64,000 nt of DNA from Cliona cf. orientalis. Taxonomy: Eukaryota > Porifera > Demospongiae > Clionaida > Clionaidae. The notes beneath the pieces are model-generated. The model did no database searches. It had not been told where the DNA came from and was given only the letters and a program-made list of their open reading frames with translations. The DNA is taken from assembly GCA_963930775.1 (NCBI GenBank), contig OZ005695.1, forward strand, positions 3,224,001 through 3,288,000. Reading direction: 5' to 3'. Shown here one piece after another: positions 1 to 64,000 of this stretch. A program made the translations under genes and the position numbers. Numbering within the stretch: the stretch's first letter is position 1; every line of letters begins with the position of its first letter.

Positions 1-340
1 CATACTCTCGCTCTCGCACGCGCCTACTGTTTACGTCATAGTGGTTGGCAGTTTATTTTATCACCCACATTTGCATCCTTGCGGGGACAGTCAGATTCTG
101 ACTGTCCTGCACAAGCATAGTATAGGCTTTAGACCAGACCCTCCTCTTCCTGCGAGGGTCGGCTACGCCAGACTAACCACTCCCTTATCATGTGATCTAC
201 ACGTCCAACATAATTTAATTTACACGAGGAAGGCGGGGGAACCCTAAAATCATACAAATTCATCAAGCATTGCATCATGCATAAACAGGAAGTTCAATAC
301 AGGATATTGGTTGGCATGGTGGCTCGCTGAGCGAGGACTG
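1..340. other. Intergenic left edge
   Basis: No convincing coding sequence is seen. The stretch contains one short foldback (128-176) and otherwise unremarkable AT-rich DNA. It lies downstream of the ankyrin-repeat frame, so its 3' untranslated region may be here. Confidence 0.5.
128..176. repeat. Short foldback MITE-like element
   Basis: The two ends are imperfect inverted copies (TTAGACCAGACCCTC against GAGGGTC...CCAGACTAA). The ends resemble those of the larger elements at 29032-29371 and 20024-20092 (TAGTCTCG / TAGCCTCG), so this is probably a decayed member of the same class of small non-autonomous transposon. Confidence 0.4.
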
Positions 341-739
341 CTACACAAAGTGTAACTCTAGTTTAGCTGTTTCTGTATGTCCGTTTTCACTTGAAATGTA
401 CAAAGCTGAAAACCCTTCGTTATCTTGCATGTTAACATTAGCACCATAGTCCAACAATAGTCTAGCAACATTTATGTGGCCTGTCTCACAGGCTGCCATT
501 AACGCAGACTCATTGTCTAGTCCATTAGTTGAATTAACTTGTGCTTGATACTGTAGTAGCAACTTTGCGACTTGAAGGTGTCCACGCCGTGCTGCTCTAT
601 ATAGAGCGCACTGCAGATTTTCATCTTTCTGCAGCTGGTTGACATCTGCTCTTTGTTCCAGTAGCCTCTTCACTGTTTCAAGGTCTCCTCGATCGCTTGC
701 TGAGACCAACAAAGACGACGATCGATACATGAACGCCAT
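341..739 (-). CDS. Ankyrin-repeat protein, short or truncated
   Basis: A 132-residue frame holds about three full ankyrin repeats and the start of a fourth. The typical cores are present: an Ala-x-x-x-Gly-His turn, a Val-Ala-x-Leu-Leu-Leu helix and an Asn/Asp-Val-Asn finger. Ankyrin repeats bind other proteins; no catalytic domain is visible. The fourth repeat breaks off in the middle of its second helix (TAKLELHFV then stop), which is unusual for a complete ankyrin fold. It may be a gene fragment, or its last exon may lie beyond the left edge or be missed. The ATG at 739 begins directly with repeat-like sequence. The frame sits 275 bp downstream of the TMF1 stop on the same strand and could also be a retrocopy piece. 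Confidence 0.55.
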   Translation of the reverse strand: MAFMYRSSSLLVSASDRGDLETVKRLLEQRADVNQLQKDENLQCALYRAARRGHLQVAKLLLQYQAQVNSTNGLDNESALMAACETGHINVARLLLDYGANVNMQDNEGFSALYISSENGHTETAKLELHFV

Positions 740-1014
740 AATTATTAAATAGATCTCGTTTAATATTATGTACCAGCAGAGGTCAATCGGCGATCAGGTC
801 AGTGTGCACTGACGCACCAGTGACCAAGGTAAAGCCGGAGGCACTGGCCCACAGTCTCTTATTAAACTTTAATAGTCCTCACTATTATTTTTCTTCTCCA
901 CACAGCGCGATCATTGAAGTACGTACCCGCGAGCGCCAATCCCGGTTGTCCCAAAATTTAAAATCACATGATCTTCACAAACTGAAAAAAGTTACTAAAA
1001 ATAGAAATCTAATA

Positions 1015-2587
1015 CTATCTTCTCTTGCCCAATAATTCTTCAATCTAAAATTATGATAATAGAGAAGGGTAAAATTAATAATAAAATTAATGCAGACTAC
1101 AACAGTTACTTAATTCCTTACCTGTTGTCTGTACATTGTTTTCAAGTCGTCGATGTCTAGTTTGAGTTCCTCTGCCTCTTCTGCCTTCTCTCCATACATC
1201 TGAAGCATGGCCTCGTGCTTCCTCTCCACTTCCTGATAATGATAATGAAAATTAATTAATAATAACTCCTCTACAAGGATAAAGGAGATCTGGGGGGAGG
1301 CCAGTGGCGTGTCCAGGAGTTGAAGGAGGGAGGTGCTAAGCCAATCGCGCGCCCCCCCCCCAAAACGTTGACCACGCCCCTCGCTAACGCGTTCTTGAAG
1401 ATATATAGCTGGCTGACAAAGAAGGCTGTTTTGGCCAAGTATCGATAAGAAAGAGTTGTTTAGAGAGCGAATTGTAAGTTTATTGTTGGTTCTGGCTACC
1501 AATTGTCGATTATCAGCATAAATAGTTGCCACTGAGCTACTGATCTGGCTGTTGTTCCAGAGCTGAGGGGGGTGCTCGAGCACCCTGAGCCCCCCCTTGG
1601 ACACGCCACTGGAGGCCATCTACAATTTATTCTTCATCTGTTTCAGAATACCTGAGAATGCACCTTAGAGGGCACCAAAATTTTATACAATGTCATAGAG
1701 GAGCTTGCATCCATACCTTAGAATGCCATAAGTACTACTAGCACAGGTACAGGTCTCACTTCATCACACATTGCATGTCGTGCTATATACCTCTGTCTTG
1801 TACTATCGTACCTGTAACTTTTGCTTCAGAGATGGGATTGTGTCGACTTCATTCTTGAGTGTTTCATTCTGAGCTGATAGGTTAGCCAAGTCCTCTGCCA
1901 TGGCAGCTCGAGAACGCTCCAGCGAACCAACCAAATTCTGAAACAACAAAATTACTCACAGTCAGCATTCACGGACTGATAAAAAGATCACCGCAGGTTG
2001 TAAGTATCCTTAATACTACAAGATAATATCACAGGTCCTAGGTTCAGTATTATTGATGTACCTGACTATTTGCCAGCTCTCCTTCCTTCTGTTTGAGTAG
2101 AGACTGGAGCTGCTCTATCAGTGAGGCAGATGGTGCCACGCCCCCTCGACTGGTATGTAGTGACATGTCAGACACACTCCCCCCACCCTCACTGGCAGCA
2201 TGGAGGGACTTCTCAAGAATATCACTCTATAAAAATTAATAGGGACATAAATTAACAACTGGGGAAAAGCCATCCCACCTATAATGCCTGATATATACTA
2301 CTAGCCAATTGCCTGATACTACCTGTATATACCTGACTTCCAGTGCTTGACTGCCGAGAGACTGTGCGATTCAGTGACAGGGAACTGGCCAGCTGTGCTC
2401 TTAGTCTCTCCTGTAGAAGATAACTTATGACCATACACTACTATGGTTGCAGCTAACATCTACATGTACCTTCTCTTGCGATTCCAGACAAGCCTTTCTA
2501 CTCTCAGCCTCCAATCTGACTCGCTCATACTCCAACTGACGTTCCAACATCTCCTATATGCGAACAGTGTGCTTGACAACTTTGAGT

Positions 2588-2619
<32 letters not shown>

Positions 2620-5600
2620 TATAGGCTTAACGATTGTACATGTACCTTTTCTTTTCTTAGTTCATCCATGGATTGTTGACATGATGTTCGAAGTGCTTCT
2701 GTCTTTGCAGACTCTCTATCATTACCAAATGACAGTAAGGTGCACAAGTTCACCACTAATGTTCAGCTTACCTGTGCTGACTTTCTTCTAATGTCTGTAG
2801 TTTAGCTCTTTCCAGCTCCAATGTAGCCAGCAGCTGTGACTTCTCTTGCTTTGTACTACTCAGCTGAGTCTCAAGAGCTCTCACTCTAGATTGCAAAGTC
2901 ATCTCCTTCTCTACTGCTGACCGCTCTTTTTCAGAAGACTGGCCGAGCTGCGCTTGAGTTTGTACTGCAGAGTGAGATATAGGTATATAACTAATGTATT
3001 AACACACGGGAGACTGGGAAGCAGAGTGGCGCAGTGGGAGCGTGCTGGGCCCATAACCCAGAGGTCGATGGATCGAAACCATCCTCTGCTAAAACCTTTT
3101 TTTTTTTTTCCTTTCGCGTGATTTTTTTTCTACCTTCTACAGTTTCCCACATTTCTTTTTTCTAATGCTAAGTTTATTTTTTTAAAGCTCAGTACCATCA
3201 AATTTTCCAAGCAATAAATTTAGAATCTGGATATTATCTACCAATTATTTTCTTATCATAGAAATTTTGCTCACCAAGTCTCTGTGTTAAGTTGGCCTCA
3301 ATCTTGTCCCAGTTGGTTGACTGTGCAGAGTGGGCTGCTTGGAGGTTCTCAATCTGCCTGAGCAGAGGCTTAGTTGCTATAGAAAATGAAAATATGAGGC
3401 ATAATGAGATTCATAGATCCTCAATAATCATCAAATTTTATTCTGTTCATACCTTGTGAAATACTCGAAGTTAGCTCTTGATTACGACTCTCGGCTTCTT
3501 GCAGTCTCTAAATAGAACAAAGCACAAAATGAAACGCCTCAAATCTGATGATACAGCTTGTGCAGCCAATAATTTTACTCATGCTCTGCGTACTACTGAC
3601 TTGTACATGTACATGTACCTGTTGCATGTCGGCGAGCTCCTGTCTCATGTGATCCTCCCTCCAGGCTGCCTGTTGCTCAGCACGAGAAACACTCATACGA
3701 AGCTCATCCACCTATTGGTCAGCATCAGTAGTCAAGTTAGAGTTTCAGATACTTCGCATGTACACATGTATAAGCCATGTCCCCCCCCCCCCCCCCCCCC
3801 CCCCAAAAACAAGGTTACTATGGTACATGTATAAAGTGCAAGGTATTACAGTATTATGTAGTGCTCCGAAATTATAACTCAGTATTGTTGTATTTAAATA
3901 CAGTATTTACCTTGATTATAAAGTTGTAGGGGAGCACTGACACTGTAACATGCTGGTACCAAACAAGACTCCATAGACATAGCTACGTGTAGCTACCTCT
4001 CACCTGCATTAGCAGAGCCTCCTTCTCTCTCTGAGCACCGAGCTTTTGCTGGTCCAGGACACCCTTCAGCTCCTCCCTGGCACTCTGCTCAGCACTCAGG
4101 GCAGCCTCCTGGGCCGCACTCTGAGTCACCGCATTTGCCTTCTGCAACTCAGCAAGCTCCCTCGGATAAATAAATAGAGACTATGCAGCACAATATCATG
4201 AAAAGTAGCTAATCAAACAACTCAAAAATTAGGGAAAACATGCCAGTACTTGTTCCTACGTGCACTCTCAACATAATATTATACATATATGTACACTGCC
4301 AAATATAGTTATTATGTATAGTGTACATGTGGGCATAAATTTTAAACTAGGTAGGAATCTTACTTGTAGGAGTTGTCCAGGTTTGTTTGCAGACTCCTGA
4401 CCTTATCCATAAGCTCATCTCGCTCAGCCTAAAATATACAACACTCATTACTCCTCTCCTCCATAACTTCAACACACATGCTCACACACACTGACCTTGA
4501 GTGAAGCTAGCTCTTTGGCTTGCTGCTCAGCGATCGTATTCAGTTGACCCAGTGACTCTGTGATATAGGCGAATAATCATTGTCGAGGATTAAGGGGTAC
4601 CCATTCATTACCTTGATACTTTGTCTCATTCTCCTCTTTCTTTTTCATCTGTTCTTTGAGTATCTTCACTTTGCCCTCAAGGTCTTCAATCTGTTGTCTG
4701 TACATGTAGCGAATATGAAAATGAAAGTGTATTGAAAAATTGGCTGCTATAACAATATGATCTACGTAAAAGTATAGCCATAGCCATGTACCTCTGAGCA
4801 GCAAGCAGCTGGTCATTCTGTTTGTCCTTCTGCCTCAGCTTCTTGATGATGCCATTACTCTGGAGCTCCTGCTTCGATAGCTTCTCACCTGCACACACAC
4901 ATACACACACACAAGCACACGTACAAGTAAACATGACATGTACACGACATCGTACATCATAGCACACAGTCAAAAGAAATTTGACAGGTGTACATGTATG
5001 AAGATCAGATGTGCATAATATTATGCAAATGCTTAAAGGAATATGCTAAGTCGGAGAGAGGTGTAAGTATGTGTACATAGAGGTACCCTCATACCTTCTT
5101 CCATGAGCTGAGCTATCTGTTCATCTTTCTCCTTGATCATTCTGTCCCACTCATCTCCCACTGACTGCTTCCTGGGGACAAAGCAATGAACTAAGTAATA
5201 TTTATTGTACAGACATTAATGGCTTGTAGTTGAACTACTCCAGATTTATTAATTTTAGTGGTCTTTTTGTGCATAATAAATTTTTTTGCATAATATGATA
5301 CATCATTGATTATTTTGCACACTGTTGAGTGGTATTCCCAGCTTACTGTTGAGTCTGTTCATCCTGCAGTGCTTGTAGCTGCTTCCTCAGGCTGTCCCGC
5401 TCCTGCATGTGTACACAGCAGCATAGTACTGATATCAATAATGCTAAGCATGTAAAAAATAACGAAATACTACACTTTCAGTACAAACCCATAGCAACAT
5501 TAACTTTACAACTACATGAACATGAACATAGTACTATCCTCATCTCCTCGCCCCCCCCCCCCCCCCCCCCCCCCAGTGTAGCCCTCATACTACAATGCTC

Positions 5601-7989
5601 ATGTACATGTACATGTGCACCGACCGGGATCCACAAAATGATAATAGTACTTAATCTGGTATCTACTTCCCACTTCCTAACGTAGGGCTGTCCCTAAGGT
5701 ACAGTGTATGAAGCTGCACATATACATGTAGATTGTATTTTTTTTATTCTGTTAGAGATTTGTGGGCAATACTGAAGAAGTGTTTAGTACGAGATTATAC
5801 TACACATCCGCAAATCTTCACTAACCTTAACAACTGCTTGGAATTTCTTCTCAGCTGTGGCTAGCCTCCGGGTGAACTCTGACCTGAGCTCGTCAACATC
5901 CGTCTGTCCCGTCCTCTTGGCCTCGGCTAGCTCCTCCTCCAGCGACTGGTTAGTCTCCCGCAGAGAGATGCTCTCCCTACTCATCTCTACCATCTTCAGC
6001 TCCCTCACCTCAAGAACCTGACGGATCTCAGCTAGCTCCTATAAACACCATGCATGCATAGCCAAAGAGAATAATTAGAGGGATATACCCTTGGCATTAC
6101 ACAAAGTGGACGTGCACTGTTGCATGAAAGTCAAATAATAAAAAAAAACCCTACATAGTATACCATAGTACAATCATCATAACAATGGGATTAAATTACA
6201 CATACATGTGTACATGTATGGAACATGCTACATGTATGTACCTTCTTCAATCTGTCAATATCTGGATGCTCAATAGACTCTTTCACTCCCACACTCTCTT
6301 TTGGAGTTGTGGACTCATTCTTTTGTCTATCATCACCGGGTGGTTGCTGACCTCTCTCACCCACCCCTTTGTCCTGTATGGCCACACTGCTTGGACTTTG
6401 ACCTCTCTCTGGCTCACTCATTCCTGGTGATGTCTGCAGCTGGTGTAGAGTTGAGTCCTTTGTCTCTGTAGCTTTTGTATTGATTTCTTGTTCTTTATCT
6501 CTTGTGTGTGGTTGTTCATTTGTGATTACTGGTATATTGTCTTGTTCTCTTGGCTTGCTTTCTATGTTTGAATCAGTTTCTGACTTAGTTTCTAATGTTT
6601 GATCGGATAATGGTGTTTGTTTGACTGCTGCTTGCTGTGTATCTGTGCTGTCCTGTTGTGTGTCACGGTGCACTGCTGAATGCCCAGTGCTGTTCCCAGT
6701 TTGTGAAGGTACCCGAGTTGTGTCCTCCCCAACAGCATTACTGGTTATAGCTGTAGGAGTGGGCTGAGATTCTGGTGAGGAGGAGCTCTTTCTTGTCGAA
6801 TCAATATCTCTGGTCTTTGAATCCTGCGTAGAAAGTGGACGGCTACTTGTATCCGGCATTTTATCGGTCTCTTCTTGCATCAAGGCAGTTTGCTCAACTA
6901 CTGTCAATGGGGCAATAGTCTGAGCAGCTGTGATACCACTATCTGTTGCCTCCAACACAGCAGCTGCAGCATGGCTTGAGTCATTTACCGGCTCTGAGAG
7001 ATCGGGTGTAGCTCTAGATTTCAAACTCTGATTGCTAGGCTTTTTGGCTTTTACTCGTACTTCTGCACCACCTTCAGAGCTAGTCACTTCTCCCTCCCCA
7101 CCCTCACTGGCTTTCAATAACGTCTTGCTTACTGACTGTGACTTTGATGAATTTCTCGGAGTGGCCACTGCTTGCTCAGGTTGCTTTGGTATGGAAGAAG
7201 TGCCAGGCTCGAGGTCAGAAGAGTTCTCTACGCTAGTACTCTTCTCTTTCTCTTTTGGTTGAGGAAGAGGGGTAGAGCTCGACTTTGGAGGTGAGGTGAG
7301 TCTTGGTGATGTCACTCTCTTTCTTTGCTCACTGCTTTGTGTCTTGTTAGACGAAGATGTTTGTGATTTCAACCTTCTAGCCCCAGTGCCTCTCGCCATT
7401 GATGTTGGCTTCGGCGCTTCTTTTACTCCCTCACTATTGCCTCTCTTATCCTTTCCCCCACCTCCCCCCTGATCGGAAGAGCCAGGGGACGTGAAATATG
7501 ACCCCCAAAATGAATCATTGGCCCCCCAAGTTGAACCAAACACACTAGATGAGCCACTCTTTTCTGCAGCAGGAGGTGTAGACTTGTTGCCATGTGCTGT
7601 CTTAGACTGTCTGCTTTGTTCTTCCTGTGACGGACTGAACCACGTAGAGAGAGGGTTGGCAGATTTTGACGACGGAGGGTCTGGAGTACCATGTGTCTTA
7701 ATTGCAGGGGCTGCCTCGTTAGAGGTAGAGGAGGGAGGCGAGACAGAAGCACTGGTGGACACACCATTGTTTGCTGCTGCATAGAGACAGATGGAATGTG
7801 TGATGGAGTAGGGATTTCTAATCAAAGCACACCAAGGTAGTGAAACTAAATTTTATGCTACTTACTTGGGTCTAGAGCAGCCTCTGAGGAGTTTTGACCA
7901 TCATTGATGTCCAGTACCTTGTCGATGGACTTTTGTGCCTGGCTCAAGGCCGTCTTAGCAAACGAGAAACTCGAATCAAACCAACTCAT
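1015..7989 (-). CDS. TMF1: TMF1-like golgin (TATA element modulatory factor), 21 exons
   Basis: TMF1/ARA160 golgins are coiled-coil Golgi proteins that bind Rab6 and tether vesicles. Exons read on the minus strand are 7989-7866, 7776-6242, 6038-5826, 5402-5347, 5171-5095, 4888-4792, 4697-4612, 4557-4496, 4428-4364, 4142-4004, 3711-3619, 3507-3453, 3376-3275, 2964-2772, 2715-2646, 2553-2470, 2410-2333, 2226-2062, 1937-1812, 1232-1122 and 1044-1015, all with GT-AG junctions, giving about 1,186 residues. The N-terminus (MSWFDSSFSFAKTALSQAQK) is the hallmark TMF1 start. Exon 2 encodes a Ser/Thr/Pro-rich disordered region, followed by long coiled coil. The last exons (LQMYGEKAEEAEELKLDI, then IEELLGKRR) match the C-terminal TMF/Rab6-binding domain. 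The start of exon 10 is uncertain by one base (see findings). The gene shares a short promoter with LUC7L. Confidence 0.93.
1302..1611. mobile_element. MITE with CAGTGGCGTGTCCA ends, 5-bp target duplication
   Basis: A 310-bp non-coding element sits in the TMF1 intron between exons 20 and 19. Its ends are inverted (CAGTGGCGTGTCCA... / ...TGGACACGCCACTG) and it is flanked by GAGGC on both sides (1297-1301 and 1612-1616). A 169-residue open frame overlapping it has no recognisable protein features. The superfamily is not identified. It resembles the element at 61313-61798. Confidence 0.75.
2588..2616. repeat. (TG)n microsatellite
   Basis: Uninterrupted TG dinucleotides lie in the TMF1 intron between exons 16 and 15. 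Confidence 0.9.
3020..3091 (+). tRNA. Initiator tRNA-Met (CAT)
   Basis: A 72-nt cloverleaf with a fully paired acceptor stem (AGCAGAG / CTCTGCT, discriminator A), a D arm, and an anticodon stem-loop CCATAAC with anticodon CAT. The T loop is ATCGAAA in place of TTCGANN; A54 and A60 are the eukaryotic initiator signature. It lies in the TMF1 intron between exons 14 and 13 on the opposite strand and is followed by an interrupted T run from about 3097, a plausible Pol III terminator. No intron is seen. Confidence 0.95.
3781..3804. repeat. Poly-C tract
   Basis: A homopolymer of about 24 C lies in a TMF1 intron. A second of the same length is at 5551-5574. Lengths of such tracts are assembly-sensitive. 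Confidence 0.9.
5551..5574. repeat. Poly-C tract
   Basis: A homopolymer of about 24 C lies in the TMF1 intron between exons 4 and 3. Confidence 0.9.
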
Positions 7990-8168
7990 GATGCAAATGG
8001 TATGGTACTGGTGGAACTAGGGACTTGTAAACAACCACTAATGAAAAGGGTCTTCCCTTCATATGCATGTGATTGACCAGTTGCGCATGTGCAATTCTCA
8101 GATGTCACCTTTGCCGCCAAGGCAGAGTACATGTCTTTGTCTTCTCCGTACATGTAGTCACGATCACA
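7990..8168. promoter_or_regulatory. Bidirectional promoter of TMF1 and LUC7L
   Basis: Only 179 bp separate the divergent start codons. There is no clear TATA box. An NRF1-like palindrome, TGCGCATGTGCA, lies at 8082-8093, close to the midpoint. Head-to-head spacing and an NRF1-type site are typical of metazoan housekeeping promoters; actual binding is inferred. Confidence 0.6.
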
Positions 8169-11100
8169 ATGTCGGCTCGCGATCAAATGACCAAGCTACT
8201 TGACCAGCTGATGGGTCAGAACAGAGATGGTAAGTCAATAAACTAGCCCCGCTGGGGATATACCAAAATCAAAATAATTTTATTACACAGTAGCCACCCA
8301 TATCATGTACGTGTGTGTACATGTGTCTCATAGTACAGTAGATCTATGGAGCTACTGTGTTTAGCCATACTCAAGTGTTGTACTGTTTTATTTCTCTTTT
8401 GTCGTGGCAGATTTAAACTTGTTACTGGGTCAATCACCAAGCCTTGCTGAGGGGCCCCCACGCACAATAATGGCCTCTCTCCCTTTTTACGGGGGGTAGA
8501 TCCACACCTCTCATTGTGTTCGAGCTTTCCTTCAGCTTTCGTACGTTACAAACGTGAGTTAAACTCCTGTGAGTTAAAAACGAAGACCACTATTTCTCTT
8601 TTTTTGAAGAGTCATCCTATTTATAGCCTGAATCGGCTAAATTTAGATATTTCATATACATGTGCTTGCCAGCTTCCCATTTCTTCTTAAAAAAGTAAAG
8701 AGCCTTGTATATCAGTAAGTGTATGTCCTATGCTATGCTTGAACTAGTTGTAATTATTAAAAATAAGGTATAGTTTTTACATCGGTGGGCATGCCCTAGG
8801 TAAGTTGTGAAATGAAGGCATGCGAATGTGCGCAAGGTGAGAGAAAATTTGGAAATGGTCACTGCACCCTTGTTGGAGTTACGTATGATACAACCACCTG
8901 TACTGTGTGTATGTTTAACTGTAATGTCACTGTTGCACTGCATGTGTAATGATGTACATATACTAAGGAATGGCGTCCATACGAGATACTCAAAATCCAC
9001 TTATCTTGTAGGCATTTTCTTGGTGAATGTTTGAGCATTCCCTCCCCTAGCTTAGTGCCGGCGGTGAAAAAATGTAACCCTAAAGAAATATTGACAGCCT
9101 ATCTACGTGTTTGATATTCCCTCTTCACAGGTGAGGATAAGGGGAAGGAGAAACACTTTACCGACAAGGACATCTGCAAACCATTTCTCCTGGGCATCTG
9201 CATCAGTGACCTCTTTGTCAATACGGTAAGACCTCACGATTCCCCATATACATGTATGTGTATCTGTGAGTGGGAGTTCCTGTAGTAGAGTGCATTGTAT
9301 AAACCTCTTATACATACATATTGATGTGTCAGTCACGTACACTGTACGTACAGTGCAAGATTACCTTTTTACAGCTTACAAAAATGAAAAGTGAATGATG
9401 TTGAATTATCATAAAGTATACACCTTCAACTTCACAATAACCCCCCCCCCCCATCTGTATACATATACACATACTTACATAATACATTCATACACTCTCT
9501 CCCTAGCGTGCTGAACTGCCCGAGTGCACGAAGGTTCACTCCATGACAATGAAGGACCAGTTTGAGGAGGCTTCCAAGAAGCGAGACTACCGCATCGAGG
9601 AGGAGGTCTACGCCTACCTGCAGTCATTCCTCAAAGAAAACGAGAGGAAGATAGAGGGTGCCAAGAAAAGACTCACGCTGACACAGGAGACACCCGAGAT
9701 GGAAGAAAAGGTAGTGTATCGTGGTTTGTAGATAATGATTGTACTACATATAATATTGTAGGATAATGTGCAACTGTGATAAGTGTTGTACTATTTTTCC
9801 ATTTCCAGGTCGAGCAGATACATGAGCTCGCAGTGCAAGTTGGAGAAAAAGTAGCAAAAGCTGAAGCACTAGGTGAGAGACTGCATTGGTATAAATGTAA
9901 TTAGTAAATTGCATCACAACTTCTGAATGATTCAGTTTGTAAGCTTATACTGTTCTCCTCTCCCTCAATCTCTCTTTAATTTCTCCCTCCCTCCCTCTCC
10001 TCCTTCCAGGTGCTGAAGGTAAGGTTGATGAGTCATTGGCCATGATGGCAGAGATAGAGGAGATCAAAGGGAAGAAGAAAGCCCTGGAGGATGAGTACCA
10101 TGCAGCCATTCCACGTCATGCCGCCCAGCAGCAGAAGCTGAGGGCGTGTGAAGTGTGTGGAGCCTTTTTGAGCATGTACGACAACGACCGTCGACTTGCT
10201 GACCACTTTGGAGGAAAACTACATATTGGATTTGTTACCATACGAGAGAAGATCAAACAACTAGAGGTAGGATTACACACAAATATTGATATAATTTACA
10301 CGTGCCAGGCCTCAGCTGGAATTACATACATGTATCGTGTAATTATCTCCTTGTAGGACATAATCACAGCTAAGGAAGAGAAGAGAAAGAAGGAAAGAGA
10401 GGAGTACTTCAAGGAAAGGGAGGAAAGAGAGCTAAGGGAGCAGAGGGACAAGGAGAGAGGAAGGAGGAGCAGGTGATTAGCAGTGTGTGTATATATTGGT
10501 ACTACAATAATTATAGCAAGAGTACAGTTGGTTCTGGTGGGGTCACGAATTTCTAATTAGAGCACACTTGACCACAGTCTCATTCCTAGATCCTCCCCTT
10601 ATTGTACATCAAGCAGTTTCTGGGGCACACAGGCAATGCTAAAAATATGCGTTAAATTTTGTTTTGTATAATTGCACACTTTAATCATGCATAATATTAT
10701 TATAATGTACATGTACATGTATTTTTCTAGTTTGTAACTCAAGCTTGTTTTTTTTCCCCCAGGTCAAGCAGCCGTGAGCGACGTCGTAAGAGAAGCCGAA
10801 GCAGGAGCAGGGACAGAGATAGAGAGAGGAGGAGAGATAGCTACCGGGACAGAGACAGAGACAGAGACAGGGACAGGGATGGATACAGAGACAGAGACAG
10901 AGATAGGGATAGGGACAGAGAGAGGGACAGGGATCGCGACAGAGATAGAGATCGAGATAGAAGGCGGTCAAGGTCAAGAGACAGATATCGGAGGAGGAGT
11001 AGGAGTCGCAGTCGGAGCAGGTGAGGGGAGGGGCTATGCTGAATCATTCATAATAGCACGAGAGTTCAATATTCCCCTGGGAAACAATGTTTATGTTTTT

Positions 11101-11378
11101 TTTTTTTTGGTTTTCTTGGAGGGATATTATTATAATAGTCTCTAGTGTGCATGGTGCCCTGACGCTTGAGTTAAGTCAACCTTACCGAAGATTTACGGAG
11201 TATACTGGCATTAGAGTCATTGAACTGATAACCCCATGTTTTTTTATGGAAGCTGCTATAACATTACACACTCTTCAATGATGCTGGCTATTTTTACTTT
11301 ACCTCACTAACCAGAGTAATAATTATTGTTTATGATTCCTCTAGGGAGCGTCGTCGGAGGGAGAGATCAGAGTCTTGA
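8169..11378 (+). CDS. LUC7L: LUC7-like U1 snRNP splicing factor, 8 exons
   Basis: LUC7 proteins are U1 snRNP-associated factors that help select 5' splice sites in the nucleus. Exons are 8169-8229, 9131-9225, 9507-9710, 9809-9872, 10010-10266, 10357-10472, 10763-11020 and 11345-11378, all GT-AG and in frame, giving 362 residues. The N-terminus carries the LDQLMG helix. Zinc finger 1 is CCCH (CKPFLLGIC...ECTKVH, about residues 30-60). A coiled coil follows, then zinc finger 2 of the matrin-like type (CEVCGAF...DHFGGKLHIGF). The C-terminus is an RS/RD-rich tail made of Arg-Asp dipeptides. Finger 1 (LFVNTRAEL) looks more like LUC7L3, finger 2 more like LUC7L/LUC7L2, so the subfamily is left open. 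Confidence 0.93.
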
Positions 11379-11695
11379 GAAAAACAATCCTACATGTACC
11401 TACATTGATCGACTATGCATCCCTTGTTCCTTGAATATTATGTTGTAATAATAATGGTTATTGTCAGTATTAAAATTTAATAGTTTGCAACATGCATGGT
11501 TCTATCAATTTTGTGTGCTATAGACATGGAAGTAAACATGGAAGGAAAGGCCTGGGCATCAAAAACTATGCATACAACAATGATAAATAATATAGACACC
11601 ACAGAACCAGCTAGCTTTACTATTCTACCTATGAGACTGTACCATTGCCACAGTTCACATACATGCACGTCTACTGGGACGGTGGAGTCTCCTCC
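11379..11695. other. Convergent 3' spacer between LUC7L and ATP5PD
   Basis: This 317-bp AT-rich spacer must hold both 3' ends. No exact AATAAA signal is obvious on the + strand just after the LUC7L stop. Nothing else is seen. Confidence 0.5.
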
Positions 11696-13034
11696 CTATG
11701 ACTTGATGTCCTTGGGCAAGTACCAGATTTGATTCTTGGTGTCTTCCTCGATTTTCTTCTTCAGTTCTGGCCTCTCATCCAGGTACTCGTCAATCTGAAA
11801 ATCAAATAACAATAATAATAATGGGTGTTCTTGTATTGGGAAACTTCAACTGGATTGAGCTTAATCACTAATATAGGAACATTTTTTTGGCATGCTCAAG
11901 CAATTGTAGAGGCAACATTCAACATTTCAGCTATGCATGAATATTCTGTACATTTGTTGAGTGACCAAAAATTTGAAGCATTTCCCGTAATTCTGCAATG
12001 GGTGTCAGTAACTAGAGGTGGTAAATAATAAATTATTGAGTCACTAAAAATCTCACCGTCATTTCTTCATATGGCTTCTCAGCTTTGATCTGGTCCAACT
12101 GCACAGAAGGGAAAGTAGCATCATTCTCATGCATGTCAGATACTATATATACACTGAACAACACCCTTCACAGATAGAGGGGTCTAACCTATCAATATCA
12201 GTCACGACTATAATTATGTACTTTGTATCTCCCTAATGGGAATGAGATGAGATTACCAATTATTCCTTGTCACTGACGCCCCTATCATGCCTCCCCTCCC
12301 CCCCCCCCCCCCCCGAGGCAAAAATCAATGGCTAATTGGTGCTGCTCCCTACTGTGTAGTTATAAGAATAGCTGCAAACTCGAGCTCCATAGATAGTTTT
12401 TTTTAGCTCACCTGCTTCTTAAGACTTTCTAGGTTCTTCTCAGCTTCTTTGGTAACCCTAGCGACATCATCTTCCTGCGGGTCAAATAACAATAATAATA
12501 GTAATAATCGCATCAATACTTAAGCACAGATAACAAGAACTCACAAATTCCTTCCTGTGTTTCTCTATGTGAGGAGTGTCCATATCTTTAGGGTATGGTA
12601 CTGTCAGAGATTCAAACTGCTTCTGAAAGTTATCCACCAGTCCTGGCGTGGTGATGTGCTTGCGATAGTGGCTCCAGTCTATCGGTTCAGGCTGCTCTGG
12701 GATGGTCAACATGCTGCAAGGGAGGGTTCAGTGGATAGTGCGCATTAAATGGAATAAATGACCCTTTAAAAGTAACGCTTATGCGACCTCAAATTTGCCT
12801 ACTATCCCTAAAACTAAAGGTTAACCCAACTGAATAGTTTTTAGTAACACTAATCCAAGCGAAATTTGACATTTGAATCCTCCAGAAGCTATGGACTTGA
12901 ATCTAGCTTTACCTTGCCCGAATTGCTTCGTAGCGAGCTCTAAAGCCGTTATAGTGGGCTCTAAACTCCGGCGGCAGTCGTCTGAAGAGAATAGACCAGT
13001 CGAACACTTTCTTTCCTGCCGTTCTCCCGCTCAT
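11696..13034 (-). CDS. ATP5PD: ATP synthase peripheral-stalk subunit d, 5 exons
   Basis: Subunit d is part of the peripheral stalk of mitochondrial F1Fo ATP synthase. Exons on the minus strand are 13034-12913, 12713-12545, 12474-12412, 12098-12057 and 11794-11696, with consensus splice sites, giving 164 residues, the usual length for the family. Family features are visible: an early FDWSILFRRLPPE-type segment, the central DWSHYRK motif, an amphipathic helical middle and a C-terminus with IDEYLDERPEL. It forms a head-to-head pair with PDPK1. Confidence 0.95.
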
Positions 13035-13211
13035 CTTGTCTGCAAGCTGACAAACAGTCCGAGTATCGGTCCGGATATTCTCCTTGAAACCTCCGGATAT
13101 CTTTCAATTAAATATCCGGTATCGATGAATGACGTCATCGATTTTAGAGGTCAAGGGAAAAACAAGCAGTTCTGTGTCGCGAGCTTTTGCTTTGAATCAA
13201 GCTGGACAGTC
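13035..13211. promoter_or_regulatory. Bidirectional promoter of ATP5PD and PDPK1 with full CRE
   Basis: 177 bp separate the two start codons. A complete CRE/ATF palindrome TGACGTCA lies at 13130-13137 inside a longer palindrome (ATCGATGAATGACGTCATCGAT). Three ETS-like CCGGATAT/ATATCCGG half-sites lie between about 13069 and 13119. No TATA box is seen. Factor binding is inferred from the motifs. Confidence 0.6.
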
Positions 13212-14588
13212 ATGGCAGCCGCTCCTAAGGTAATCTATGTGTCTGCATAAGTATTTAGGCCAATACCGTGTGCACAAGTGTTTCATGCCATACTCTGGAT
13301 ATAAAGTTATTATGTCACTGTACTACTAATTGAGTACTTGTAGCTAGCTGTGTGTAGCTTAGTCCAAGTACATGATTAAGTTTGCTCAGGTGGGGATTTG
13401 ATTGTCTCTGGCCTTTGGTGGTGGTCAAGTGGAGACCCTGGATTAGCCTATTTATGATTAGGGTGCATGATATAGGTGTGTGGAGCAGTGGTACTTCCTT
13501 TCGTATCAATCTCAGTCGAAATCACCACTCTTTATACTCGGAAAAGCGTGCACTTCAGGATGAATGGAGGATAGGAGAAAGAGAAAGAGAGGGGGAGGGG
13601 GGCAGAAAGGGAGATAGAGAGAGGGGGGCCAGGGAGGCGGGGGGGGGGGGACAAAGGGAGATAGAGAGAGGGGGGTGGGGGTGGGGGGAGAAGAGGGAGA
13701 GAGAGGGGTGGAGATCTCGACACCACTGCATGTTTAATACGAAGTGAAGAATTGTGCGCTGCTTTACTACTTTGTGTGTTGCCTGTGGTGTGTGGAATAA
13801 GGTTTGTTTGTCTGCACACTCTGTCCATGTTCTAAGGGAGTGTGATTTGTAGACTGGAGCCTCCCTCGCTAATCACCTAAACTCTTTAGGGACCAACGCT
13901 AATCAACAATTTGATCAGCTGAGAAAATAACACGTTCGATTGATCTCTTACATGTACTTGCGCAATGTGAGTTGTCAGTGTTACAGGTGGCTCCATGATC
14001 TTAAGTGTACTGTAAATCAGGTGTGCCTAGAGCAGCAATGGGGTGATGATTTCCTCCTTGTTTTCAGGTGGAGGTGCATAGCTATAGCTACTGTCTACTT
14101 AGAGTGGATGAATCGTCCAAACTCCTAAAGGGTTTTTCTCCGTGGAAGGGGGGAGGGGGAAGAAATGGGCTTTCCCTATTGCCAGTACGGGGTTGCTCCC
14201 CATCTTGAATTTTGGTACTTGGCATTTGAGTCCTCTTAAATCTAGGTGCTAATGTGATGCCATACTACAATGCAAAAGCATATAGCACATGCTGGCTCCT
14301 CAAGTATTGGCTATTTATATGTACACGTACATGTATGTGCACATGTATGGCATTATTTTTATGCTGATTAATAGGGTACACATGTGCTGCACATGTGACT
14401 ATGTTATAGTAGCATGATGGTACTTCTTGCTGCTGACTTAATGCCCACGTTTGATAGTTTTTTGAAGAGAAAGGTCTCTGTGGAGTTGTTCTGTTGAAAG
14501 TCAAACTCCTCTTTGTCATTGTTGTGGCATTGGATGATAAACCCTACAGCTGTGGAACTGCAAATTCCAGATGGCTCCTGTGTATACA

Positions 14589-14630
<42 letters not shown>

Positions 14631-17600
14631 GGAGAGGGGGGGGGGAAGGGAGAGAGAGATAATGGAACGACCACTCTGTCTCATTTTGGATGTATAACAT
14701 CAGTACATGTACATGATGAATGTACATTGTATATGTAACTACAATTGTGTAAACATTTTTTTACTATTAATACTGCCAGGAGAAATCCGATAGTACAGTC
14801 ATAAGCCTAGATTGCACATACATTTGTGGGTATCATAACTGAGCAGCTCCGTGTTTACTCACAGTGAAATTCTATGTAACCGTACTTTCTCGTTTCACTT
14901 TCAAGATATGCAAGTAGTTGTGTATACAGTAGCTATACAAGCAATATCATATACAATTGTAGATGTATAATATCTATACCTAATTTTTATAAATTTTGAT
15001 ACCTCACTACCACACAGAGTGCTTCAGATGATACTCCAAATGGAGTCCAAAAGAGAAAGAAAGAGGATTTTACTTTTGACAAGATCATCGGTGAAGGGTC
15101 GTACTCTACCGTAAGCCAGCTAACTAGTACACCTTGTACTGAAACCCCTTCTCATTCGTAGTGTACTCTGTATACATGTACATGTACATGTACATGTACA
15201 TGTGCATGTACATGGCCATTGTACTTGTATTACATGTATATTATTGTATGATATATCCCCATATCCACCCCCGCCCACCAAACTTTTCTCTCTCCAGGTC
15301 GTCTTAGCAACGGATAAACACACAAAGACCCAATATGCAAGTGAGTTCTGGATGAAAGTAAACGTTGATCTTTCCCTTTTTCCTCATCTGTACTTAGTTC
15401 ATAATCCCCTAGGGGGGGTTTGTGCAGCGTGTGTGTGTGTGTGTATGTGTGGAGTGCCAGAGAAGAGGAAATGTGAGCGATGTTTGCAGTTCAGCTAGTG
15501 TACAGCTTCAGTCTACCAAGGGCTTATCGATCAGGCCCTTCCTTAAGATCGTTTATATGAATATTATTATGTATGCGTAATGATACTGGCTTAGCGTTGC
15601 CCCCCCCCCCCCCCAGCGGCTGTTTGCATAATTATTGTATACATAAATTTAATATGCATGAGCCCAAGTGCGGGCCATCCCAGTGGTTCACATGTATGCA
15701 TGTACATGTACATGTAAAAAGCCAAGTCTTGAGAACTATCCAGTGTTACCGTGGCGATAGTACACACGTAATCCAAGCCCTTTGACCCCGTATAAACAGT
15801 AACCATGCTGGCAGCCAGGATTGAATGTGTCTACAATTACCCCACACAAATACCAACTTGCACCATTCTCTCTTCCTCTGGCTAAGTACATGTATAGCCT
15901 GGTTCACGATAAGTATGGAAAAAAATTGGCAATAATACTGGTAGTATTATTATGCACAAATGCAGGGACAAGCTTTATTACCTGCTAAAACCTGTCAGAT
16001 TGCACCTATCACTAATTTATTAGTGGAATAGTTTGTGTAATTTCACATCCTCGACTTGTGATGATGCAGCCACCTGCCTCTGTTACTGTGGGCCAGGCTC
16101 TTGTTGCATAGAAACATGAGGGTCTGGGAAAAGAGTGGTGTTCAGTAGCTACACGCACACACAGAAAGCTTTAAGAGCCCGTATACATGTACATGTATAG
16201 TTATGTAGTGTAATAACAATATTATGTAATTGCAGTACACATATATATTGCAAACTGCTTTGAAGTGTGCTCAAAGTAAAAGAACACTAGTCTACAGTGT
16301 ATCATGTGTACCATGCAGTGTACTAAGTAGCATCTGTTGCATCTTGAAAGCTTTTAAGTTATGGAATGCTAGAGTAGCTACACCTTTGGAGCTAGGGCTA
16401 CCACGGCAACTTCAAGTGATGTTGCAATGGGGGAGGTACCGTGCATGCTAGGATTCTGGGGTTGAGTTCTAAACATTCTTGTACGTCTATAATATTATAC
16501 ATGTAGCTACACACACGTACATACATGTGTAGCTAAGCCATGTTCACAACTTGTTGGTGAGGGAATGGTCTATAGATATTAGTTCTCTTGGTTCAGTGTG
16601 TATTGAGAGTATGCAAGCCTGTGGTGAGAGAGAGGGAAGGAGGGAGGGAGAGGGGAGAGAGAGATAGAAAGAGAGAGAGAGGGAGAGAGAGTACATTCAT
16701 CTCACCCCTCCACTGTCCTCTCTTGCAGTGAAAATCCTCGACAAGAGGCACATCATCAAGGAGAAGAAGGTCCAGTACGTCAGTCGAGAGAAAGAGGTCC
16801 TGGCAAAAATCAACCACCCGTTCTTCGTCAAACTCTTCTTCACTTTCCAGGACAAAGAGAATCTTTGTATCCTCCCACTTATTTATCAGCAGCATGGCAG
16901 CTCAAGCTCGGTGTATACTAATGATCACATTTCAATGGCATTCGTAGATTGAGTATCTTTTCTGACCACAATTGACAGGTGTTAAGTGGGTGCTTGATGG
17001 GCAAGGCTTGAGTGTAACCACTATCACATTGCTCAACAGCATAACCCTGCCCTCCCCAAATGCGAACCCAAAGTTGCTTGCTTATGAGTGCTGGAAAGCG
17101 GTGTGCTAGAAGCCTCCAAAAACAGTATCTAACTATCATATAATACTCTTGCTATTATCATAGAGGTGTATACATCGACCTAGTCCCTATTGAATACTGT
17201 CTCTAAGACTGTGTGCACACAAACCTATAGACATGAATGGAACTGATAAAACAGCAATTGCTTTATGTCTGAGTGCATACTCACTCGTGTTTGTACATGT
17301 ATGTGATAGCTCATGTAGTTTTGGAACTTATTTGCTTGAAACGAGATCACCTTCATCAGTTTGATAATACATGTACCATAGGACCGTTTTTGATTGTGTG
17401 GTTTAATAATAATATTATTGCATTTCAGGCCAAGTTGTGAATCCATTCGTTGCCTTTAGCTACATGTACATGTAGTTTGTTTAAAAATACAATGTAAGAA
17501 GAGTTTGTTTTATACTCATGCATGTGTGTATAAAAACCATGCAGTGGAGTGTGGCTAAAATGGTCAAACATGAGCCGTTTGAAAATCAGTGGCTGCTTTA

Positions 17601-20600
17601 CATGTACATAATTATGGTGTTTTGCCACTTGAACATTGACCTAATTGGCTATAATGATAGATGTGGGTGTGTTTAATGACAATTTGTAGCTTGGCTTTGT
17701 TGTTCGCGCCTCATTTAGCTACTGCCATGTTGGGGCCTACGCTCCTCTTTTTTTGGGAAATTTAATTTTCAGTACGTGTCCTTTCCTCCTCCTCCTGCCT
17801 GGAATGTACACGGCACACGTGTGCGCTCAACCTGTACGTGTGCATATGGTGAAGTTCGGCTGCCATCAACACAGACATGAATGAATGTGAAGGCCTCCAT
17901 GATACTGTATTTGAACTATCGTGTACGTGTGTGTACATGCGTCCCTGTCTGGAGAATTCAAGGCTGTATACTTCCAAGTTATCACTTTTATTGGATTATT
18001 GGTACCCTGTCTACATGTATATTACTATAGACACTAGTGTATGTACATGTATGTGTATGTGTCACTGCATCCTTTTTCATATTGTAGTGGTGGTCCTTCT
18101 GTCCACGTGTGTGTGTGTGTGTGTGCATGTTTGTCCGTGTGTGTATGTGGGTGGTCAGTTTCAGTTGAAGGCACTGACACTGAGCGACAGTTGTAAACAG
18201 GCTAGCTCTAACAGACGTCCACCTGTACTAACTGTACTGTGGACATTCATGCACACAATATACACATGTACACACTGTGCACATTGTATGTGTATAGCTG
18301 GCTACCGCACACGATGAATGCACATATACTATTGTGACCGAAGTATGTATGTACATGTAGTCTGTTGTTGTGCCTTGACCGCTGTTGACCGGCAGACTTT
18401 GGATTGAGTTACTGCAGAAGAGGAGAGCTCTTGGATTACCTCAAGAAGGTACGTAGGTACTGGTACAATGCACCATTCATTCATCGTAACGTTGGGACTA
18501 ACACACACATAATAATATGCACTGTACAATATTATGTGCAGTGATTGAACTGTGAGTCCTACTGTGTAATCAAGGGTGTCTTTTTCCTACTAGCGTTCTT
18601 TAAAGTTTACTAAGTAACTTACAGTCTGTGGAATGTTTTTCTGTCGTGTAGTTATTTTTTGTAGTTTCAAAACGTTGTGCATACAATGCTGAATGGCTGA
18701 GAGGAACCTAGCTGGGGGGGGGGGGGGGGGGGGGGGGGGAGGATACCGGGGGATACCAGGCTATTCTCTGTCGTAGTACTCATGTACTTGTACTCGTACA
18801 ATATTTGTGTCTTTAGTCTTCAATACAATCTAGACATTGTTAGCTAGTGTATATACCATTATCTCCTTACTACAATCAATGGCTGTGTGCTAACTCCCCC
18901 CGGCAATCATGCAGGTTGGGTGTTTTGATGAGAATGCAACACAGTTCTACTCGGCCGAGATAACCGTGGCACTGGAGTACCTCCACAACATAGGCATCAT
19001 ACACAGGTCTGTGGAAGTATTGTTGAATGTTCGTATGAAGTCTTGTGACCTTTTTGGCTCCTCCCACCCACCCACTCACTGTATTTATAGAGACTTGAAG
19101 CCAGAGAACATCCTACTGGACGAGAGCATGCACATTCGAATCACAGACTTTGGCACGGCAAAGATCATTGAGGAAGGAGGGGAAGGTCAGTCTCTCTCTT
19201 CCATAGTAGGGAACATATCCAGGGTTCATTTAGAATATCTTTTTTGGCGGGGAAGGGAGGGAAGGGGGAGAGGGATAGGAGTGTATGACAAAGTTAAGAG
19301 GATCAACGGATGGGACGGTTGAGAACTTACATGTACATTTTAGCATTCTAATGTGGCGCATGCAGTGCTATATTATTGAAGCTCAGGCATAAAACTGTTT
19401 ATATTCCATTGGATCATGCTTGCCTACACTGTACGTGTTGGATTTGTTTTGTGCAGATCGGGCCAACTCCTTTGTGGGTACAGCAGAGTACGTGTCTCCA
19501 GAATTACTACAAAGCAAAGTGGCATACAAGAGGTATGTATTAGTGCTTGTACGCTGGTGGTGGGTGGGGTTGATTTGAAACAGTGTTTTGCCAAAGTGCA
19601 CTACCCAGACCACATTGGAGAATGAAATGTATGACGAGTGTACTCTTGTTCTCTCTCTCTGTTTCTCTCTCTCCCTCCCTTTCTCTCCCCTTTCTACAGT
19701 TCTGATCTCTGGGCACTAGGCTGTATTGTCTTCCAGCTACTGGCTGGCAGACCTCCATTCCATGCTGCGTGAGTCACTAGTATCTTAGTATTGCACAGTT
19801 TAATTCTGTATAGAGATTTGTTGCCATTTTGCTAACTGGCTACATGTATTTGTGATTGGTAGAGAGGTTCTACTGTACCTCAGAGGGCAAAGTGACCTAG
19901 CCGTATCTCTGGACCCTCCCACCTTCAGTCATAATCTATGCTTCCAGTATTATTGCGCATAGAAAAGCAGAATGGCTTGGGAATGGGACCTCAGGAATAA
20001 TATACACTGTATTTTAAACATAGTAGCCTCGTCTCCAGGCCCATTCCCAGGTTTGGATTGAAACCTGGGAATGGGCCAGAGGAACGAGGCTAGTTGAGAA
20101 GTGAAAGCTTATAGACAGACATCACTATAGTACTCTAGTAGAGGAAAGAAAAAACTTTTGTGACTGTTTATACTCAAGCTACTGTCTATTCCTGTTTGTG
20201 TACATGTAGCAGTCATTGTGTGTTTGCATAGTATTATACATATCATCGTAGCTGTCCCTTGTCAATCCCGTTGTTTTGTTTTCCATGCATGGGAGAACTA
20301 TAATTATTATACACATGTATGTGTGCATGCATACATAAAGTATACATATGCACTCACTCTTAGATCATTGATAGTTTTTGCAACGTATGCATGTTATTGT
20401 TAGATGTTGGTTTTCCCCACAGGAATGAGTACCTATGCTTCCAGAAGATCACCAAGTTAGAGTACAGTATACCTGACGGTTTCCCTGACAACGCTAAGGA
20501 TGTCGTCACAAAATTACTGGTGCGTATTTATAATAATTATTATGAACACTCCCTTGCTCTCTCTGTGCTTTATAGTGTATGCCAGCCATTATTGTGTTAA

Positions 20601-22196
20601 CCTCTCCCTCTCTCCCTCTCTATCTCTCCCACTCTCTCTTTCCCTCTCTCTCTCTCTCTTTCTCCCTCCCTTCCTCACTCCCTCTCTCTCTCTCTCTCTT
20701 CCTCCCTCTCTCTCTCTCTCTCCTTCCTCCTCTCTGCAGGTATTGGACCCCTCCAAGCGTCTTGGTTGTGATCAGATGGGTGGCTACTCCACTCTTAAGG
20801 ATCACGTCTTCTTTGAGGACATAGAGTGGGAGACGATGCCAGATCAGACTCCTCCCAAACTCATGCCCTACCTGCCGTCCACGGCGAAGGGGGAGCAAGG
20901 CTTTAGGAGCGATGTGAATGTAAGTATTCAATTTTAGAGTTTGTATTATTGGCTAGCTACATGTAGTATCCAAGGTGTCCATACAGGTATACAAGAGTAT
21001 TGTGTATATCAAAGGGGGCTTTTTTTCCACTGTATGTCCTATAGAGTGTTCTTGTAACAATTCCAGTCCATGGGGTAGCCTGGTACATATACATGTATGC
21101 TTCAAGCTTGGAACGACCACTGAGAGCCTAAGACAATAGTTTAACAGTAGCTAGCTAAGCTAAGTGTGAAACAGTACTATGTGTATAAAACCAGTGCATT
21201 CACCAAAACTCATCTACATAATCCTACCCTTATTGTGATATCTTTCTAAAGATGGATGACGAGGAGAAGACAGATGATGAATTTGAGGAGCGGTTCCTCC
21301 AGGTGTTTGGCCTCGGTGACCCCGAGAGCCCGAGTGTGGCAAAGACGCCCGTGGCCAGAACACCAAGCCAGCCCGACCCAACGGAGAGACAGGAACTGCT
21401 CAAGAGACAAGCCAAAAACTCACCATGGTTAGTATATTATATATACATCTAGATCATACCCTGCATTTTTAACAACCTTTACCAATATACTTGATGACCC
21501 TTAATCGATAGCTAGTACTATCCGTGCACGTGGTCATGATTACTGTAATTGTAAAGGATCTCATATAATTATTATTTACAATGTTATGTCATAAGATACA
21601 GAGGAGGTAGTATTATAGTTTTTGTTCCACAGGCACCAATTCATCAACAATGAACTGATAGTCAAGAGTGGTCTAGTGGACAAAAGAAAGGTGATAATTA
21701 TCAGTGATAGATAATCATTATAGTTTTGTTTTGAATAACATTTGTCCCACAGGGTCTGTTCAGTAAACGGCGGCAGCTGATACTGACCGATGCACCACGA
21801 CTGTACTATGTTGATCCCGTTGGCATGGAGCTAAAGGGGGAAATCCCTTGGTAATTGGTAGTTGTATGCATAGTTTCACGTTCAGCTGTAAGCTATTGAC
21901 TGCGTACAGGTCTAGTACTATGAGATTGGAGGTAAAGAACTGGAAGATATTCTTTGTACATACAGTAAGTTTTGAAACGAGAGAGAGAGAGAGAGAGAGA
22001 GGGAGACATCTCGTACCTTGTAACGTAGTCACCCCATACAATGTCGTGCAAAGTCTTTACTTATACACAATGTCATTCTTCCATTCAGCCCAACCGGACG
22101 TACTACCTTGAGGACCCCACAGGTCAGTCCCAGCAGTGGGTGGACACTATTAACGAGTGGCTTAAGAAGTCAAAATCAGGGGCAAGCAAACCATAG
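13212..22196 (+). CDS. PDPK1: 3-phosphoinositide-dependent protein kinase 1, 16 exons
   Basis: PDK1 is the master AGC kinase that phosphorylates activation loops of AKT, S6K and PKC at the membrane. Exons are 13212-13229, 15018-15110, 15298-15340, 16729-16866, 18396-18448, 18915-19006, 19091-19185, 19457-19532, 19700-19768, 20423-20519, 20740-20919, 21252-21427, 21633-21690, 21753-21850, 21910-21964 and 22089-22196. All are GT-AG and in frame, giving 482 residues (human: 556). The kinase domain shows the glycine loop GEGSYST, catalytic lysine in AMKIL, HRDLKPEN, DFGTAK, and the autophosphorylation loop [15 protein letters not shown] with the Ser equivalent to human Ser241. The C-terminal PH domain includes [13 protein letters not shown] and the final NRTYYLEDP segment. 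The linker between the domains is short. Start codon and exon 1 (6 codons) rest on splice logic alone. Confidence 0.95.
14587..14662. repeat. (GA)n-rich tract
   Basis: An almost pure GA purine run lies in PDPK1 intron 1. Another purine-rich run with long G tracts lies at about 13560-13720 in the same intron. Confidence 0.85.
15173..15213. repeat. TACATG hexamer microsatellite
   Basis: Tandem self-complementary TACATG units lie in PDPK1 intron 2. This motif is scattered through most introns of the first 23 kb. Confidence 0.85.
18714..18739. repeat. Poly-G tract
   Basis: A homopolymer of about 26 G lies in PDPK1 intron 5. Its length is assembly-sensitive. Confidence 0.9.
20024..20092. repeat. 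69-bp foldback element
   Basis: Near-perfect inverted arms (TAGCCTCGT...CCTGGGAATGG...ACGAGGCTA) flank a very short loop in PDPK1 intron 9. The ends resemble those of the MITE at 29032-29371. No target-site duplication is evident. Confidence 0.6.
20606..20736. repeat. (CT)n-rich tract
   Basis: A long pyrimidine run leads directly into the acceptor site of PDPK1 exon 11, serving as an extended polypyrimidine tract. Confidence 0.85.
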
Positions 22197-22400
22197 CCAT
22201 GTCATAGTATGATCGTTCTGTAGCACAGCATGCCTTCACTCTTCAATACCATGTCAGTTAATGAACTTACACTTTTTTTTGATTACAATATCATGCAGTT
22301 GCCTTATCATCTTCTTGTAACAATACTTAATGTTCTCATAGATTATTGTAAACTTCTGTACAGTGTTGTATACGCATTTTTACATGATAATAGACGTCTC

Positions 22401-22490
22401 TACAAATTGTGATTCGGTAATGGTCGTCGTCACTAGCGCTATACCCTGTATACACCTGGGTGCAGGTAAAGGTCGTCGAGAGCTCGAGTA
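22401..22490. repeat. Dispersed repeat, copy 1 (promoter-like block)
   Basis: Two sub-blocks are shared with 29555-29709: 22401-22440 matches 29555-29594 with one mismatch over 40 bp, and 22462-22490 matches 29681-29709 with few mismatches. In both places a start codon follows within about 30-60 bp. Confidence 0.75.
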
Positions 22491-22549
22491 GGGCTAGGGC
22501 TAGGGCAAGAGTAGATTAGCCTTACTCTTGGCTGCTAGCTAGCTAGCTG

Positions 22550-22614
22550 ATGGCACACTACGTCGACGTCCCGAGTCCGGTCCCAATCCACATGTACAAC
22601 GGCCGACCGATGAG
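22550..22614 (+). CDS. Possible orphan first exon
   Basis: An ATG opens 21 codons (MAHYVDVPSPVPIHMYNGRP...) ending at an AG|GTAATT donor-like site. About 65 bp downstream another frame reads THEEFELSIEEIVDYR (22681-22728), which looks like a GLEBS-type Rae1/Bub3-binding motif. The two pieces do not join in frame at the acceptor sites I can see. This may be a gene remnant, or chance. No gene name is justified. Confidence 0.25.
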
Positions 22615-23328
22615 GTAATTATGATGAAATTGGGGTGAAAACTGCTTCAAAATGTTTAGCTTGCATAACAGGGTGTTGAGACCCATGAAGAATTCGAACT
22701 TAGCATAGAAGAGATCGTGGACTATCGATGATATACGGCGATTCTCTTAGTTCGCTTTCTCAGTTTGGCGAGCTCGCACTCTCGGGGGATTCCCCTGTTC
22801 AGAGGCAGTGCAGTGCAGTGGAGGTCACGTCCGGGTCAACCGGCTCATGCCGCGGGCCCCAATATACGCGTATATACGTATACGGAGCATGCGCGGTTTA
22901 TCGATGCGAATTGAATCGCACTATGTACTAAGTAATATATTATTATATCCGCTGAATAAACACACCCTTCCGTAAAGCCATGCCCAAGCACAAGAAGCAA
23001 ATCAATCACGCATTCGAGGAGCACGCTTAATGATAATAATTGTAATAAATGTAACGCCCGAGACTTTACAGAACTGAATTAAACATACAATGCATAGACA
23101 TTTAATATTATAGCATAGAATTTAACCACAACGCATGATGTCACTTCCTGGTCATGACGATCTTCTGGTGTGTCCACTCGCGCACACGGTGTACAAAAAT
23201 TTATTCTCGATCTAGAATAATCATTCACCATAATTATTATAAATAATACTATTATTATACTTTTTAGTCTTTTCTCTTTCATTCCTGAAGATTTATTGCT
23301 CTCCAAACGTTGACCAATTGACTACAAG

Positions 23329-24459
23329 ATGGATTCCGGTTTCTCTGTTAGCGTGAATTGCAGTGATCTGACGATTACCGAATTGAAGGAATTGAATCTA
23401 ATCATGAGTGTGTCAGCAATGGTTTGTACTTTAATAATTATATTGGTTCTTTTTTCCCTCATAATTTATAAGAGGGCCTTTGGTAGCACCTTTCAACGTT
23501 TATATTTCTGTTTAATGATAGAAACATTGGTAGCCGAGATAGCGTTTGCCCTCAGCATTGAACGCCAGTTTTCTCATAATTATCAACATGAATTGTGTGT
23601 GGGAGTTGGCTTTTTGATTAACTGGAGTGATATTATGGTTTACATCTCTTCATATGAAATCATTTTGTATCTGCTTTACCTTGTCATAACTAAAATTCGA
23701 GGAATTTCTTGGCACATACGATGTAAATCATGTCAGATATTGGCAGAAACTGTCTATCTTCTAATACCAGCAATTCTTCCCCTACCATTTGTGCTACCAC
23801 CATACTTCAAAGGACTTTATGGCAGTGCGGGAGCATGGTGTTGGATTATGTCTATTGACAAAAACTGCAAGCAAGTTGGAGCACTAGACCAAGTCCTTGC
23901 TTATTCTATAAACGAAGCAGTAGGATTTGTTGGAATATTTGTTTGTGCAATCTTTACCACTGTTTATTGCAAGCTAGCATCAGATTATAAAGAAACTAAA
24001 AAGCTTTTAAGGCAAACACTTCTTCTTCTGTGCTTTCAGTTGTTGCAAATTTCTATTGTAACTATTCCATTTGGTATCCGGGTATATGCGATTACTTCTC
24101 ATGTTTATCAGGATTATGGTTTATGGATAGTGAAAGCTTTACTCGAGCCATTTAGCAAGCTTATTACCCAACTTGGATGTTTTTTATGCTTTTATCCTAT
24201 CAAGCAAATGTTTTGCTTCCCCTTCATGAAGAAACTGAGACAGTCAAGAAAAAATGAAACAAGGATCTCAAGGTTGGCAACTGTGCAGGCGGCATCTGTG
24301 CAATACTCTGCACCTAGTTCAACTTTCTTTGAAGTTCCTCATCCCGAAGCAGATGAAAATTCATTTCTTCGAGATTGTGCTGCTGAGCAATCTAGTTACC
24401 AAAGTGTGACATCAACTGTTACTCACAATCATAGGTATCTTGCAAAGATACTACAATGA
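23329..24459 (+). CDS. Seven-transmembrane receptor (GPCR-like), single exon
   Basis: This 376-residue protein has seven hydrophobic segments at about residues 25-47, 56-76, 92-121, 138-158, 190-214, 227-250 and 266-289, and an N-terminus of about 24 residues with one N-glycosylation site (NCS). Cys90 before TM3 and Cys171 in the second outer loop (GAWCWI) are placed for the usual disulphide. The GAWCWI loop is shared by cAMP-receptor-like and adhesion/secretin receptors, so it is probably in that broad clan, not rhodopsin class (no DRY or NPxxY seen). The 85-residue tail is Ser/Thr-rich. The ligand is unknown. No intron is needed, unlike the genes to its left. Confidence 0.75.
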   Translation: MDSGFSVSVNCSDLTITELKELNLIMSVSAMVCTLIIILVLFSLIIYKRAFGSTFQRLYFCLMIETLVAEIAFALSIERQFSHNYQHELCVGVGFLINWSDIMVYISSYEIILYLLYLVITKIRGISWHIRCKSCQILAETVYLLIPAILPLPFVLPPYFKGLYGSAGAWCWIMSIDKNCKQVGALDQVLAYSINEAVGFVGIFVCAIFTTVYCKLASDYKETKKLLRQTLLLLCFQLLQISIVTIPFGIRVYAITSHVYQDYGLWIVKALLEPFSKLITQLGCFLCFYPIKQMFCFPFMKKLRQSRKNETRISRLATVQAASVQYSAPSSTFFEVPHPEADENSFLRDCAAEQSSYQSVTSTVTHNHRYLAKILQ

Positions 24460-25456
24460 TGAATTAAGACAATGAGTGTATAAGCAGTTTATAATAGTGT
24501 TATTCCCTTTTTTGCTGGTCTAAGATTTTATTCTAATAGTATTGTTTATTCTTTATGATTATTATAGCAACAGGTGTGGCATATTATATATGCACTGATA
24601 TAATATTATTATAAGGAGTAAAATTATTGTATAAACAATTTACAGGAAGACTCCCTTATATACGAGGTATATTGTTCACACGTTATTCTTGCGGTTAGCA
24701 CAATGTCATAGTCGAGCTAGTTGTCCGCACAAGCATGCACTGCGCGTGCGCACATCGAACTGTGAGTTCGGCCAACACGCAACGACGGTCTATGAAGCGA
24801 AAAATACTTGCTCGTTGAGAGAAAAAAATTCGACTCAACAAGGAATGAGCGACTGATCATAGTAAACGATATCACATATCCGATCTCAAGACCACTGACT
24901 GTAGCAAAGGCATATACTCACAAGAGGGTGGGCGAGACTATAAAGTTCACGAAACTACGTATGTATAAATTTTATACCAATCGTATATGGCTACTAATAA
25001 TATTAATTTCTACCATGATAACAAACAAAAAAAGGCGGGAGTCGTGTGTATAATTTAAATCAAGGAAAGATTTAGTGGCAAACTTGATTACGGATATAAT
25101 AACATTGTGCCATTATTGTGGTCCAAAAACGGGCTCATAATTATTTTTATCATTATTAATTATTATTATCATTCAGAGTATACGGACTAAACACATACTA
25201 GTTGTAAATTAGGGCAGTCAATACTGCTGTCATTAATAATATTTTGATCTTCGGTTTGGTTACTCAACCTAGACTGTTTGTATATAAGTTATAGCTAGCT
25301 ATCAGAAGAAGGGTAGATTTGATTATTACAAAGGTCACTGCATGGACTGTAATTAACTGACTAAAGGGAATTGAAGTTGTAGATTAATTTTTATAGTGAA
25401 ACAGTGCTTATAATTATAGCTACCCTTACTTTGCAGATTGAAGTATATCTATAGCT
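24460..25456. other. Intergenic region with NRF1-like site
   Basis: AT-rich spacer. A palindrome TGCGCGTGCGCA at 24741-24752 suggests a promoter, perhaps for the sugar transporter with an unseen 5' untranslated exon. An 81-codon open stretch at 24808-25053 has no features and is not called. Confidence 0.45.
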
Positions 25457-27187
25457 ATGAGTGCAGAAATAGGAGCAATCTCACAGGTGGATGTGAACAC
25501 TCCACTGCTAGCTGAGAACCACATTAGCCTGAAACAATCGACTTCCATACAATCTGAGCCCAAAGACAATGGAAACTTCCATAAAAGTGCCCATTTTCTC
25601 CAACAAATAAGGGTATTCGTACTCATCATGGTGACTTCAATCCCTGCCCTTCTTGTGGGCTGTACTCTTGGATTTCCTTCAGCTGCTATTATAGATTTAC
25701 ATGATGATGAGAAGCGTCCCGACTACAGATTAAACAACTTGCTTTCCGATGTATTTGGTGTAAGTTTTAAGCTAATAGTATAATTGCACGCTAGAGTGAT
25801 GAACATTTGAATATTATAAATATTTAGGCAATGGGTCCTGTGGGTGCGATATTTGGAGGTCCAATTGCTGGATGGATAGCAGATGCTTACGGCCGTAAAA
25901 TGGCTCTCCTTCTTGTTCTAATACCCTACTTTGGTGGCTATCTCATGATTACCTATGCACATTTCATTAGTAATCCTGTTGGATTCAAAAGTGTACTACT
26001 TTTTGGACGTTTTTTTACTGGAGTTGGTCTAGGTTGGTCCTGCCTTGCAAGTCCGGTAAGTATTTTAAGAAGAGCATTGAATTGTGCATCATCAATAATG
26101 ACTGCATGCTCTTTTTTTTTAGGTGTATGCAGCAGAAGTGTCATCATCTAAGATTAGGGGAGTTTTCAGTTCATTTTTTCAGCTCTTTCTATCACTTGGA
26201 TTGGTCGTGGTTTACTTCATGGGGTCTTTTGATAACTTTTACTATTATGATGTTTCATTAGTTTTACTAGGTATCCTTACTTTCTACTCCTTTCTTGTGG
26301 TGATGATTTGTGAGACTCCAAGGTGGCTGCTGGTACATGGTTACAGGTCTGAGGCGATTTCTTCACTTAAGATTTTACGAGGACAGCATTCTGATATAAA
26401 TTTTGAACTAAATGCGATAGAAAATGAAATTTCACGGAAGCCTAAAAGCAAAATAATATTATTTCAAAGTCTGAAACAGTTTCGGAAGCGAGAAGTAATG
26501 CTTCCAATGCTTATCGTGGTGTTCATCATGTTCTTCAATCAGATTGGAGGATTGAATGCTAGGACTGCCTACTCGGCAGAGATTTTTGAAGAAGCTCAAT
26601 TACACAATCCTAAAGCAACGGCTGCATATGCTGTTGGTGCAGTTAGTACGGCCTTTACGTTCATATCATTATTCTTGGTAGAGCGTTTTGGACGGAAGCT
26701 GTTATTGTTAATAAGCGCATTTGGAATGTTTACTGCAACTATTTTGCTTGGAACTTATTTTTATGTAACGCACAGGCATACAGACTGTCATGGGAACTCC
26801 ACCTTGTTCAGCTCGAAGTTGCAGAGTCCCTTCCTGGAGCATGACTTGTGTAAACCTGAAATAACTCCGTTGGCTGTCGCAAGTATAATGCTGTTTAGTG
26901 CTGCCTACTCAATCGGTTGGGGACCAATTGCTTTCGTACTTATGGGAGAGTTAATTCCACTGAATGTCAAAGGAATTGGTAGTGGTATTGCCACATTAGT
27001 GAATTGGAGTACGGCATCTATTGTAGCTGGATTTTATTTGAGCTATTCGGAGAAAGTAGGTGCATATACAGCATGGTGGACATTTTCGTTTTTCAATGGG
27101 GCTGCTATTCTGTTTGTGGCAATGTTCGTATTTGAAACAAAGGGCAAGACTTTAGAGGAAATTCAAACCTTTTTCCACAAAAAATGA
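25457..27187 (+). CDS. GLUT/SLC2-type sugar transporter, 3 exons
   Basis: Exons 25457-25759, 25828-26055 and 26123-27187 give 531 residues and 12 predicted membrane segments, as expected for facilitative hexose transporters of the major facilitator superfamily. Family motifs are present: GGPIAGWIADAYGRK (loop 2-3), PRWLL after TM6, QIGGLNA in TM7, ERFGRK (loop 8-9), GPIAFVLMGELIP in TM10 and a C-terminal ETKGKTLEEI. The N-terminal cytosolic part has an acidic-flanked dileucine (TPLLAEN), as in class III GLUT6/GLUT8 proteins that sit in internal membranes, so this class is favoured. The substrate cannot be read from sequence. Confidence 0.9.
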
Positions 27188-28124
27188 ATGGATGACTTTG
27201 TTGCAGTAGTATTATCTGAGTGATTTCTACACATGTTTGCTGACTGAAAGTGTGCTCTAACAATTAACCTATTGTACATCATGACATATCGTATTACTAT
27301 GAGTCTCTAACTTACAATGGATTTTATTCAATCATTGTTACTTAGTTGTGATAATTGCAATAATTGTGACAATTGTGTTGTCATAGAGTATCATATGCCA
27401 TAGGATTGATTGACGAGTACTCATTATATGTTGTACAATCATGTATTGCTATATATTAGTCTCTTATAACAATGGATTTTATTCAATCATTGTATAGCCC
27501 TACGTTTGGTTGTGATAATTGCAATAATTGTGATAATTGTGTTGTCATAATAGGATTGATTGAATCTGATGTCGAGTACGCAAGAATTTGGCTCAATGAA
27601 TGTCTATATCAATTGCATTGTTAAATTATAGCAATACAGTTTTGATAGCATTCGCTACTATTCACTTCAAAGTCCTTTGTTATCAACTTGCATGCACACA
27701 GTTAATAGGTGAACTTTACTAGTGACAAAAGAATTAAGCATGCATGTGCAAAATGCATGTGTGTGTGTGATGTGTGATTCTGTGTGTGCAGTGTTTTAAA
27801 TAATAGCAATAATATATTATATTTTTTTGGTGAAATCTTATCAAGCTGGCTAAAGATGTACTATAATAATTAATTTTACTTAACTGCATTTTTACAGCCT
27901 CCCATGCATTATTGTATGTAGTAGTATTACCTATACATCTGTTTCATGCCATGTGTTAAAAATATAATAATATTATATAATAGCATAGCTTGATAAGTCC
28001 ATTCCAATCCATAACACACCAAATGATACTAAATTATATTATGTAATGACAAAATTATTAAGTTCATTAATAGTTTCACAAAAGGCATATTAATAATGTA
28101 TACCATTGCCTAGTATATAATACG
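27188..28124. other. Convergent spacer between the sugar transporter and URAD
   Basis: Very AT-rich DNA with a tandem duplication (27299-27560). No coding or RNA feature is seen. Confidence 0.5.
27299..27560. repeat. Imperfect tandem duplication
   Basis: Two copies with a period of about 155-160 bp share ACAATGGATTTTATTCAATC and TTGTGATAATTGCAATAATT blocks, at about 27313-27397 and 27470-27548. They lie just after the sugar-transporter stop. Confidence 0.7.
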
Positions 28125-28700
28125 TCACAACTTTGATTTGATTTGTGCAGATTGAACCTTACATGTTATTAAGTTCATCACGTCATTTAATCTATGTAGT
28201 GCAATTTTGAATATTTCTTCTAAGGCTTGATACATTTCTCTATCTTCATTGTTGGTTAAACGTTTTTTTATTGCTTTAAGTATTGATTGAGAATTATTCT
28301 CTCGAGAACAGATAACAAAAGGAAATCTGAATTTTTTCTTGTATTGAGAATTGAGTAATGATAGCTCAGACGCCTCTTCTGCAGTAAGGCGAGGAAGTCC
28401 AGCAATTTTGCGTTCCTCAATTGAATGTGTAGAATGATGCGTTGATAGCTTATTATCTAAGTCAGCATAACATCTAATGACTCCCATTTGTGCGCCTGGC
28501 TGCAGTTCTCGTACAAAATTGCAAAATGCTTCCCATAGAGTAGCTAAGTCTTGGAATGGCTTGCTATTCCAAACAGTGGCAGCAGCCAGTGGGGTATGCT
28601 CTATGATAGAAGCCATGGTGTCTACAAACTCTTGGAAGTCCATGGCATTAATAACTTCAAGAGATTTTTGCCGAGCAGCAGATGAATTATTGACAGTCAT
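28125..28700 (-). CDS. URAD: OHCU decarboxylase (URAD) with peroxisomal SKL tail
   Basis: URAD converts 2-oxo-4-hydroxy-4-carboxy-5-ureidoimidazoline to (S)-allantoin, the last step of uricolysis. The 191-residue frame shows the family plan: PLAAATVWNSKPF near the N-terminus, an EER-x-x-AGL segment with the glutamate matching Glu87 of the zebrafish enzyme, and the FRFPFVICSREN motif. The C-terminus is SKL, a canonical PTS1 peroxisome signal. The catalytic histidine of the RCHPDLAG motif is replaced: this protein reads RCYADLDN. I chose the Met at 28700, where homology begins; an upstream in-frame Met (28736) is separated by a CAG acceptor-like site and may belong to a 5' intron. Confidence 0.88.
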   Translation of the reverse strand: MTVNNSSAARQKSLEVINAMDFQEFVDTMASIIEHTPLAAATVWNSKPFQDLATLWEAFCNFVRELQPGAQMGVIRCYADLDNKLSTHHSTHSIEERKIAGLPRLTAEEASELSLLNSQYKKKFRFPFVICSRENNSQSILKAIKKRLTNNEDREMYQALEEIFKIALHRLNDVMNLITCKVQSAQIKSKL

Positions 28701-29031
28701 GAATGTGACCTGCATGCATGTATTTAGTACAATCATAACATACTGATACTAATGACACCAGTTAATCTTACTCTCTGAGGCCCGGATTTGAGCGATCCTC
28801 ACTCAGAAATAGCGTGTATTTTGCGTTCAGAGTGCGAGCAGTGAGCCGCCCATCGAGAGGGGCAAGTGGAAACGGAGGAATTGGAAAACTGGAACTGAAA
28901 GGTGAAACGGAAAGTAAAGCGGAAAGCAAAAAGCTGAAGTAAGGAAATGGTCGTCAACATTTCTTACGCTATAGCGCTAAGGGCCCGCCCTTTTGCGCAT
29001 GCGCGGTCCGTTTCCTCAGCCTTCAACAGGC

Positions 29032-29371
29032 TAGTCTCGTCCCCAGACCCCACCCTCGAGGAGGGAAAAGGGTCTGGTGAATTTGGACACAATCCTTGGG
29101 CCAGGGAAAGGAATTTGAGCGCTCCAATGAGATTGCAGCTTTACCTTAGTCATATGACTCGCCAACCGCAGGAATTCAAAGCGCCATTGCCTGCTGTATA
29201 AATTTGAATTGTCGGCCCGCGCGCAGCCGCGCCAATGACCAATCAGATTCAAGGTTTGTTTCACTACCGTAGTGTCGGCGCGCGCCCACCGAGCCGGCCA
29301 AACCAAGGAAACGGTCCAAATTCACCAGACCCCTTTCCCCCTTTTTGGGGTGGGGTCTGGGCACGAGACTA
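29032..29371. mobile_element. MITE with TAGTCTCGT ends and 9-bp target duplication
   Basis: A 340-bp element has long inverted ends (TAGTCTCGTCCCCAGACCCC... and its complement) followed by a second inverted block (GGGTCTGGTGAATTTGGAC / GTCCAAATTCACCAGACCC). It is flanked by TCAACAGGC on both sides (29023-29031 and 29372-29380). The duplication length suggests a Mutator-like or hAT-like mover; no transposase is encoded. Confidence 0.8.
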
Positions 29372-29554
29372 TCAACAGGCTGGTAGTGCTATTTTTAACC
29401 CCAAACGGATTGCGCATGCGTAATTGGTAGCAAGAAAAGTTTAATGTTCCTAATTTCAGCTGAAATAGGCATCGTGGGTGCTGTCCGTCTGTGGGAGGCA
29501 ACAGACCCGAAAGATCAAGATTTGTATCGGAATTGCCCCGCTTTACCTTACAGC

Positions 29555-29709
29555 TACAAATTGTGATTCGGTAATGGTCGTCGACACTAGCGCTAGCTAG
29601 CCCATAGATTATGGCTAGCCTAATATATACCAAGGGTTTATAGACCCTGCTAGTACCTTAGTAGTACACCTATGTGGGGCGCAGGTAAAGGTCGTCGGGA
29701 GCCCGAGTA
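29555..29709. repeat. Dispersed repeat, copy 2 (promoter-like block)
   Basis: This copy shares 40-bp and 29-bp blocks with 22401-22490, interrupted here by about 85 bp of different sequence. It ends 31 bp before the ATG of the zinc-binding protein. Confidence 0.75.
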
Positions 29710-29739
29710 AAGATATACCTGGAGTAGCTAGGATCTATT

Positions 29740-30360
29740 ATGGCAAACACGTCCAACTCTGACCTGAAGAGCAATCTGGGAAAGCGGAAGCAGGAAGTAC
29801 AGGAGCTTCTTGCTATGGAGAGCAAGAGGAAGAAGATTACTGCTACCTCTGACTCCATGGCCAGCAGCCATGCTACCTCTAGCTCTAGCTCTCCCCTTCC
29901 TGCTGACGTTGAAGCAGAGAAGAACAGATTACTCTACTTATTTGATCAAGTCGATAAAACCACCCTTTTCGATGGGTTAAAGAACGCCCTCATGGAAGGG
30001 AATAGACCCCTAATAGAGTCCATGTCTAAAGTATTCAAGAAGTCGGAATTTCCATCCCAGTCTTCTCTTACATGTGCCAGGTGTGAGCAGCGTTTTGATC
30101 CTAATTACAACTCAACCACTTCTTGCAAGCTGTACCATCCGGGAGAGGAGGTGGATAGAATCCACAAGTTCCGCAATGGGTCAAGGTGGGAGTGTGACGT
30201 ATGTAAGAAGACTTGGGACAGCGATGACTGCAGCGATTACTTCGGGGTGGATACTGGGTTTTGTTTTATTGGGCCGCACACTGCTATCGAGTACGAACTG
30301 GGTAAAGATTTTGAAGATGAAGACGATTTGGAGGATGTGAAGAGAGAGAAGTATTGGTGA
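29740..30360 (+). CDS. CHORD-like zinc-binding protein, hypothetical
   Basis: This 206-residue single-exon protein has no close family that I can name. Residues 1-65 are polar with two basic KRK-type stretches (possible nuclear signals) and a Ser run. Residues 110-155 form a zinc-binding module: CARCEQRFDPNYNSTTSC...YHPGEEV...WECDVCKKTW. The spacing (CxxC, RFDP.xN, C-x2-YHPG, WxC) is like the first half of a CHORD domain, though the later CHORD cysteines are incomplete. The C-terminus is acidic. The start follows the repeat-derived promoter block. The function is unknown. Confidence 0.7.
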   Translation: MANTSNSDLKSNLGKRKQEVQELLAMESKRKKITATSDSMASSHATSSSSSPLPADVEAEKNRLLYLFDQVDKTTLFDGLKNALMEGNRPLIESMSKVFKKSEFPSQSSLTCARCEQRFDPNYNSTTSCKLYHPGEEVDRIHKFRNGSRWECDVCKKTWDSDDCSDYFGVDTGFCFIGPHTAIEYELGKDFEDEDDLEDVKREKYW

Positions 30361-30620
30361 TGTGAATCATTGATGATTACTATCAATAATAATTATGCTC
30401 GAGGTATAATGACCATCTGGCTGCTGCAAAACTATAACCTACTCACACTAATCTTTAATAGTATAATATTTTATTTATAATAGCTACAATCTGCAGTCTA
30501 CCCACATACTTTAATAGTATAACACCCACGTACAGTGAGGTTTGTGCACGATGCATTATTGCATACAACACTTAGTCCCATTATTATCATAGCTTAACCA
30601 CAAACTTTCATTGTATATTG

Positions 30621-31955
30621 TCACGACACTCTAATCCTCACTGAATTGTTTTTGAGATAGCGAGACTCCAACATCACGGTGTACGCAAAGTCCCATATTC
30701 CTGCACTGCTCTCCTTGCTGAGCTCAACAAGCAGTGTTCTACTGTGGTGTTGCTCACTGTCATGGCTGAGGAGCTGAATAGTCATTCTTCTCCTCAGGGG
30801 CCACTGCAAATATGTATCAAACTCCCCCTTCATTGTATGAATATGCACGGACATATATTCAGCTATTGTTGCGAGGGGCCCACTTCCAGCTGGGAGAACC
30901 CTCAAGTACAAAGCATAGCCCCTTTCACTAGTGTAGAAATGGTCCGAAATCCAAGTCTGTGAGTGAATTTTTCGTTGGAAGTATTTATCTATTGTGAAAG
31001 TTACAGGAAGGACTTGCATCTCATCACTAACTCGGATACATTTTGCCTCCTTTAATTCCAGTTCTAGACCATCCTTTTCTGCTTGTAGCCTTTCAACTTT
31101 TCCCTCCAAGACTGAGAGCGATTGTTGGAATTGAGTTGTGACATCCTTGAGCTGTTGCTGATAATACTCGGAAACAATTCTCAGGTGCAAGTGTGTACTC
31201 TGCTCAAGATGTACCGGCATGTCTTTGCGACTTAGCCTCACTTCGCACCCAGCATGCTTAAATTCACAATCGATTCTAGCGAGTGGGCACTTTTGATTGA
31301 GGTGCGTCTTAAGAAATCGACGTGGAATCTTTAGCCCACACTTGTAAGTGCACTCTATTGGTTGATGGCCACAAATAGGCTGATGCTTGTGGACTACATC
31401 AAAGTACGTCGATTCATATTCATTGCAGTATTCACAGACGAAGGGACGTCTCTCGCAAATACTGTTCTGGTGGACAGAAAGTTGATTTCGTTGAAATGAT
31501 TCAGAACAGTGAATGCACTGAACTTGAGTGAAATTGCAGCCTGTCAGCTGTTTATCTCTGCTGACCGGATCTGTGTTCAAGTGAGCACACAACTGTCCCA
31601 GCTCACCAATCCACTCACAGCCTCTCTCCGCGTGCGTGCAGTGAACTTTAAACCCATAGAGTGGCTGCTGGAGCCCCTTGTTCGGGAAATGGTTGTTGAT
31701 ATCTTGGAGGCAGCAAGGGCACGGCTTCCCCGCCCTTATGACACACTCTATGCACGCTTTGCAGTAGCTTTTTCCACAGCAGGTCACTTGATAAGGCTCG
31801 CGGAGGATGAGCAGGCAAACGGGACACTCTGTCTGCAGTGCAGCCGGCGGCGGTTCAACAAATTTGCAGTCAAACCCTACCCGGTTCGACATCTTTGGCA
31901 GTACTAAATTCCTTGTACGTATCCGCCTCTTTACTACCATTTTCGGTTGAAGCAC
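30621..31955 (-). CDS. TRAF-type RING / zinc-finger / MATH protein
   Basis: This 444-residue single-exon protein has the TRAF architecture. A RING occupies about residues 44-83 (CPVC...TCCGKSYCKAC...CPCC), in which the usual His of CGH is Lys preceded by an extra Cys, as often seen in invertebrate TRAF-like proteins. Three or so TRAF-type zinc fingers follow at about 105-265, then a coiled coil at about 270-310 and a C-terminal MATH domain at about 320-440. TRAFs are ubiquitin ligase adaptors in innate immune and stress signalling. The start could equally be the Met at 31892, where the conserved GFDCKFVEPPP segment begins. An NRF1-like palindrome lies upstream. Confidence 0.88.
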   Translation of the reverse strand: MLQPKMVVKRRIRTRNLVLPKMSNRVGFDCKFVEPPPAALQTECPVCLLILREPYQVTCCGKSYCKACIECVIRAGKPCPCCLQDINNHFPNKGLQQPLYGFKVHCTHAERGCEWIGELGQLCAHLNTDPVSRDKQLTGCNFTQVQCIHCSESFQRNQLSVHQNSICERRPFVCEYCNEYESTYFDVVHKHQPICGHQPIECTYKCGLKIPRRFLKTHLNQKCPLARIDCEFKHAGCEVRLSRKDMPVHLEQSTHLHLRIVSEYYQQQLKDVTTQFQQSLSVLEGKVERLQAEKDGLELELKEAKCIRVSDEMQVLPVTFTIDKYFQRKIHSQTWISDHFYTSERGYALYLRVLPAGSGPLATIAEYMSVHIHTMKGEFDTYLQWPLRRRMTIQLLSHDSEQHHSRTLLVELSKESSAGIWDFAYTVMLESRYLKNNSVRIRVS

Positions 31956-32015
31956 ATGACATGATCAAAGCCCCTATTGTCAATTACTGGCGCATGGCGC
32001 TGTGCATCAACCTTG

Positions 32016-32027
32016 TGCGCATGCGCA
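32016..32027. promoter_or_regulatory. NRF1-type palindrome upstream of TRAF-like gene
   Basis: TGCGCATGCGCA lies 61 bp upstream of the outermost candidate start codon. The site matches the NRF1 consensus; binding is inferred. Confidence 0.55.
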
Positions 32028-32386
32028 GGATGAGATATATACCACTTGGGGTATATAGGTAAAATAATAATGCTGGCATAATTTTGCACATAACAAGTGT
32101 GTGTAAGCATTAGAGAATTATGCTAGCATTATAGGCATCAACTAGCATAATTTTGAGAATTTTAGGGCACACAATCGCAAGTATATAGCTGTTAATTATT
32201 ATCATGAGTAAATTGACCTTTGTCACAACGCCTGGATCCATGGACCACATAATATTATTATGGACTGGTAAAGGGTTAATTAATCAGCTGGTACCCACTT
32301 TCGAATCCGAGCACATGGTAAAACTGAAATGGTTGCACTCGAGAAAAGTGCAACTGAGTCTCCTTATGTCTCATATTTAATATATA

Positions 32387-33300
32387 CAGTGGACTCTCTA
32401 TTAACGGGCACTCCCAATAACGGACCTCTACCAAATAACGGACACTGCTATATGTACCAACCGATATCTCCATATGTTTAATACAGTAGCAGCACCTGAA
32501 TAGCGGACAACCTCCGAATTCCGGATAACGGACACAGCAGCTTGCACGAAGTAATACAGTACTATGCACAAAACGTTCTGACTAACGGACGGCGGTGGGT
32601 GTGGCTAACCCCGCCCACGACCGTCTTACATGCAGTTCATGGTATTATTAACAATCTGTACAAAAATAATAAGACAGCAATACATGTAGACACTAAAAAA
32701 CGGTAGTACTTCGTCTAGCTATAGTAATGACAACAGCCACTGCTTTACTTACTCAAATGGCAAGTAGCTAGCCATTCATCCACCATGACGCAATTGACAC
32801 TCGTCTAGTAGATCACTTCCTTGAAACAGACTGAATAGTGCAATACAATGTCATGAAAACACTTGAGTATGTCATGAATTTCTTTATAACAATGAACTAT
32901 TGGCTATAAGGCCAGTAGTAATAATATCCTTGTTTCCCGTCACCATCAAGATGCCAAGAGTATGCGGGCGGGCGGTTATTATCTATTATTGCCTAAAAAA
33001 TTATTATTCATAGGCCACAATACTGCAGAATTATTATACGACTGCTTCCTCCATGAATATCATTAAGGGCCACCTGCTAATGAGATTCATAAGCCTGAAA
33101 ATTCAATAATAATTGTAGATGCGGTAGCCTAGAAAGGATGCGGGCGGGTGACAGGAAACAAGGAATCTACAAAGCTTGGCCTAAAATTAATATTAGATGA
33201 AGTGGGGGTGACTAAGGTAAAACACCCCAATAAAGGACATACCCCGAATAAAGGACAGAAGCCTATGTACCAAGGTGTCCGTTATTCGGAGAGTCCACTG
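32387..33300. mobile_element. Pogo/Tigger-like non-autonomous element
   Basis: The ends are inverted (CAGTGGACTCTC... / ...GAGAGTCCACTG) and flanked by TA (32385-32386, 33301-33302). Subterminal repeats of a TAACGGACA type follow on both sides. CAGTGGA ends with TA duplication are typical of pogo/Tigger elements. At 914 bp it encodes no transposase. Confidence 0.75.
32928..33163. mobile_element. Nested MITE inside the pogo-like element
   Basis: Inverted ends CCTTGTTTCCCGTCACC and GGTGACAGGAAACAAGG, with GCGGGCGGG tracts near both ends, lie wholly inside the pogo-like element. The target duplication is unclear. Confidence 0.6.
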
Positions 33301-33551
33301 TATAACATTGTAGTCGGTTCAACTTAAGCATAATGGGCAATGTATTGGGAATTATAGGTACACTTCTTGAGCATTATTGGGGATTTTTGAGCATAATATG
33401 AGACTATAGCATTATAGGAAAAAAAATTAGCATAATTTACCTACCTGTAGATACCAATACAAATGGATTCTTTTTGGGAATAGGCCTGTTGAAGTTATCC
33501 ATTCTTGGATTTGTAAATATTCACTCTACATGAGCAGTTTCAGTACAATCA

Positions 33552-33559
33552 TATAAAAG
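33552..33559 (+). promoter_or_regulatory. TATA box of family gene A
   Basis: TATAAAAG lies 78 bp upstream of the ATG, a good position for a core promoter with a short 5' leader. Confidence 0.6.
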
Positions 33560-33629
33560 AAATTCACAGCAGTCAGTCAGGCATAAGTTAGCTAATAATT
33601 AGCTATAATAATATTATTATTCTAAGATC

Positions 33630-36600
33630 ATGGGTGCCATGAGAGGGCTAATGGTAATGTTAATAATAATAATATTATGTGCTCTCATCCGTTTGAATAG
33701 AAGCTATCACGGTCAGCAGCCTAAAATTCTTTGTGTTGTGTCGAAGAATGCCACGAGTGAAGATTGCTCAGCACTCATGCTAACCTTCAACTGCACTGTA
33801 TGCCAACTGTTGTCCGACTACATTCAGAATTCAAGTGAATATTTTACTAACAATATGATGTTGATCTTCACTGATGGAAGACATTGCCTACCGCCTCCTT
33901 CTGGCGGTGAAACTGTTATCAACATCACTGGAGTATCTAATTTCACAATGAAAGGACTGGGCAAAATTACATACAACCCATCAGAGGAAGGTGCTATACA
34001 TTCAAGCAGTGTAATAGCTTGCAGCTGTCATGGAGAAAAAAGAAGTGGGATACTATTTTACAAATCAAACTCTATCGTACTTGAGAATTTAACAATTGAG
34101 GACTGTGGAACAAAATTCGTTATTCAGAGGCCAGATAACTTCACTCTGGTGAGTGCGCTGACATTTCGTGAATCATATGATATCCAGATTGCTCAAATAC
34201 GCATGGATAGAAGCTTAGGATTTGGCCTGGATGCTGACAGAAACTATGGAGCTATGATCGTATCAAATTCAGCATTTTTGCGCAACAAACTGAGTCACTG
34301 TGACAATTATGCCATTCCACTTGGTGGAAATGTAAGATTTTGGTACTCCTTCTACAATATCTCAGCTACAGAAGCCGCTCACATCCATCATATCCGATTC
34401 AATACCACTCTGAGAATTGAACACTCGTGGTTTCTCTACGGCACAAAACAAGAAAAGGAAGAAGTTCCCAGTGCTGGTGGCTTGACAATTTTCATCTATC
34501 TTCCGAATACCACAATCATAATTGACCATATAAAGGCCATTAGTAATACTGGGAATGTGGCTATCAGGATCACAGATCAACCCAAGAATACTAGTGCAGT
34601 AATCATCAGGAACAGCATCATAGCTAATGGCTTGGCTGCGCGAGGTGGGGGGCTTCGATTCTGGATCAAACAAAACAAGAGGAAGTTCAAGGAATTCCAG
34701 GTAAAATCTCATGACATTATAAAACACAAGCTGGTGATCATACAGAACACGACATTTTCAAACAATTCAGCTTTGGAGAATGGTGGTGGTTTATACATCA
34801 GTCATTACGAGAGAGCCTTCCTTAACAATATCCATCGACTCATACATATTGATAGCTGCCAATTCATTGGCAATTATTTAAAGAGCTTAAGAAGAATTCG
34901 AAGTTACACTGGAGCGGCTGTGCAGATTGTCAACCACAAGATTACTTCTAGAACACCTCACATAACCCCTCAGTACTTCTTTAACTTTGTCAACTGCACC
35001 TATGCATACAACAAACTTAATGAGATTGCTAATGAAGGAGGGGTAATCAATTTTGCTTCAACGAGTGGAATTGCTATAAATGACAGCAACTTTACCTCCA
35101 ATGAAGGTACTGCTATTTCCTTACGCGATAGCAATGTAGAGTTTAGTGGCTACATTCTGTTTAAGAATAACATAGCAAGAAATGGCGGGGCTCTCAAGTT
35201 TTGCCAGTTCTCCAGCATGAATCTGCCATTGGGCCACGTGCTCATAGACTTTGTCAATAATTCGGCCACCTATACGGGTGGAGCTATCTATGTTGCCCAA
35301 GAGCAGTGTGTGGAAGCACTACCACCATGTTTCTTTCAGCCTGTGGTGCCCAAGACTGCCAAAATTAAACTAAGAGATCTAGATGTGAATATCACTTTAA
35401 GATTTTTCAATAATAGTGCAAAGTTGGCAGGAGATGCTATATATGGAGGGCAAGTGGATGCTTGCTATATGATATACAATTTCAAAATTTACAACAAACC
35501 TTATTTATCGCAAAAAATTTTCCAAAGATTAAGCTGTTTTGCAGGACAAATGAATACCACTCACTCTACGGTCGCCTCTAGTCCATACAGTGGCTGTTTT
35601 TGTAACACTTCACTGGGTGGCGCTCTAGACACTTTATCCTGTGATAACACAACCTATCCGAGGGCAGTGTTTCCTGGTCAAACCATTAGCATTGGAGTTG
35701 CTGCAGTTGGACAAAGAAATGGAACAGTCCCCATTGGCTCGGTCTATTTTAATTTCAGTTCAAGTAATCAAGACAACAATACTAGTCAGCTGGTTATCAA
35801 TAATGCACATGACAGTGAATACAGGGATAACAGTCACTGTGTACTTCTTAACTGTACCCTATACTCGGATAAGAAGAGTGCATTGTTCGCATTAAAAGTA
35901 CTGCAAGACAATCCAAGAAACTTGGACTTAAGGTATACCCACCATAAACTGCCTAGTAATTTAATGATACCAATTATCGGAGATTGTCCATGGGGATTTA
36001 AGCTTACTAAACATCCTCCGTACATGTGCGTCTGCGATGATTTGCTTATGCACTTTAGTATCTCATGTAATATTGATACACAGAGTCTGACTTTACCTGA
36101 AGGACATGTCTACTGGGTGGGCTGTGGACATCAGGACGAAAGTATTAATGCTAATTATACAGAAACAGACTGCAGAGGTTTAAGTTTGTCTGTCCATTGC
36201 TTGCTAGGCTACTGTAGAACTAACACTATGAACATTTCACCACAGACATTGCACCGCCAGTGCTCTGATGGCAGGGAAGGAATTCTCTGTGGTAGTTGTA
36301 AGCCAAATCATAGTCTTGCTTTAGGTACATCAAGATGTTTACCACATTGTCCTGGTTATCTTTTCTACATCCTCCTAGTAGTGTTTGCAGCTAGTGGAGT
36401 ACTGCTCATCCTCTTTCTCATTGCCTGTAACTTCACTGTCAGTGAAGGCACAGTTAATGGGCTGTTCTTTTATGCTCATGTGGTTCACAGAAACTCTGAT
36501 TCTTTCTTTCCAGCCCAAGCGGGAGTGTCCAATGCCAACATATTTCGTCTAATAATAGCATGGCTAAATCTAGATTTGGGCTTTGAAGTCTGCTTTTACA

Positions 36601-37589
36601 AATCAATGTCACAGTATCAAAAAATCTGGCTGGAGCTTGGCTTTCTTTTCTATGTATGGGGTTTGGAATTGCTTATCATTGTGTTGAGTCACAGGTATAT
36701 TTTCTTTACTAGACTATTCGGCAGAAATGTTGTTAAAGTCCTAGCAACCCTCTTTCTTGTTTGCTACGCAAAAACACTAAACATTGCCAGCACTACCCTG
36801 GAATTTGCCGTCATAAAGGACTCCGAGGGCAAAACTTTCAATGTTTGGTTGTTTGATGGCAATTTGGGATACTTTATGGGGAAACATATTCCCCTGTTTT
36901 TTGTTGGGACAATCCTTTGCTTGATTATAGCTGTATTCACAATGGTACTGCTCTTCATCCAGTGTCTCCAAAGGAGGTCAAACATTTACTGCTTGTGGTG
37001 GGTGGAGAGGCTGAGACCTTTCTTTGAGGCCTACACTGGTCCTTGCCGTGTTCACTGTCGTTTTTGGCCCGGATTTCTTTTCTTTGTTCGATTGATACTG
37101 TTCAGTTTCAGCTCTGTTCTGAGGGGCAAGCCAACTGCCGTCCTAGAGATAATAACAGCTGCTTGTTTTGTGGTGCTTGTGCTTGCATTTGTGTCACCGA
37201 ATGGTGTCTACAAGCGGTGGCCTCTGAACATCCTTGAATCTTCCTTCATTGTCAATCTTGGAGTTGTCTCTGGGGTAGTAGCTTTATTTTATCGCCCCAA
37301 ATTAGCTACGATATCTCAATTTGATCCTGCCTATTTTGTGTACCCTTCAGTGTCTGTATCCCTACTACTCTTCGCTGGAATCCTTTCTTTTCATTGTTTG
37401 AAACAAACCCTTGCCCGTAAGCATTTCCAGAAACTGTCCCAGTTGATTACCACAAGAAGAGTTCTACTCCGTACCCGCTATATTGAGAGGAGAGAGGAGG
37501 AAGAAATAGAGCCTTTGCTCAATCGACATAATATGCCTCAAATGGTTCAGTTCAACCACTTTCGTGAACCTCTTATTGAAGATGACTGA
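33630..37589 (+). CDS. Family gene A: beta-helix, multi-TM membrane protein (intact)
   Basis: This 1,319-residue single-exon protein has a signal peptide (about 1-25) and a Cys-rich head (about 35-65). Residues from about 150 to 610 form a right-handed parallel beta-helix with PbH1/Chlamydia Pmp-like coils (NNSALENGGGLYI, NNIARNGGALKF, NNSATYTGGAIYV). A Cys-rich neck (about 780-900, CSDGREGILCGSC) precedes about nine hydrophobic segments from residue 906 (CPGYLFYILLVVFAASG). The tail is cytosolic and acidic (REEEEIEPLLNR). Many NxS/T sites suggest a glycosylated outer part. Automatic annotators may call such proteins Pmp-like. No enzymatic motif is seen, and the function is unknown. It is the most diverged of the intact copies and has its own type of 5' flank. 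Confidence 0.9.
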   Translation: MGAMRGLMVMLIIIILCALIRLNRSYHGQQPKILCVVSKNATSEDCSALMLTFNCTVCQLLSDYIQNSSEYFTNNMMLIFTDGRHCLPPPSGGETVINITGVSNFTMKGLGKITYNPSEEGAIHSSSVIACSCHGEKRSGILFYKSNSIVLENLTIEDCGTKFVIQRPDNFTLVSALTFRESYDIQIAQIRMDRSLGFGLDADRNYGAMIVSNSAFLRNKLSHCDNYAIPLGGNVRFWYSFYNISATEAAHIHHIRFNTTLRIEHSWFLYGTKQEKEEVPSAGGLTIFIYLPNTTIIIDHIKAISNTGNVAIRITDQPKNTSAVIIRNSIIANGLAARGGGLRFWIKQNKRKFKEFQVKSHDIIKHKLVIIQNTTFSNNSALENGGGLYISHYERAFLNNIHRLIHIDSCQFIGNYLKSLRRIRSYTGAAVQIVNHKITSRTPHITPQYFFNFVNCTYAYNKLNEIANEGGVINFASTSGIAINDSNFTSNEGTAISLRDSNVEFSGYILFKNNIARNGGALKFCQFSSMNLPLGHVLIDFVNNSATYTGGAIYVAQEQCVEALPPCFFQPVVPKTAKIKLRDLDVNITLRFFNNSAKLAGDAIYGGQVDACYMIYNFKIYNKPYLSQKIFQRLSCFAGQMNTTHSTVASSPYSGCFCNTSLGGALDTLSCDNTTYPRAVFPGQTISIGVAAVGQRNGTVPIGSVYFNFSSSNQDNNTSQLVINNAHDSEYRDNSHCVLLNCTLYSDKKSALFALKVLQDNPRNLDLRYTHHKLPSNLMIPIIGDCPWGFKLTKHPPYMCVCDDLLMHFSISCNIDTQSLTLPEGHVYWVGCGHQDESINANYTETDCRGLSLSVHCLLGYCRTNTMNISPQTLHRQCSDGREGILCGSCKPNHSLALGTSRCLPHCPGYLFYILLVVFAASGVLLILFLIACNFTVSEGTVNGLFFYAHVVHRNSDSFFPAQAGVSNANIFRLIIAWLNLDLGFEVCFYKSMSQYQKIWLELGFLFYVWGLELLIIVLSHRYIFFTRLFGRNVVKVLATLFLVCYAKTLNIASTTLEFAVIKDSEGKTFNVWLFDGNLGYFMGKHIPLFFVGTILCLIIAVFTMVLLFIQCLQRRSNIYCLWWVERLRPFFEAYTGPCRVHCRFWPGFLFFVRLILFSFSSVLRGKPTAVLEIITAACFVVLVLAFVSPNGVYKRWPLNILESSFIVNLGVVSGVVALFYRPKLATISQFDPAYFVYPSVSVSLLLFAGILSFHCLKQTLARKHFQKLSQLITTRRVLLRTRYIERREEEEIEPLLNRHNMPQMVQFNHFREPLIEDD

Positions 37590-38998
37590 ACAAATATCAT
37601 GCACCCAGCCTGATTCTGTATATGTAACAGTAGTAACGTTAGTATTATTAAATGTTTGTTGTTAGATTTTGATCTAGAAAATTAATTTTGAAATCGCAAG
37701 CAATAATAATTACCACCAGTTAGCTAATTATCCAATGAATTTTTAATAACTGCATTACATGATACTACTATGCATTAAAGATCAACTCTGACAACAACTC
37801 AAAACAGCACTATTTTTTATACAAAACCAATAAGCACAGAAACTTTTAGAACATCTAACACTTAATACACAACCTAATATTACTCACTATAACATTCACA
37901 TAATCAGTAAGGTGTAATTACGTCCTACATTCCCATAACCTTTAACCTATGACTAGTTAACAAAGATTACATAATACTAATACTAGTAATTACTTAAGTT
38001 CTCTAGTCAATCACTACAGAATTTATCAATTGCAAACATATTGCAATTGCATGCTATTAATTGTACGATCGTATACATAGAATTTTTATGAACCAGTTCG
38101 CCTTAAATTATTATTAGCTTAATATTATCTACAATCCTATACTATAGAGATGCATGCTACTAAAACTAGCTTGGATGGTAACACTGCATGGCTAAGAAAA
38201 TTCTTTACACATTGTCAGCCTTCCTTGTGATTAATTTACAATCTAGGCATGTTACAGTAGCTGTAATAATATGCTTTGCTTACGACAAAAGAGTGCATAA
38301 AGTAATATAGCAGGAGTATAATAATATTACAAGGAGTATGCAACACACAGTAGTAGTACAAACATAAATTTGACATCACAGAACATCATTAACACGCAAC
38401 TACTAAAACCATGAAGCCATGAAGGTTGTGTATGCACTGCCCCATCAGTGTATGATAGTAACTAGCTGCAGCTGCAGCTATACAGAATTAATGTAACTCA
38501 GTGGTTACATTTTAATGATTGCAGGCCTATGTACAAGGGTGGTTGCATGTGATGTCAAATCTGGAAAGAGATGTTTGTACTACTATATACTGTGCGTGTT
38601 GCATACCCCTTCTAATGTACTCCTGGTAACAGGGCATGCCTTATGCACATCATATTGAGATCGCTGGCTGCCAGATTGGATAATAGTACATGGCTGCTTA
38701 TATAATTAAGAGGGCTTCGAACTGGCATACACAAAATTTATTGATTCATTGTGGTTATGTAACCATTGATAGATATAATAGTATGAAGTCTTCAGTGTAT
38801 GTTGCAGAGACCCATGGAGCTGCATCAATTATGATTATTATTATCGTTGATACCACACAACACTGAATGGTAACATTATAGTACCGTCAACTAGTACAAA
38901 TAACTGCAGCAGCAAAATTTAATAATTTTAGACAAATTGAAACATAAACTATACCATGCTCAGTATAATATTATATAGATAGCTACATGTCCCATCCA

Positions 38999-39060
38999 AA
39001 GGTATACCCGCAGCGGTATTTCCACTGTGTAAACTAGCCAGCTGCAGCTTGTCATAATAA
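38999..39060. repeat. Upstream module core, copy 1
   Basis: This copy reads AAGGTATACCCGCAGCGG then TATTTCCACTG, GTAAACTAG and the palindrome AGCTGCAGCT. Eight similar cores lie across the array; this one precedes a deleted gene copy. Confidence 0.75.
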
Positions 39061-39204
39061 TAATAGTTGCACATGCTGCCTCAGGTACGTGACTCAAAAG
39101 CTACATGATAATGGAAAACACCGGTGCACAAATTCCCATTAGTCCATATAATATTATTCCAAGGCAGTTTGCATCTGTAAGTGCCACTGACTGAGTCATA
39201 ATAT

Positions 39205-39330
39205 CTGATTCATGCACCCAGCCTGATTCTGTAATGGTAGTAACTTTAGCATTAATTTTATGTTTGTTGTTAGCTACATTAATTTTAGATCTATAAAAAT
39301 TTAATATTACAGTATTTGAAATTGCCAGCA
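39205..39330. pseudogene. 3'-flank relic of an A-type gene
   Basis: The sequence beginning ATGCACCCAGCCTGATTCTG repeats the 3' flank found just after gene A (37600) and after the A-like pseudogene (59755). Here it directly follows an upstream module, so the whole coding region is missing. Confidence 0.6.
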
Positions 39331-39899
39331 AAAAATATACTAATTATCCAATAAATTTGCAACAGATACAAATATAATATTGTACAATTGTATGTACAGA
39401 ATCAATATGAACCATATACATTACAATCCTATAAGAGAGGCTGACAATACTATAGTTTTGACAGTCACACTGCTGACTATAAGGATATGCATGCTCGCTG
39501 ACTGCTGGGTTGGAGTCCATTGATATAGTATATTACATATGGCTGCTTACATATACCTTCTGGAATACACAAATATTAATACATTGTGCTTGTATAACCA
39601 GTGATAGTATATAAAAGTTAGAGTCAGAGACCCACTGAAGCTACACATGATCACTGTGTTATTGATATTATGACTACTGAAAACTGTTCCCACATTCAAT
39701 TTTCAAAACTTGAGCAACACTTTTGATATGAGTGACTGTATCAAGTTGATTTTACATAACGTACACATCTTCGGTATTCGTTGCATAATCATACTCAAAC
39801 TAGCACAAACAGCATTGCCAAATGATTTTGAAACACAAACAACCATGCTCAGTATGGAGATAGCTATACATCAAGCAGCTTAGCTGAAAATGTCCCATG

Positions 39900-39957
39900 C
39901 AAAGGCATTTCCATGCACTAACTTAAGTAAACTAGGGCCAGCTGCAGCTTGATAGTG
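39900..39957. repeat. Upstream module core, copy 2 (before B)
   Basis: A diverged core (AAAGGCATTTCCA...GTAAACTAGGGCCAGCTGCAGCTT) lies about 0.4 kb upstream of the B start codon. Confidence 0.7.
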
Positions 39958-40190
39958 TTGCTATCTCAGGTACTTTACTTGGAAGCTGACACTGGTGCAC
40001 AAATAAACTCACAAGTCCTTAAATATATATACTGAGGTTGTTCCTTCAGCTTGTATATGAGTGTCACTGAGTCACGTGTATGTACACAAGCGGGACATGA
40101 CTTATATAATTATATAAACAATCATTTCAATTAGAATTACACCTTATGATGTACATACAGAAATTCCCAACTAATCACTCTGTAGCTGAT

Positions 40191-40198
40191 TATAAAAG
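40191..40198 (+). promoter_or_regulatory. TATA box of family gene B
   Basis: TATAAAAG lies 152 bp upstream of the ATG, within sequence shared with F. Confidence 0.55.
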
Positions 40199-40342
40199 CA
40201 TTGCACACAGTTATCATAATATCGCTCGCTATTGATGTGGAGGATGTCTAACATCATTTCAAGTTGTGCATACTAAATGTCATTTAAGAGTGAATCAAAA
40301 GCAAAACCTACTATAACCGCAACCTACAGGGCAAGCTAGATC

Positions 40343-43300
40343 ATGGCAAAAAAATTACTGATCAGTTTAACTGTAATGAAAATCATTGTCATAATAATAT
40401 TATACACCACTCGTTTGAGCAGCTGCCAGCCTAAAATTGAAACTCTGTGTGTAAATGCTGCGGATGACCCCACTGGATGTTCTGCACTCACCCAGAGGTT
40501 TAATTGCTCTGCTTGTCAACCACTATCCCTCTATGTCCAGAATGCAAGCGAGTATTTGACTAGCAATGTAGAAATGGTGTTCACGAAGGGAAGCCACTGC
40601 CTACCCCCACCTCCTCATGGTGCACCGGAGTTGGCAGTTGTCAATTTGACTGGAGTATCCAACTTCACAATGAAAGGATTGGGTAGAATTTCTTACAACT
40701 CATCAGAAGAAGGAGCCGTACAGCCAAGCAGTGTAATAACATGCAGCTGCAGTCAAAACAAGAGTGGGATACTTTTTTACAAGTCAAACGCAATTTATAT
40801 TGAGAATTTAACAATTGAAGATTGTGGAGCGAAAGTTGTGTTTGTAAATCTCCACATCTTCACTACCGAGAGTGCACTTTTGTTTTTTGATTCGTATGAT
40901 ATTGAACTCATAAGATTACGTATGAACAGAAACTTAGAGTACGGAATGTTTGCTGAACAAGTATCTGGAAACTTTACTATCTCAAACTCGGCTTTTTTGA
41001 GGTGTTTAGCAGTCCCAATAAGCAAAACTACTAATATATGTTCAAATGCACATATATCATATAGAAACTATAATCATAGGAAAACTAGCTTACTGATCGA
41101 ACACTCTTGGTTCCTGTACAATGGTGGACACAAGTCTAAACGGGCTAGTGGCTTGTCAATATTACTCAATCGTACCGAAGTTAGTGTGCACATTGATTAC
41201 ATAAAGGCAATGTACAACGTTGGTGGTAATGTAGGGATTAATGTTCAGGATTATACCAGTTCTGTTACCATCAATAATAGCATTATTGCACACGGGCCAG
41301 CGGTACAGGGTGGCGGAATAGCTATTCGAGTAGAAGCCTGGAAAGATTGCAATAATTGTTCAGTGCACTATGTAAATGCCACTGTTGTGGCAATATTTAA
41401 TACCAGCTTTGTGAACAATTCAGCAAGTAGTAGAGGAGGTGGTGTGTTGATTGATCAGCATGAGGAAAATATCATCAACACCGTTCAACAGCATGTATCT
41501 TTTGTGGAGTGCCAGTTCATTGGAAATTCAATAACATACAGCGATAAAAATGTAGGAGACGGAGCCGCTGTGCACATTTTAAAGCGTGATATGCCAGTAA
41601 TAAAGCTGCACACTAATCCTATGTTTTCATTTTCGTTCACAAATTGCACTTTTATTAATAACAAGCTTGATTCTGAGTCTAAAGAAGGTGGGATAGTTAC
41701 CTTCATTTCAACAAACAGCATCATCATAGAAGATAGTAACTTCACCTCCAATGAGGGCACAGCCATCTTTCTTCAAAATAGTAACGTGCAATTCAAAGGA
41801 AGCATCACATTTGTGAACAATTCAGCTCAGAATGGAGGAGCTCTGAAGTTTTGCCAATCTTCAAAGATGTACTTACCGACTGATAACGTACGCATAAACT
41901 TCATCAATAACTCAGCCACTTCCACGGGTGGAGCTATTGATGTCAAAGACGATTGTACAGAAAGAATCCCAACATGCTTTTTTCAACCAGCATATCAGAA
42001 AAAAGTGAAATTTTCAGATTTAAATGTAACACTTATATTTGTTAATAACAAAGCAAAATTGGCAGGAGATGCAGTGTACGGAGGTCAGATTGATGGTTGC
42101 TATACATTAACATACAGGTTTTCAGCCAAACAACCTAAGTATGGTTCATGGAAATTATTTGATACGATTGCTAATCTGACTCAACAAAGTAACATTTCTC
42201 GGTCAACAATATCATCTTCTCCATATGGTGCCTGCTTTTGTAATACTATAAATTCGGAAGACTATAATGCTATAGATGGTTTAAATTGTAGCAATATGTC
42301 TTATCCGAGGGAAGTGATTCCTGGTCAGACTATTAGCATTGGTACTGCTGCAATTGGACAAGGAAATGGAACAGTTCCAATCAGCTCAGTATACTTTGAA
42401 TTTACTAATTTCCAGAATTCAAATGACATCACCACCCAGCTCGTAGTTAACAACACGTTTGAAGCCAATCATCCACGTACACGACGTTGCAATATCCTAA
42501 ACTGTGTGGTATATTCAAACGAGACTAGAGCAGTCTTCAAACTAACCATACAACAAATAAGCACAACAGAGATAAAAAATGCCCACTATGAACCGCCCCA
42601 CCTAACTGTTTTAATGAAAGAATGCCCATGGGGATTTACCCTCAGCAACAGCCCTCCTTACAAATGTGATTGCGATAGTCTACTCGAAAGCTTTAGCATC
42701 CCTTGCACTATTGATACACAAACAGTTACTATACCTGGCAGACACTATTACTGGCTAGGATGTAGTAAATCAAATGGTAGCAACTGTAGAGGTTTAAGTT
42801 TAGCGGATAATTGCTTACTAGGCTACTGCAGACCTGAAACTGCCACCATCAAACCAGAGACATTGGACCACCAGTGCTCTGATGGTTGGGAAGGAGTTCT
42901 CTGTGGTCGTTGTAAGTCGAATCATAGCCTTGCTTTAGGTACATCAAGATGTTTACCAGATTGCCCTGGTTATCTTTTCTACATCCTCCTAGTAGTGTTT
43001 GCAGCTAGTGGAGTACTGCTCATCCTCTTTCTCATTGCCTGTAACTTCACTGTCAGTGAAGGCACAATCAATGGGCTGTTGTTTTATGCTCATGTGGTTC
43101 ATAGAAATTCTAATTCCTTCTTTCCAGGTTCAACAGGAAATTCAAACATCTTTCGTTTATTTATAGCCTGGCTAAATTTAGATGTAGGTTTTGAAATCTG
43201 TTTTTATAGATCGATGACCCAATATGACAAAGCCTGGATCCAGTGTGGATTTCTCTTCTATTTATGCATTTTAGAGTTGGCCATTATTATTCTGAGTCGT

Positions 43301-44179
43301 AAGTACATCTTCTTCACAAGACTCTTTGGTCGAAATGTAGTGAAGGTTCTTGCCACACTTTTTCTACTCTGTTGTGCCAAAATGATGGACATTGGTATCA
43401 GCACTCTGGAATTCGCTCGCATCAAGCATTCTGACAGTCCAGACACTATTGTGTGGTTGTTTGATGGTAACATTAGTTACTATACTGGGAGACACATCTT
43501 TTTGTTTATTCTTGGCTTGATATTTTGTTCTTTCTCAATTGTGTACTGCATGACTCTACTCTTCATCCAGTGTCTCCAAAGGAGGTCAAATATCTGTTGC
43601 TTGCGTTGGGTTGACAGGTGGAGGCCATTCTTTGAGGCGTATACAAGTCCTTGTCACGTGAACTATCGCTTCTGGCCTGGTTATCTTTTCTTCACTCGAT
43701 TGATTTTGTGCACATTTGGTTCAGTTTTAAGGATTAAACCCAACATCAACCTTCATATCGCTACTGCTGCTTGTGTTGTAATTCTGATATTTGCCTTTGT
43801 ATCTCCAACCGGTGTCTACAAGCATTGGCCTCTGAATATTCTAGAATTTTCTTTTCTTATCAATTTGGGCATCTTGTCTACTTTAGTGGCAACTTTCTGT
43901 CACTCCTCAGGATCCCATGCTTCATCTTTTGTGTATCCTTCAATAGCTATAGCAATACTTCTCTTTGTTTGCATTGTCCTGTACCACTGTGTGAAGAGGC
44001 TCATGTCCTATAATCGATTTCAAAGGTTCATACAGTCTGTTACTGCAAAATTCCATGGCTTGAGAAATGGTTGGAAAGAAGTTGAGAATGAAGAAGAGGC
44101 AGAGCCTTTCCTGAACCAACAGATGCCTCAGGTGCACAATTTCTCTCGCTATCGTGAGACACTTCTTGGAGATAATTAA
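40343..44179 (+). CDS. Family gene B: beta-helix, multi-TM membrane protein (intact)
   Basis: This 1,278-residue single-exon protein has a signal peptide (about 1-29) and a head with paired cysteines (about 35-60, FNCSACQPLS). Beta-helix coils span about 165-585 (NNSASSRGGGVLI, NSNVQFKGSITFVNNSAQNGG, NNSATSTGGAIDV). The Cys-rich neck spans about 754-872. Roughly nine membrane segments run from 873 to 1217, and a 60-residue acidic tail ends NFSRYRETLLGDN. It shares its 5' flank closely with F and its 3' half and 3' flank closely with D, so it is a mosaic or a recent duplicate of both. A surface receptor or channel-like role is only a guess. Confidence 0.9.
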   Translation: MAKKLLISLTVMKIIVIIILYTTRLSSCQPKIETLCVNAADDPTGCSALTQRFNCSACQPLSLYVQNASEYLTSNVEMVFTKGSHCLPPPPHGAPELAVVNLTGVSNFTMKGLGRISYNSSEEGAVQPSSVITCSCSQNKSGILFYKSNAIYIENLTIEDCGAKVVFVNLHIFTTESALLFFDSYDIELIRLRMNRNLEYGMFAEQVSGNFTISNSAFLRCLAVPISKTTNICSNAHISYRNYNHRKTSLLIEHSWFLYNGGHKSKRASGLSILLNRTEVSVHIDYIKAMYNVGGNVGINVQDYTSSVTINNSIIAHGPAVQGGGIAIRVEAWKDCNNCSVHYVNATVVAIFNTSFVNNSASSRGGGVLIDQHEENIINTVQQHVSFVECQFIGNSITYSDKNVGDGAAVHILKRDMPVIKLHTNPMFSFSFTNCTFINNKLDSESKEGGIVTFISTNSIIIEDSNFTSNEGTAIFLQNSNVQFKGSITFVNNSAQNGGALKFCQSSKMYLPTDNVRINFINNSATSTGGAIDVKDDCTERIPTCFFQPAYQKKVKFSDLNVTLIFVNNKAKLAGDAVYGGQIDGCYTLTYRFSAKQPKYGSWKLFDTIANLTQQSNISRSTISSSPYGACFCNTINSEDYNAIDGLNCSNMSYPREVIPGQTISIGTAAIGQGNGTVPISSVYFEFTNFQNSNDITTQLVVNNTFEANHPRTRRCNILNCVVYSNETRAVFKLTIQQISTTEIKNAHYEPPHLTVLMKECPWGFTLSNSPPYKCDCDSLLESFSIPCTIDTQTVTIPGRHYYWLGCSKSNGSNCRGLSLADNCLLGYCRPETATIKPETLDHQCSDGWEGVLCGRCKSNHSLALGTSRCLPDCPGYLFYILLVVFAASGVLLILFLIACNFTVSEGTINGLLFYAHVVHRNSNSFFPGSTGNSNIFRLFIAWLNLDVGFEICFYRSMTQYDKAWIQCGFLFYLCILELAIIILSRKYIFFTRLFGRNVVKVLATLFLLCCAKMMDIGISTLEFARIKHSDSPDTIVWLFDGNISYYTGRHIFLFILGLIFCSFSIVYCMTLLFIQCLQRRSNICCLRWVDRWRPFFEAYTSPCHVNYRFWPGYLFFTRLILCTFGSVLRIKPNINLHIATAACVVILIFAFVSPTGVYKHWPLNILEFSFLINLGILSTLVATFCHSSGSHASSFVYPSIAIAILLFVCIVLYHCVKRLMSYNRFQRFIQSVTAKFHGLRNGWKEVENEEEAEPFLNQQMPQVHNFSRYRETLLGDN

Positions 44180-44833
44180 AGTTTTGTACATAGCTGAAGA
44201 CTCACAAATGATAATAATTATTATTATAAAATTGACTTTTACACAACTGGATAGCTTCTCATGATCATAAATTTTATATTCAGACATAGCTATTTCCTAC
44301 CAATAATTATTGTACACTATCTTCATGTGTCTAACTTATACTTAAACAGTATATACATGATGTAAAAGAGTGTGATTATACACCAAACTGTGATGGGAGA
44401 ATGAAATTAAGGGAAGCTAGCAACAGTGCCCTAGTGACTACTTGGAGTCAATGAATTACTCATACCTGCTTAATAATAATAAAAGTCTGCATGGTCATCA
44501 AATGCATGTTGCAGCATACTACCGTATTAGATGAAATGGGGGTTGCAGAGACCCACTGAATTTGCATCCAGAATATTGGCTGCATACTGTGGTACTTAAA
44601 CTAGCACAGACAGCAAAAGTTCAATATAAATTGAAACACAAACTACCATAATAATATTATGCTCAGTATATAGGCTACATCAAATTGAAAATATATCCTG
44701 CCGCAAAGGTATACCCGCAGCGGTATTTCCACTGAGTAAACTAGCCAGCTACAGCTTGTCATAATAATATAATACTATTATAGTTGCTGCCTCAGGTATA
44801 TTATATTCTATTCCGTTGCCCTGCTATACACAA
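44180..44833. other. Spacer B-C
   Basis: Nearly identical to the spacer after D (50604-51160) as far as the upstream module. Nothing coding is seen. Confidence 0.6.
44704..44763. repeat. Upstream module core, copy 3 (before C)
   Basis: The core AAAGGTATACCCGCAGCGG...CCACTGAGTAAACTAGCCAG lies about 70 bp before the truncated gene piece C. It is normally hundreds of bp upstream, so the promoter-proximal part and most of the gene are deleted. Confidence 0.75.
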
Positions 44834-45493
44834 TAGTACTACTCTTTATCCAGTGTCTCCAAAGGAGGTCAAATATCTGTTGCTTGCCGCGGTTGGGTTG
44901 ATAGGTGGAGACCATTCTTTGAGGCATATACAAGTCCTTGTTACGTGAACTATTGCTTCTGGCCCGGTTTTCTCTTCTTTATTCGACTGACCTTATTCAC
45001 ATTTGCCACTCAGTTTTAAGAACTAAGCCCACCATCAACCTTCATATCGCTACTGCTGCTTGTGTTGTGATACTGATATTTGCCTTTGTATCTCCAACCG
45101 GTGTCTACAAGCGTTGGCCTATGAATGTTTTAGAATTCACCTTTTTTATCAATTTGGGCATCTTATCTACTTTAGTGGCAACATTATGTCACTCGTGCAT
45201 ACTCTTCAGGACCTCATGCTTCATCTTTTGTGATTCCTTCAGTGGCTATAGCAATGTTCCTCTTTGCTTGTATTGTCCTGTACCACTGTGTGAAGAGACT
45301 CATGTCTTATATATATAATCGCTTTCAAAGGATCATGCAGTCGATTACTGCAAGAAAGGCAAACCTTCGTGGCTTGAAATGGTTTCAGGTTTGGAAAGAA
45401 GTTGAGGATGAAGAAGAGGCAGAGCCTTTCCTGAACGAACAGATACCTCACAATTTCTCTTGCTATTGTGAGACACTTCTTGGAGATAATTAA
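44834..45493 (+). pseudogene. Family copy C: 3' fragment
   Basis: Only the last quarter of a B/E-type gene remains, from the LFIQCLQRRSN segment to the tail ending ETLLGDN. Two insertions break the frame (GCCGCGGTT in place of GCGTT near 44885; extra bases near 45005). The fragment starts abruptly after an upstream module, so about 3 kb of coding sequence has been deleted. It ends like E (long tail with KANLRGLKWFQVWKEVEDEEE). Confidence 0.85.
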
Positions 45494-46667
45494 AATTAAT
45501 TTTGGTACATATCTAAAGACTCACAATCATAATATAATGCACTCTCTTGTGATTGCTTCTGTACTTGCTTTAAATTGACAGCGTAGCTACTCATTATCAT
45601 TGTACTCAAACAACTTGACTGCATAATAGCTATAGTCACGTATAATTTAAATGTTTAGGTATATATGTACAGTGTAGTACAGTATCTTTGCACAATTTTA
45701 ATATTAAATTTTACGCGTTTAATTTACACCTAAACAAATAACTAGTATGTAACAGTTTTCTTTAATTATGACAAAAGTATATGATGTAAAACAGTATGCA
45801 TTGTGCACATCAAAATTTGTGATGCATGGGCTCGAGCTAGATAAACTTAATGGAAGCTATAGCAATTGTGCCCAATAATAAATTATACTACTAGAGTCCA
45901 TGAATTGCTCAGGTCTGCATGGCTTTGCATGGTCTTCAATGCATGCGCATGTTGCAGAGATCCCTGATATGTTGTTCATGACACTCTGTCATTAAGTAAA
46001 TAAAAAACCACAGATATCGTCATTCTCCCAAAAAGTATGTTAAGTTTTCCCAACGAGATTGTATTGTGTATTGGCTGCCTATAGTACTCAAACTAGCACA
46101 AACAGCAAAGTTTTAGACAAGTTGAAACATAAACTACCATGCTCAATAAAAATGGGGATAGCTAGCTATAATACCAAGTTAAAAACTGGCATACCATTCA
46201 AAGGTATTAGCAGCGGTATTTCCACTGAGTAAACTATAGCCATGGCAGCTGCAGCTTGTCATAACAGTTGCTGTTTCAAGCTGACAAAGGACAACACTTG
46301 TGCACAAATCAAACTCTCATTAGTATACTGACTTGGAGGTGGATTCATCTCCAAGTGTCACTGAGTCATGTTTACAATAGGGGTATATCCACATGACCTT
46401 GGTGTATTTAAGTATTGCAATTTTGCAGAGAAGAATCTGTCTGAGAATACATCTTATACAGAGATTCCCAATTCCTCACTCTAGCGGCATATTTAATAGC
46501 ATGCATGCAAACAGTCATTGTATTGGTCAGATCTGGACATAATTAATATAACTTCCATCAGTGATACAAAACGTAATGGTAAAACTTTATCAGGTTGTGC
46601 ATGCTTGAAAGACCAGCTAGCTATAGCTAGTTGCAACCTACAGGTACCAAAAGACAAGATCGATATC
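45494..46667. other. Spacer C-D
   Basis: Holds the 3' flank of C and the upstream region of D with a module core at 46199. No coding sequence is supported. Confidence 0.6.
46199..46264. repeat. Upstream module core, copy 4 (before D)
   Basis: AAAGGTATTAGCAGCGG...CCACTGAGTAAACTATAG...GCAGCTGCAGCTTGTC lies about 0.4 kb upstream of the former D start codon. Confidence 0.7.
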
Positions 46668-49600
46668 ACGGCAAGAAGACTACTGATCAATCTAGCTGTA
46701 ATGGAAATAGTTACCATAATATTATTGGTTTTATACGCCACTCACTTGAGCAGCTGCCAGCCTAAGATTGAGACTCTGTGTGTAAATGCTGTGGACGACC
46801 CCACTGAATGCTCTACACTCACCCAGAGGTTTAACTGCTCTGCATGTCAACCATTATCCTTCTATGTCCAGAACGCAAGCAAATATTTGACTAGCAATGT
46901 AGAAATGGTGTTCACGAAGGGAAGCCACTGCTTACCTCCACCTCCTCATGGTGCACCCGTTGTCAATTTGACTGGAGTATCTAACTTCAAAATGAAAGGA
47001 TTGGGTAGAATTTCTTACAACTAATCAGAAGAAGGAGCCGTACAGCCAAGCAGTGTAATAACATGCAGCTGCAGTCAAAACAAGAGTGGAATACTTTTTT
47101 ACAATTCAAACGCAATTTATATTGAGAATTTAACAATTGAAGATTGTGGAACAAAAGTAAATCTCCACATCTTCACTACCGGGAGTGCACTTTTGTTTTT
47201 TTATTCATATGATATTGAACTCATAAGATTACGTATGAACAGAAACTTAGAGTATGGAATGTTCGCTGAACGAATATCTGGAAACTTTACTATCTCAAAC
47301 TCTGCTTTTTTGAGGTGTTTAGCAGTCCGAATAAGAAAAACGACTAACATATGTTCAAATGTACATATATTATATAGAAACTATAATCATAGGAGAACTA
47401 GCTTACTGATCGAACACTCTTGGTTCCTCTATGGTGGACACAAGTCTAAAAGAGCTGGTGGCTTGTTAATATTCCTCAATCGTACCGAAGTTAGTGTGCA
47501 CATTAATTACATAAAGGCAATGTACAACGTTGGTGGTAATGTAGCGATTAATGTTCAGGATTATACCAGCTCTGTTACCATCAATAATAGCATTATTGCA
47601 CATGGGTCAAGAAAACAGGGTGGCGGAATAGCTATTAAAGTAGAAGCCTGGAAAAATTACAATAATTGTTTAGTGCACTATGCCAATGTTACTGTTGTGG
47701 TAATATTTAATACCAGCTTCGTGAACAATGCAGCGAAACAGGGTGGCGGAATAGCTATTCAAGTAGAAGCCTGGAAAAATTACAATAATTGTTCAGTGCA
47801 ATATACCAATGTTACTGTTGTGGCAATATTTAATACCAGCTTTGTGAACAATTCAGCAAGTAGTAGAGGAGGAGGTGTGTTGATTGATCAGCATGAGGAC
47901 AATATGATCAACACCATTCAACAGCATGTATCTTTTGTGGAGTGCCAGTTCATTGGAAATTCAATAACATACAGCGATAAAAATGTAGGAGACGGAGCCG
48001 CTGTGCATGTTTTAAAGCGTGATGTATCGGTAATAAAGCTGCACACTAATCCCCTCTTTTCATTTTCATTCACAAATTGCACTTTTATTAATAACAAGCT
48101 TGATTCTGAGTCTAAAGAAGGTGGGATAGTTACCTTCATTTCAACAAACAGCATCATCATAGAAGATAGCAACTTCACCTCCAATGAGGGCACAGCGGTC
48201 TTTCTTCAAAATAGCAACGTGCAATTTAAAGGGAGCATCACATTTGTGAACAATTCAGCTCAGAATGGAGGAGCTCTGAAGTTTTGCCAATCTTCAAAGA
48301 TGTACTTACCTACTGATAACGTACGCATAATCTTCATCAGCAACTCAGCCACTTCCACGGGTGGAGCTATTGACGTTAAAGACGACTGTACAGAAAGAAT
48401 CCCAACATGCTTCTTTCAACCAGCATATCAGAAAAAAGTGAAATTTTCAGATTTAAATGCAACACTTGTATTTATTAACAACAAAGCAAAATTGGCAGGA
48501 GATGCAGTGTATGGAGGTCAGATTGATGGTTGCTATACATTAACATACAGGTTAAAACCTAACTATGGTTCATGGAAAGTATTTGATATGATTGCTAATC
48601 TGACTCAACAAAATAACATTTCTCTGTCAACAATATCATCTTCTCCATATGGTGCCTGCTTTTGTAATACTACAAATTTGGAAGATTACAATGCTATAGA
48701 CGGTTTAAATTGTAGCAATATGTCTTATCCGAGGGAAGTGATTCCTGGTCAGACTATTAGCATTGGTGCTGCTGCAATTGGACAAAGAAATGGAACAGTT
48801 CCAATCAGCTCAGTATACTTTGAATTTACTAATTTTCAGAATTCAAATAATATCACCACCCAGCTCATAGTTAACAACACATTCGAAGCCAATCGTCCAC
48901 GCACACGGCGTTGCAATATCCTGAACTGTGTGGTATATTCAAACGAGACTAGAGTAGTCTTCAAACTAACCATACAGCAAATAAGCACAACAGAGATAAA
49001 AAATGCCCACTATGAACCGCCCCACCTAACTGTTTTGATGAAAGAATGCCCATGGGGATTTACCCTCAGTAACAGCCCTCCTTACAAATGTGAATGCAAT
49101 GGTCTACTCAAAAGCTTTAGCATCCCCTGCACTATTGATACACAAACAGTTACTATACCTGGCAGACACTATTACTGGTTAGGCTGTAGTAAATCAAATG
49201 GTAGCAACTGTAGAGGTTTAAGTTTAGCAGACAATTGCTTACTAGGCTACTGTAGACCTGAAACTACCACCGTCAAACCAGAGACTTTGGACCACCAGTG
49301 CTCTGATGGCAGGGAAGGAATCCTCTGCGGTCGTTGTAAGTCGAATCATAGCCTTGCTTTAGGTACATCAAGATGTTTACCAAATTGTCCTGGTTATCTT
49401 TTCTACATCCTCCTAGTAGTGTTTGCAGCTAGTGGAGTACTGCTCATCCTCTTTCTCATTGCCTGTAACTTCACTGTAAGTGAAGGCACAATCAATGGGC
49501 TGTTCTTTTATGCTCATGTGGTTCACAGAAATTCTAATTCCTTCTTTCCAGGCTCAACAGGAAATTCAAATGTCTTTCGTTTATTTATAGCTTGGCTAAA

Positions 49601-50603
49601 TTTAGACGTAGGTTTTGAAATCTGTTTTTACAAATCGATGATCCAATATCAAAAAGCCTGGATCCAGTGTGGATTTCTCTTCTATTTATGTATTTTAGAG
49701 TTGGCCATCATTATTCTGAGTCATAAGTACATCTTCTTCACAAGACTCTTTGGTCGAAATGTAGTGAAGGTTCTAGCTACACTTTTTCTACTCTGTTCTG
49801 CCAAAATGATGGACATTGGTATCGGCACTCTGGAATTCGCTCGCATCAAACATTCCGACAGTCCAGACACTATTGTGTGGTTGTTTGATGGTAACATTAG
49901 TTACTACACTGGGAAACATATCTTTTTGTTTATTCTCGGCTTGATATTTTGTTCTTTCTCAATTGTGTACTGTATGACTCTACTCTTCATCCAGTGTCTC
50001 CAAAGGAGGTCAAACATCTGTTGCTTGCGATGGGTTGACAGGTGGAGGCCATTCTTTGAGGCGTATACAAGTCCTTGTCACATGAACTATCGATTCTGGC
50101 CTGGTTTTCTTTTTTTCACTCGATTGATTTTGTCCACATTTGGTTCAGTTTTAAGAACTAAGCCCACCATCAACCTACATATCGCTACTGCTGCTTGTGT
50201 TGTGATACTGATATTTGCCTTCGTATCTCCAACTGGTGTCTACAAGCATTGGCCTCTGAATGTTCTAGAATTCTCGTTTCTTATTAATTTGGGCATCTTG
50301 TCTACTTTGGTGGCAACATTTTGTCACTCCTCAGGACCCCATGCTTCATCTTTTGTGATTCCTTCAGTAGCTATAGCAATGTTTCTCTTTGCTTGCATTG
50401 TCCTGTACCACTGTGTGAAGAGGCTCATGTCCTATAATCAATTTCAAAGGTTCATACAGTCAGTTGCCGCAAAATTCCATGGCTTGAGAAATGGTTGGAA
50501 AGAAGTTGAGAATGAAGAAGAGGCAGAGCCTTTCCTTAACCAACAGATGCCTCAGGTGCACAATTTCTCTCGCTATCATGAGACACTTCTTGGAGATAAT
50601 TAA
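46668..50603 (+). pseudogene. Family copy D: near-intact, start lost and one nonsense codon
   Basis: D is collinear with B over the whole gene and ends with the same tail. Two point defects are seen. The ATG used by B, E and F reads ACG here (46668-46670), and the codon TCA of the shared YNSSEEGA segment reads TAA (47022-47024). The rest of the frame is open for more than 3.5 kb, so loss of function is recent, or the stop is an allele or sequence error. A downstream Met could start a product of 1,136 residues lacking signal peptide and head. D carries one extra beta-helix unit (47613-47858) absent from B, E and F. Confidence 0.85.
47613..47858 (+). repeat. In-frame 123-bp tandem duplication inside D
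   Basis: Two adjacent 41-codon units (KQGGGIAIKVEAW...NNAA and KQGGGIAIQVEAW...NNSA) lie at 47613-47735 and 47736-47858. B and F have one. The unit ends at the asparagine ladder, so it adds about one to two whole helix coils without disturbing the frame. Confidence 0.9.
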
Positions 50604-51303
50604 AGTTTTGTACATAGCTAAAGACTCACAAATGATAATAATTATTATTATAAGCTTGACTTTTACACAACTGGATAGCTTCTCATGATCATAAATTTTA
50701 TATTCAGACATAGCTATTTCCTACCAATAATTATTGTACACTATCTTCATGTGTCTAACTTACACTTAAACAGTATATACATGATGTAAAAGAGTGTGAT
50801 TATACACCAAACTGTGACGGGAGAATGAAATTAAGGGAAGCTAGTAATAGTGCCCTAGTGGCTACTTGGAGTCAATGAATTACTCATACCTGATTAATAA
50901 TAATAAAAGTCTGCATGGTCATCAAATGCATGTTGCAGCATACTACCGTATTAGATGAAATGGGGGTTGCAGAGACCCACTGAATTTGCATCCAGAGTAT
51001 TGGCTGCATATACTACGAATTGAAACACAAACTACCATAATAATATGCTCAGTATATAGATAGCTACATCAAGTTGAAAATATATCCTGCCGCAAAGGTA
51101 TACCCGCAGCGGTATTTCCACTGAGTAAATTATAGCGGCCAGCTGCAGCTTATCATAATAATAATTATTATACATAACTGCCAACACTGTTATAATTTTA
51201 AACACCTGAGCTACCTTTAATAGCTAAGTTCAGAACATTCACTTGTGAATGGTTATCCCATTGAGTATAGGCTGCTTCGCTGGCCAGGGGCGGAGTGGTG
51301 AGA
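50604..51303. other. Spacer after D
   Basis: The first 550 bp match the B 3' spacer almost base for base. The last 130 bp match the sequence before the A-like fragment at 57312. Nothing coding is seen. Confidence 0.6.
51094..51155. repeat. Upstream module core, copy 5
   Basis: AAAGGTATACCCGCAGCGG...CCACTGAGTAAATTATAG...CCAGCTGCAGCTT lies before the A-like fragment at 51304. Confidence 0.75.
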
Positions 51304-51843
51304 CGGCGGAGCTCTCAAGTTTTGGCAGTTCTCCAGCATGAATCTGCCACTGAACCATGTACTCATAGACTTTATTAATAATTCGGCCACCTATATAGGT
51401 ATACGGCAGGTGGAGCTATCTATGTTGCCCAGGAGCAGTGTATGCCATGGAAGCACTACCACCATGTTTCTTTCAGCCAGTAGTGCCCAAGACTGCCAAA
51501 ATTAAACCAAGTGATGTGAATGTCACTTTAAGATTAGTGCAAAGCTGGGAAGAGATGCTATATATGGTGAGCAAATGAATGCTTGCTGTATGATAATATA
51601 CAATTTCAAAATTTACAACAATTTCAATGATTATCGCAAAATATATATATTATCCAAAGATTAAGCTGTTTTGCAGGACAAATGAATAGCACTCACTCTA
51701 CGGTCGCCTCTAGTCCATACAGTGGCTGTTTTTATAACACTTCACTGGGTGGCGCTCTAGTCACTTTATCCTGTGATAAAATGACCTATCCGAGGGCTGC
51801 ATGCATTGTGTTTCCTGGTCAAACCATAAGCATTGGAGTTGCT
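51304..51843 (+). pseudogene. A-like fragment A' (beta-helix end and neck start)
   Basis: Matches gene A from the GGALKF coil (35190) to the SIGVA segment (35700), about 540 bp, with several small indels and a missing FNNS segment. It ends where a tRNA-bearing element follows. No long frame survives. Confidence 0.85.
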
Positions 51844-51869
51844 TTCTGATGTAATGGGCACCAAGAACC

Positions 51870-52036
51870 AGCACTTGTAGCTATACCTTTCCTCCCCGCC
51901 AGCTTGCTCCCAAGGGCTTGGTAGCTCAATTGGTAGAGCAACACACCAGAGATGTGTGTGTGGGTTCGATCCCCACTCAAGTCCTGCAGAGATTTTCTTT
52001 TCTCGGAAAGAAAATCTTGGGACTTGTACAAGTGCT
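51870..52036. mobile_element. tRNA-containing element with inverted ends
   Basis: AGCACTTGTA at the left and TACAAGTGCT at the right bound a tRNA-like core (51914-51984) and a short hairpin (GATTTTCTTTTC / GAAAGAAAATC). It looks like a tRNA-derived SINE or MITE inserted in fragment A'. Confidence 0.5.
51914..51984 (+). pseudogene. tRNA-like sequence (SINE head)
   Basis: Acceptor arms GGGCTTG / CAAGTCC pair, and a D arm (GCTCAATTGGTAGAGC) and T arm (GTGGGTTCGATCCCCAC) are intact with A- and B-box sequences. The anticodon loop lacks the invariant T33 and the joints have extra bases, so a functional tRNA is unlikely. Confidence 0.6.
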
Positions 52037-52529
52037 ATAGCAATGAATTATTGATGAGTTAGGCCTGATGGCTAGTACATCTAGCCGAGAGTCACAGTGA
52101 CAGCATTGTCACTGCCAGGGGTGTTCCATAAGAGAAAGTTACTTTCAACTGTAATAATATGCTTTGCTTATGACAAAAGAGTGCGTAAAATAAAGGGTAT
52201 ATGCCTTATGCACATCAAAATTAATGAGCATACAAATAATATTATTGAGATCGCTGACTGCTGGGTTGGATGATAGTACATGGCTGCTTATATAATTAAG
52301 TGGACTTCTGGCATACACAAAATTTATGTAACCACTGATAATAATATTATAAAGCCATCAATGTACGTTGCAGAGACCCATGGAGCTTATGGTTATTATT
52401 GGCTGCATATTATAGTACTCAAACTAGTACAAATAGCTGCAGCAAAATTTAATGATTTTAGACAAATTGAAACATAAATTATCATGCTCAGTATGGGGAC
52501 AGCTACATCAAGTTGAAAATGTACCATGC

Positions 52530-52588
52530 AAAGGTATTTGCAGCAGTATTTCCATTGAGTAAACTAGCCAGCTGCAGCTTGTCATAAT
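52530..52588. repeat. Upstream module core, copy 6 (before E)
   Basis: AAAGGTATTTGCAGCAG...CCATTGAGTAAACTAGCCAGCTGCAGCTTGTC lies about 0.45 kb upstream of the E start. Confidence 0.75.
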
Positions 52589-52808
52589 AATTATTATATT
52601 GTCGCTGCCTCAGGTACTTAAAAGCATGATAATGGACAACACTGGTGCACAAACAACTCCCATTAGTCCTTATAATACATGCACTGATATCTCTAAGGTG
52701 TCACTGAATTGTGCACAAGCGGGACATCACTTAAGTGTTTTAAGTTTTCATCGGAAGAATCAGTCTGAGAATACAACAATTCCCAATTCATCACCATTTT
52801 TAGCTGAC

Positions 52809-52816
52809 TATATAAA
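52809..52816 (+). promoter_or_regulatory. TATA box of family gene E
   Basis: TATATAAA lies 193 bp upstream of the ATG in the same relative context (GTAGCTGAT / TAGCTGACT) as the TATA box of B. Confidence 0.5.
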
Positions 52817-53008
52817 CATGCAGGCACACATGGAGCTATCGTATCTGGAGGATGTTCTCTCATAACATCATTTCATCAGTGATATACATGAATGCAAGAC
52901 TTTTATCAAATTGTGCGTGCTAAATGTCATTTATTAAGAGTGAATCACTGAAAGCAAGACGTATACTATAGTTGCATTGCCAACCTACAGGTACCAAAAG
53001 GCAAGATC

Positions 53009-56000
53009 ATGGCAAGATTTAGTCTACTGATCAGTCTAACTGTAACGGAAATCGTTGCCATATTATTGGTTTTGTACGCTACTCCATCGAACAGCTACCA
53101 GCCTAAGATTGAGACTTTGTGTGTAAATGCTGTGGATGCACCCACTGGATGCTCTGCACTCACCCAGAGGTTTAACTGCTCTGCATGTCAACCATTATCC
53201 TTCTATGTCCAGAGTGCAAGCAAGTATTTGACTAGCAATGTAGAAATGGTGTTCACGAAGGGAAGCCACTGCTTACCCCCATCTCCTCATGGTGCACCAG
53301 TTGTCAATTTGACTAGAGTATCTAACTTCAAAATGAAAGGATTGGGTAGAATTTCTTACAACTCATCAGAAGAAGGAGCCATACAGCCAAGCAGTGTAAT
53401 AACATGCAGCTGCAGTCAAAACAAGAGTGCAATACTTTTTTACAGGTCAAATACCATCCACATTGAGAACTTGACCATTGAAGAGTGTGGAAGAAAGGTT
53501 AAACTTACAAATTCAGCAAAGGGAAAATTCATCACAGTCAGTGCACTCATGTTTTATCAGTCATATGATATTGAACTCTTAAGAATCCGTATGAATAGGA
53601 ACTTAGAATTTGGACTATTCGCTGAACAAGTATATGGCAAATTTATCATATCAAATTCTGCTTTTTTGAGATGTGTGGTACAACCAATAAACAAAAAGGT
53701 CAATCTTGGTTCGAATGCATACATATATTACAAAAACTATCGTCATGAGCAAACTAGTCTCTTGATAGAATACTCTTGGTTCTTATATGGTGGAAACCAC
53801 TCGGATAGAGCTGGTGGTTTGTCAATTTTTTTTGTCCGTCCCAAAGTCAGTGTCCTGATCAGTCACATAAAGGCAATGCATAACATAGGTGGAAATTTAG
53901 CTATTCATTTCAGTGATTACCATGAGAACACCAGTTCAGTTACCATCAACAATAGCATAATAGCGCATGGATCAGCAAAACAGGGTGGTGGATTGAATAT
54001 CCGTGTTGAAGCAACACAACTGTGGCAACATGGAATTGTGAATACTAGACCGAGTACTAGCCTCAGTGTTTTGGCAGTTATGAATACTACATTTGAGAAC
54101 AATTCAGCAAGTGATAGAGGTGGTGGTGTGTTCATTATTCAGTATGAGAGGAGTATTACTGACATCATTCGACGAAATATATCATTCAAAGGGTGCCAGT
54201 TCATTGGTAATTCAATAATACCTGATCGCTCATTGGGAGATGGAGCTGCAGTGCATATTTATAAGCGTGCAATACCTGATATAGCACTCCACATAAATCC
54301 TTTATTTTCATTTATATTCACAAATTGCACATTTGAATACAACCAGCTCAACCGTGAATCTAAAGAAGGTGGGATAGTCACTTTTATTTTGACAAACAGC
54401 ATCATCATAGAAGACAGCAACTTCACTTCCAATGAGGGCACAGCCATCTTCCTTCATAATAGCAATATGCAATTCAGAGGGAAAATTTTATTTGAGAACA
54501 ATTCAGCTCTTCACGGTGGAGCACTGAGCCTTTGCCAGTCTTCAAAGATGTACTTACCTGTAGGAAATATTCACATAGACTTCATAAATAACTCAGCCAC
54601 ATCCACAGGTGGAGCTATTAACATAAGAGAACAATGTACAGAGATAATCCCTCCATGTTTCTTTCAACCAGGGTACCAAAAACATGTAAAATTTTCAGAG
54701 TTGAATGCGACTCTCCTATTTAAAGATAATGTGGCTAAATTGGCCGGTGATGTTCTATATGGAGGCCAGATTGATAGATGTTTTATGGTAACAAATGATT
54801 ACAATTCCATATTTAAAAACATTATGCATCATTCAACGAAAGCGTTCAACATTATTTTCAACCTGGCACAGCAAAACAACATTACTCAGTCTACTATATC
54901 ATCTTCTCCATTTGGTGCCTGCTTTTGTAACACTTCTGGATCAGATGATTTTATACACACTTTAAATTGTAGCAACATGACCTATGCTAAGCCGGTGATT
55001 CCTGGTCAGACTATTATCATTGGAGTTGCTGCAGTTGGACAAAGAAATGGAACTGTTCCCATGAGTTCTGTATACTTTGAATTCGGTAACATCAAGTATA
55101 GAAGTGAAAACACTACACAGCTTGTGATTAACAACACCTTACAAGTCAATCGGCCACGTACTCGCTGCAACTTCTTGAATTGCATACTGTATTCAAATCG
55201 AAAGAGGGCTGTTTTCGAATTGATCCTTCAACAGGCAACCCCAATAGAGATAAGTTATGTCAACTATGAATCATCCTACCTAACCATTTTCATCAAAGAA
55301 TGCCCATGGGGATTTACCCTCAGCAACAGCCCTCCTTACAAATGTGAATGTGATGGTCTACTCAAAAACTTTAGCATCCCTTGCACTATTGATACACAAA
55401 CAGTTACTATACCTGGCGGACACTATTACTGGTTAGGCTGTAGTAAATCAAATGGTAGCAACTGTAGAGGTTTAAGTTTAGCAGACAATTGCTTACTAGG
55501 CTACTGCAGACCTGAAACTACCACCATCAAACCAGAGACATTGGACCACCAGTGCTCTGACGGCAGGGAAGGAGTTCTCTGTGGTCGTTGTAAGTCGAAT
55601 CATAGCCTTGCTTTAGGTACATCAAGATGTTTACCAAATTGCCCTGGTTATCTTTTCTACATCCTCCTAATAGTGTTTGCAGCTAGTGGAGTACTGCTCA
55701 TCCTTTTTCTCATTACCTGTAACTTCACTGTCAGTGAAGGCACAATCAACGGGTTGTTCTTTTATGCTCATGTGGTTCACAGAAATTCTAATTCTTTCTT
55801 TCCAGGCTCAACAGGAAATTCAAATGTCTTTCGTTTATTTATAGCCTGGCTAAATTTAGATGTAGGTTTTGAAATCTGTTTTTATAGATCAATGACCCAA
55901 TATGACAAAGCCTGGATCCAGTGCGGATTTCTCTTCTATTTATGCATTTTAGAGTTGGCCATTATTATTCTGAGTCGTAAGTACATCTTCTTCACAAGAC

Positions 56001-56866
56001 TCTTTGGTCGAAATGTAGTGAAGGTTCTAGCTACACTTTTTCTACTCTGTTCTGCCAAAATGATGGACATTGGTATCGGTACTCTGGAATTCGCTCGCAT
56101 CAAACATTCCGACAGTCCAGACACTATTGTGTGGTTGTTTGATGGTAACATTAGATACTATACTGGGAAACACATCTTTTTGTTTATTCTTGGCTTGTTA
56201 TTTTGTTCTTTCTCAATTGTGTACTGTATGACTCTACTTTTCATCCAGTGTCTCCAAAGGAGGTCAAATATCTGTTGCTTGTGTTGGGTTGACAGGTGGA
56301 GGCCATTCTTTGAAGCGTATACAAGTCCTTGTCACGTGAACTATCGCTTCTGGCCTGGTTTTCTTTTTTTTACTCGATTGATTTTATCCACATTTGGTTC
56401 AGTTTTAAGAACTAAGCCCACCATCAACCTTCATATCGCTACTGCTGCTTGTGTTGTGATACTGATATTTGCCTTTGTATCTCCAACCGGTGTCTACAAG
56501 CGTTGGCCTCTGAATGTTCTAGAATTCTCGTTTTTTATTAATTTGGGTATCTTGTCTACTTTGGTGGCAACATTTTGTCACTCCTCAGGACCCCATGCTT
56601 CATCTTTTGTGATTCCTTCAGTAGCTATAGCAATGTTTCTCTTTGCTTGCATTGTCCTGTACCACTGTATGAAGAGGCTCATGTCCTATAATCGCTTTCA
56701 AAGGTTCATACAGTCAGTTGCTGCAAGAAAGGAAAACCTTCGTGGCTTGAAATGGTTTCAGGTTTGGAAAGAAGTTGAGAATGAAGAAGAGGCAGAGCCT
56801 TTCCTGAATGAACAGATACCTCACAATTTCTCTCGCTATCGTGAAACACTTCTTGGAGATACATAG
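53009..56866 (+). CDS. Family gene E: beta-helix, multi-TM membrane protein (intact)
   Basis: This 1,285-residue single-exon protein has the plan of B: signal peptide, Cys-rich head, beta-helix coils (about 165-590), Cys-rich neck (about 757-875), about nine membrane segments (876-1220) and an acidic tail with an extra KENLRGLKWFQVWKEV segment shared with C. The ectodomain differs from B at many positions and has its own insertions (for example YHENTSSVTI and the ATQLWQHG coil). From the neck onward (about 55300) it is almost identical to B and D at the DNA level. The start lies in the shared context AAGATCATGGCA. The ligand and function are unknown. Confidence 0.9.
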   Translation: MARFSLLISLTVTEIVAILLVLYATPSNSYQPKIETLCVNAVDAPTGCSALTQRFNCSACQPLSFYVQSASKYLTSNVEMVFTKGSHCLPPSPHGAPVVNLTRVSNFKMKGLGRISYNSSEEGAIQPSSVITCSCSQNKSAILFYRSNTIHIENLTIEECGRKVKLTNSAKGKFITVSALMFYQSYDIELLRIRMNRNLEFGLFAEQVYGKFIISNSAFLRCVVQPINKKVNLGSNAYIYYKNYRHEQTSLLIEYSWFLYGGNHSDRAGGLSIFFVRPKVSVLISHIKAMHNIGGNLAIHFSDYHENTSSVTINNSIIAHGSAKQGGGLNIRVEATQLWQHGIVNTRPSTSLSVLAVMNTTFENNSASDRGGGVFIIQYERSITDIIRRNISFKGCQFIGNSIIPDRSLGDGAAVHIYKRAIPDIALHINPLFSFIFTNCTFEYNQLNRESKEGGIVTFILTNSIIIEDSNFTSNEGTAIFLHNSNMQFRGKILFENNSALHGGALSLCQSSKMYLPVGNIHIDFINNSATSTGGAINIREQCTEIIPPCFFQPGYQKHVKFSELNATLLFKDNVAKLAGDVLYGGQIDRCFMVTNDYNSIFKNIMHHSTKAFNIIFNLAQQNNITQSTISSSPFGACFCNTSGSDDFIHTLNCSNMTYAKPVIPGQTIIIGVAAVGQRNGTVPMSSVYFEFGNIKYRSENTTQLVINNTLQVNRPRTRCNFLNCILYSNRKRAVFELILQQATPIEISYVNYESSYLTIFIKECPWGFTLSNSPPYKCECDGLLKNFSIPCTIDTQTVTIPGGHYYWLGCSKSNGSNCRGLSLADNCLLGYCRPETTTIKPETLDHQCSDGREGVLCGRCKSNHSLALGTSRCLPNCPGYLFYILLIVFAASGVLLILFLITCNFTVSEGTINGLFFYAHVVHRNSNSFFPGSTGNSNVFRLFIAWLNLDVGFEICFYRSMTQYDKAWIQCGFLFYLCILELAIIILSRKYIFFTRLFGRNVVKVLATLFLLCSAKMMDIGIGTLEFARIKHSDSPDTIVWLFDGNIRYYTGKHIFLFILGLLFCSFSIVYCMTLLFIQCLQRRSNICCLCWVDRWRPFFEAYTSPCHVNYRFWPGFLFFTRLILSTFGSVLRTKPTINLHIATAACVVILIFAFVSPTGVYKRWPLNVLEFSFFINLGILSTLVATFCHSSGPHASSFVIPSVAIAMFLFACIVLYHCMKRLMSYNRFQRFIQSVAARKENLRGLKWFQVWKEVENEEEAEPFLNEQIPHNFSRYRETLLGDT

Positions 56867-57311
56867 TTAAAGTTTGTTACAGCTCAAGAATTACATAATC
56901 ACATAATAATAATATACACACACTCTCATTCATTTACACTATACTTACAATAGTAATAACTTACTGATAGTCTGTATTACTTGAATATTGACTAGTACAC
57001 TAACTCTGATATACTATTAATTTATATTTGTATGTATTCTGTAAGTATTTTGCATTAATTTTGTCCAATTGCAAGTTATTAAAAAGTAATAAGAACATGC
57101 ATTATTATGCACTATTCACTAAAATGTATGATCGTACATATAATATATTATACATAACTGCCAGAACTGTTATAACTTTAAACACCTGAGCTACCTTTGA
57201 TAGCTAAGTTCAGAACAGTTACATTCACTTGTGAATGGTTATCGCATGCACTGTCCAGGCAAAGGTATTGAGTAGGCTGCTTCACTGGCCAGGGGCGGAG
57301 GGTTGAGACGG
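56867..57311. other. Spacer between E and fragment A''
   Basis: AT-rich. The last 165 bp repeat the sequence in front of fragment A' (51173-51303). No gene is seen. Confidence 0.6.
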
Positions 57312-59745
57312 CGGAGCTCTCAAGTTTTGCCAGTTCTCCAGCATGAATTTGCCACTGAACCACGTGCTCATAGACTTTCTTAATAATTCGGCCACCTATA
57401 TAGCTATACGGGTGGAGCTATCTATGTTGCTCAACAGCAGTGTGTGGAAGCACTTCCACCATGTTTCTTTCAGCCTGTGGTGCCCAAGACTGCCAAAATT
57501 AAACCTAGAGATGTGAATATCACTTTAAGATGTTTCAATAATAGTGCAAAGTTGGCAGGAGATGCTATATATGGAGGGTAAGTGGATGCCTGCTATATGA
57601 TATACAATTTTGGAATTTATGGCAAACCACTAAGTTATTTATCGCAACTAGTATTAATTTTTTCCAAAAATTATTCAATTTTGCAGGACAAATGAATAGC
57701 ACTCACTCTACAGTTGCCTCTAGTCCATACAATGGCTGTTTTTGTAACACTTCACTGGGTGGTGCTCTGGACACTTTATCCTGTGATAACACAACCTATC
57801 CAAGGGCAGTGTTTCCTGATCAAACCATTAGCATTGGAGTTGCTGCAGTTGGACAAAGAAATGGAACAGTTCCCATTGGCTCGGTTTATTTTAATTTCAG
57901 TTCAAATAATCGAGACGATAATACTAGTCAGCTTATTATCAATAATGCATATAACAGCGAATACAGGGATAACAGTCACTGTGTACTTCTTAACTGTACC
58001 CTATCCTCGGATAAGAAGAGTGCACTATTTACATTAAAATTATTGCAAGTCAATCCAAGAAACTTGGACTTAAGATATACCCACCATAAACTGCCTAGTA
58101 ATTTAATGATACCAATTATCAGAGATTGTCCCTGGGGATTTAGGCTTACTAAGCATCCTCCGTACATGTGCGTCTGTGATGATTTGCTTATGCACTTTAG
58201 TATCTCGTGTAATATTGATACACAGAGTCTGACTTTACCTGAAGGACATGTCTACTGGCTGGGATGTGGACATCAGGATGAAAGTGTTAATGCTAATTAT
58301 ACAGAAACAGACTGCAGAAGTTTAAGTTTGTCTATCCATTGCTTGCTAGGCTACTGTAAAACTAACACTATGAACATTTCACCACAGACTTTGGACCACC
58401 AGTGCTCTGATGGCAGGGAAGGAGTTCTCTGAGGTCATTGTAAGCCAAATCATAGTCTTGCTTTAGGTACATCAAGATATTTACCACATTGCCCTGCTTA
58501 TCTTTTCTAGCTACATCCTCCTAGTAGTGTTTGCAGCTAGTGGAGTACTGCTCATCCTCTTTCTCATTGCCTGTAACTTCACTGTTAGTGAAGGTATACA
58601 ATCAACGGGCTGTTCTTTTATTCTCATGTGATTCACAGAAACTCTGATTCTTTCTTTCCAGCCCAAGCGGGAGCGTCCAATGCCAACATATTTTGTCTAA
58701 TAATAGCGTGGCTAAATCTAGATTTGGGCTTTGAAGTCTGCTTTTACAAATCAATGACTCAGTATCAAAAAACCTGGCTGGAGCTTGGCTTTCTTTTCTA
58801 CGTATGGGGTTTGGAATTGCTTATCATTGTGTTGAGTCGCAGGTATATTTTCTTTACTAGGCTATTTGGCAGAAATGTTGTTAAAGTCCTAGCAACCTTC
58901 TTTCTTGTTTGCTACGCAAAAACACTAAACATTGCCAGCACTATCCTGGAATTTGTCATCATAAAGGGCTCCGAGGGCAAAACTTTCAATGTTTGGTTGT
59001 TTGATGGCAATTTGGGATACTTTATGGGGAAACATATTCCCCTGTTTTTTGTTGGGATAATCCTTTGCTTGATTATAGCTGTATTCACAATGGTACTGCT
59101 CTTCATCCAGTGTCTCCAAAGGAGGCTAGGTCAATAATCTACTGCTTGCAGTGGGTGGAGAGGCTGAGACCTTTCTTTGAGGCCTACACTGGTCCTTGCC
59201 ATGTTCACTCTTGTTTTTGGCCCGAATTTCTTTTCTTTGTTCGATTGATACTGTTCAGTTTCAGCTCTGTTCTGAGAGGCAAGCCAACTGCCATCCTAGA
59301 GATAATAACAGCAGCTTATTTTGTGGTGCTTGTGCTTGCATTTGTGTCACCGAATGGTGTCTACAAGCGGTGGCCTCTGAATATCCTTGAATCTTCCGTC
59401 ATTGTCAATCTTAATTAGAGTTGTCTCTGGGGTAGTAGCTTTATTTTATCGCCCCAAATTAGCTACGATATCTCAATTCAATCCTGCCTATTTCGTGTAC
59501 CCTTCAGTGTCTGTATCTTTACTACTCTTTGCTGGAATCCTTTCTTTTCATTGTTTGAAACAAACCCTTGCCCGTAAGCATTTCCAGAAACTGTCCCAGT
59601 TGATTACCACAAGAAGAGTTCTACTCCGTACCCGCTATATTGAGAGGAGAGAGGAGGAAGAAATAGAACCTTTGCTCAATCGATGTAATATGCCTCAAAT
59701 GGTTCAGTTCAGCCACTTTCGGAACCTCTTATTGAAGACGACTGA
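57312..59745 (+). pseudogene. A-like pseudogene A'' (C-terminal two-thirds)
   Basis: Begins at the same breakpoint as A' and continues to the A-type stop. Defects relative to A include a TAA in the GGQVDACY segment (about 57581), deletion before the MNSTHSTVASS segment, TGT to TGA at 58430-58432 (LCGSC neck motif), an AGCT insertion near 58509, scrambled bases near 59127 and a one-base deletion near 59719. Open pieces of 246, 169 and 152 codons remain. It lacks signal peptide, head and most of the helix. Confidence 0.88.
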
Positions 59746-60008
59746 ACAAATATCATGCACCCAGCCTGATTCTGTAACAGTACTAACTTTAGTATTAAGG
59801 TTTGTTGTTAGATTTCGATCTAGAAAATTAATTTTGAAATTGTGAGCAATAATAATTACCACCAGTTAGCTAATTATCCAATGAATAATTATCAAATATA
59901 TTGCTATTAATCGTACAATCATAATTACAGAACCAGTTCACCTTATTATTAGCTTAACATTATAATCCTATGCTAGATAGATGCTAATAATACTAGTTTG
60001 GACGGTAA

Positions 60009-60235
60009 CACTGGCTTATGCCAGAAGCCCATTATAATTATATTAAGCAGCCATGTATTATTATCCAACCCGGTAGTCAGCGATCTCAATAATATTTGTA
60101 TGCTCATTAAATTTGATTTGATTTTTACTTTACACATGCACTCTTTTATTATAAGCAAAGCATATTACAGCTACCGTAACAATTCTTAGATTGTAAATTA
60201 ATTCACGGGATATACTGATAATGTGTAAAGATTTT
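60009..60235. repeat. Inverted spacer segment
   Basis: Reads as the reverse complement of the spacer after A (about 38200-38730) and of 52140-52310: for example AAGCAAAGCATATTACAGC here against GCTGTAATAATATGCTTTGC there. Sequence on both sides is collinear with the A spacer, so the segment was inverted in place. Confidence 0.7.
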
Positions 60236-60264
60236 TCTTCACAAAAATAATATTAATTCATTGT

Positions 60265-60811
60265 TCTAGTTAGCTAAAGGGTGCTCACCTAGTGAGCAGT
60301 GACTGGAGATGAATGAGTGAAGAATTGAAATCCCAGTTAGGCACAGACACTTAAAGGTCGTAGACCATAGGAGGCTGCCCATAGGACTAATGATACTCCT
60401 GAAAAAGTCAAGCTGTCAGAGATGGGAATCGAACCCAGGTCTCTCACTTGCCTGGCGAGTATGCTACCGTTACACCACCACAACAGCTAGCTGACTCTTT
60501 TCTGGAGTTGGGATTGCTCATAATATTATTACACACTGAGCATAGTGTGCAGAGCAGAGTTGTAGTTAAAGGGTAAATGCTTACCGAGTGAGGAGGCTGC
60601 CCATAGGACTAATGATACTCCAGAAAAAAAGCCAAGCTGTCACAGCTGTTGTGGGTGTGTAACGGTAGCTTTTTTCTGGAGTATCGATTAGCCATATGTC
60701 ACAGCTGGGAATTGAATCCAGGTCTCTCACTTGCCGGGCGAGTATCGGTGAGCATCCTTTAACTAGAGCTCTGCTCTGCACACCATGCTCAGTGTGTAAT
60801 ATGAGCAATCT
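60265..60811. mobile_element. tRNA-like composite/foldback element with CATTGT duplication
   Basis: Flanked by CATTGT (60259-60264 and 60812-60817). It contains two related halves, each with GGCTGCCCATAGGACTAATG and a minus-strand tRNA-like stretch with a B-box (GGTTCGATTCCC, complement near 60427-60440; degraded near 60710). The uninterrupted spacer sequence is seen near 38745. Confidence 0.6.
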
Positions 60812-61042
60812 CATTGTGTTTAATATGTAACCAACCACTAATATTATAAAAGTCTTTAATACATGTATACGTTGCCGAGACCCTTGGAGCTGCATCAATT
60901 ATGATTATTATTATTATAATAATATAATATAGTACCCGGGCATCAAACTAGTACAAATAGCTGCAGCAAAATTTTAGACAAATTGAAACACAAGCTACCA
61001 TGCTCAGTATAGACAGCTACATCAAGTTGAAATGTCCCATCC

Positions 61043-61100
61043 AAAGGTATACCCACAGCAGTATTTCCACTGTGTAAACTAGCCAGCTGCAGTTTGTCAT
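61043..61100. repeat. Upstream module core, copy 7 (no gene)
   Basis: AAAGGTATACCCACAGCAG...CCACTGTGTAAACTAGCCAGCTGCAG. No family coding sequence follows before the next module, so this is a second gene-less copy. Confidence 0.7.
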
Positions 61101-61312
61101 AACAATAATATTATTATATTATTATTATAGTTGCTCCCTCAGGTACTTGACTCAAAAGCTGGATGATAATGGACAATACTGGTGCACAAATTCCCAATAA
61201 TATGGCATTAGTCCATAATATATTCCAAGGCAGTTTGCATCTCTAAGTGTCACTGCACACTTAGTGGAAATACTGATTTTGCTAGCCAAGCAATTCTTTT
61301 ATGATGTGAACA

Positions 61313-61798
61313 CACTGGCGTAAGAACCAGGGGGGCTGGGGGGGGGGGGCAATTGCCCCCCCAGTCATAAGATTGGGAGGGCAGAGCCCCTCTGATTTTT
61401 AGACGGCTGTACAAGCCAGGTGGTGGGGCTCACCCTCTGAGGTTTGCACTTTTCTTTTTCATCTATTGCCACAATCAGGGTTGAGTTATTCATGATTGTG
61501 GTGTATCTTAGCTCCACGGTGTGTAGATATCAATAATTGTCACATATGAACACAGATCAGTAGTCACTACTGATCTGTGTGTGACTACTGATCTGTGTTC
61601 ACACGTGACAAGCTAAGAGTCCAGAATGTCCTCGAAAATGCACTAGAAAAGCTCTCAGAAGGTCTAAAACTCCAAAATTTTCATGGGGGAGCATGCCCCA
61701 GACCCCCCTAGCTTTTGCACGCGTAGCGCGTGCATAAAGCGAGTCTTCACCTGCTTACTTTCAGCCCCCCTGCTCAAAAACATCTTCCTACGCCACTG
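61313..61798. mobile_element. MITE with CACTGGCGTA ends, 5-bp target duplication
   Basis: A 486-bp element with ends CACTGGCGTAAGAA... / ...TTCCTACGCCACTG is flanked by GAACA on both sides (61308-61312, 61799-61803). An internal palindrome around 61552-61608 (ACACAGATCAGTAGTCACTA...) is striking. The end sequence and duplication length match the element at 1302-1611. Confidence 0.8.
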
Positions 61799-62285
61799 GA
61801 ACATGCATGCAAATTGCAATTATCAGAACCACATGCACCCCAATTACTGTCAGATGACTATTTTGTTGGTAGTTGACCTCTGTTCATCATTGGCCTATAC
61901 TTTATGATGATCCACCCCCTTCCCATAGCCGGCAAATTGCCCATAAAAACTTTGGTTGCTAGGCAACTACCAACAAATATAACCAGTGATAGTATAAAAG
62001 TCACAGCGAGTCAGAGACCCACTGAAGCTGCATCACTGTATTATTATGACTACTGCTATTCATTCTGCATGAAAACTGTTCCCACAATCAATACTTGAGC
62101 AACACTTTTGATATGAGTGACTTTATCAAGTTGATTTTATATAACGTACACATCTTCGGTACTATTGGTTGCATAATCATACTCAAACTAGCACAAACAG
62201 CAAATGATTTTAAAACAGAAACAAGCATGCTCAGTATGGAGATAGCTACATCAAATCAAGCAGCTTAGCTGAAAATGCCCCTTGC

Positions 62286-62330
62286 AAAGGTATTTCCACT
62301 AAGTAATCTAGGGCCAGCTGTAGCTTGATA
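62286..62330. repeat. Upstream module core, copy 8 (before F)
   Basis: AAAGGTATTTCCACTAAGTAATCTAGGGCCAGCTG lies about 0.4 kb upstream of F; closest to the core before B. Confidence 0.7.
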
Positions 62331-62698
62331 GTGTTGCTGTTTCAGGTACTTTTATTTACTTGGAAGCCGACACTGGTGCACAAATAAACTCACAAGTCCT
62401 TAAATATATACACTGAGGTTGATCCTTCAGCTTGTATAAGTGTCACTGAGTCACGTGTATGTACACAAGTGGGACACGGCTTAAATTAGAATCACACCTT
62501 ATGATGTACATACAGAAATTCCCAACTTATCACTCTGTAGCTGATTACAAAAGCATTGCACACAGTTATCATATCGCTCGCTAATGATTTGGAGGATGCT
62601 GCCATAACACCATTTCAAGTTGTGCATGCTAAATTTTATTTAAGAGTGAAGTAAAAGCAAAATCTACTATAATTACAACCTACAGGGAAAGCTAGATC

Positions 62699-64000
62699 AT
62701 GGCAAAACAACTACTGAACAGTTTAACTGTAATGAAAATCATTGTGATAATATTATTGGTTTTGTACGCCACTCACTTGAGCAGCTGCCAGCCTGAGATT
62801 GAGACTCTGTGTGTAAATGCTGTGGATGATCCCACTGAATGTTCTGCACTCAACCGGATGTTTAACTGCTCTGCATGTCAACCACTATCCTTCTATGTCC
62901 AGAGTGCAAGCAAGTATTTGACTAGCAATGTAGAAATGGTGTTTACGAAGGGAAGCCACTGCTTACCCCCACCTCCTCATGGTGCACCAGTTGTCAATCT
63001 GACTGGAGTATCTAACTTCATAATGAAAGGATTGGGTAGAATTTCTTACAACTCATCAGAAGAAGGAGCCGTACAGCCAAGCAGTGTAATAACATGCAGC
63101 TGCGGTCAAAACAAGAGTGGGATACTTTTTTACAAGTCAAATGCAATTCGCATTGAAAATTTAACAATTGAAGATTGTGGAGCGAAAGTTGTGTTCGTAA
63201 ATCCATACATAGTACACACCAAAACCTTCACTACCATGAGTGCACTTCTATTTTTTTATTCTTACGATATTGAACTCATAAGGTTACGTATGAACAGAAA
63301 CTTAGAGTATGGAATGTTTGCTGAACAAATATCTGGAAAATTTACTATCTCACATTCTGCTTTCTTGAGGTGTGTGACAGTCTCATTAAGCAAAACCGCT
63401 AAGTCAAACATAGGTTCAAATGTATGGATATTGTACAGAAACAATAATGATAGGAGAACTAGCTTGCTGATCGAACACTCTTGGTTCCTCTATAATGGTG
63501 GAAATAAGTCTAAAAGGGCTAGTGGCTTGTCAATATTCATCAGCCGTCCCGAAGTTAGTGTGCGAATTGATTACATAAAGGCAATGTACAACGTTGGTGG
63601 TAATGTAGCGATTAACGTTGAGGATTATACCAGCTCTGTTACCATCAATAATAGCATTATTGCACATGGGTCAGCGCAACAGGGTGGCAGAATAGCTATT
63701 CGAATAGAAGCCTGGAGAAATTACAGTAATTGTTCAGTGCACTATGCCAATGTTACTGTTGTTGCAATATTTAATACCAGCTTTGTGAACAATTCAGCAA
63801 GTAGTAGAGGAGGAGGTGTGTTGATTGATCAGCACGAGGATAATATTATTGTCAACACCGTTCAACAGCATGTATCTTTAAATTTGTGGAGTGCCAATTC
63901 ATTGGAAATTCAATAACATACAGCGATAGTAATGTAGGAGACGGAGCCGCTGTACATGTTTTTAAGCGTGATATACCAGTAATAAAGCTGCACACTATTC
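62699..64000 (+). pseudogene. Family copy F: frameshifted, cut by window edge
   Basis: F starts like B (MAKQLLNSLTVMKI) and matches it through the signal peptide, head and first half of the helix. Near 63879-63884 five extra bases (TCTTTAAATTTGTGG against TCTTTTGTGG in B) shift the frame and a stop follows at 63914-63916. The B-like reading continues in another frame (FVECQFIGNSITYSD) to the window end. Either the copy is dead or this is an assembly error. The 5' flank is the closest relative of that of B. Confidence 0.8.

Follow-up and report, generated by a model that had tools for sequence, protein, structure and literature searches.

It is an open question by what means animals without a nervous system or adaptive immunity recognise symbionts, food, and other sponges. 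Expanded receptor repertoires are represented by odorant receptors, sponge SRCR/NLR proteins, and protist surface families, which evolve through birth and death in tandem clusters, with gene conversion and many broken copies. Fibrocystin/PKHD1 and CEMIP2/TMEM2 are animal PbH1 membrane proteins with one membrane helix, and in the TRP-like/Flc architecture (PF06011) a Cys-rich ectodomain is followed by about nine membrane helices. The genes described here, from the coral-boring sponge Cliona cf. orientalis, resemble each of these in part. Like the chlamydial Pmp proteins (PF02415) they have beta-helix coils that recur with one and the same short signature, and two of them, A and E, pass the curated Pfam cut-off while B falls under it, but the sponge proteins are encoded by animal nuclear genes and have a nine-helix module and no matched autotransporter barrel. 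They resemble fibrocystin and CEMIP2 in placing a beta-helix ectodomain on an animal membrane protein and differ in having about nine helices, no introns, hundreds of copies, and no G8 domain match (19 full-length members, E≤0.01). The Cys-rich ectodomain followed by about nine helices recalls TRP-like/Flc proteins, but a sequence comparison gave no match to that family in 19 C-terminal halves at E≤1. From the expanded receptor repertoires, whose tandem clusters and decay they share, they are set apart by a beta-helix head joined to a membrane module without an assigned family. No literature on this gene family was found by title or abstract opening among open-access PMC texts.

The window, a stretch of 64,000 nucleotides (contig C7, 3,224,001-3,288,000) that contains no N, carries an array of these beta-helix/membrane genes with every copy on the plus strand. 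Genes A (33630-37589, 1319 AA), B (40343-44179, 1278 AA), and E (53009-56866, 1285 AA) are open single-exon frames with 52-76% pairwise identity over nearly their full length. Between and behind them lie b2 (44800-45490), a broken piece of membrane part and tail seen by tblastn in frames with stops; copy C (about 46671-50603); D (51302-51843), a broken A-like head fragment; F (57282-59743), a frameshifted A-like copy; and H (62699-64000), the 5' part of a copy with a frameshift near 63880 that ends outside the window at about contig position 3,290,560. The preliminary description had counted three intact genes and at least five broken copies on one strand, and the reading frames together with tblastn searches using A, B, and E confirmed the count, except that copy C proved to be whole save for one in-frame stop (47022-47024). 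Its beta-helix is 95% identical in DNA to that of B, and the two copies are 93.5% identical into the 3' flank; similarly, F is 92.7% identical to A over 2594 columns including the 3' flank, so the duplication units were larger than the coding part. Outside the window the array extends as far as roughly 3,326 kb of the contig, with the rest of H, a tail fragment, the frameshifted copy I, copy J, in which an internal part is missing and the frames are broken, and the open copy K (1333 AA). DNA divergence among the array copies is 1-55%, according to which copies and regions are compared, and is uneven along the gene. Frameshift counts taken from pairwise DNA alignments were discarded as artefacts, which appear also for the open genes A and K.

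From N- to C-terminus, gene A (Chlam_PMP, 22.8 bits against a cut-off of 20.6) encodes a hydrophobic stretch, a Cys-rich part, a beta-helix, a Cys neck, a nine-helix membrane part, and a tail. The layout ascribed to A, B, and E in common, with a Cys-rich N-terminal part, a beta-helix, a CxDGxEGxLCGxC neck, and about nine hydrophobic segments, was found in all three, and the hydrophobic N-terminus that each of them has is a candidate for the signal peptide claimed earlier. The listed fold matches of a structural model of the head were right-handed beta-helix proteins, which bears out the predicted beta-helix ectodomain, and the model itself contains the pectin-lyase-like ladder of parallel coils. 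Among full-length members at E≤0.01, Pfam gave Chlam_PMP repeats in 7 of 19 and Beta_helix in 3 of 19. In a second branch of the superfamily, many similar coils of some 24 residues make the head longer and the open frames reach 2098 AA, so that head length varies through coil gain. Eight loci were retrieved for the Beta_helix family, and the family profile matched six of them (L002-L005, L007, and L008, on C10, C1, C7, and C6, with L003 and L004 being one gene) but not L001 and L006. This branch and a third one, represented by L064, have the same membrane module as the array genes.

For the family-wide comparisons we used 19 members, a set that excludes the broken copies L044, L045, L049, and L050. 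The Cys neck matched DUF7630 (PF24633) in 15 of the 19 C-terminal halves at E≤1 (best 1.6e-5) and in seven of the full-length members at E≤0.01, and this profile exceeded its curated cut-off 32 times in the genome, with 21 of these matches falling on listed family loci; the match spans only about 30 residues, however, and gene E of the window falls under the cut-off (16.9 bits against 27). Averaged over the family, hydropathy revealed eight clear hydrophobic segments and one weak one, best read as a membrane part of nine helices with a cytosolic tail, and hydropathy and charge together support the polytopic, N-out/C-in topology that we infer for this part. The membrane module contains conserved charged residues, of which D951, R1123, and E1172 (E numbering) lie inside predicted helices. 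Its AF2 model had a pLDDT of 36.5. The tail usually carries an acidic dileucine-type sorting motif among the 19 members; the motif is missing in B, E, and L042 (all three with FL in place of LL) and in L060 and L059, the last of which has a sequence cut at its end and is to be read with that limit. Of the acidic tail in the preliminary description an acidic run stood, but the counted tails of A, B, and E are slightly net positive.

The preliminary description had presented a large protein family with no assigned function, and searches of Pfam, NCBIfam, and the PDB supported this for the membrane part, with no credible family for it in any of the 19 members. Fifteen Pfam families were matched by any of the C-terminal halves at E≤1; apart from DUF7630 these weak matches, such as OppC_N (4 of 19) and PAR1 (2 of 19, and 1 of 19 full-length members at E≤0.01), were taken as chance. 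At the same threshold the halves gave no match to PF06011 or PF08016, no 7tm match, and no autotransporter beta-barrel, the hydropathy being helical instead. The PDB profile search returned a single insignificant match (E 2.6), the PDB sequence search, NCBIfam, and PADLOC gave chance matches or none, and viral and prokaryote collections held no relatives. A GPCR identity was not supported: the 19 halves gave no 7tm match, and nine segments are a better reading than seven. The relationship to TRP/Flc or PKD proteins raised in the preliminary description was not upheld, and by sequence we rejected the PKD relationship, because the 19 halves matched neither family and the six PKD_channel matches in the genome lie elsewhere, none of them at any of 352 listed family loci, with a distance of about 5.9 kb between the closest one and the start of a family-member match.

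The array in the window is a small piece of a genome-wide superfamily. We searched 216.8 Mb on 19 chromosomes with diverse protein queries (E, L061, L062, L064, and L063), scoring in each search the best 75-86 of 1483-1863 candidates, so that all counts are lower bounds; an open frame here is a six-frame value for which no start codon was required. Queries E, L061, L062, and L064 identified at least 268 distinct loci on all 19 chromosomes. Among these listed loci, the open frame reaches 1150 AA or more in 183 and is shorter in 85, 198 have a neighbour within 60 kb, and 16 clusters of at least four loci occur on nine chromosomes. The L063 query, which extends only from the last part of the head through the neck to the first membrane helix, added 84 loci that do not overlap the 268, with frames of at least 1150 AA in 69 of them. 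In total, the superfamily comprises at least 352 loci, 252 of which have an open frame of that length. Two loci on C1 (5843669 and 5852958), about 9.3 kb apart, had identical scores and reflect either a tandem duplication of very recent origin or a haplotype artefact. For comparison, the published description of the assembly (odCliOrie1.1; PMC12639293) gives a total of 217.17 Mb and 25,502 annotated protein-coding genes, and states that Cliona cf. orientalis hosts intracellular Symbiodiniaceae.

New in this array are mosaic genes that record an exchange of head and membrane parts. Gene E joins a J-type head to a neck and membrane part of the B/H type and so combines two lineages. Its helix and linker (53429-55300) are unlike those of B and C and like those of J, with a linker DNA identity of 0.96 to J against 0.72-0.74 to B, C, H, and I, whereas its neck and membrane part (55301-56683) were recently common to B, C, and H, the membrane part having an identity of 0.94-0.97 with B, C, H, and I (0.95-0.97 with B, C, and H alone) but of 0.88 with J. 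Between B and E, synonymous sites differ at 163 of 289 in the helix (pS 0.56) against 38 of 307 in the neck and membrane part (pS 0.12; p 4e-31), and at 10 of 72 in the N-terminal part. The alignment value of 0.67 for the E and J helices stems from the missing part of J, and by blastn the two head blocks that J has kept score higher: E matches them at 94.6% and 92.6%, and B at 81.7% and 71.3%. Either direction of exchange, with heads moved or membrane parts converted, fits these data. A second exchange homogenised a 210-base neck tract between A (36255-36464, residues 876-945) and B/C/E, the counterpart in B lying at 42869-43078, a position placed with the offset of repeat family D1. Of the synonymous sites in this 70-codon tract, 5 of 51 differ between A and B, against 149 of 210 in the remaining membrane part (p 5e-16), and A has a pS of 0.10-0.16 to B/C/E against about 0.70 there. 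Synonymous change in this tract has reached saturation between A and K (pS 0.72), which rules out synonymous constraint as the cause of the likeness and identifies it as exchange.

The head had been called variable, and conservation is indeed lower in the helix (mean pairwise identity 0.40) than in the membrane part (0.49), but the signs of selection do not follow. Helix dN/dS was 0.15-0.37, and thus purifying, in all 12 pairs, out of 13, that have a finite dS (the value of 0.15 for A and E depends on a saturated dS of 2.99), which argues against general positive selection. The highest values were found outside the helix, in the neck (up to 0.80), the N-terminal part (0.78), the linker (0.77), the tail (0.73), and the membrane part (0.61), each coming from one or two pairs. 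In a seven-gene group from the cluster at 2.2-2.43 Mb, helix pS exceeded membrane pS in 10 of 21 pairs, and pN/pS was higher in the helix in two pairs and in the membrane part in 19; in another subgroup of that cluster helix pS was the higher in all six pairs. On the dN/dS and pN/pS values we rejected positive selection on the heads as a general rule. Nearest neighbours in helix and membrane part were discordant with good support only for C (100% and 98%). L046 and L052 paired at 100% in the membrane part and had different helix partners, with 75% and 44% support, and the remaining discordances were weak.

We tentatively read the superfamily as a repertoire of recognition receptors, probably endocytic, that is diversified by duplication and by exchange bounded at the neck, and give this reading a probability of roughly 45%. 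It fits best because the family is large, clustered, partly decayed, and intronless, with a non-enzymatic helix, a conserved membrane module, and a sorting-type tail. Gene anatomy, family size, the mosaics, the head fold (at model level), and the want of any conserved charged residue in the helix are established here; topology, ligand class, endocytosis, and signalling belong to the proposal. The right-handed beta-helix would stand outside the cell on a disulphide-rich neck and bind repetitive ligands, which may be glycans or else particles from food, from microbes, or from the symbiotic dinoflagellate; the conserved nine-helix module would cross the membrane and signal or drive uptake; and the cytosolic tail, through its usual sorting motif, may direct endocytosis. 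Tandem duplication, the gain of coils, and a swapping of head and membrane modules that is bordered near the neck would generate new heads, and many copies decay. Against this reading stand the purifying dN/dS of the helix, the seven-gene group, in which the helix is no more diverged than the membrane part, and the five members that lack the tail motif. The membrane module could also be a channel or transporter. In the main rival, which we consider unlikely, the proteins are sensor channels, a sponge counterpart of chemosensory receptor families: the nine-helix module would form an ion channel, either TRP/Flc-like or of a new kind, and the beta-helix would serve it as gate or tether in sensing touch or dissolved cues. 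That the membrane module is the most conserved part and keeps charged residues, three of them in predicted helices, would suit a channel, as would the Flc/TRP-like order of Cys-rich ectodomain and helices and the likeness of hundreds of intronless, clustered, partly decayed genes to chemoreceptor families; the 19 members nevertheless match neither PF06011, PF08016, nor 7TM profiles, the PKD_channel matches of the genome lie outside the family, and the PDB profile search adds nothing significant.

The exchanged heads themselves could be taken for individual markers if heads bound like heads on adjoining cells, in allorecognition or homophilic adhesion. The separate head lineages B/C/H/I and E/J above the homogenised neck and membrane parts of B, C, E, H, and I agree with such a role, which becomes improbable given loci spread over all 19 chromosomes and no general diversifying selection. 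A lyase, epimerase, or glycosidase acting on surface polysaccharides is suggested by the fold neighbours of the head, which are mostly polysaccharide lyases, epimerases, glycosidases, and tailspikes. Yet of the 34 helix columns conserved in at least 18 of the 19 aligned members none is D, E, K, R, or H, the conserved charged catalytic residues of pectin-lyase-like enzymes are absent, and the conserved positions hold mainly Gly, Asn, Ser, Ala, and aromatic residues, as is typical of coil packing; we therefore rejected catalysis by the helix and regard an enzyme family as very unlikely. Finally, the numbers might be inflated by haplotype copies assembled in tandem, with most copies decaying and no functional repertoire. 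High heterozygosity, with a primary k-mer completeness of 60.5% and 81 haplotypic duplications removed according to the assembly description (PMC12639293), the identically scoring pair on C1, and the 85 of 268 listed loci with short frames point that way. The uneven 1-55% divergence of the array copies, the window without N, the 16 clusters on nine chromosomes, and the long frames at 252 of the 352 listed loci make inflation a scarcely credible explanation.

At least 352 loci, in a genome with 25,502 annotated protein-coding genes, belong to this superfamily of surface proteins; the libraries searched contain no curated family for its membrane module, and the neck-bounded mosaics supply a concrete mechanism for new combinations of head and effector. 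More doubtful than the recognition repertoire as such is the stronger proposal of a class of sponge receptors built on a membrane module of a new type, whose mostly open, intronless loci would form one of the largest recognition repertoires of this animal, tell apart food, microbes, and the intracellular dinoflagellate, and diversify by module exchange at the Cys neck. If a recognition repertoire were confirmed, the pairing of Cliona with an intracellular dinoflagellate would make symbiont recognition directly testable; if the channel reading were, a new sensory system at the base of animals would be at hand.

A TRAF-like gene on the minus strand (30621-31955; Pfam zf-TRAF and MATH, with a RING-like match under the cut-off) lies next to the array and had been offered as a clue to its function, which proved uninformative. 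The genome holds at least 150 zf-TRAF matches (the best 150 of 504 candidates), many of them clustered, and among the matches listed only one of the 16 family clusters has a zf-TRAF within 50 kb; we therefore rejected the linkage as evidence for signalling, and the neighbour looks coincidental and unrelated. Elsewhere in the window, positions 23329-24459 encode a single-exon protein of 376 AA with a seven-helix membrane look by eye and no Pfam family above cut-off, and positions 26123-27187 part of a sugar transporter in one frame (Sugar_tr, 4.9e-59, matched from position 125 of the profile). An OHCU decarboxylase domain (6.4e-38), which marks an enzyme of urate breakdown, is encoded on the minus strand at 28125-28736.
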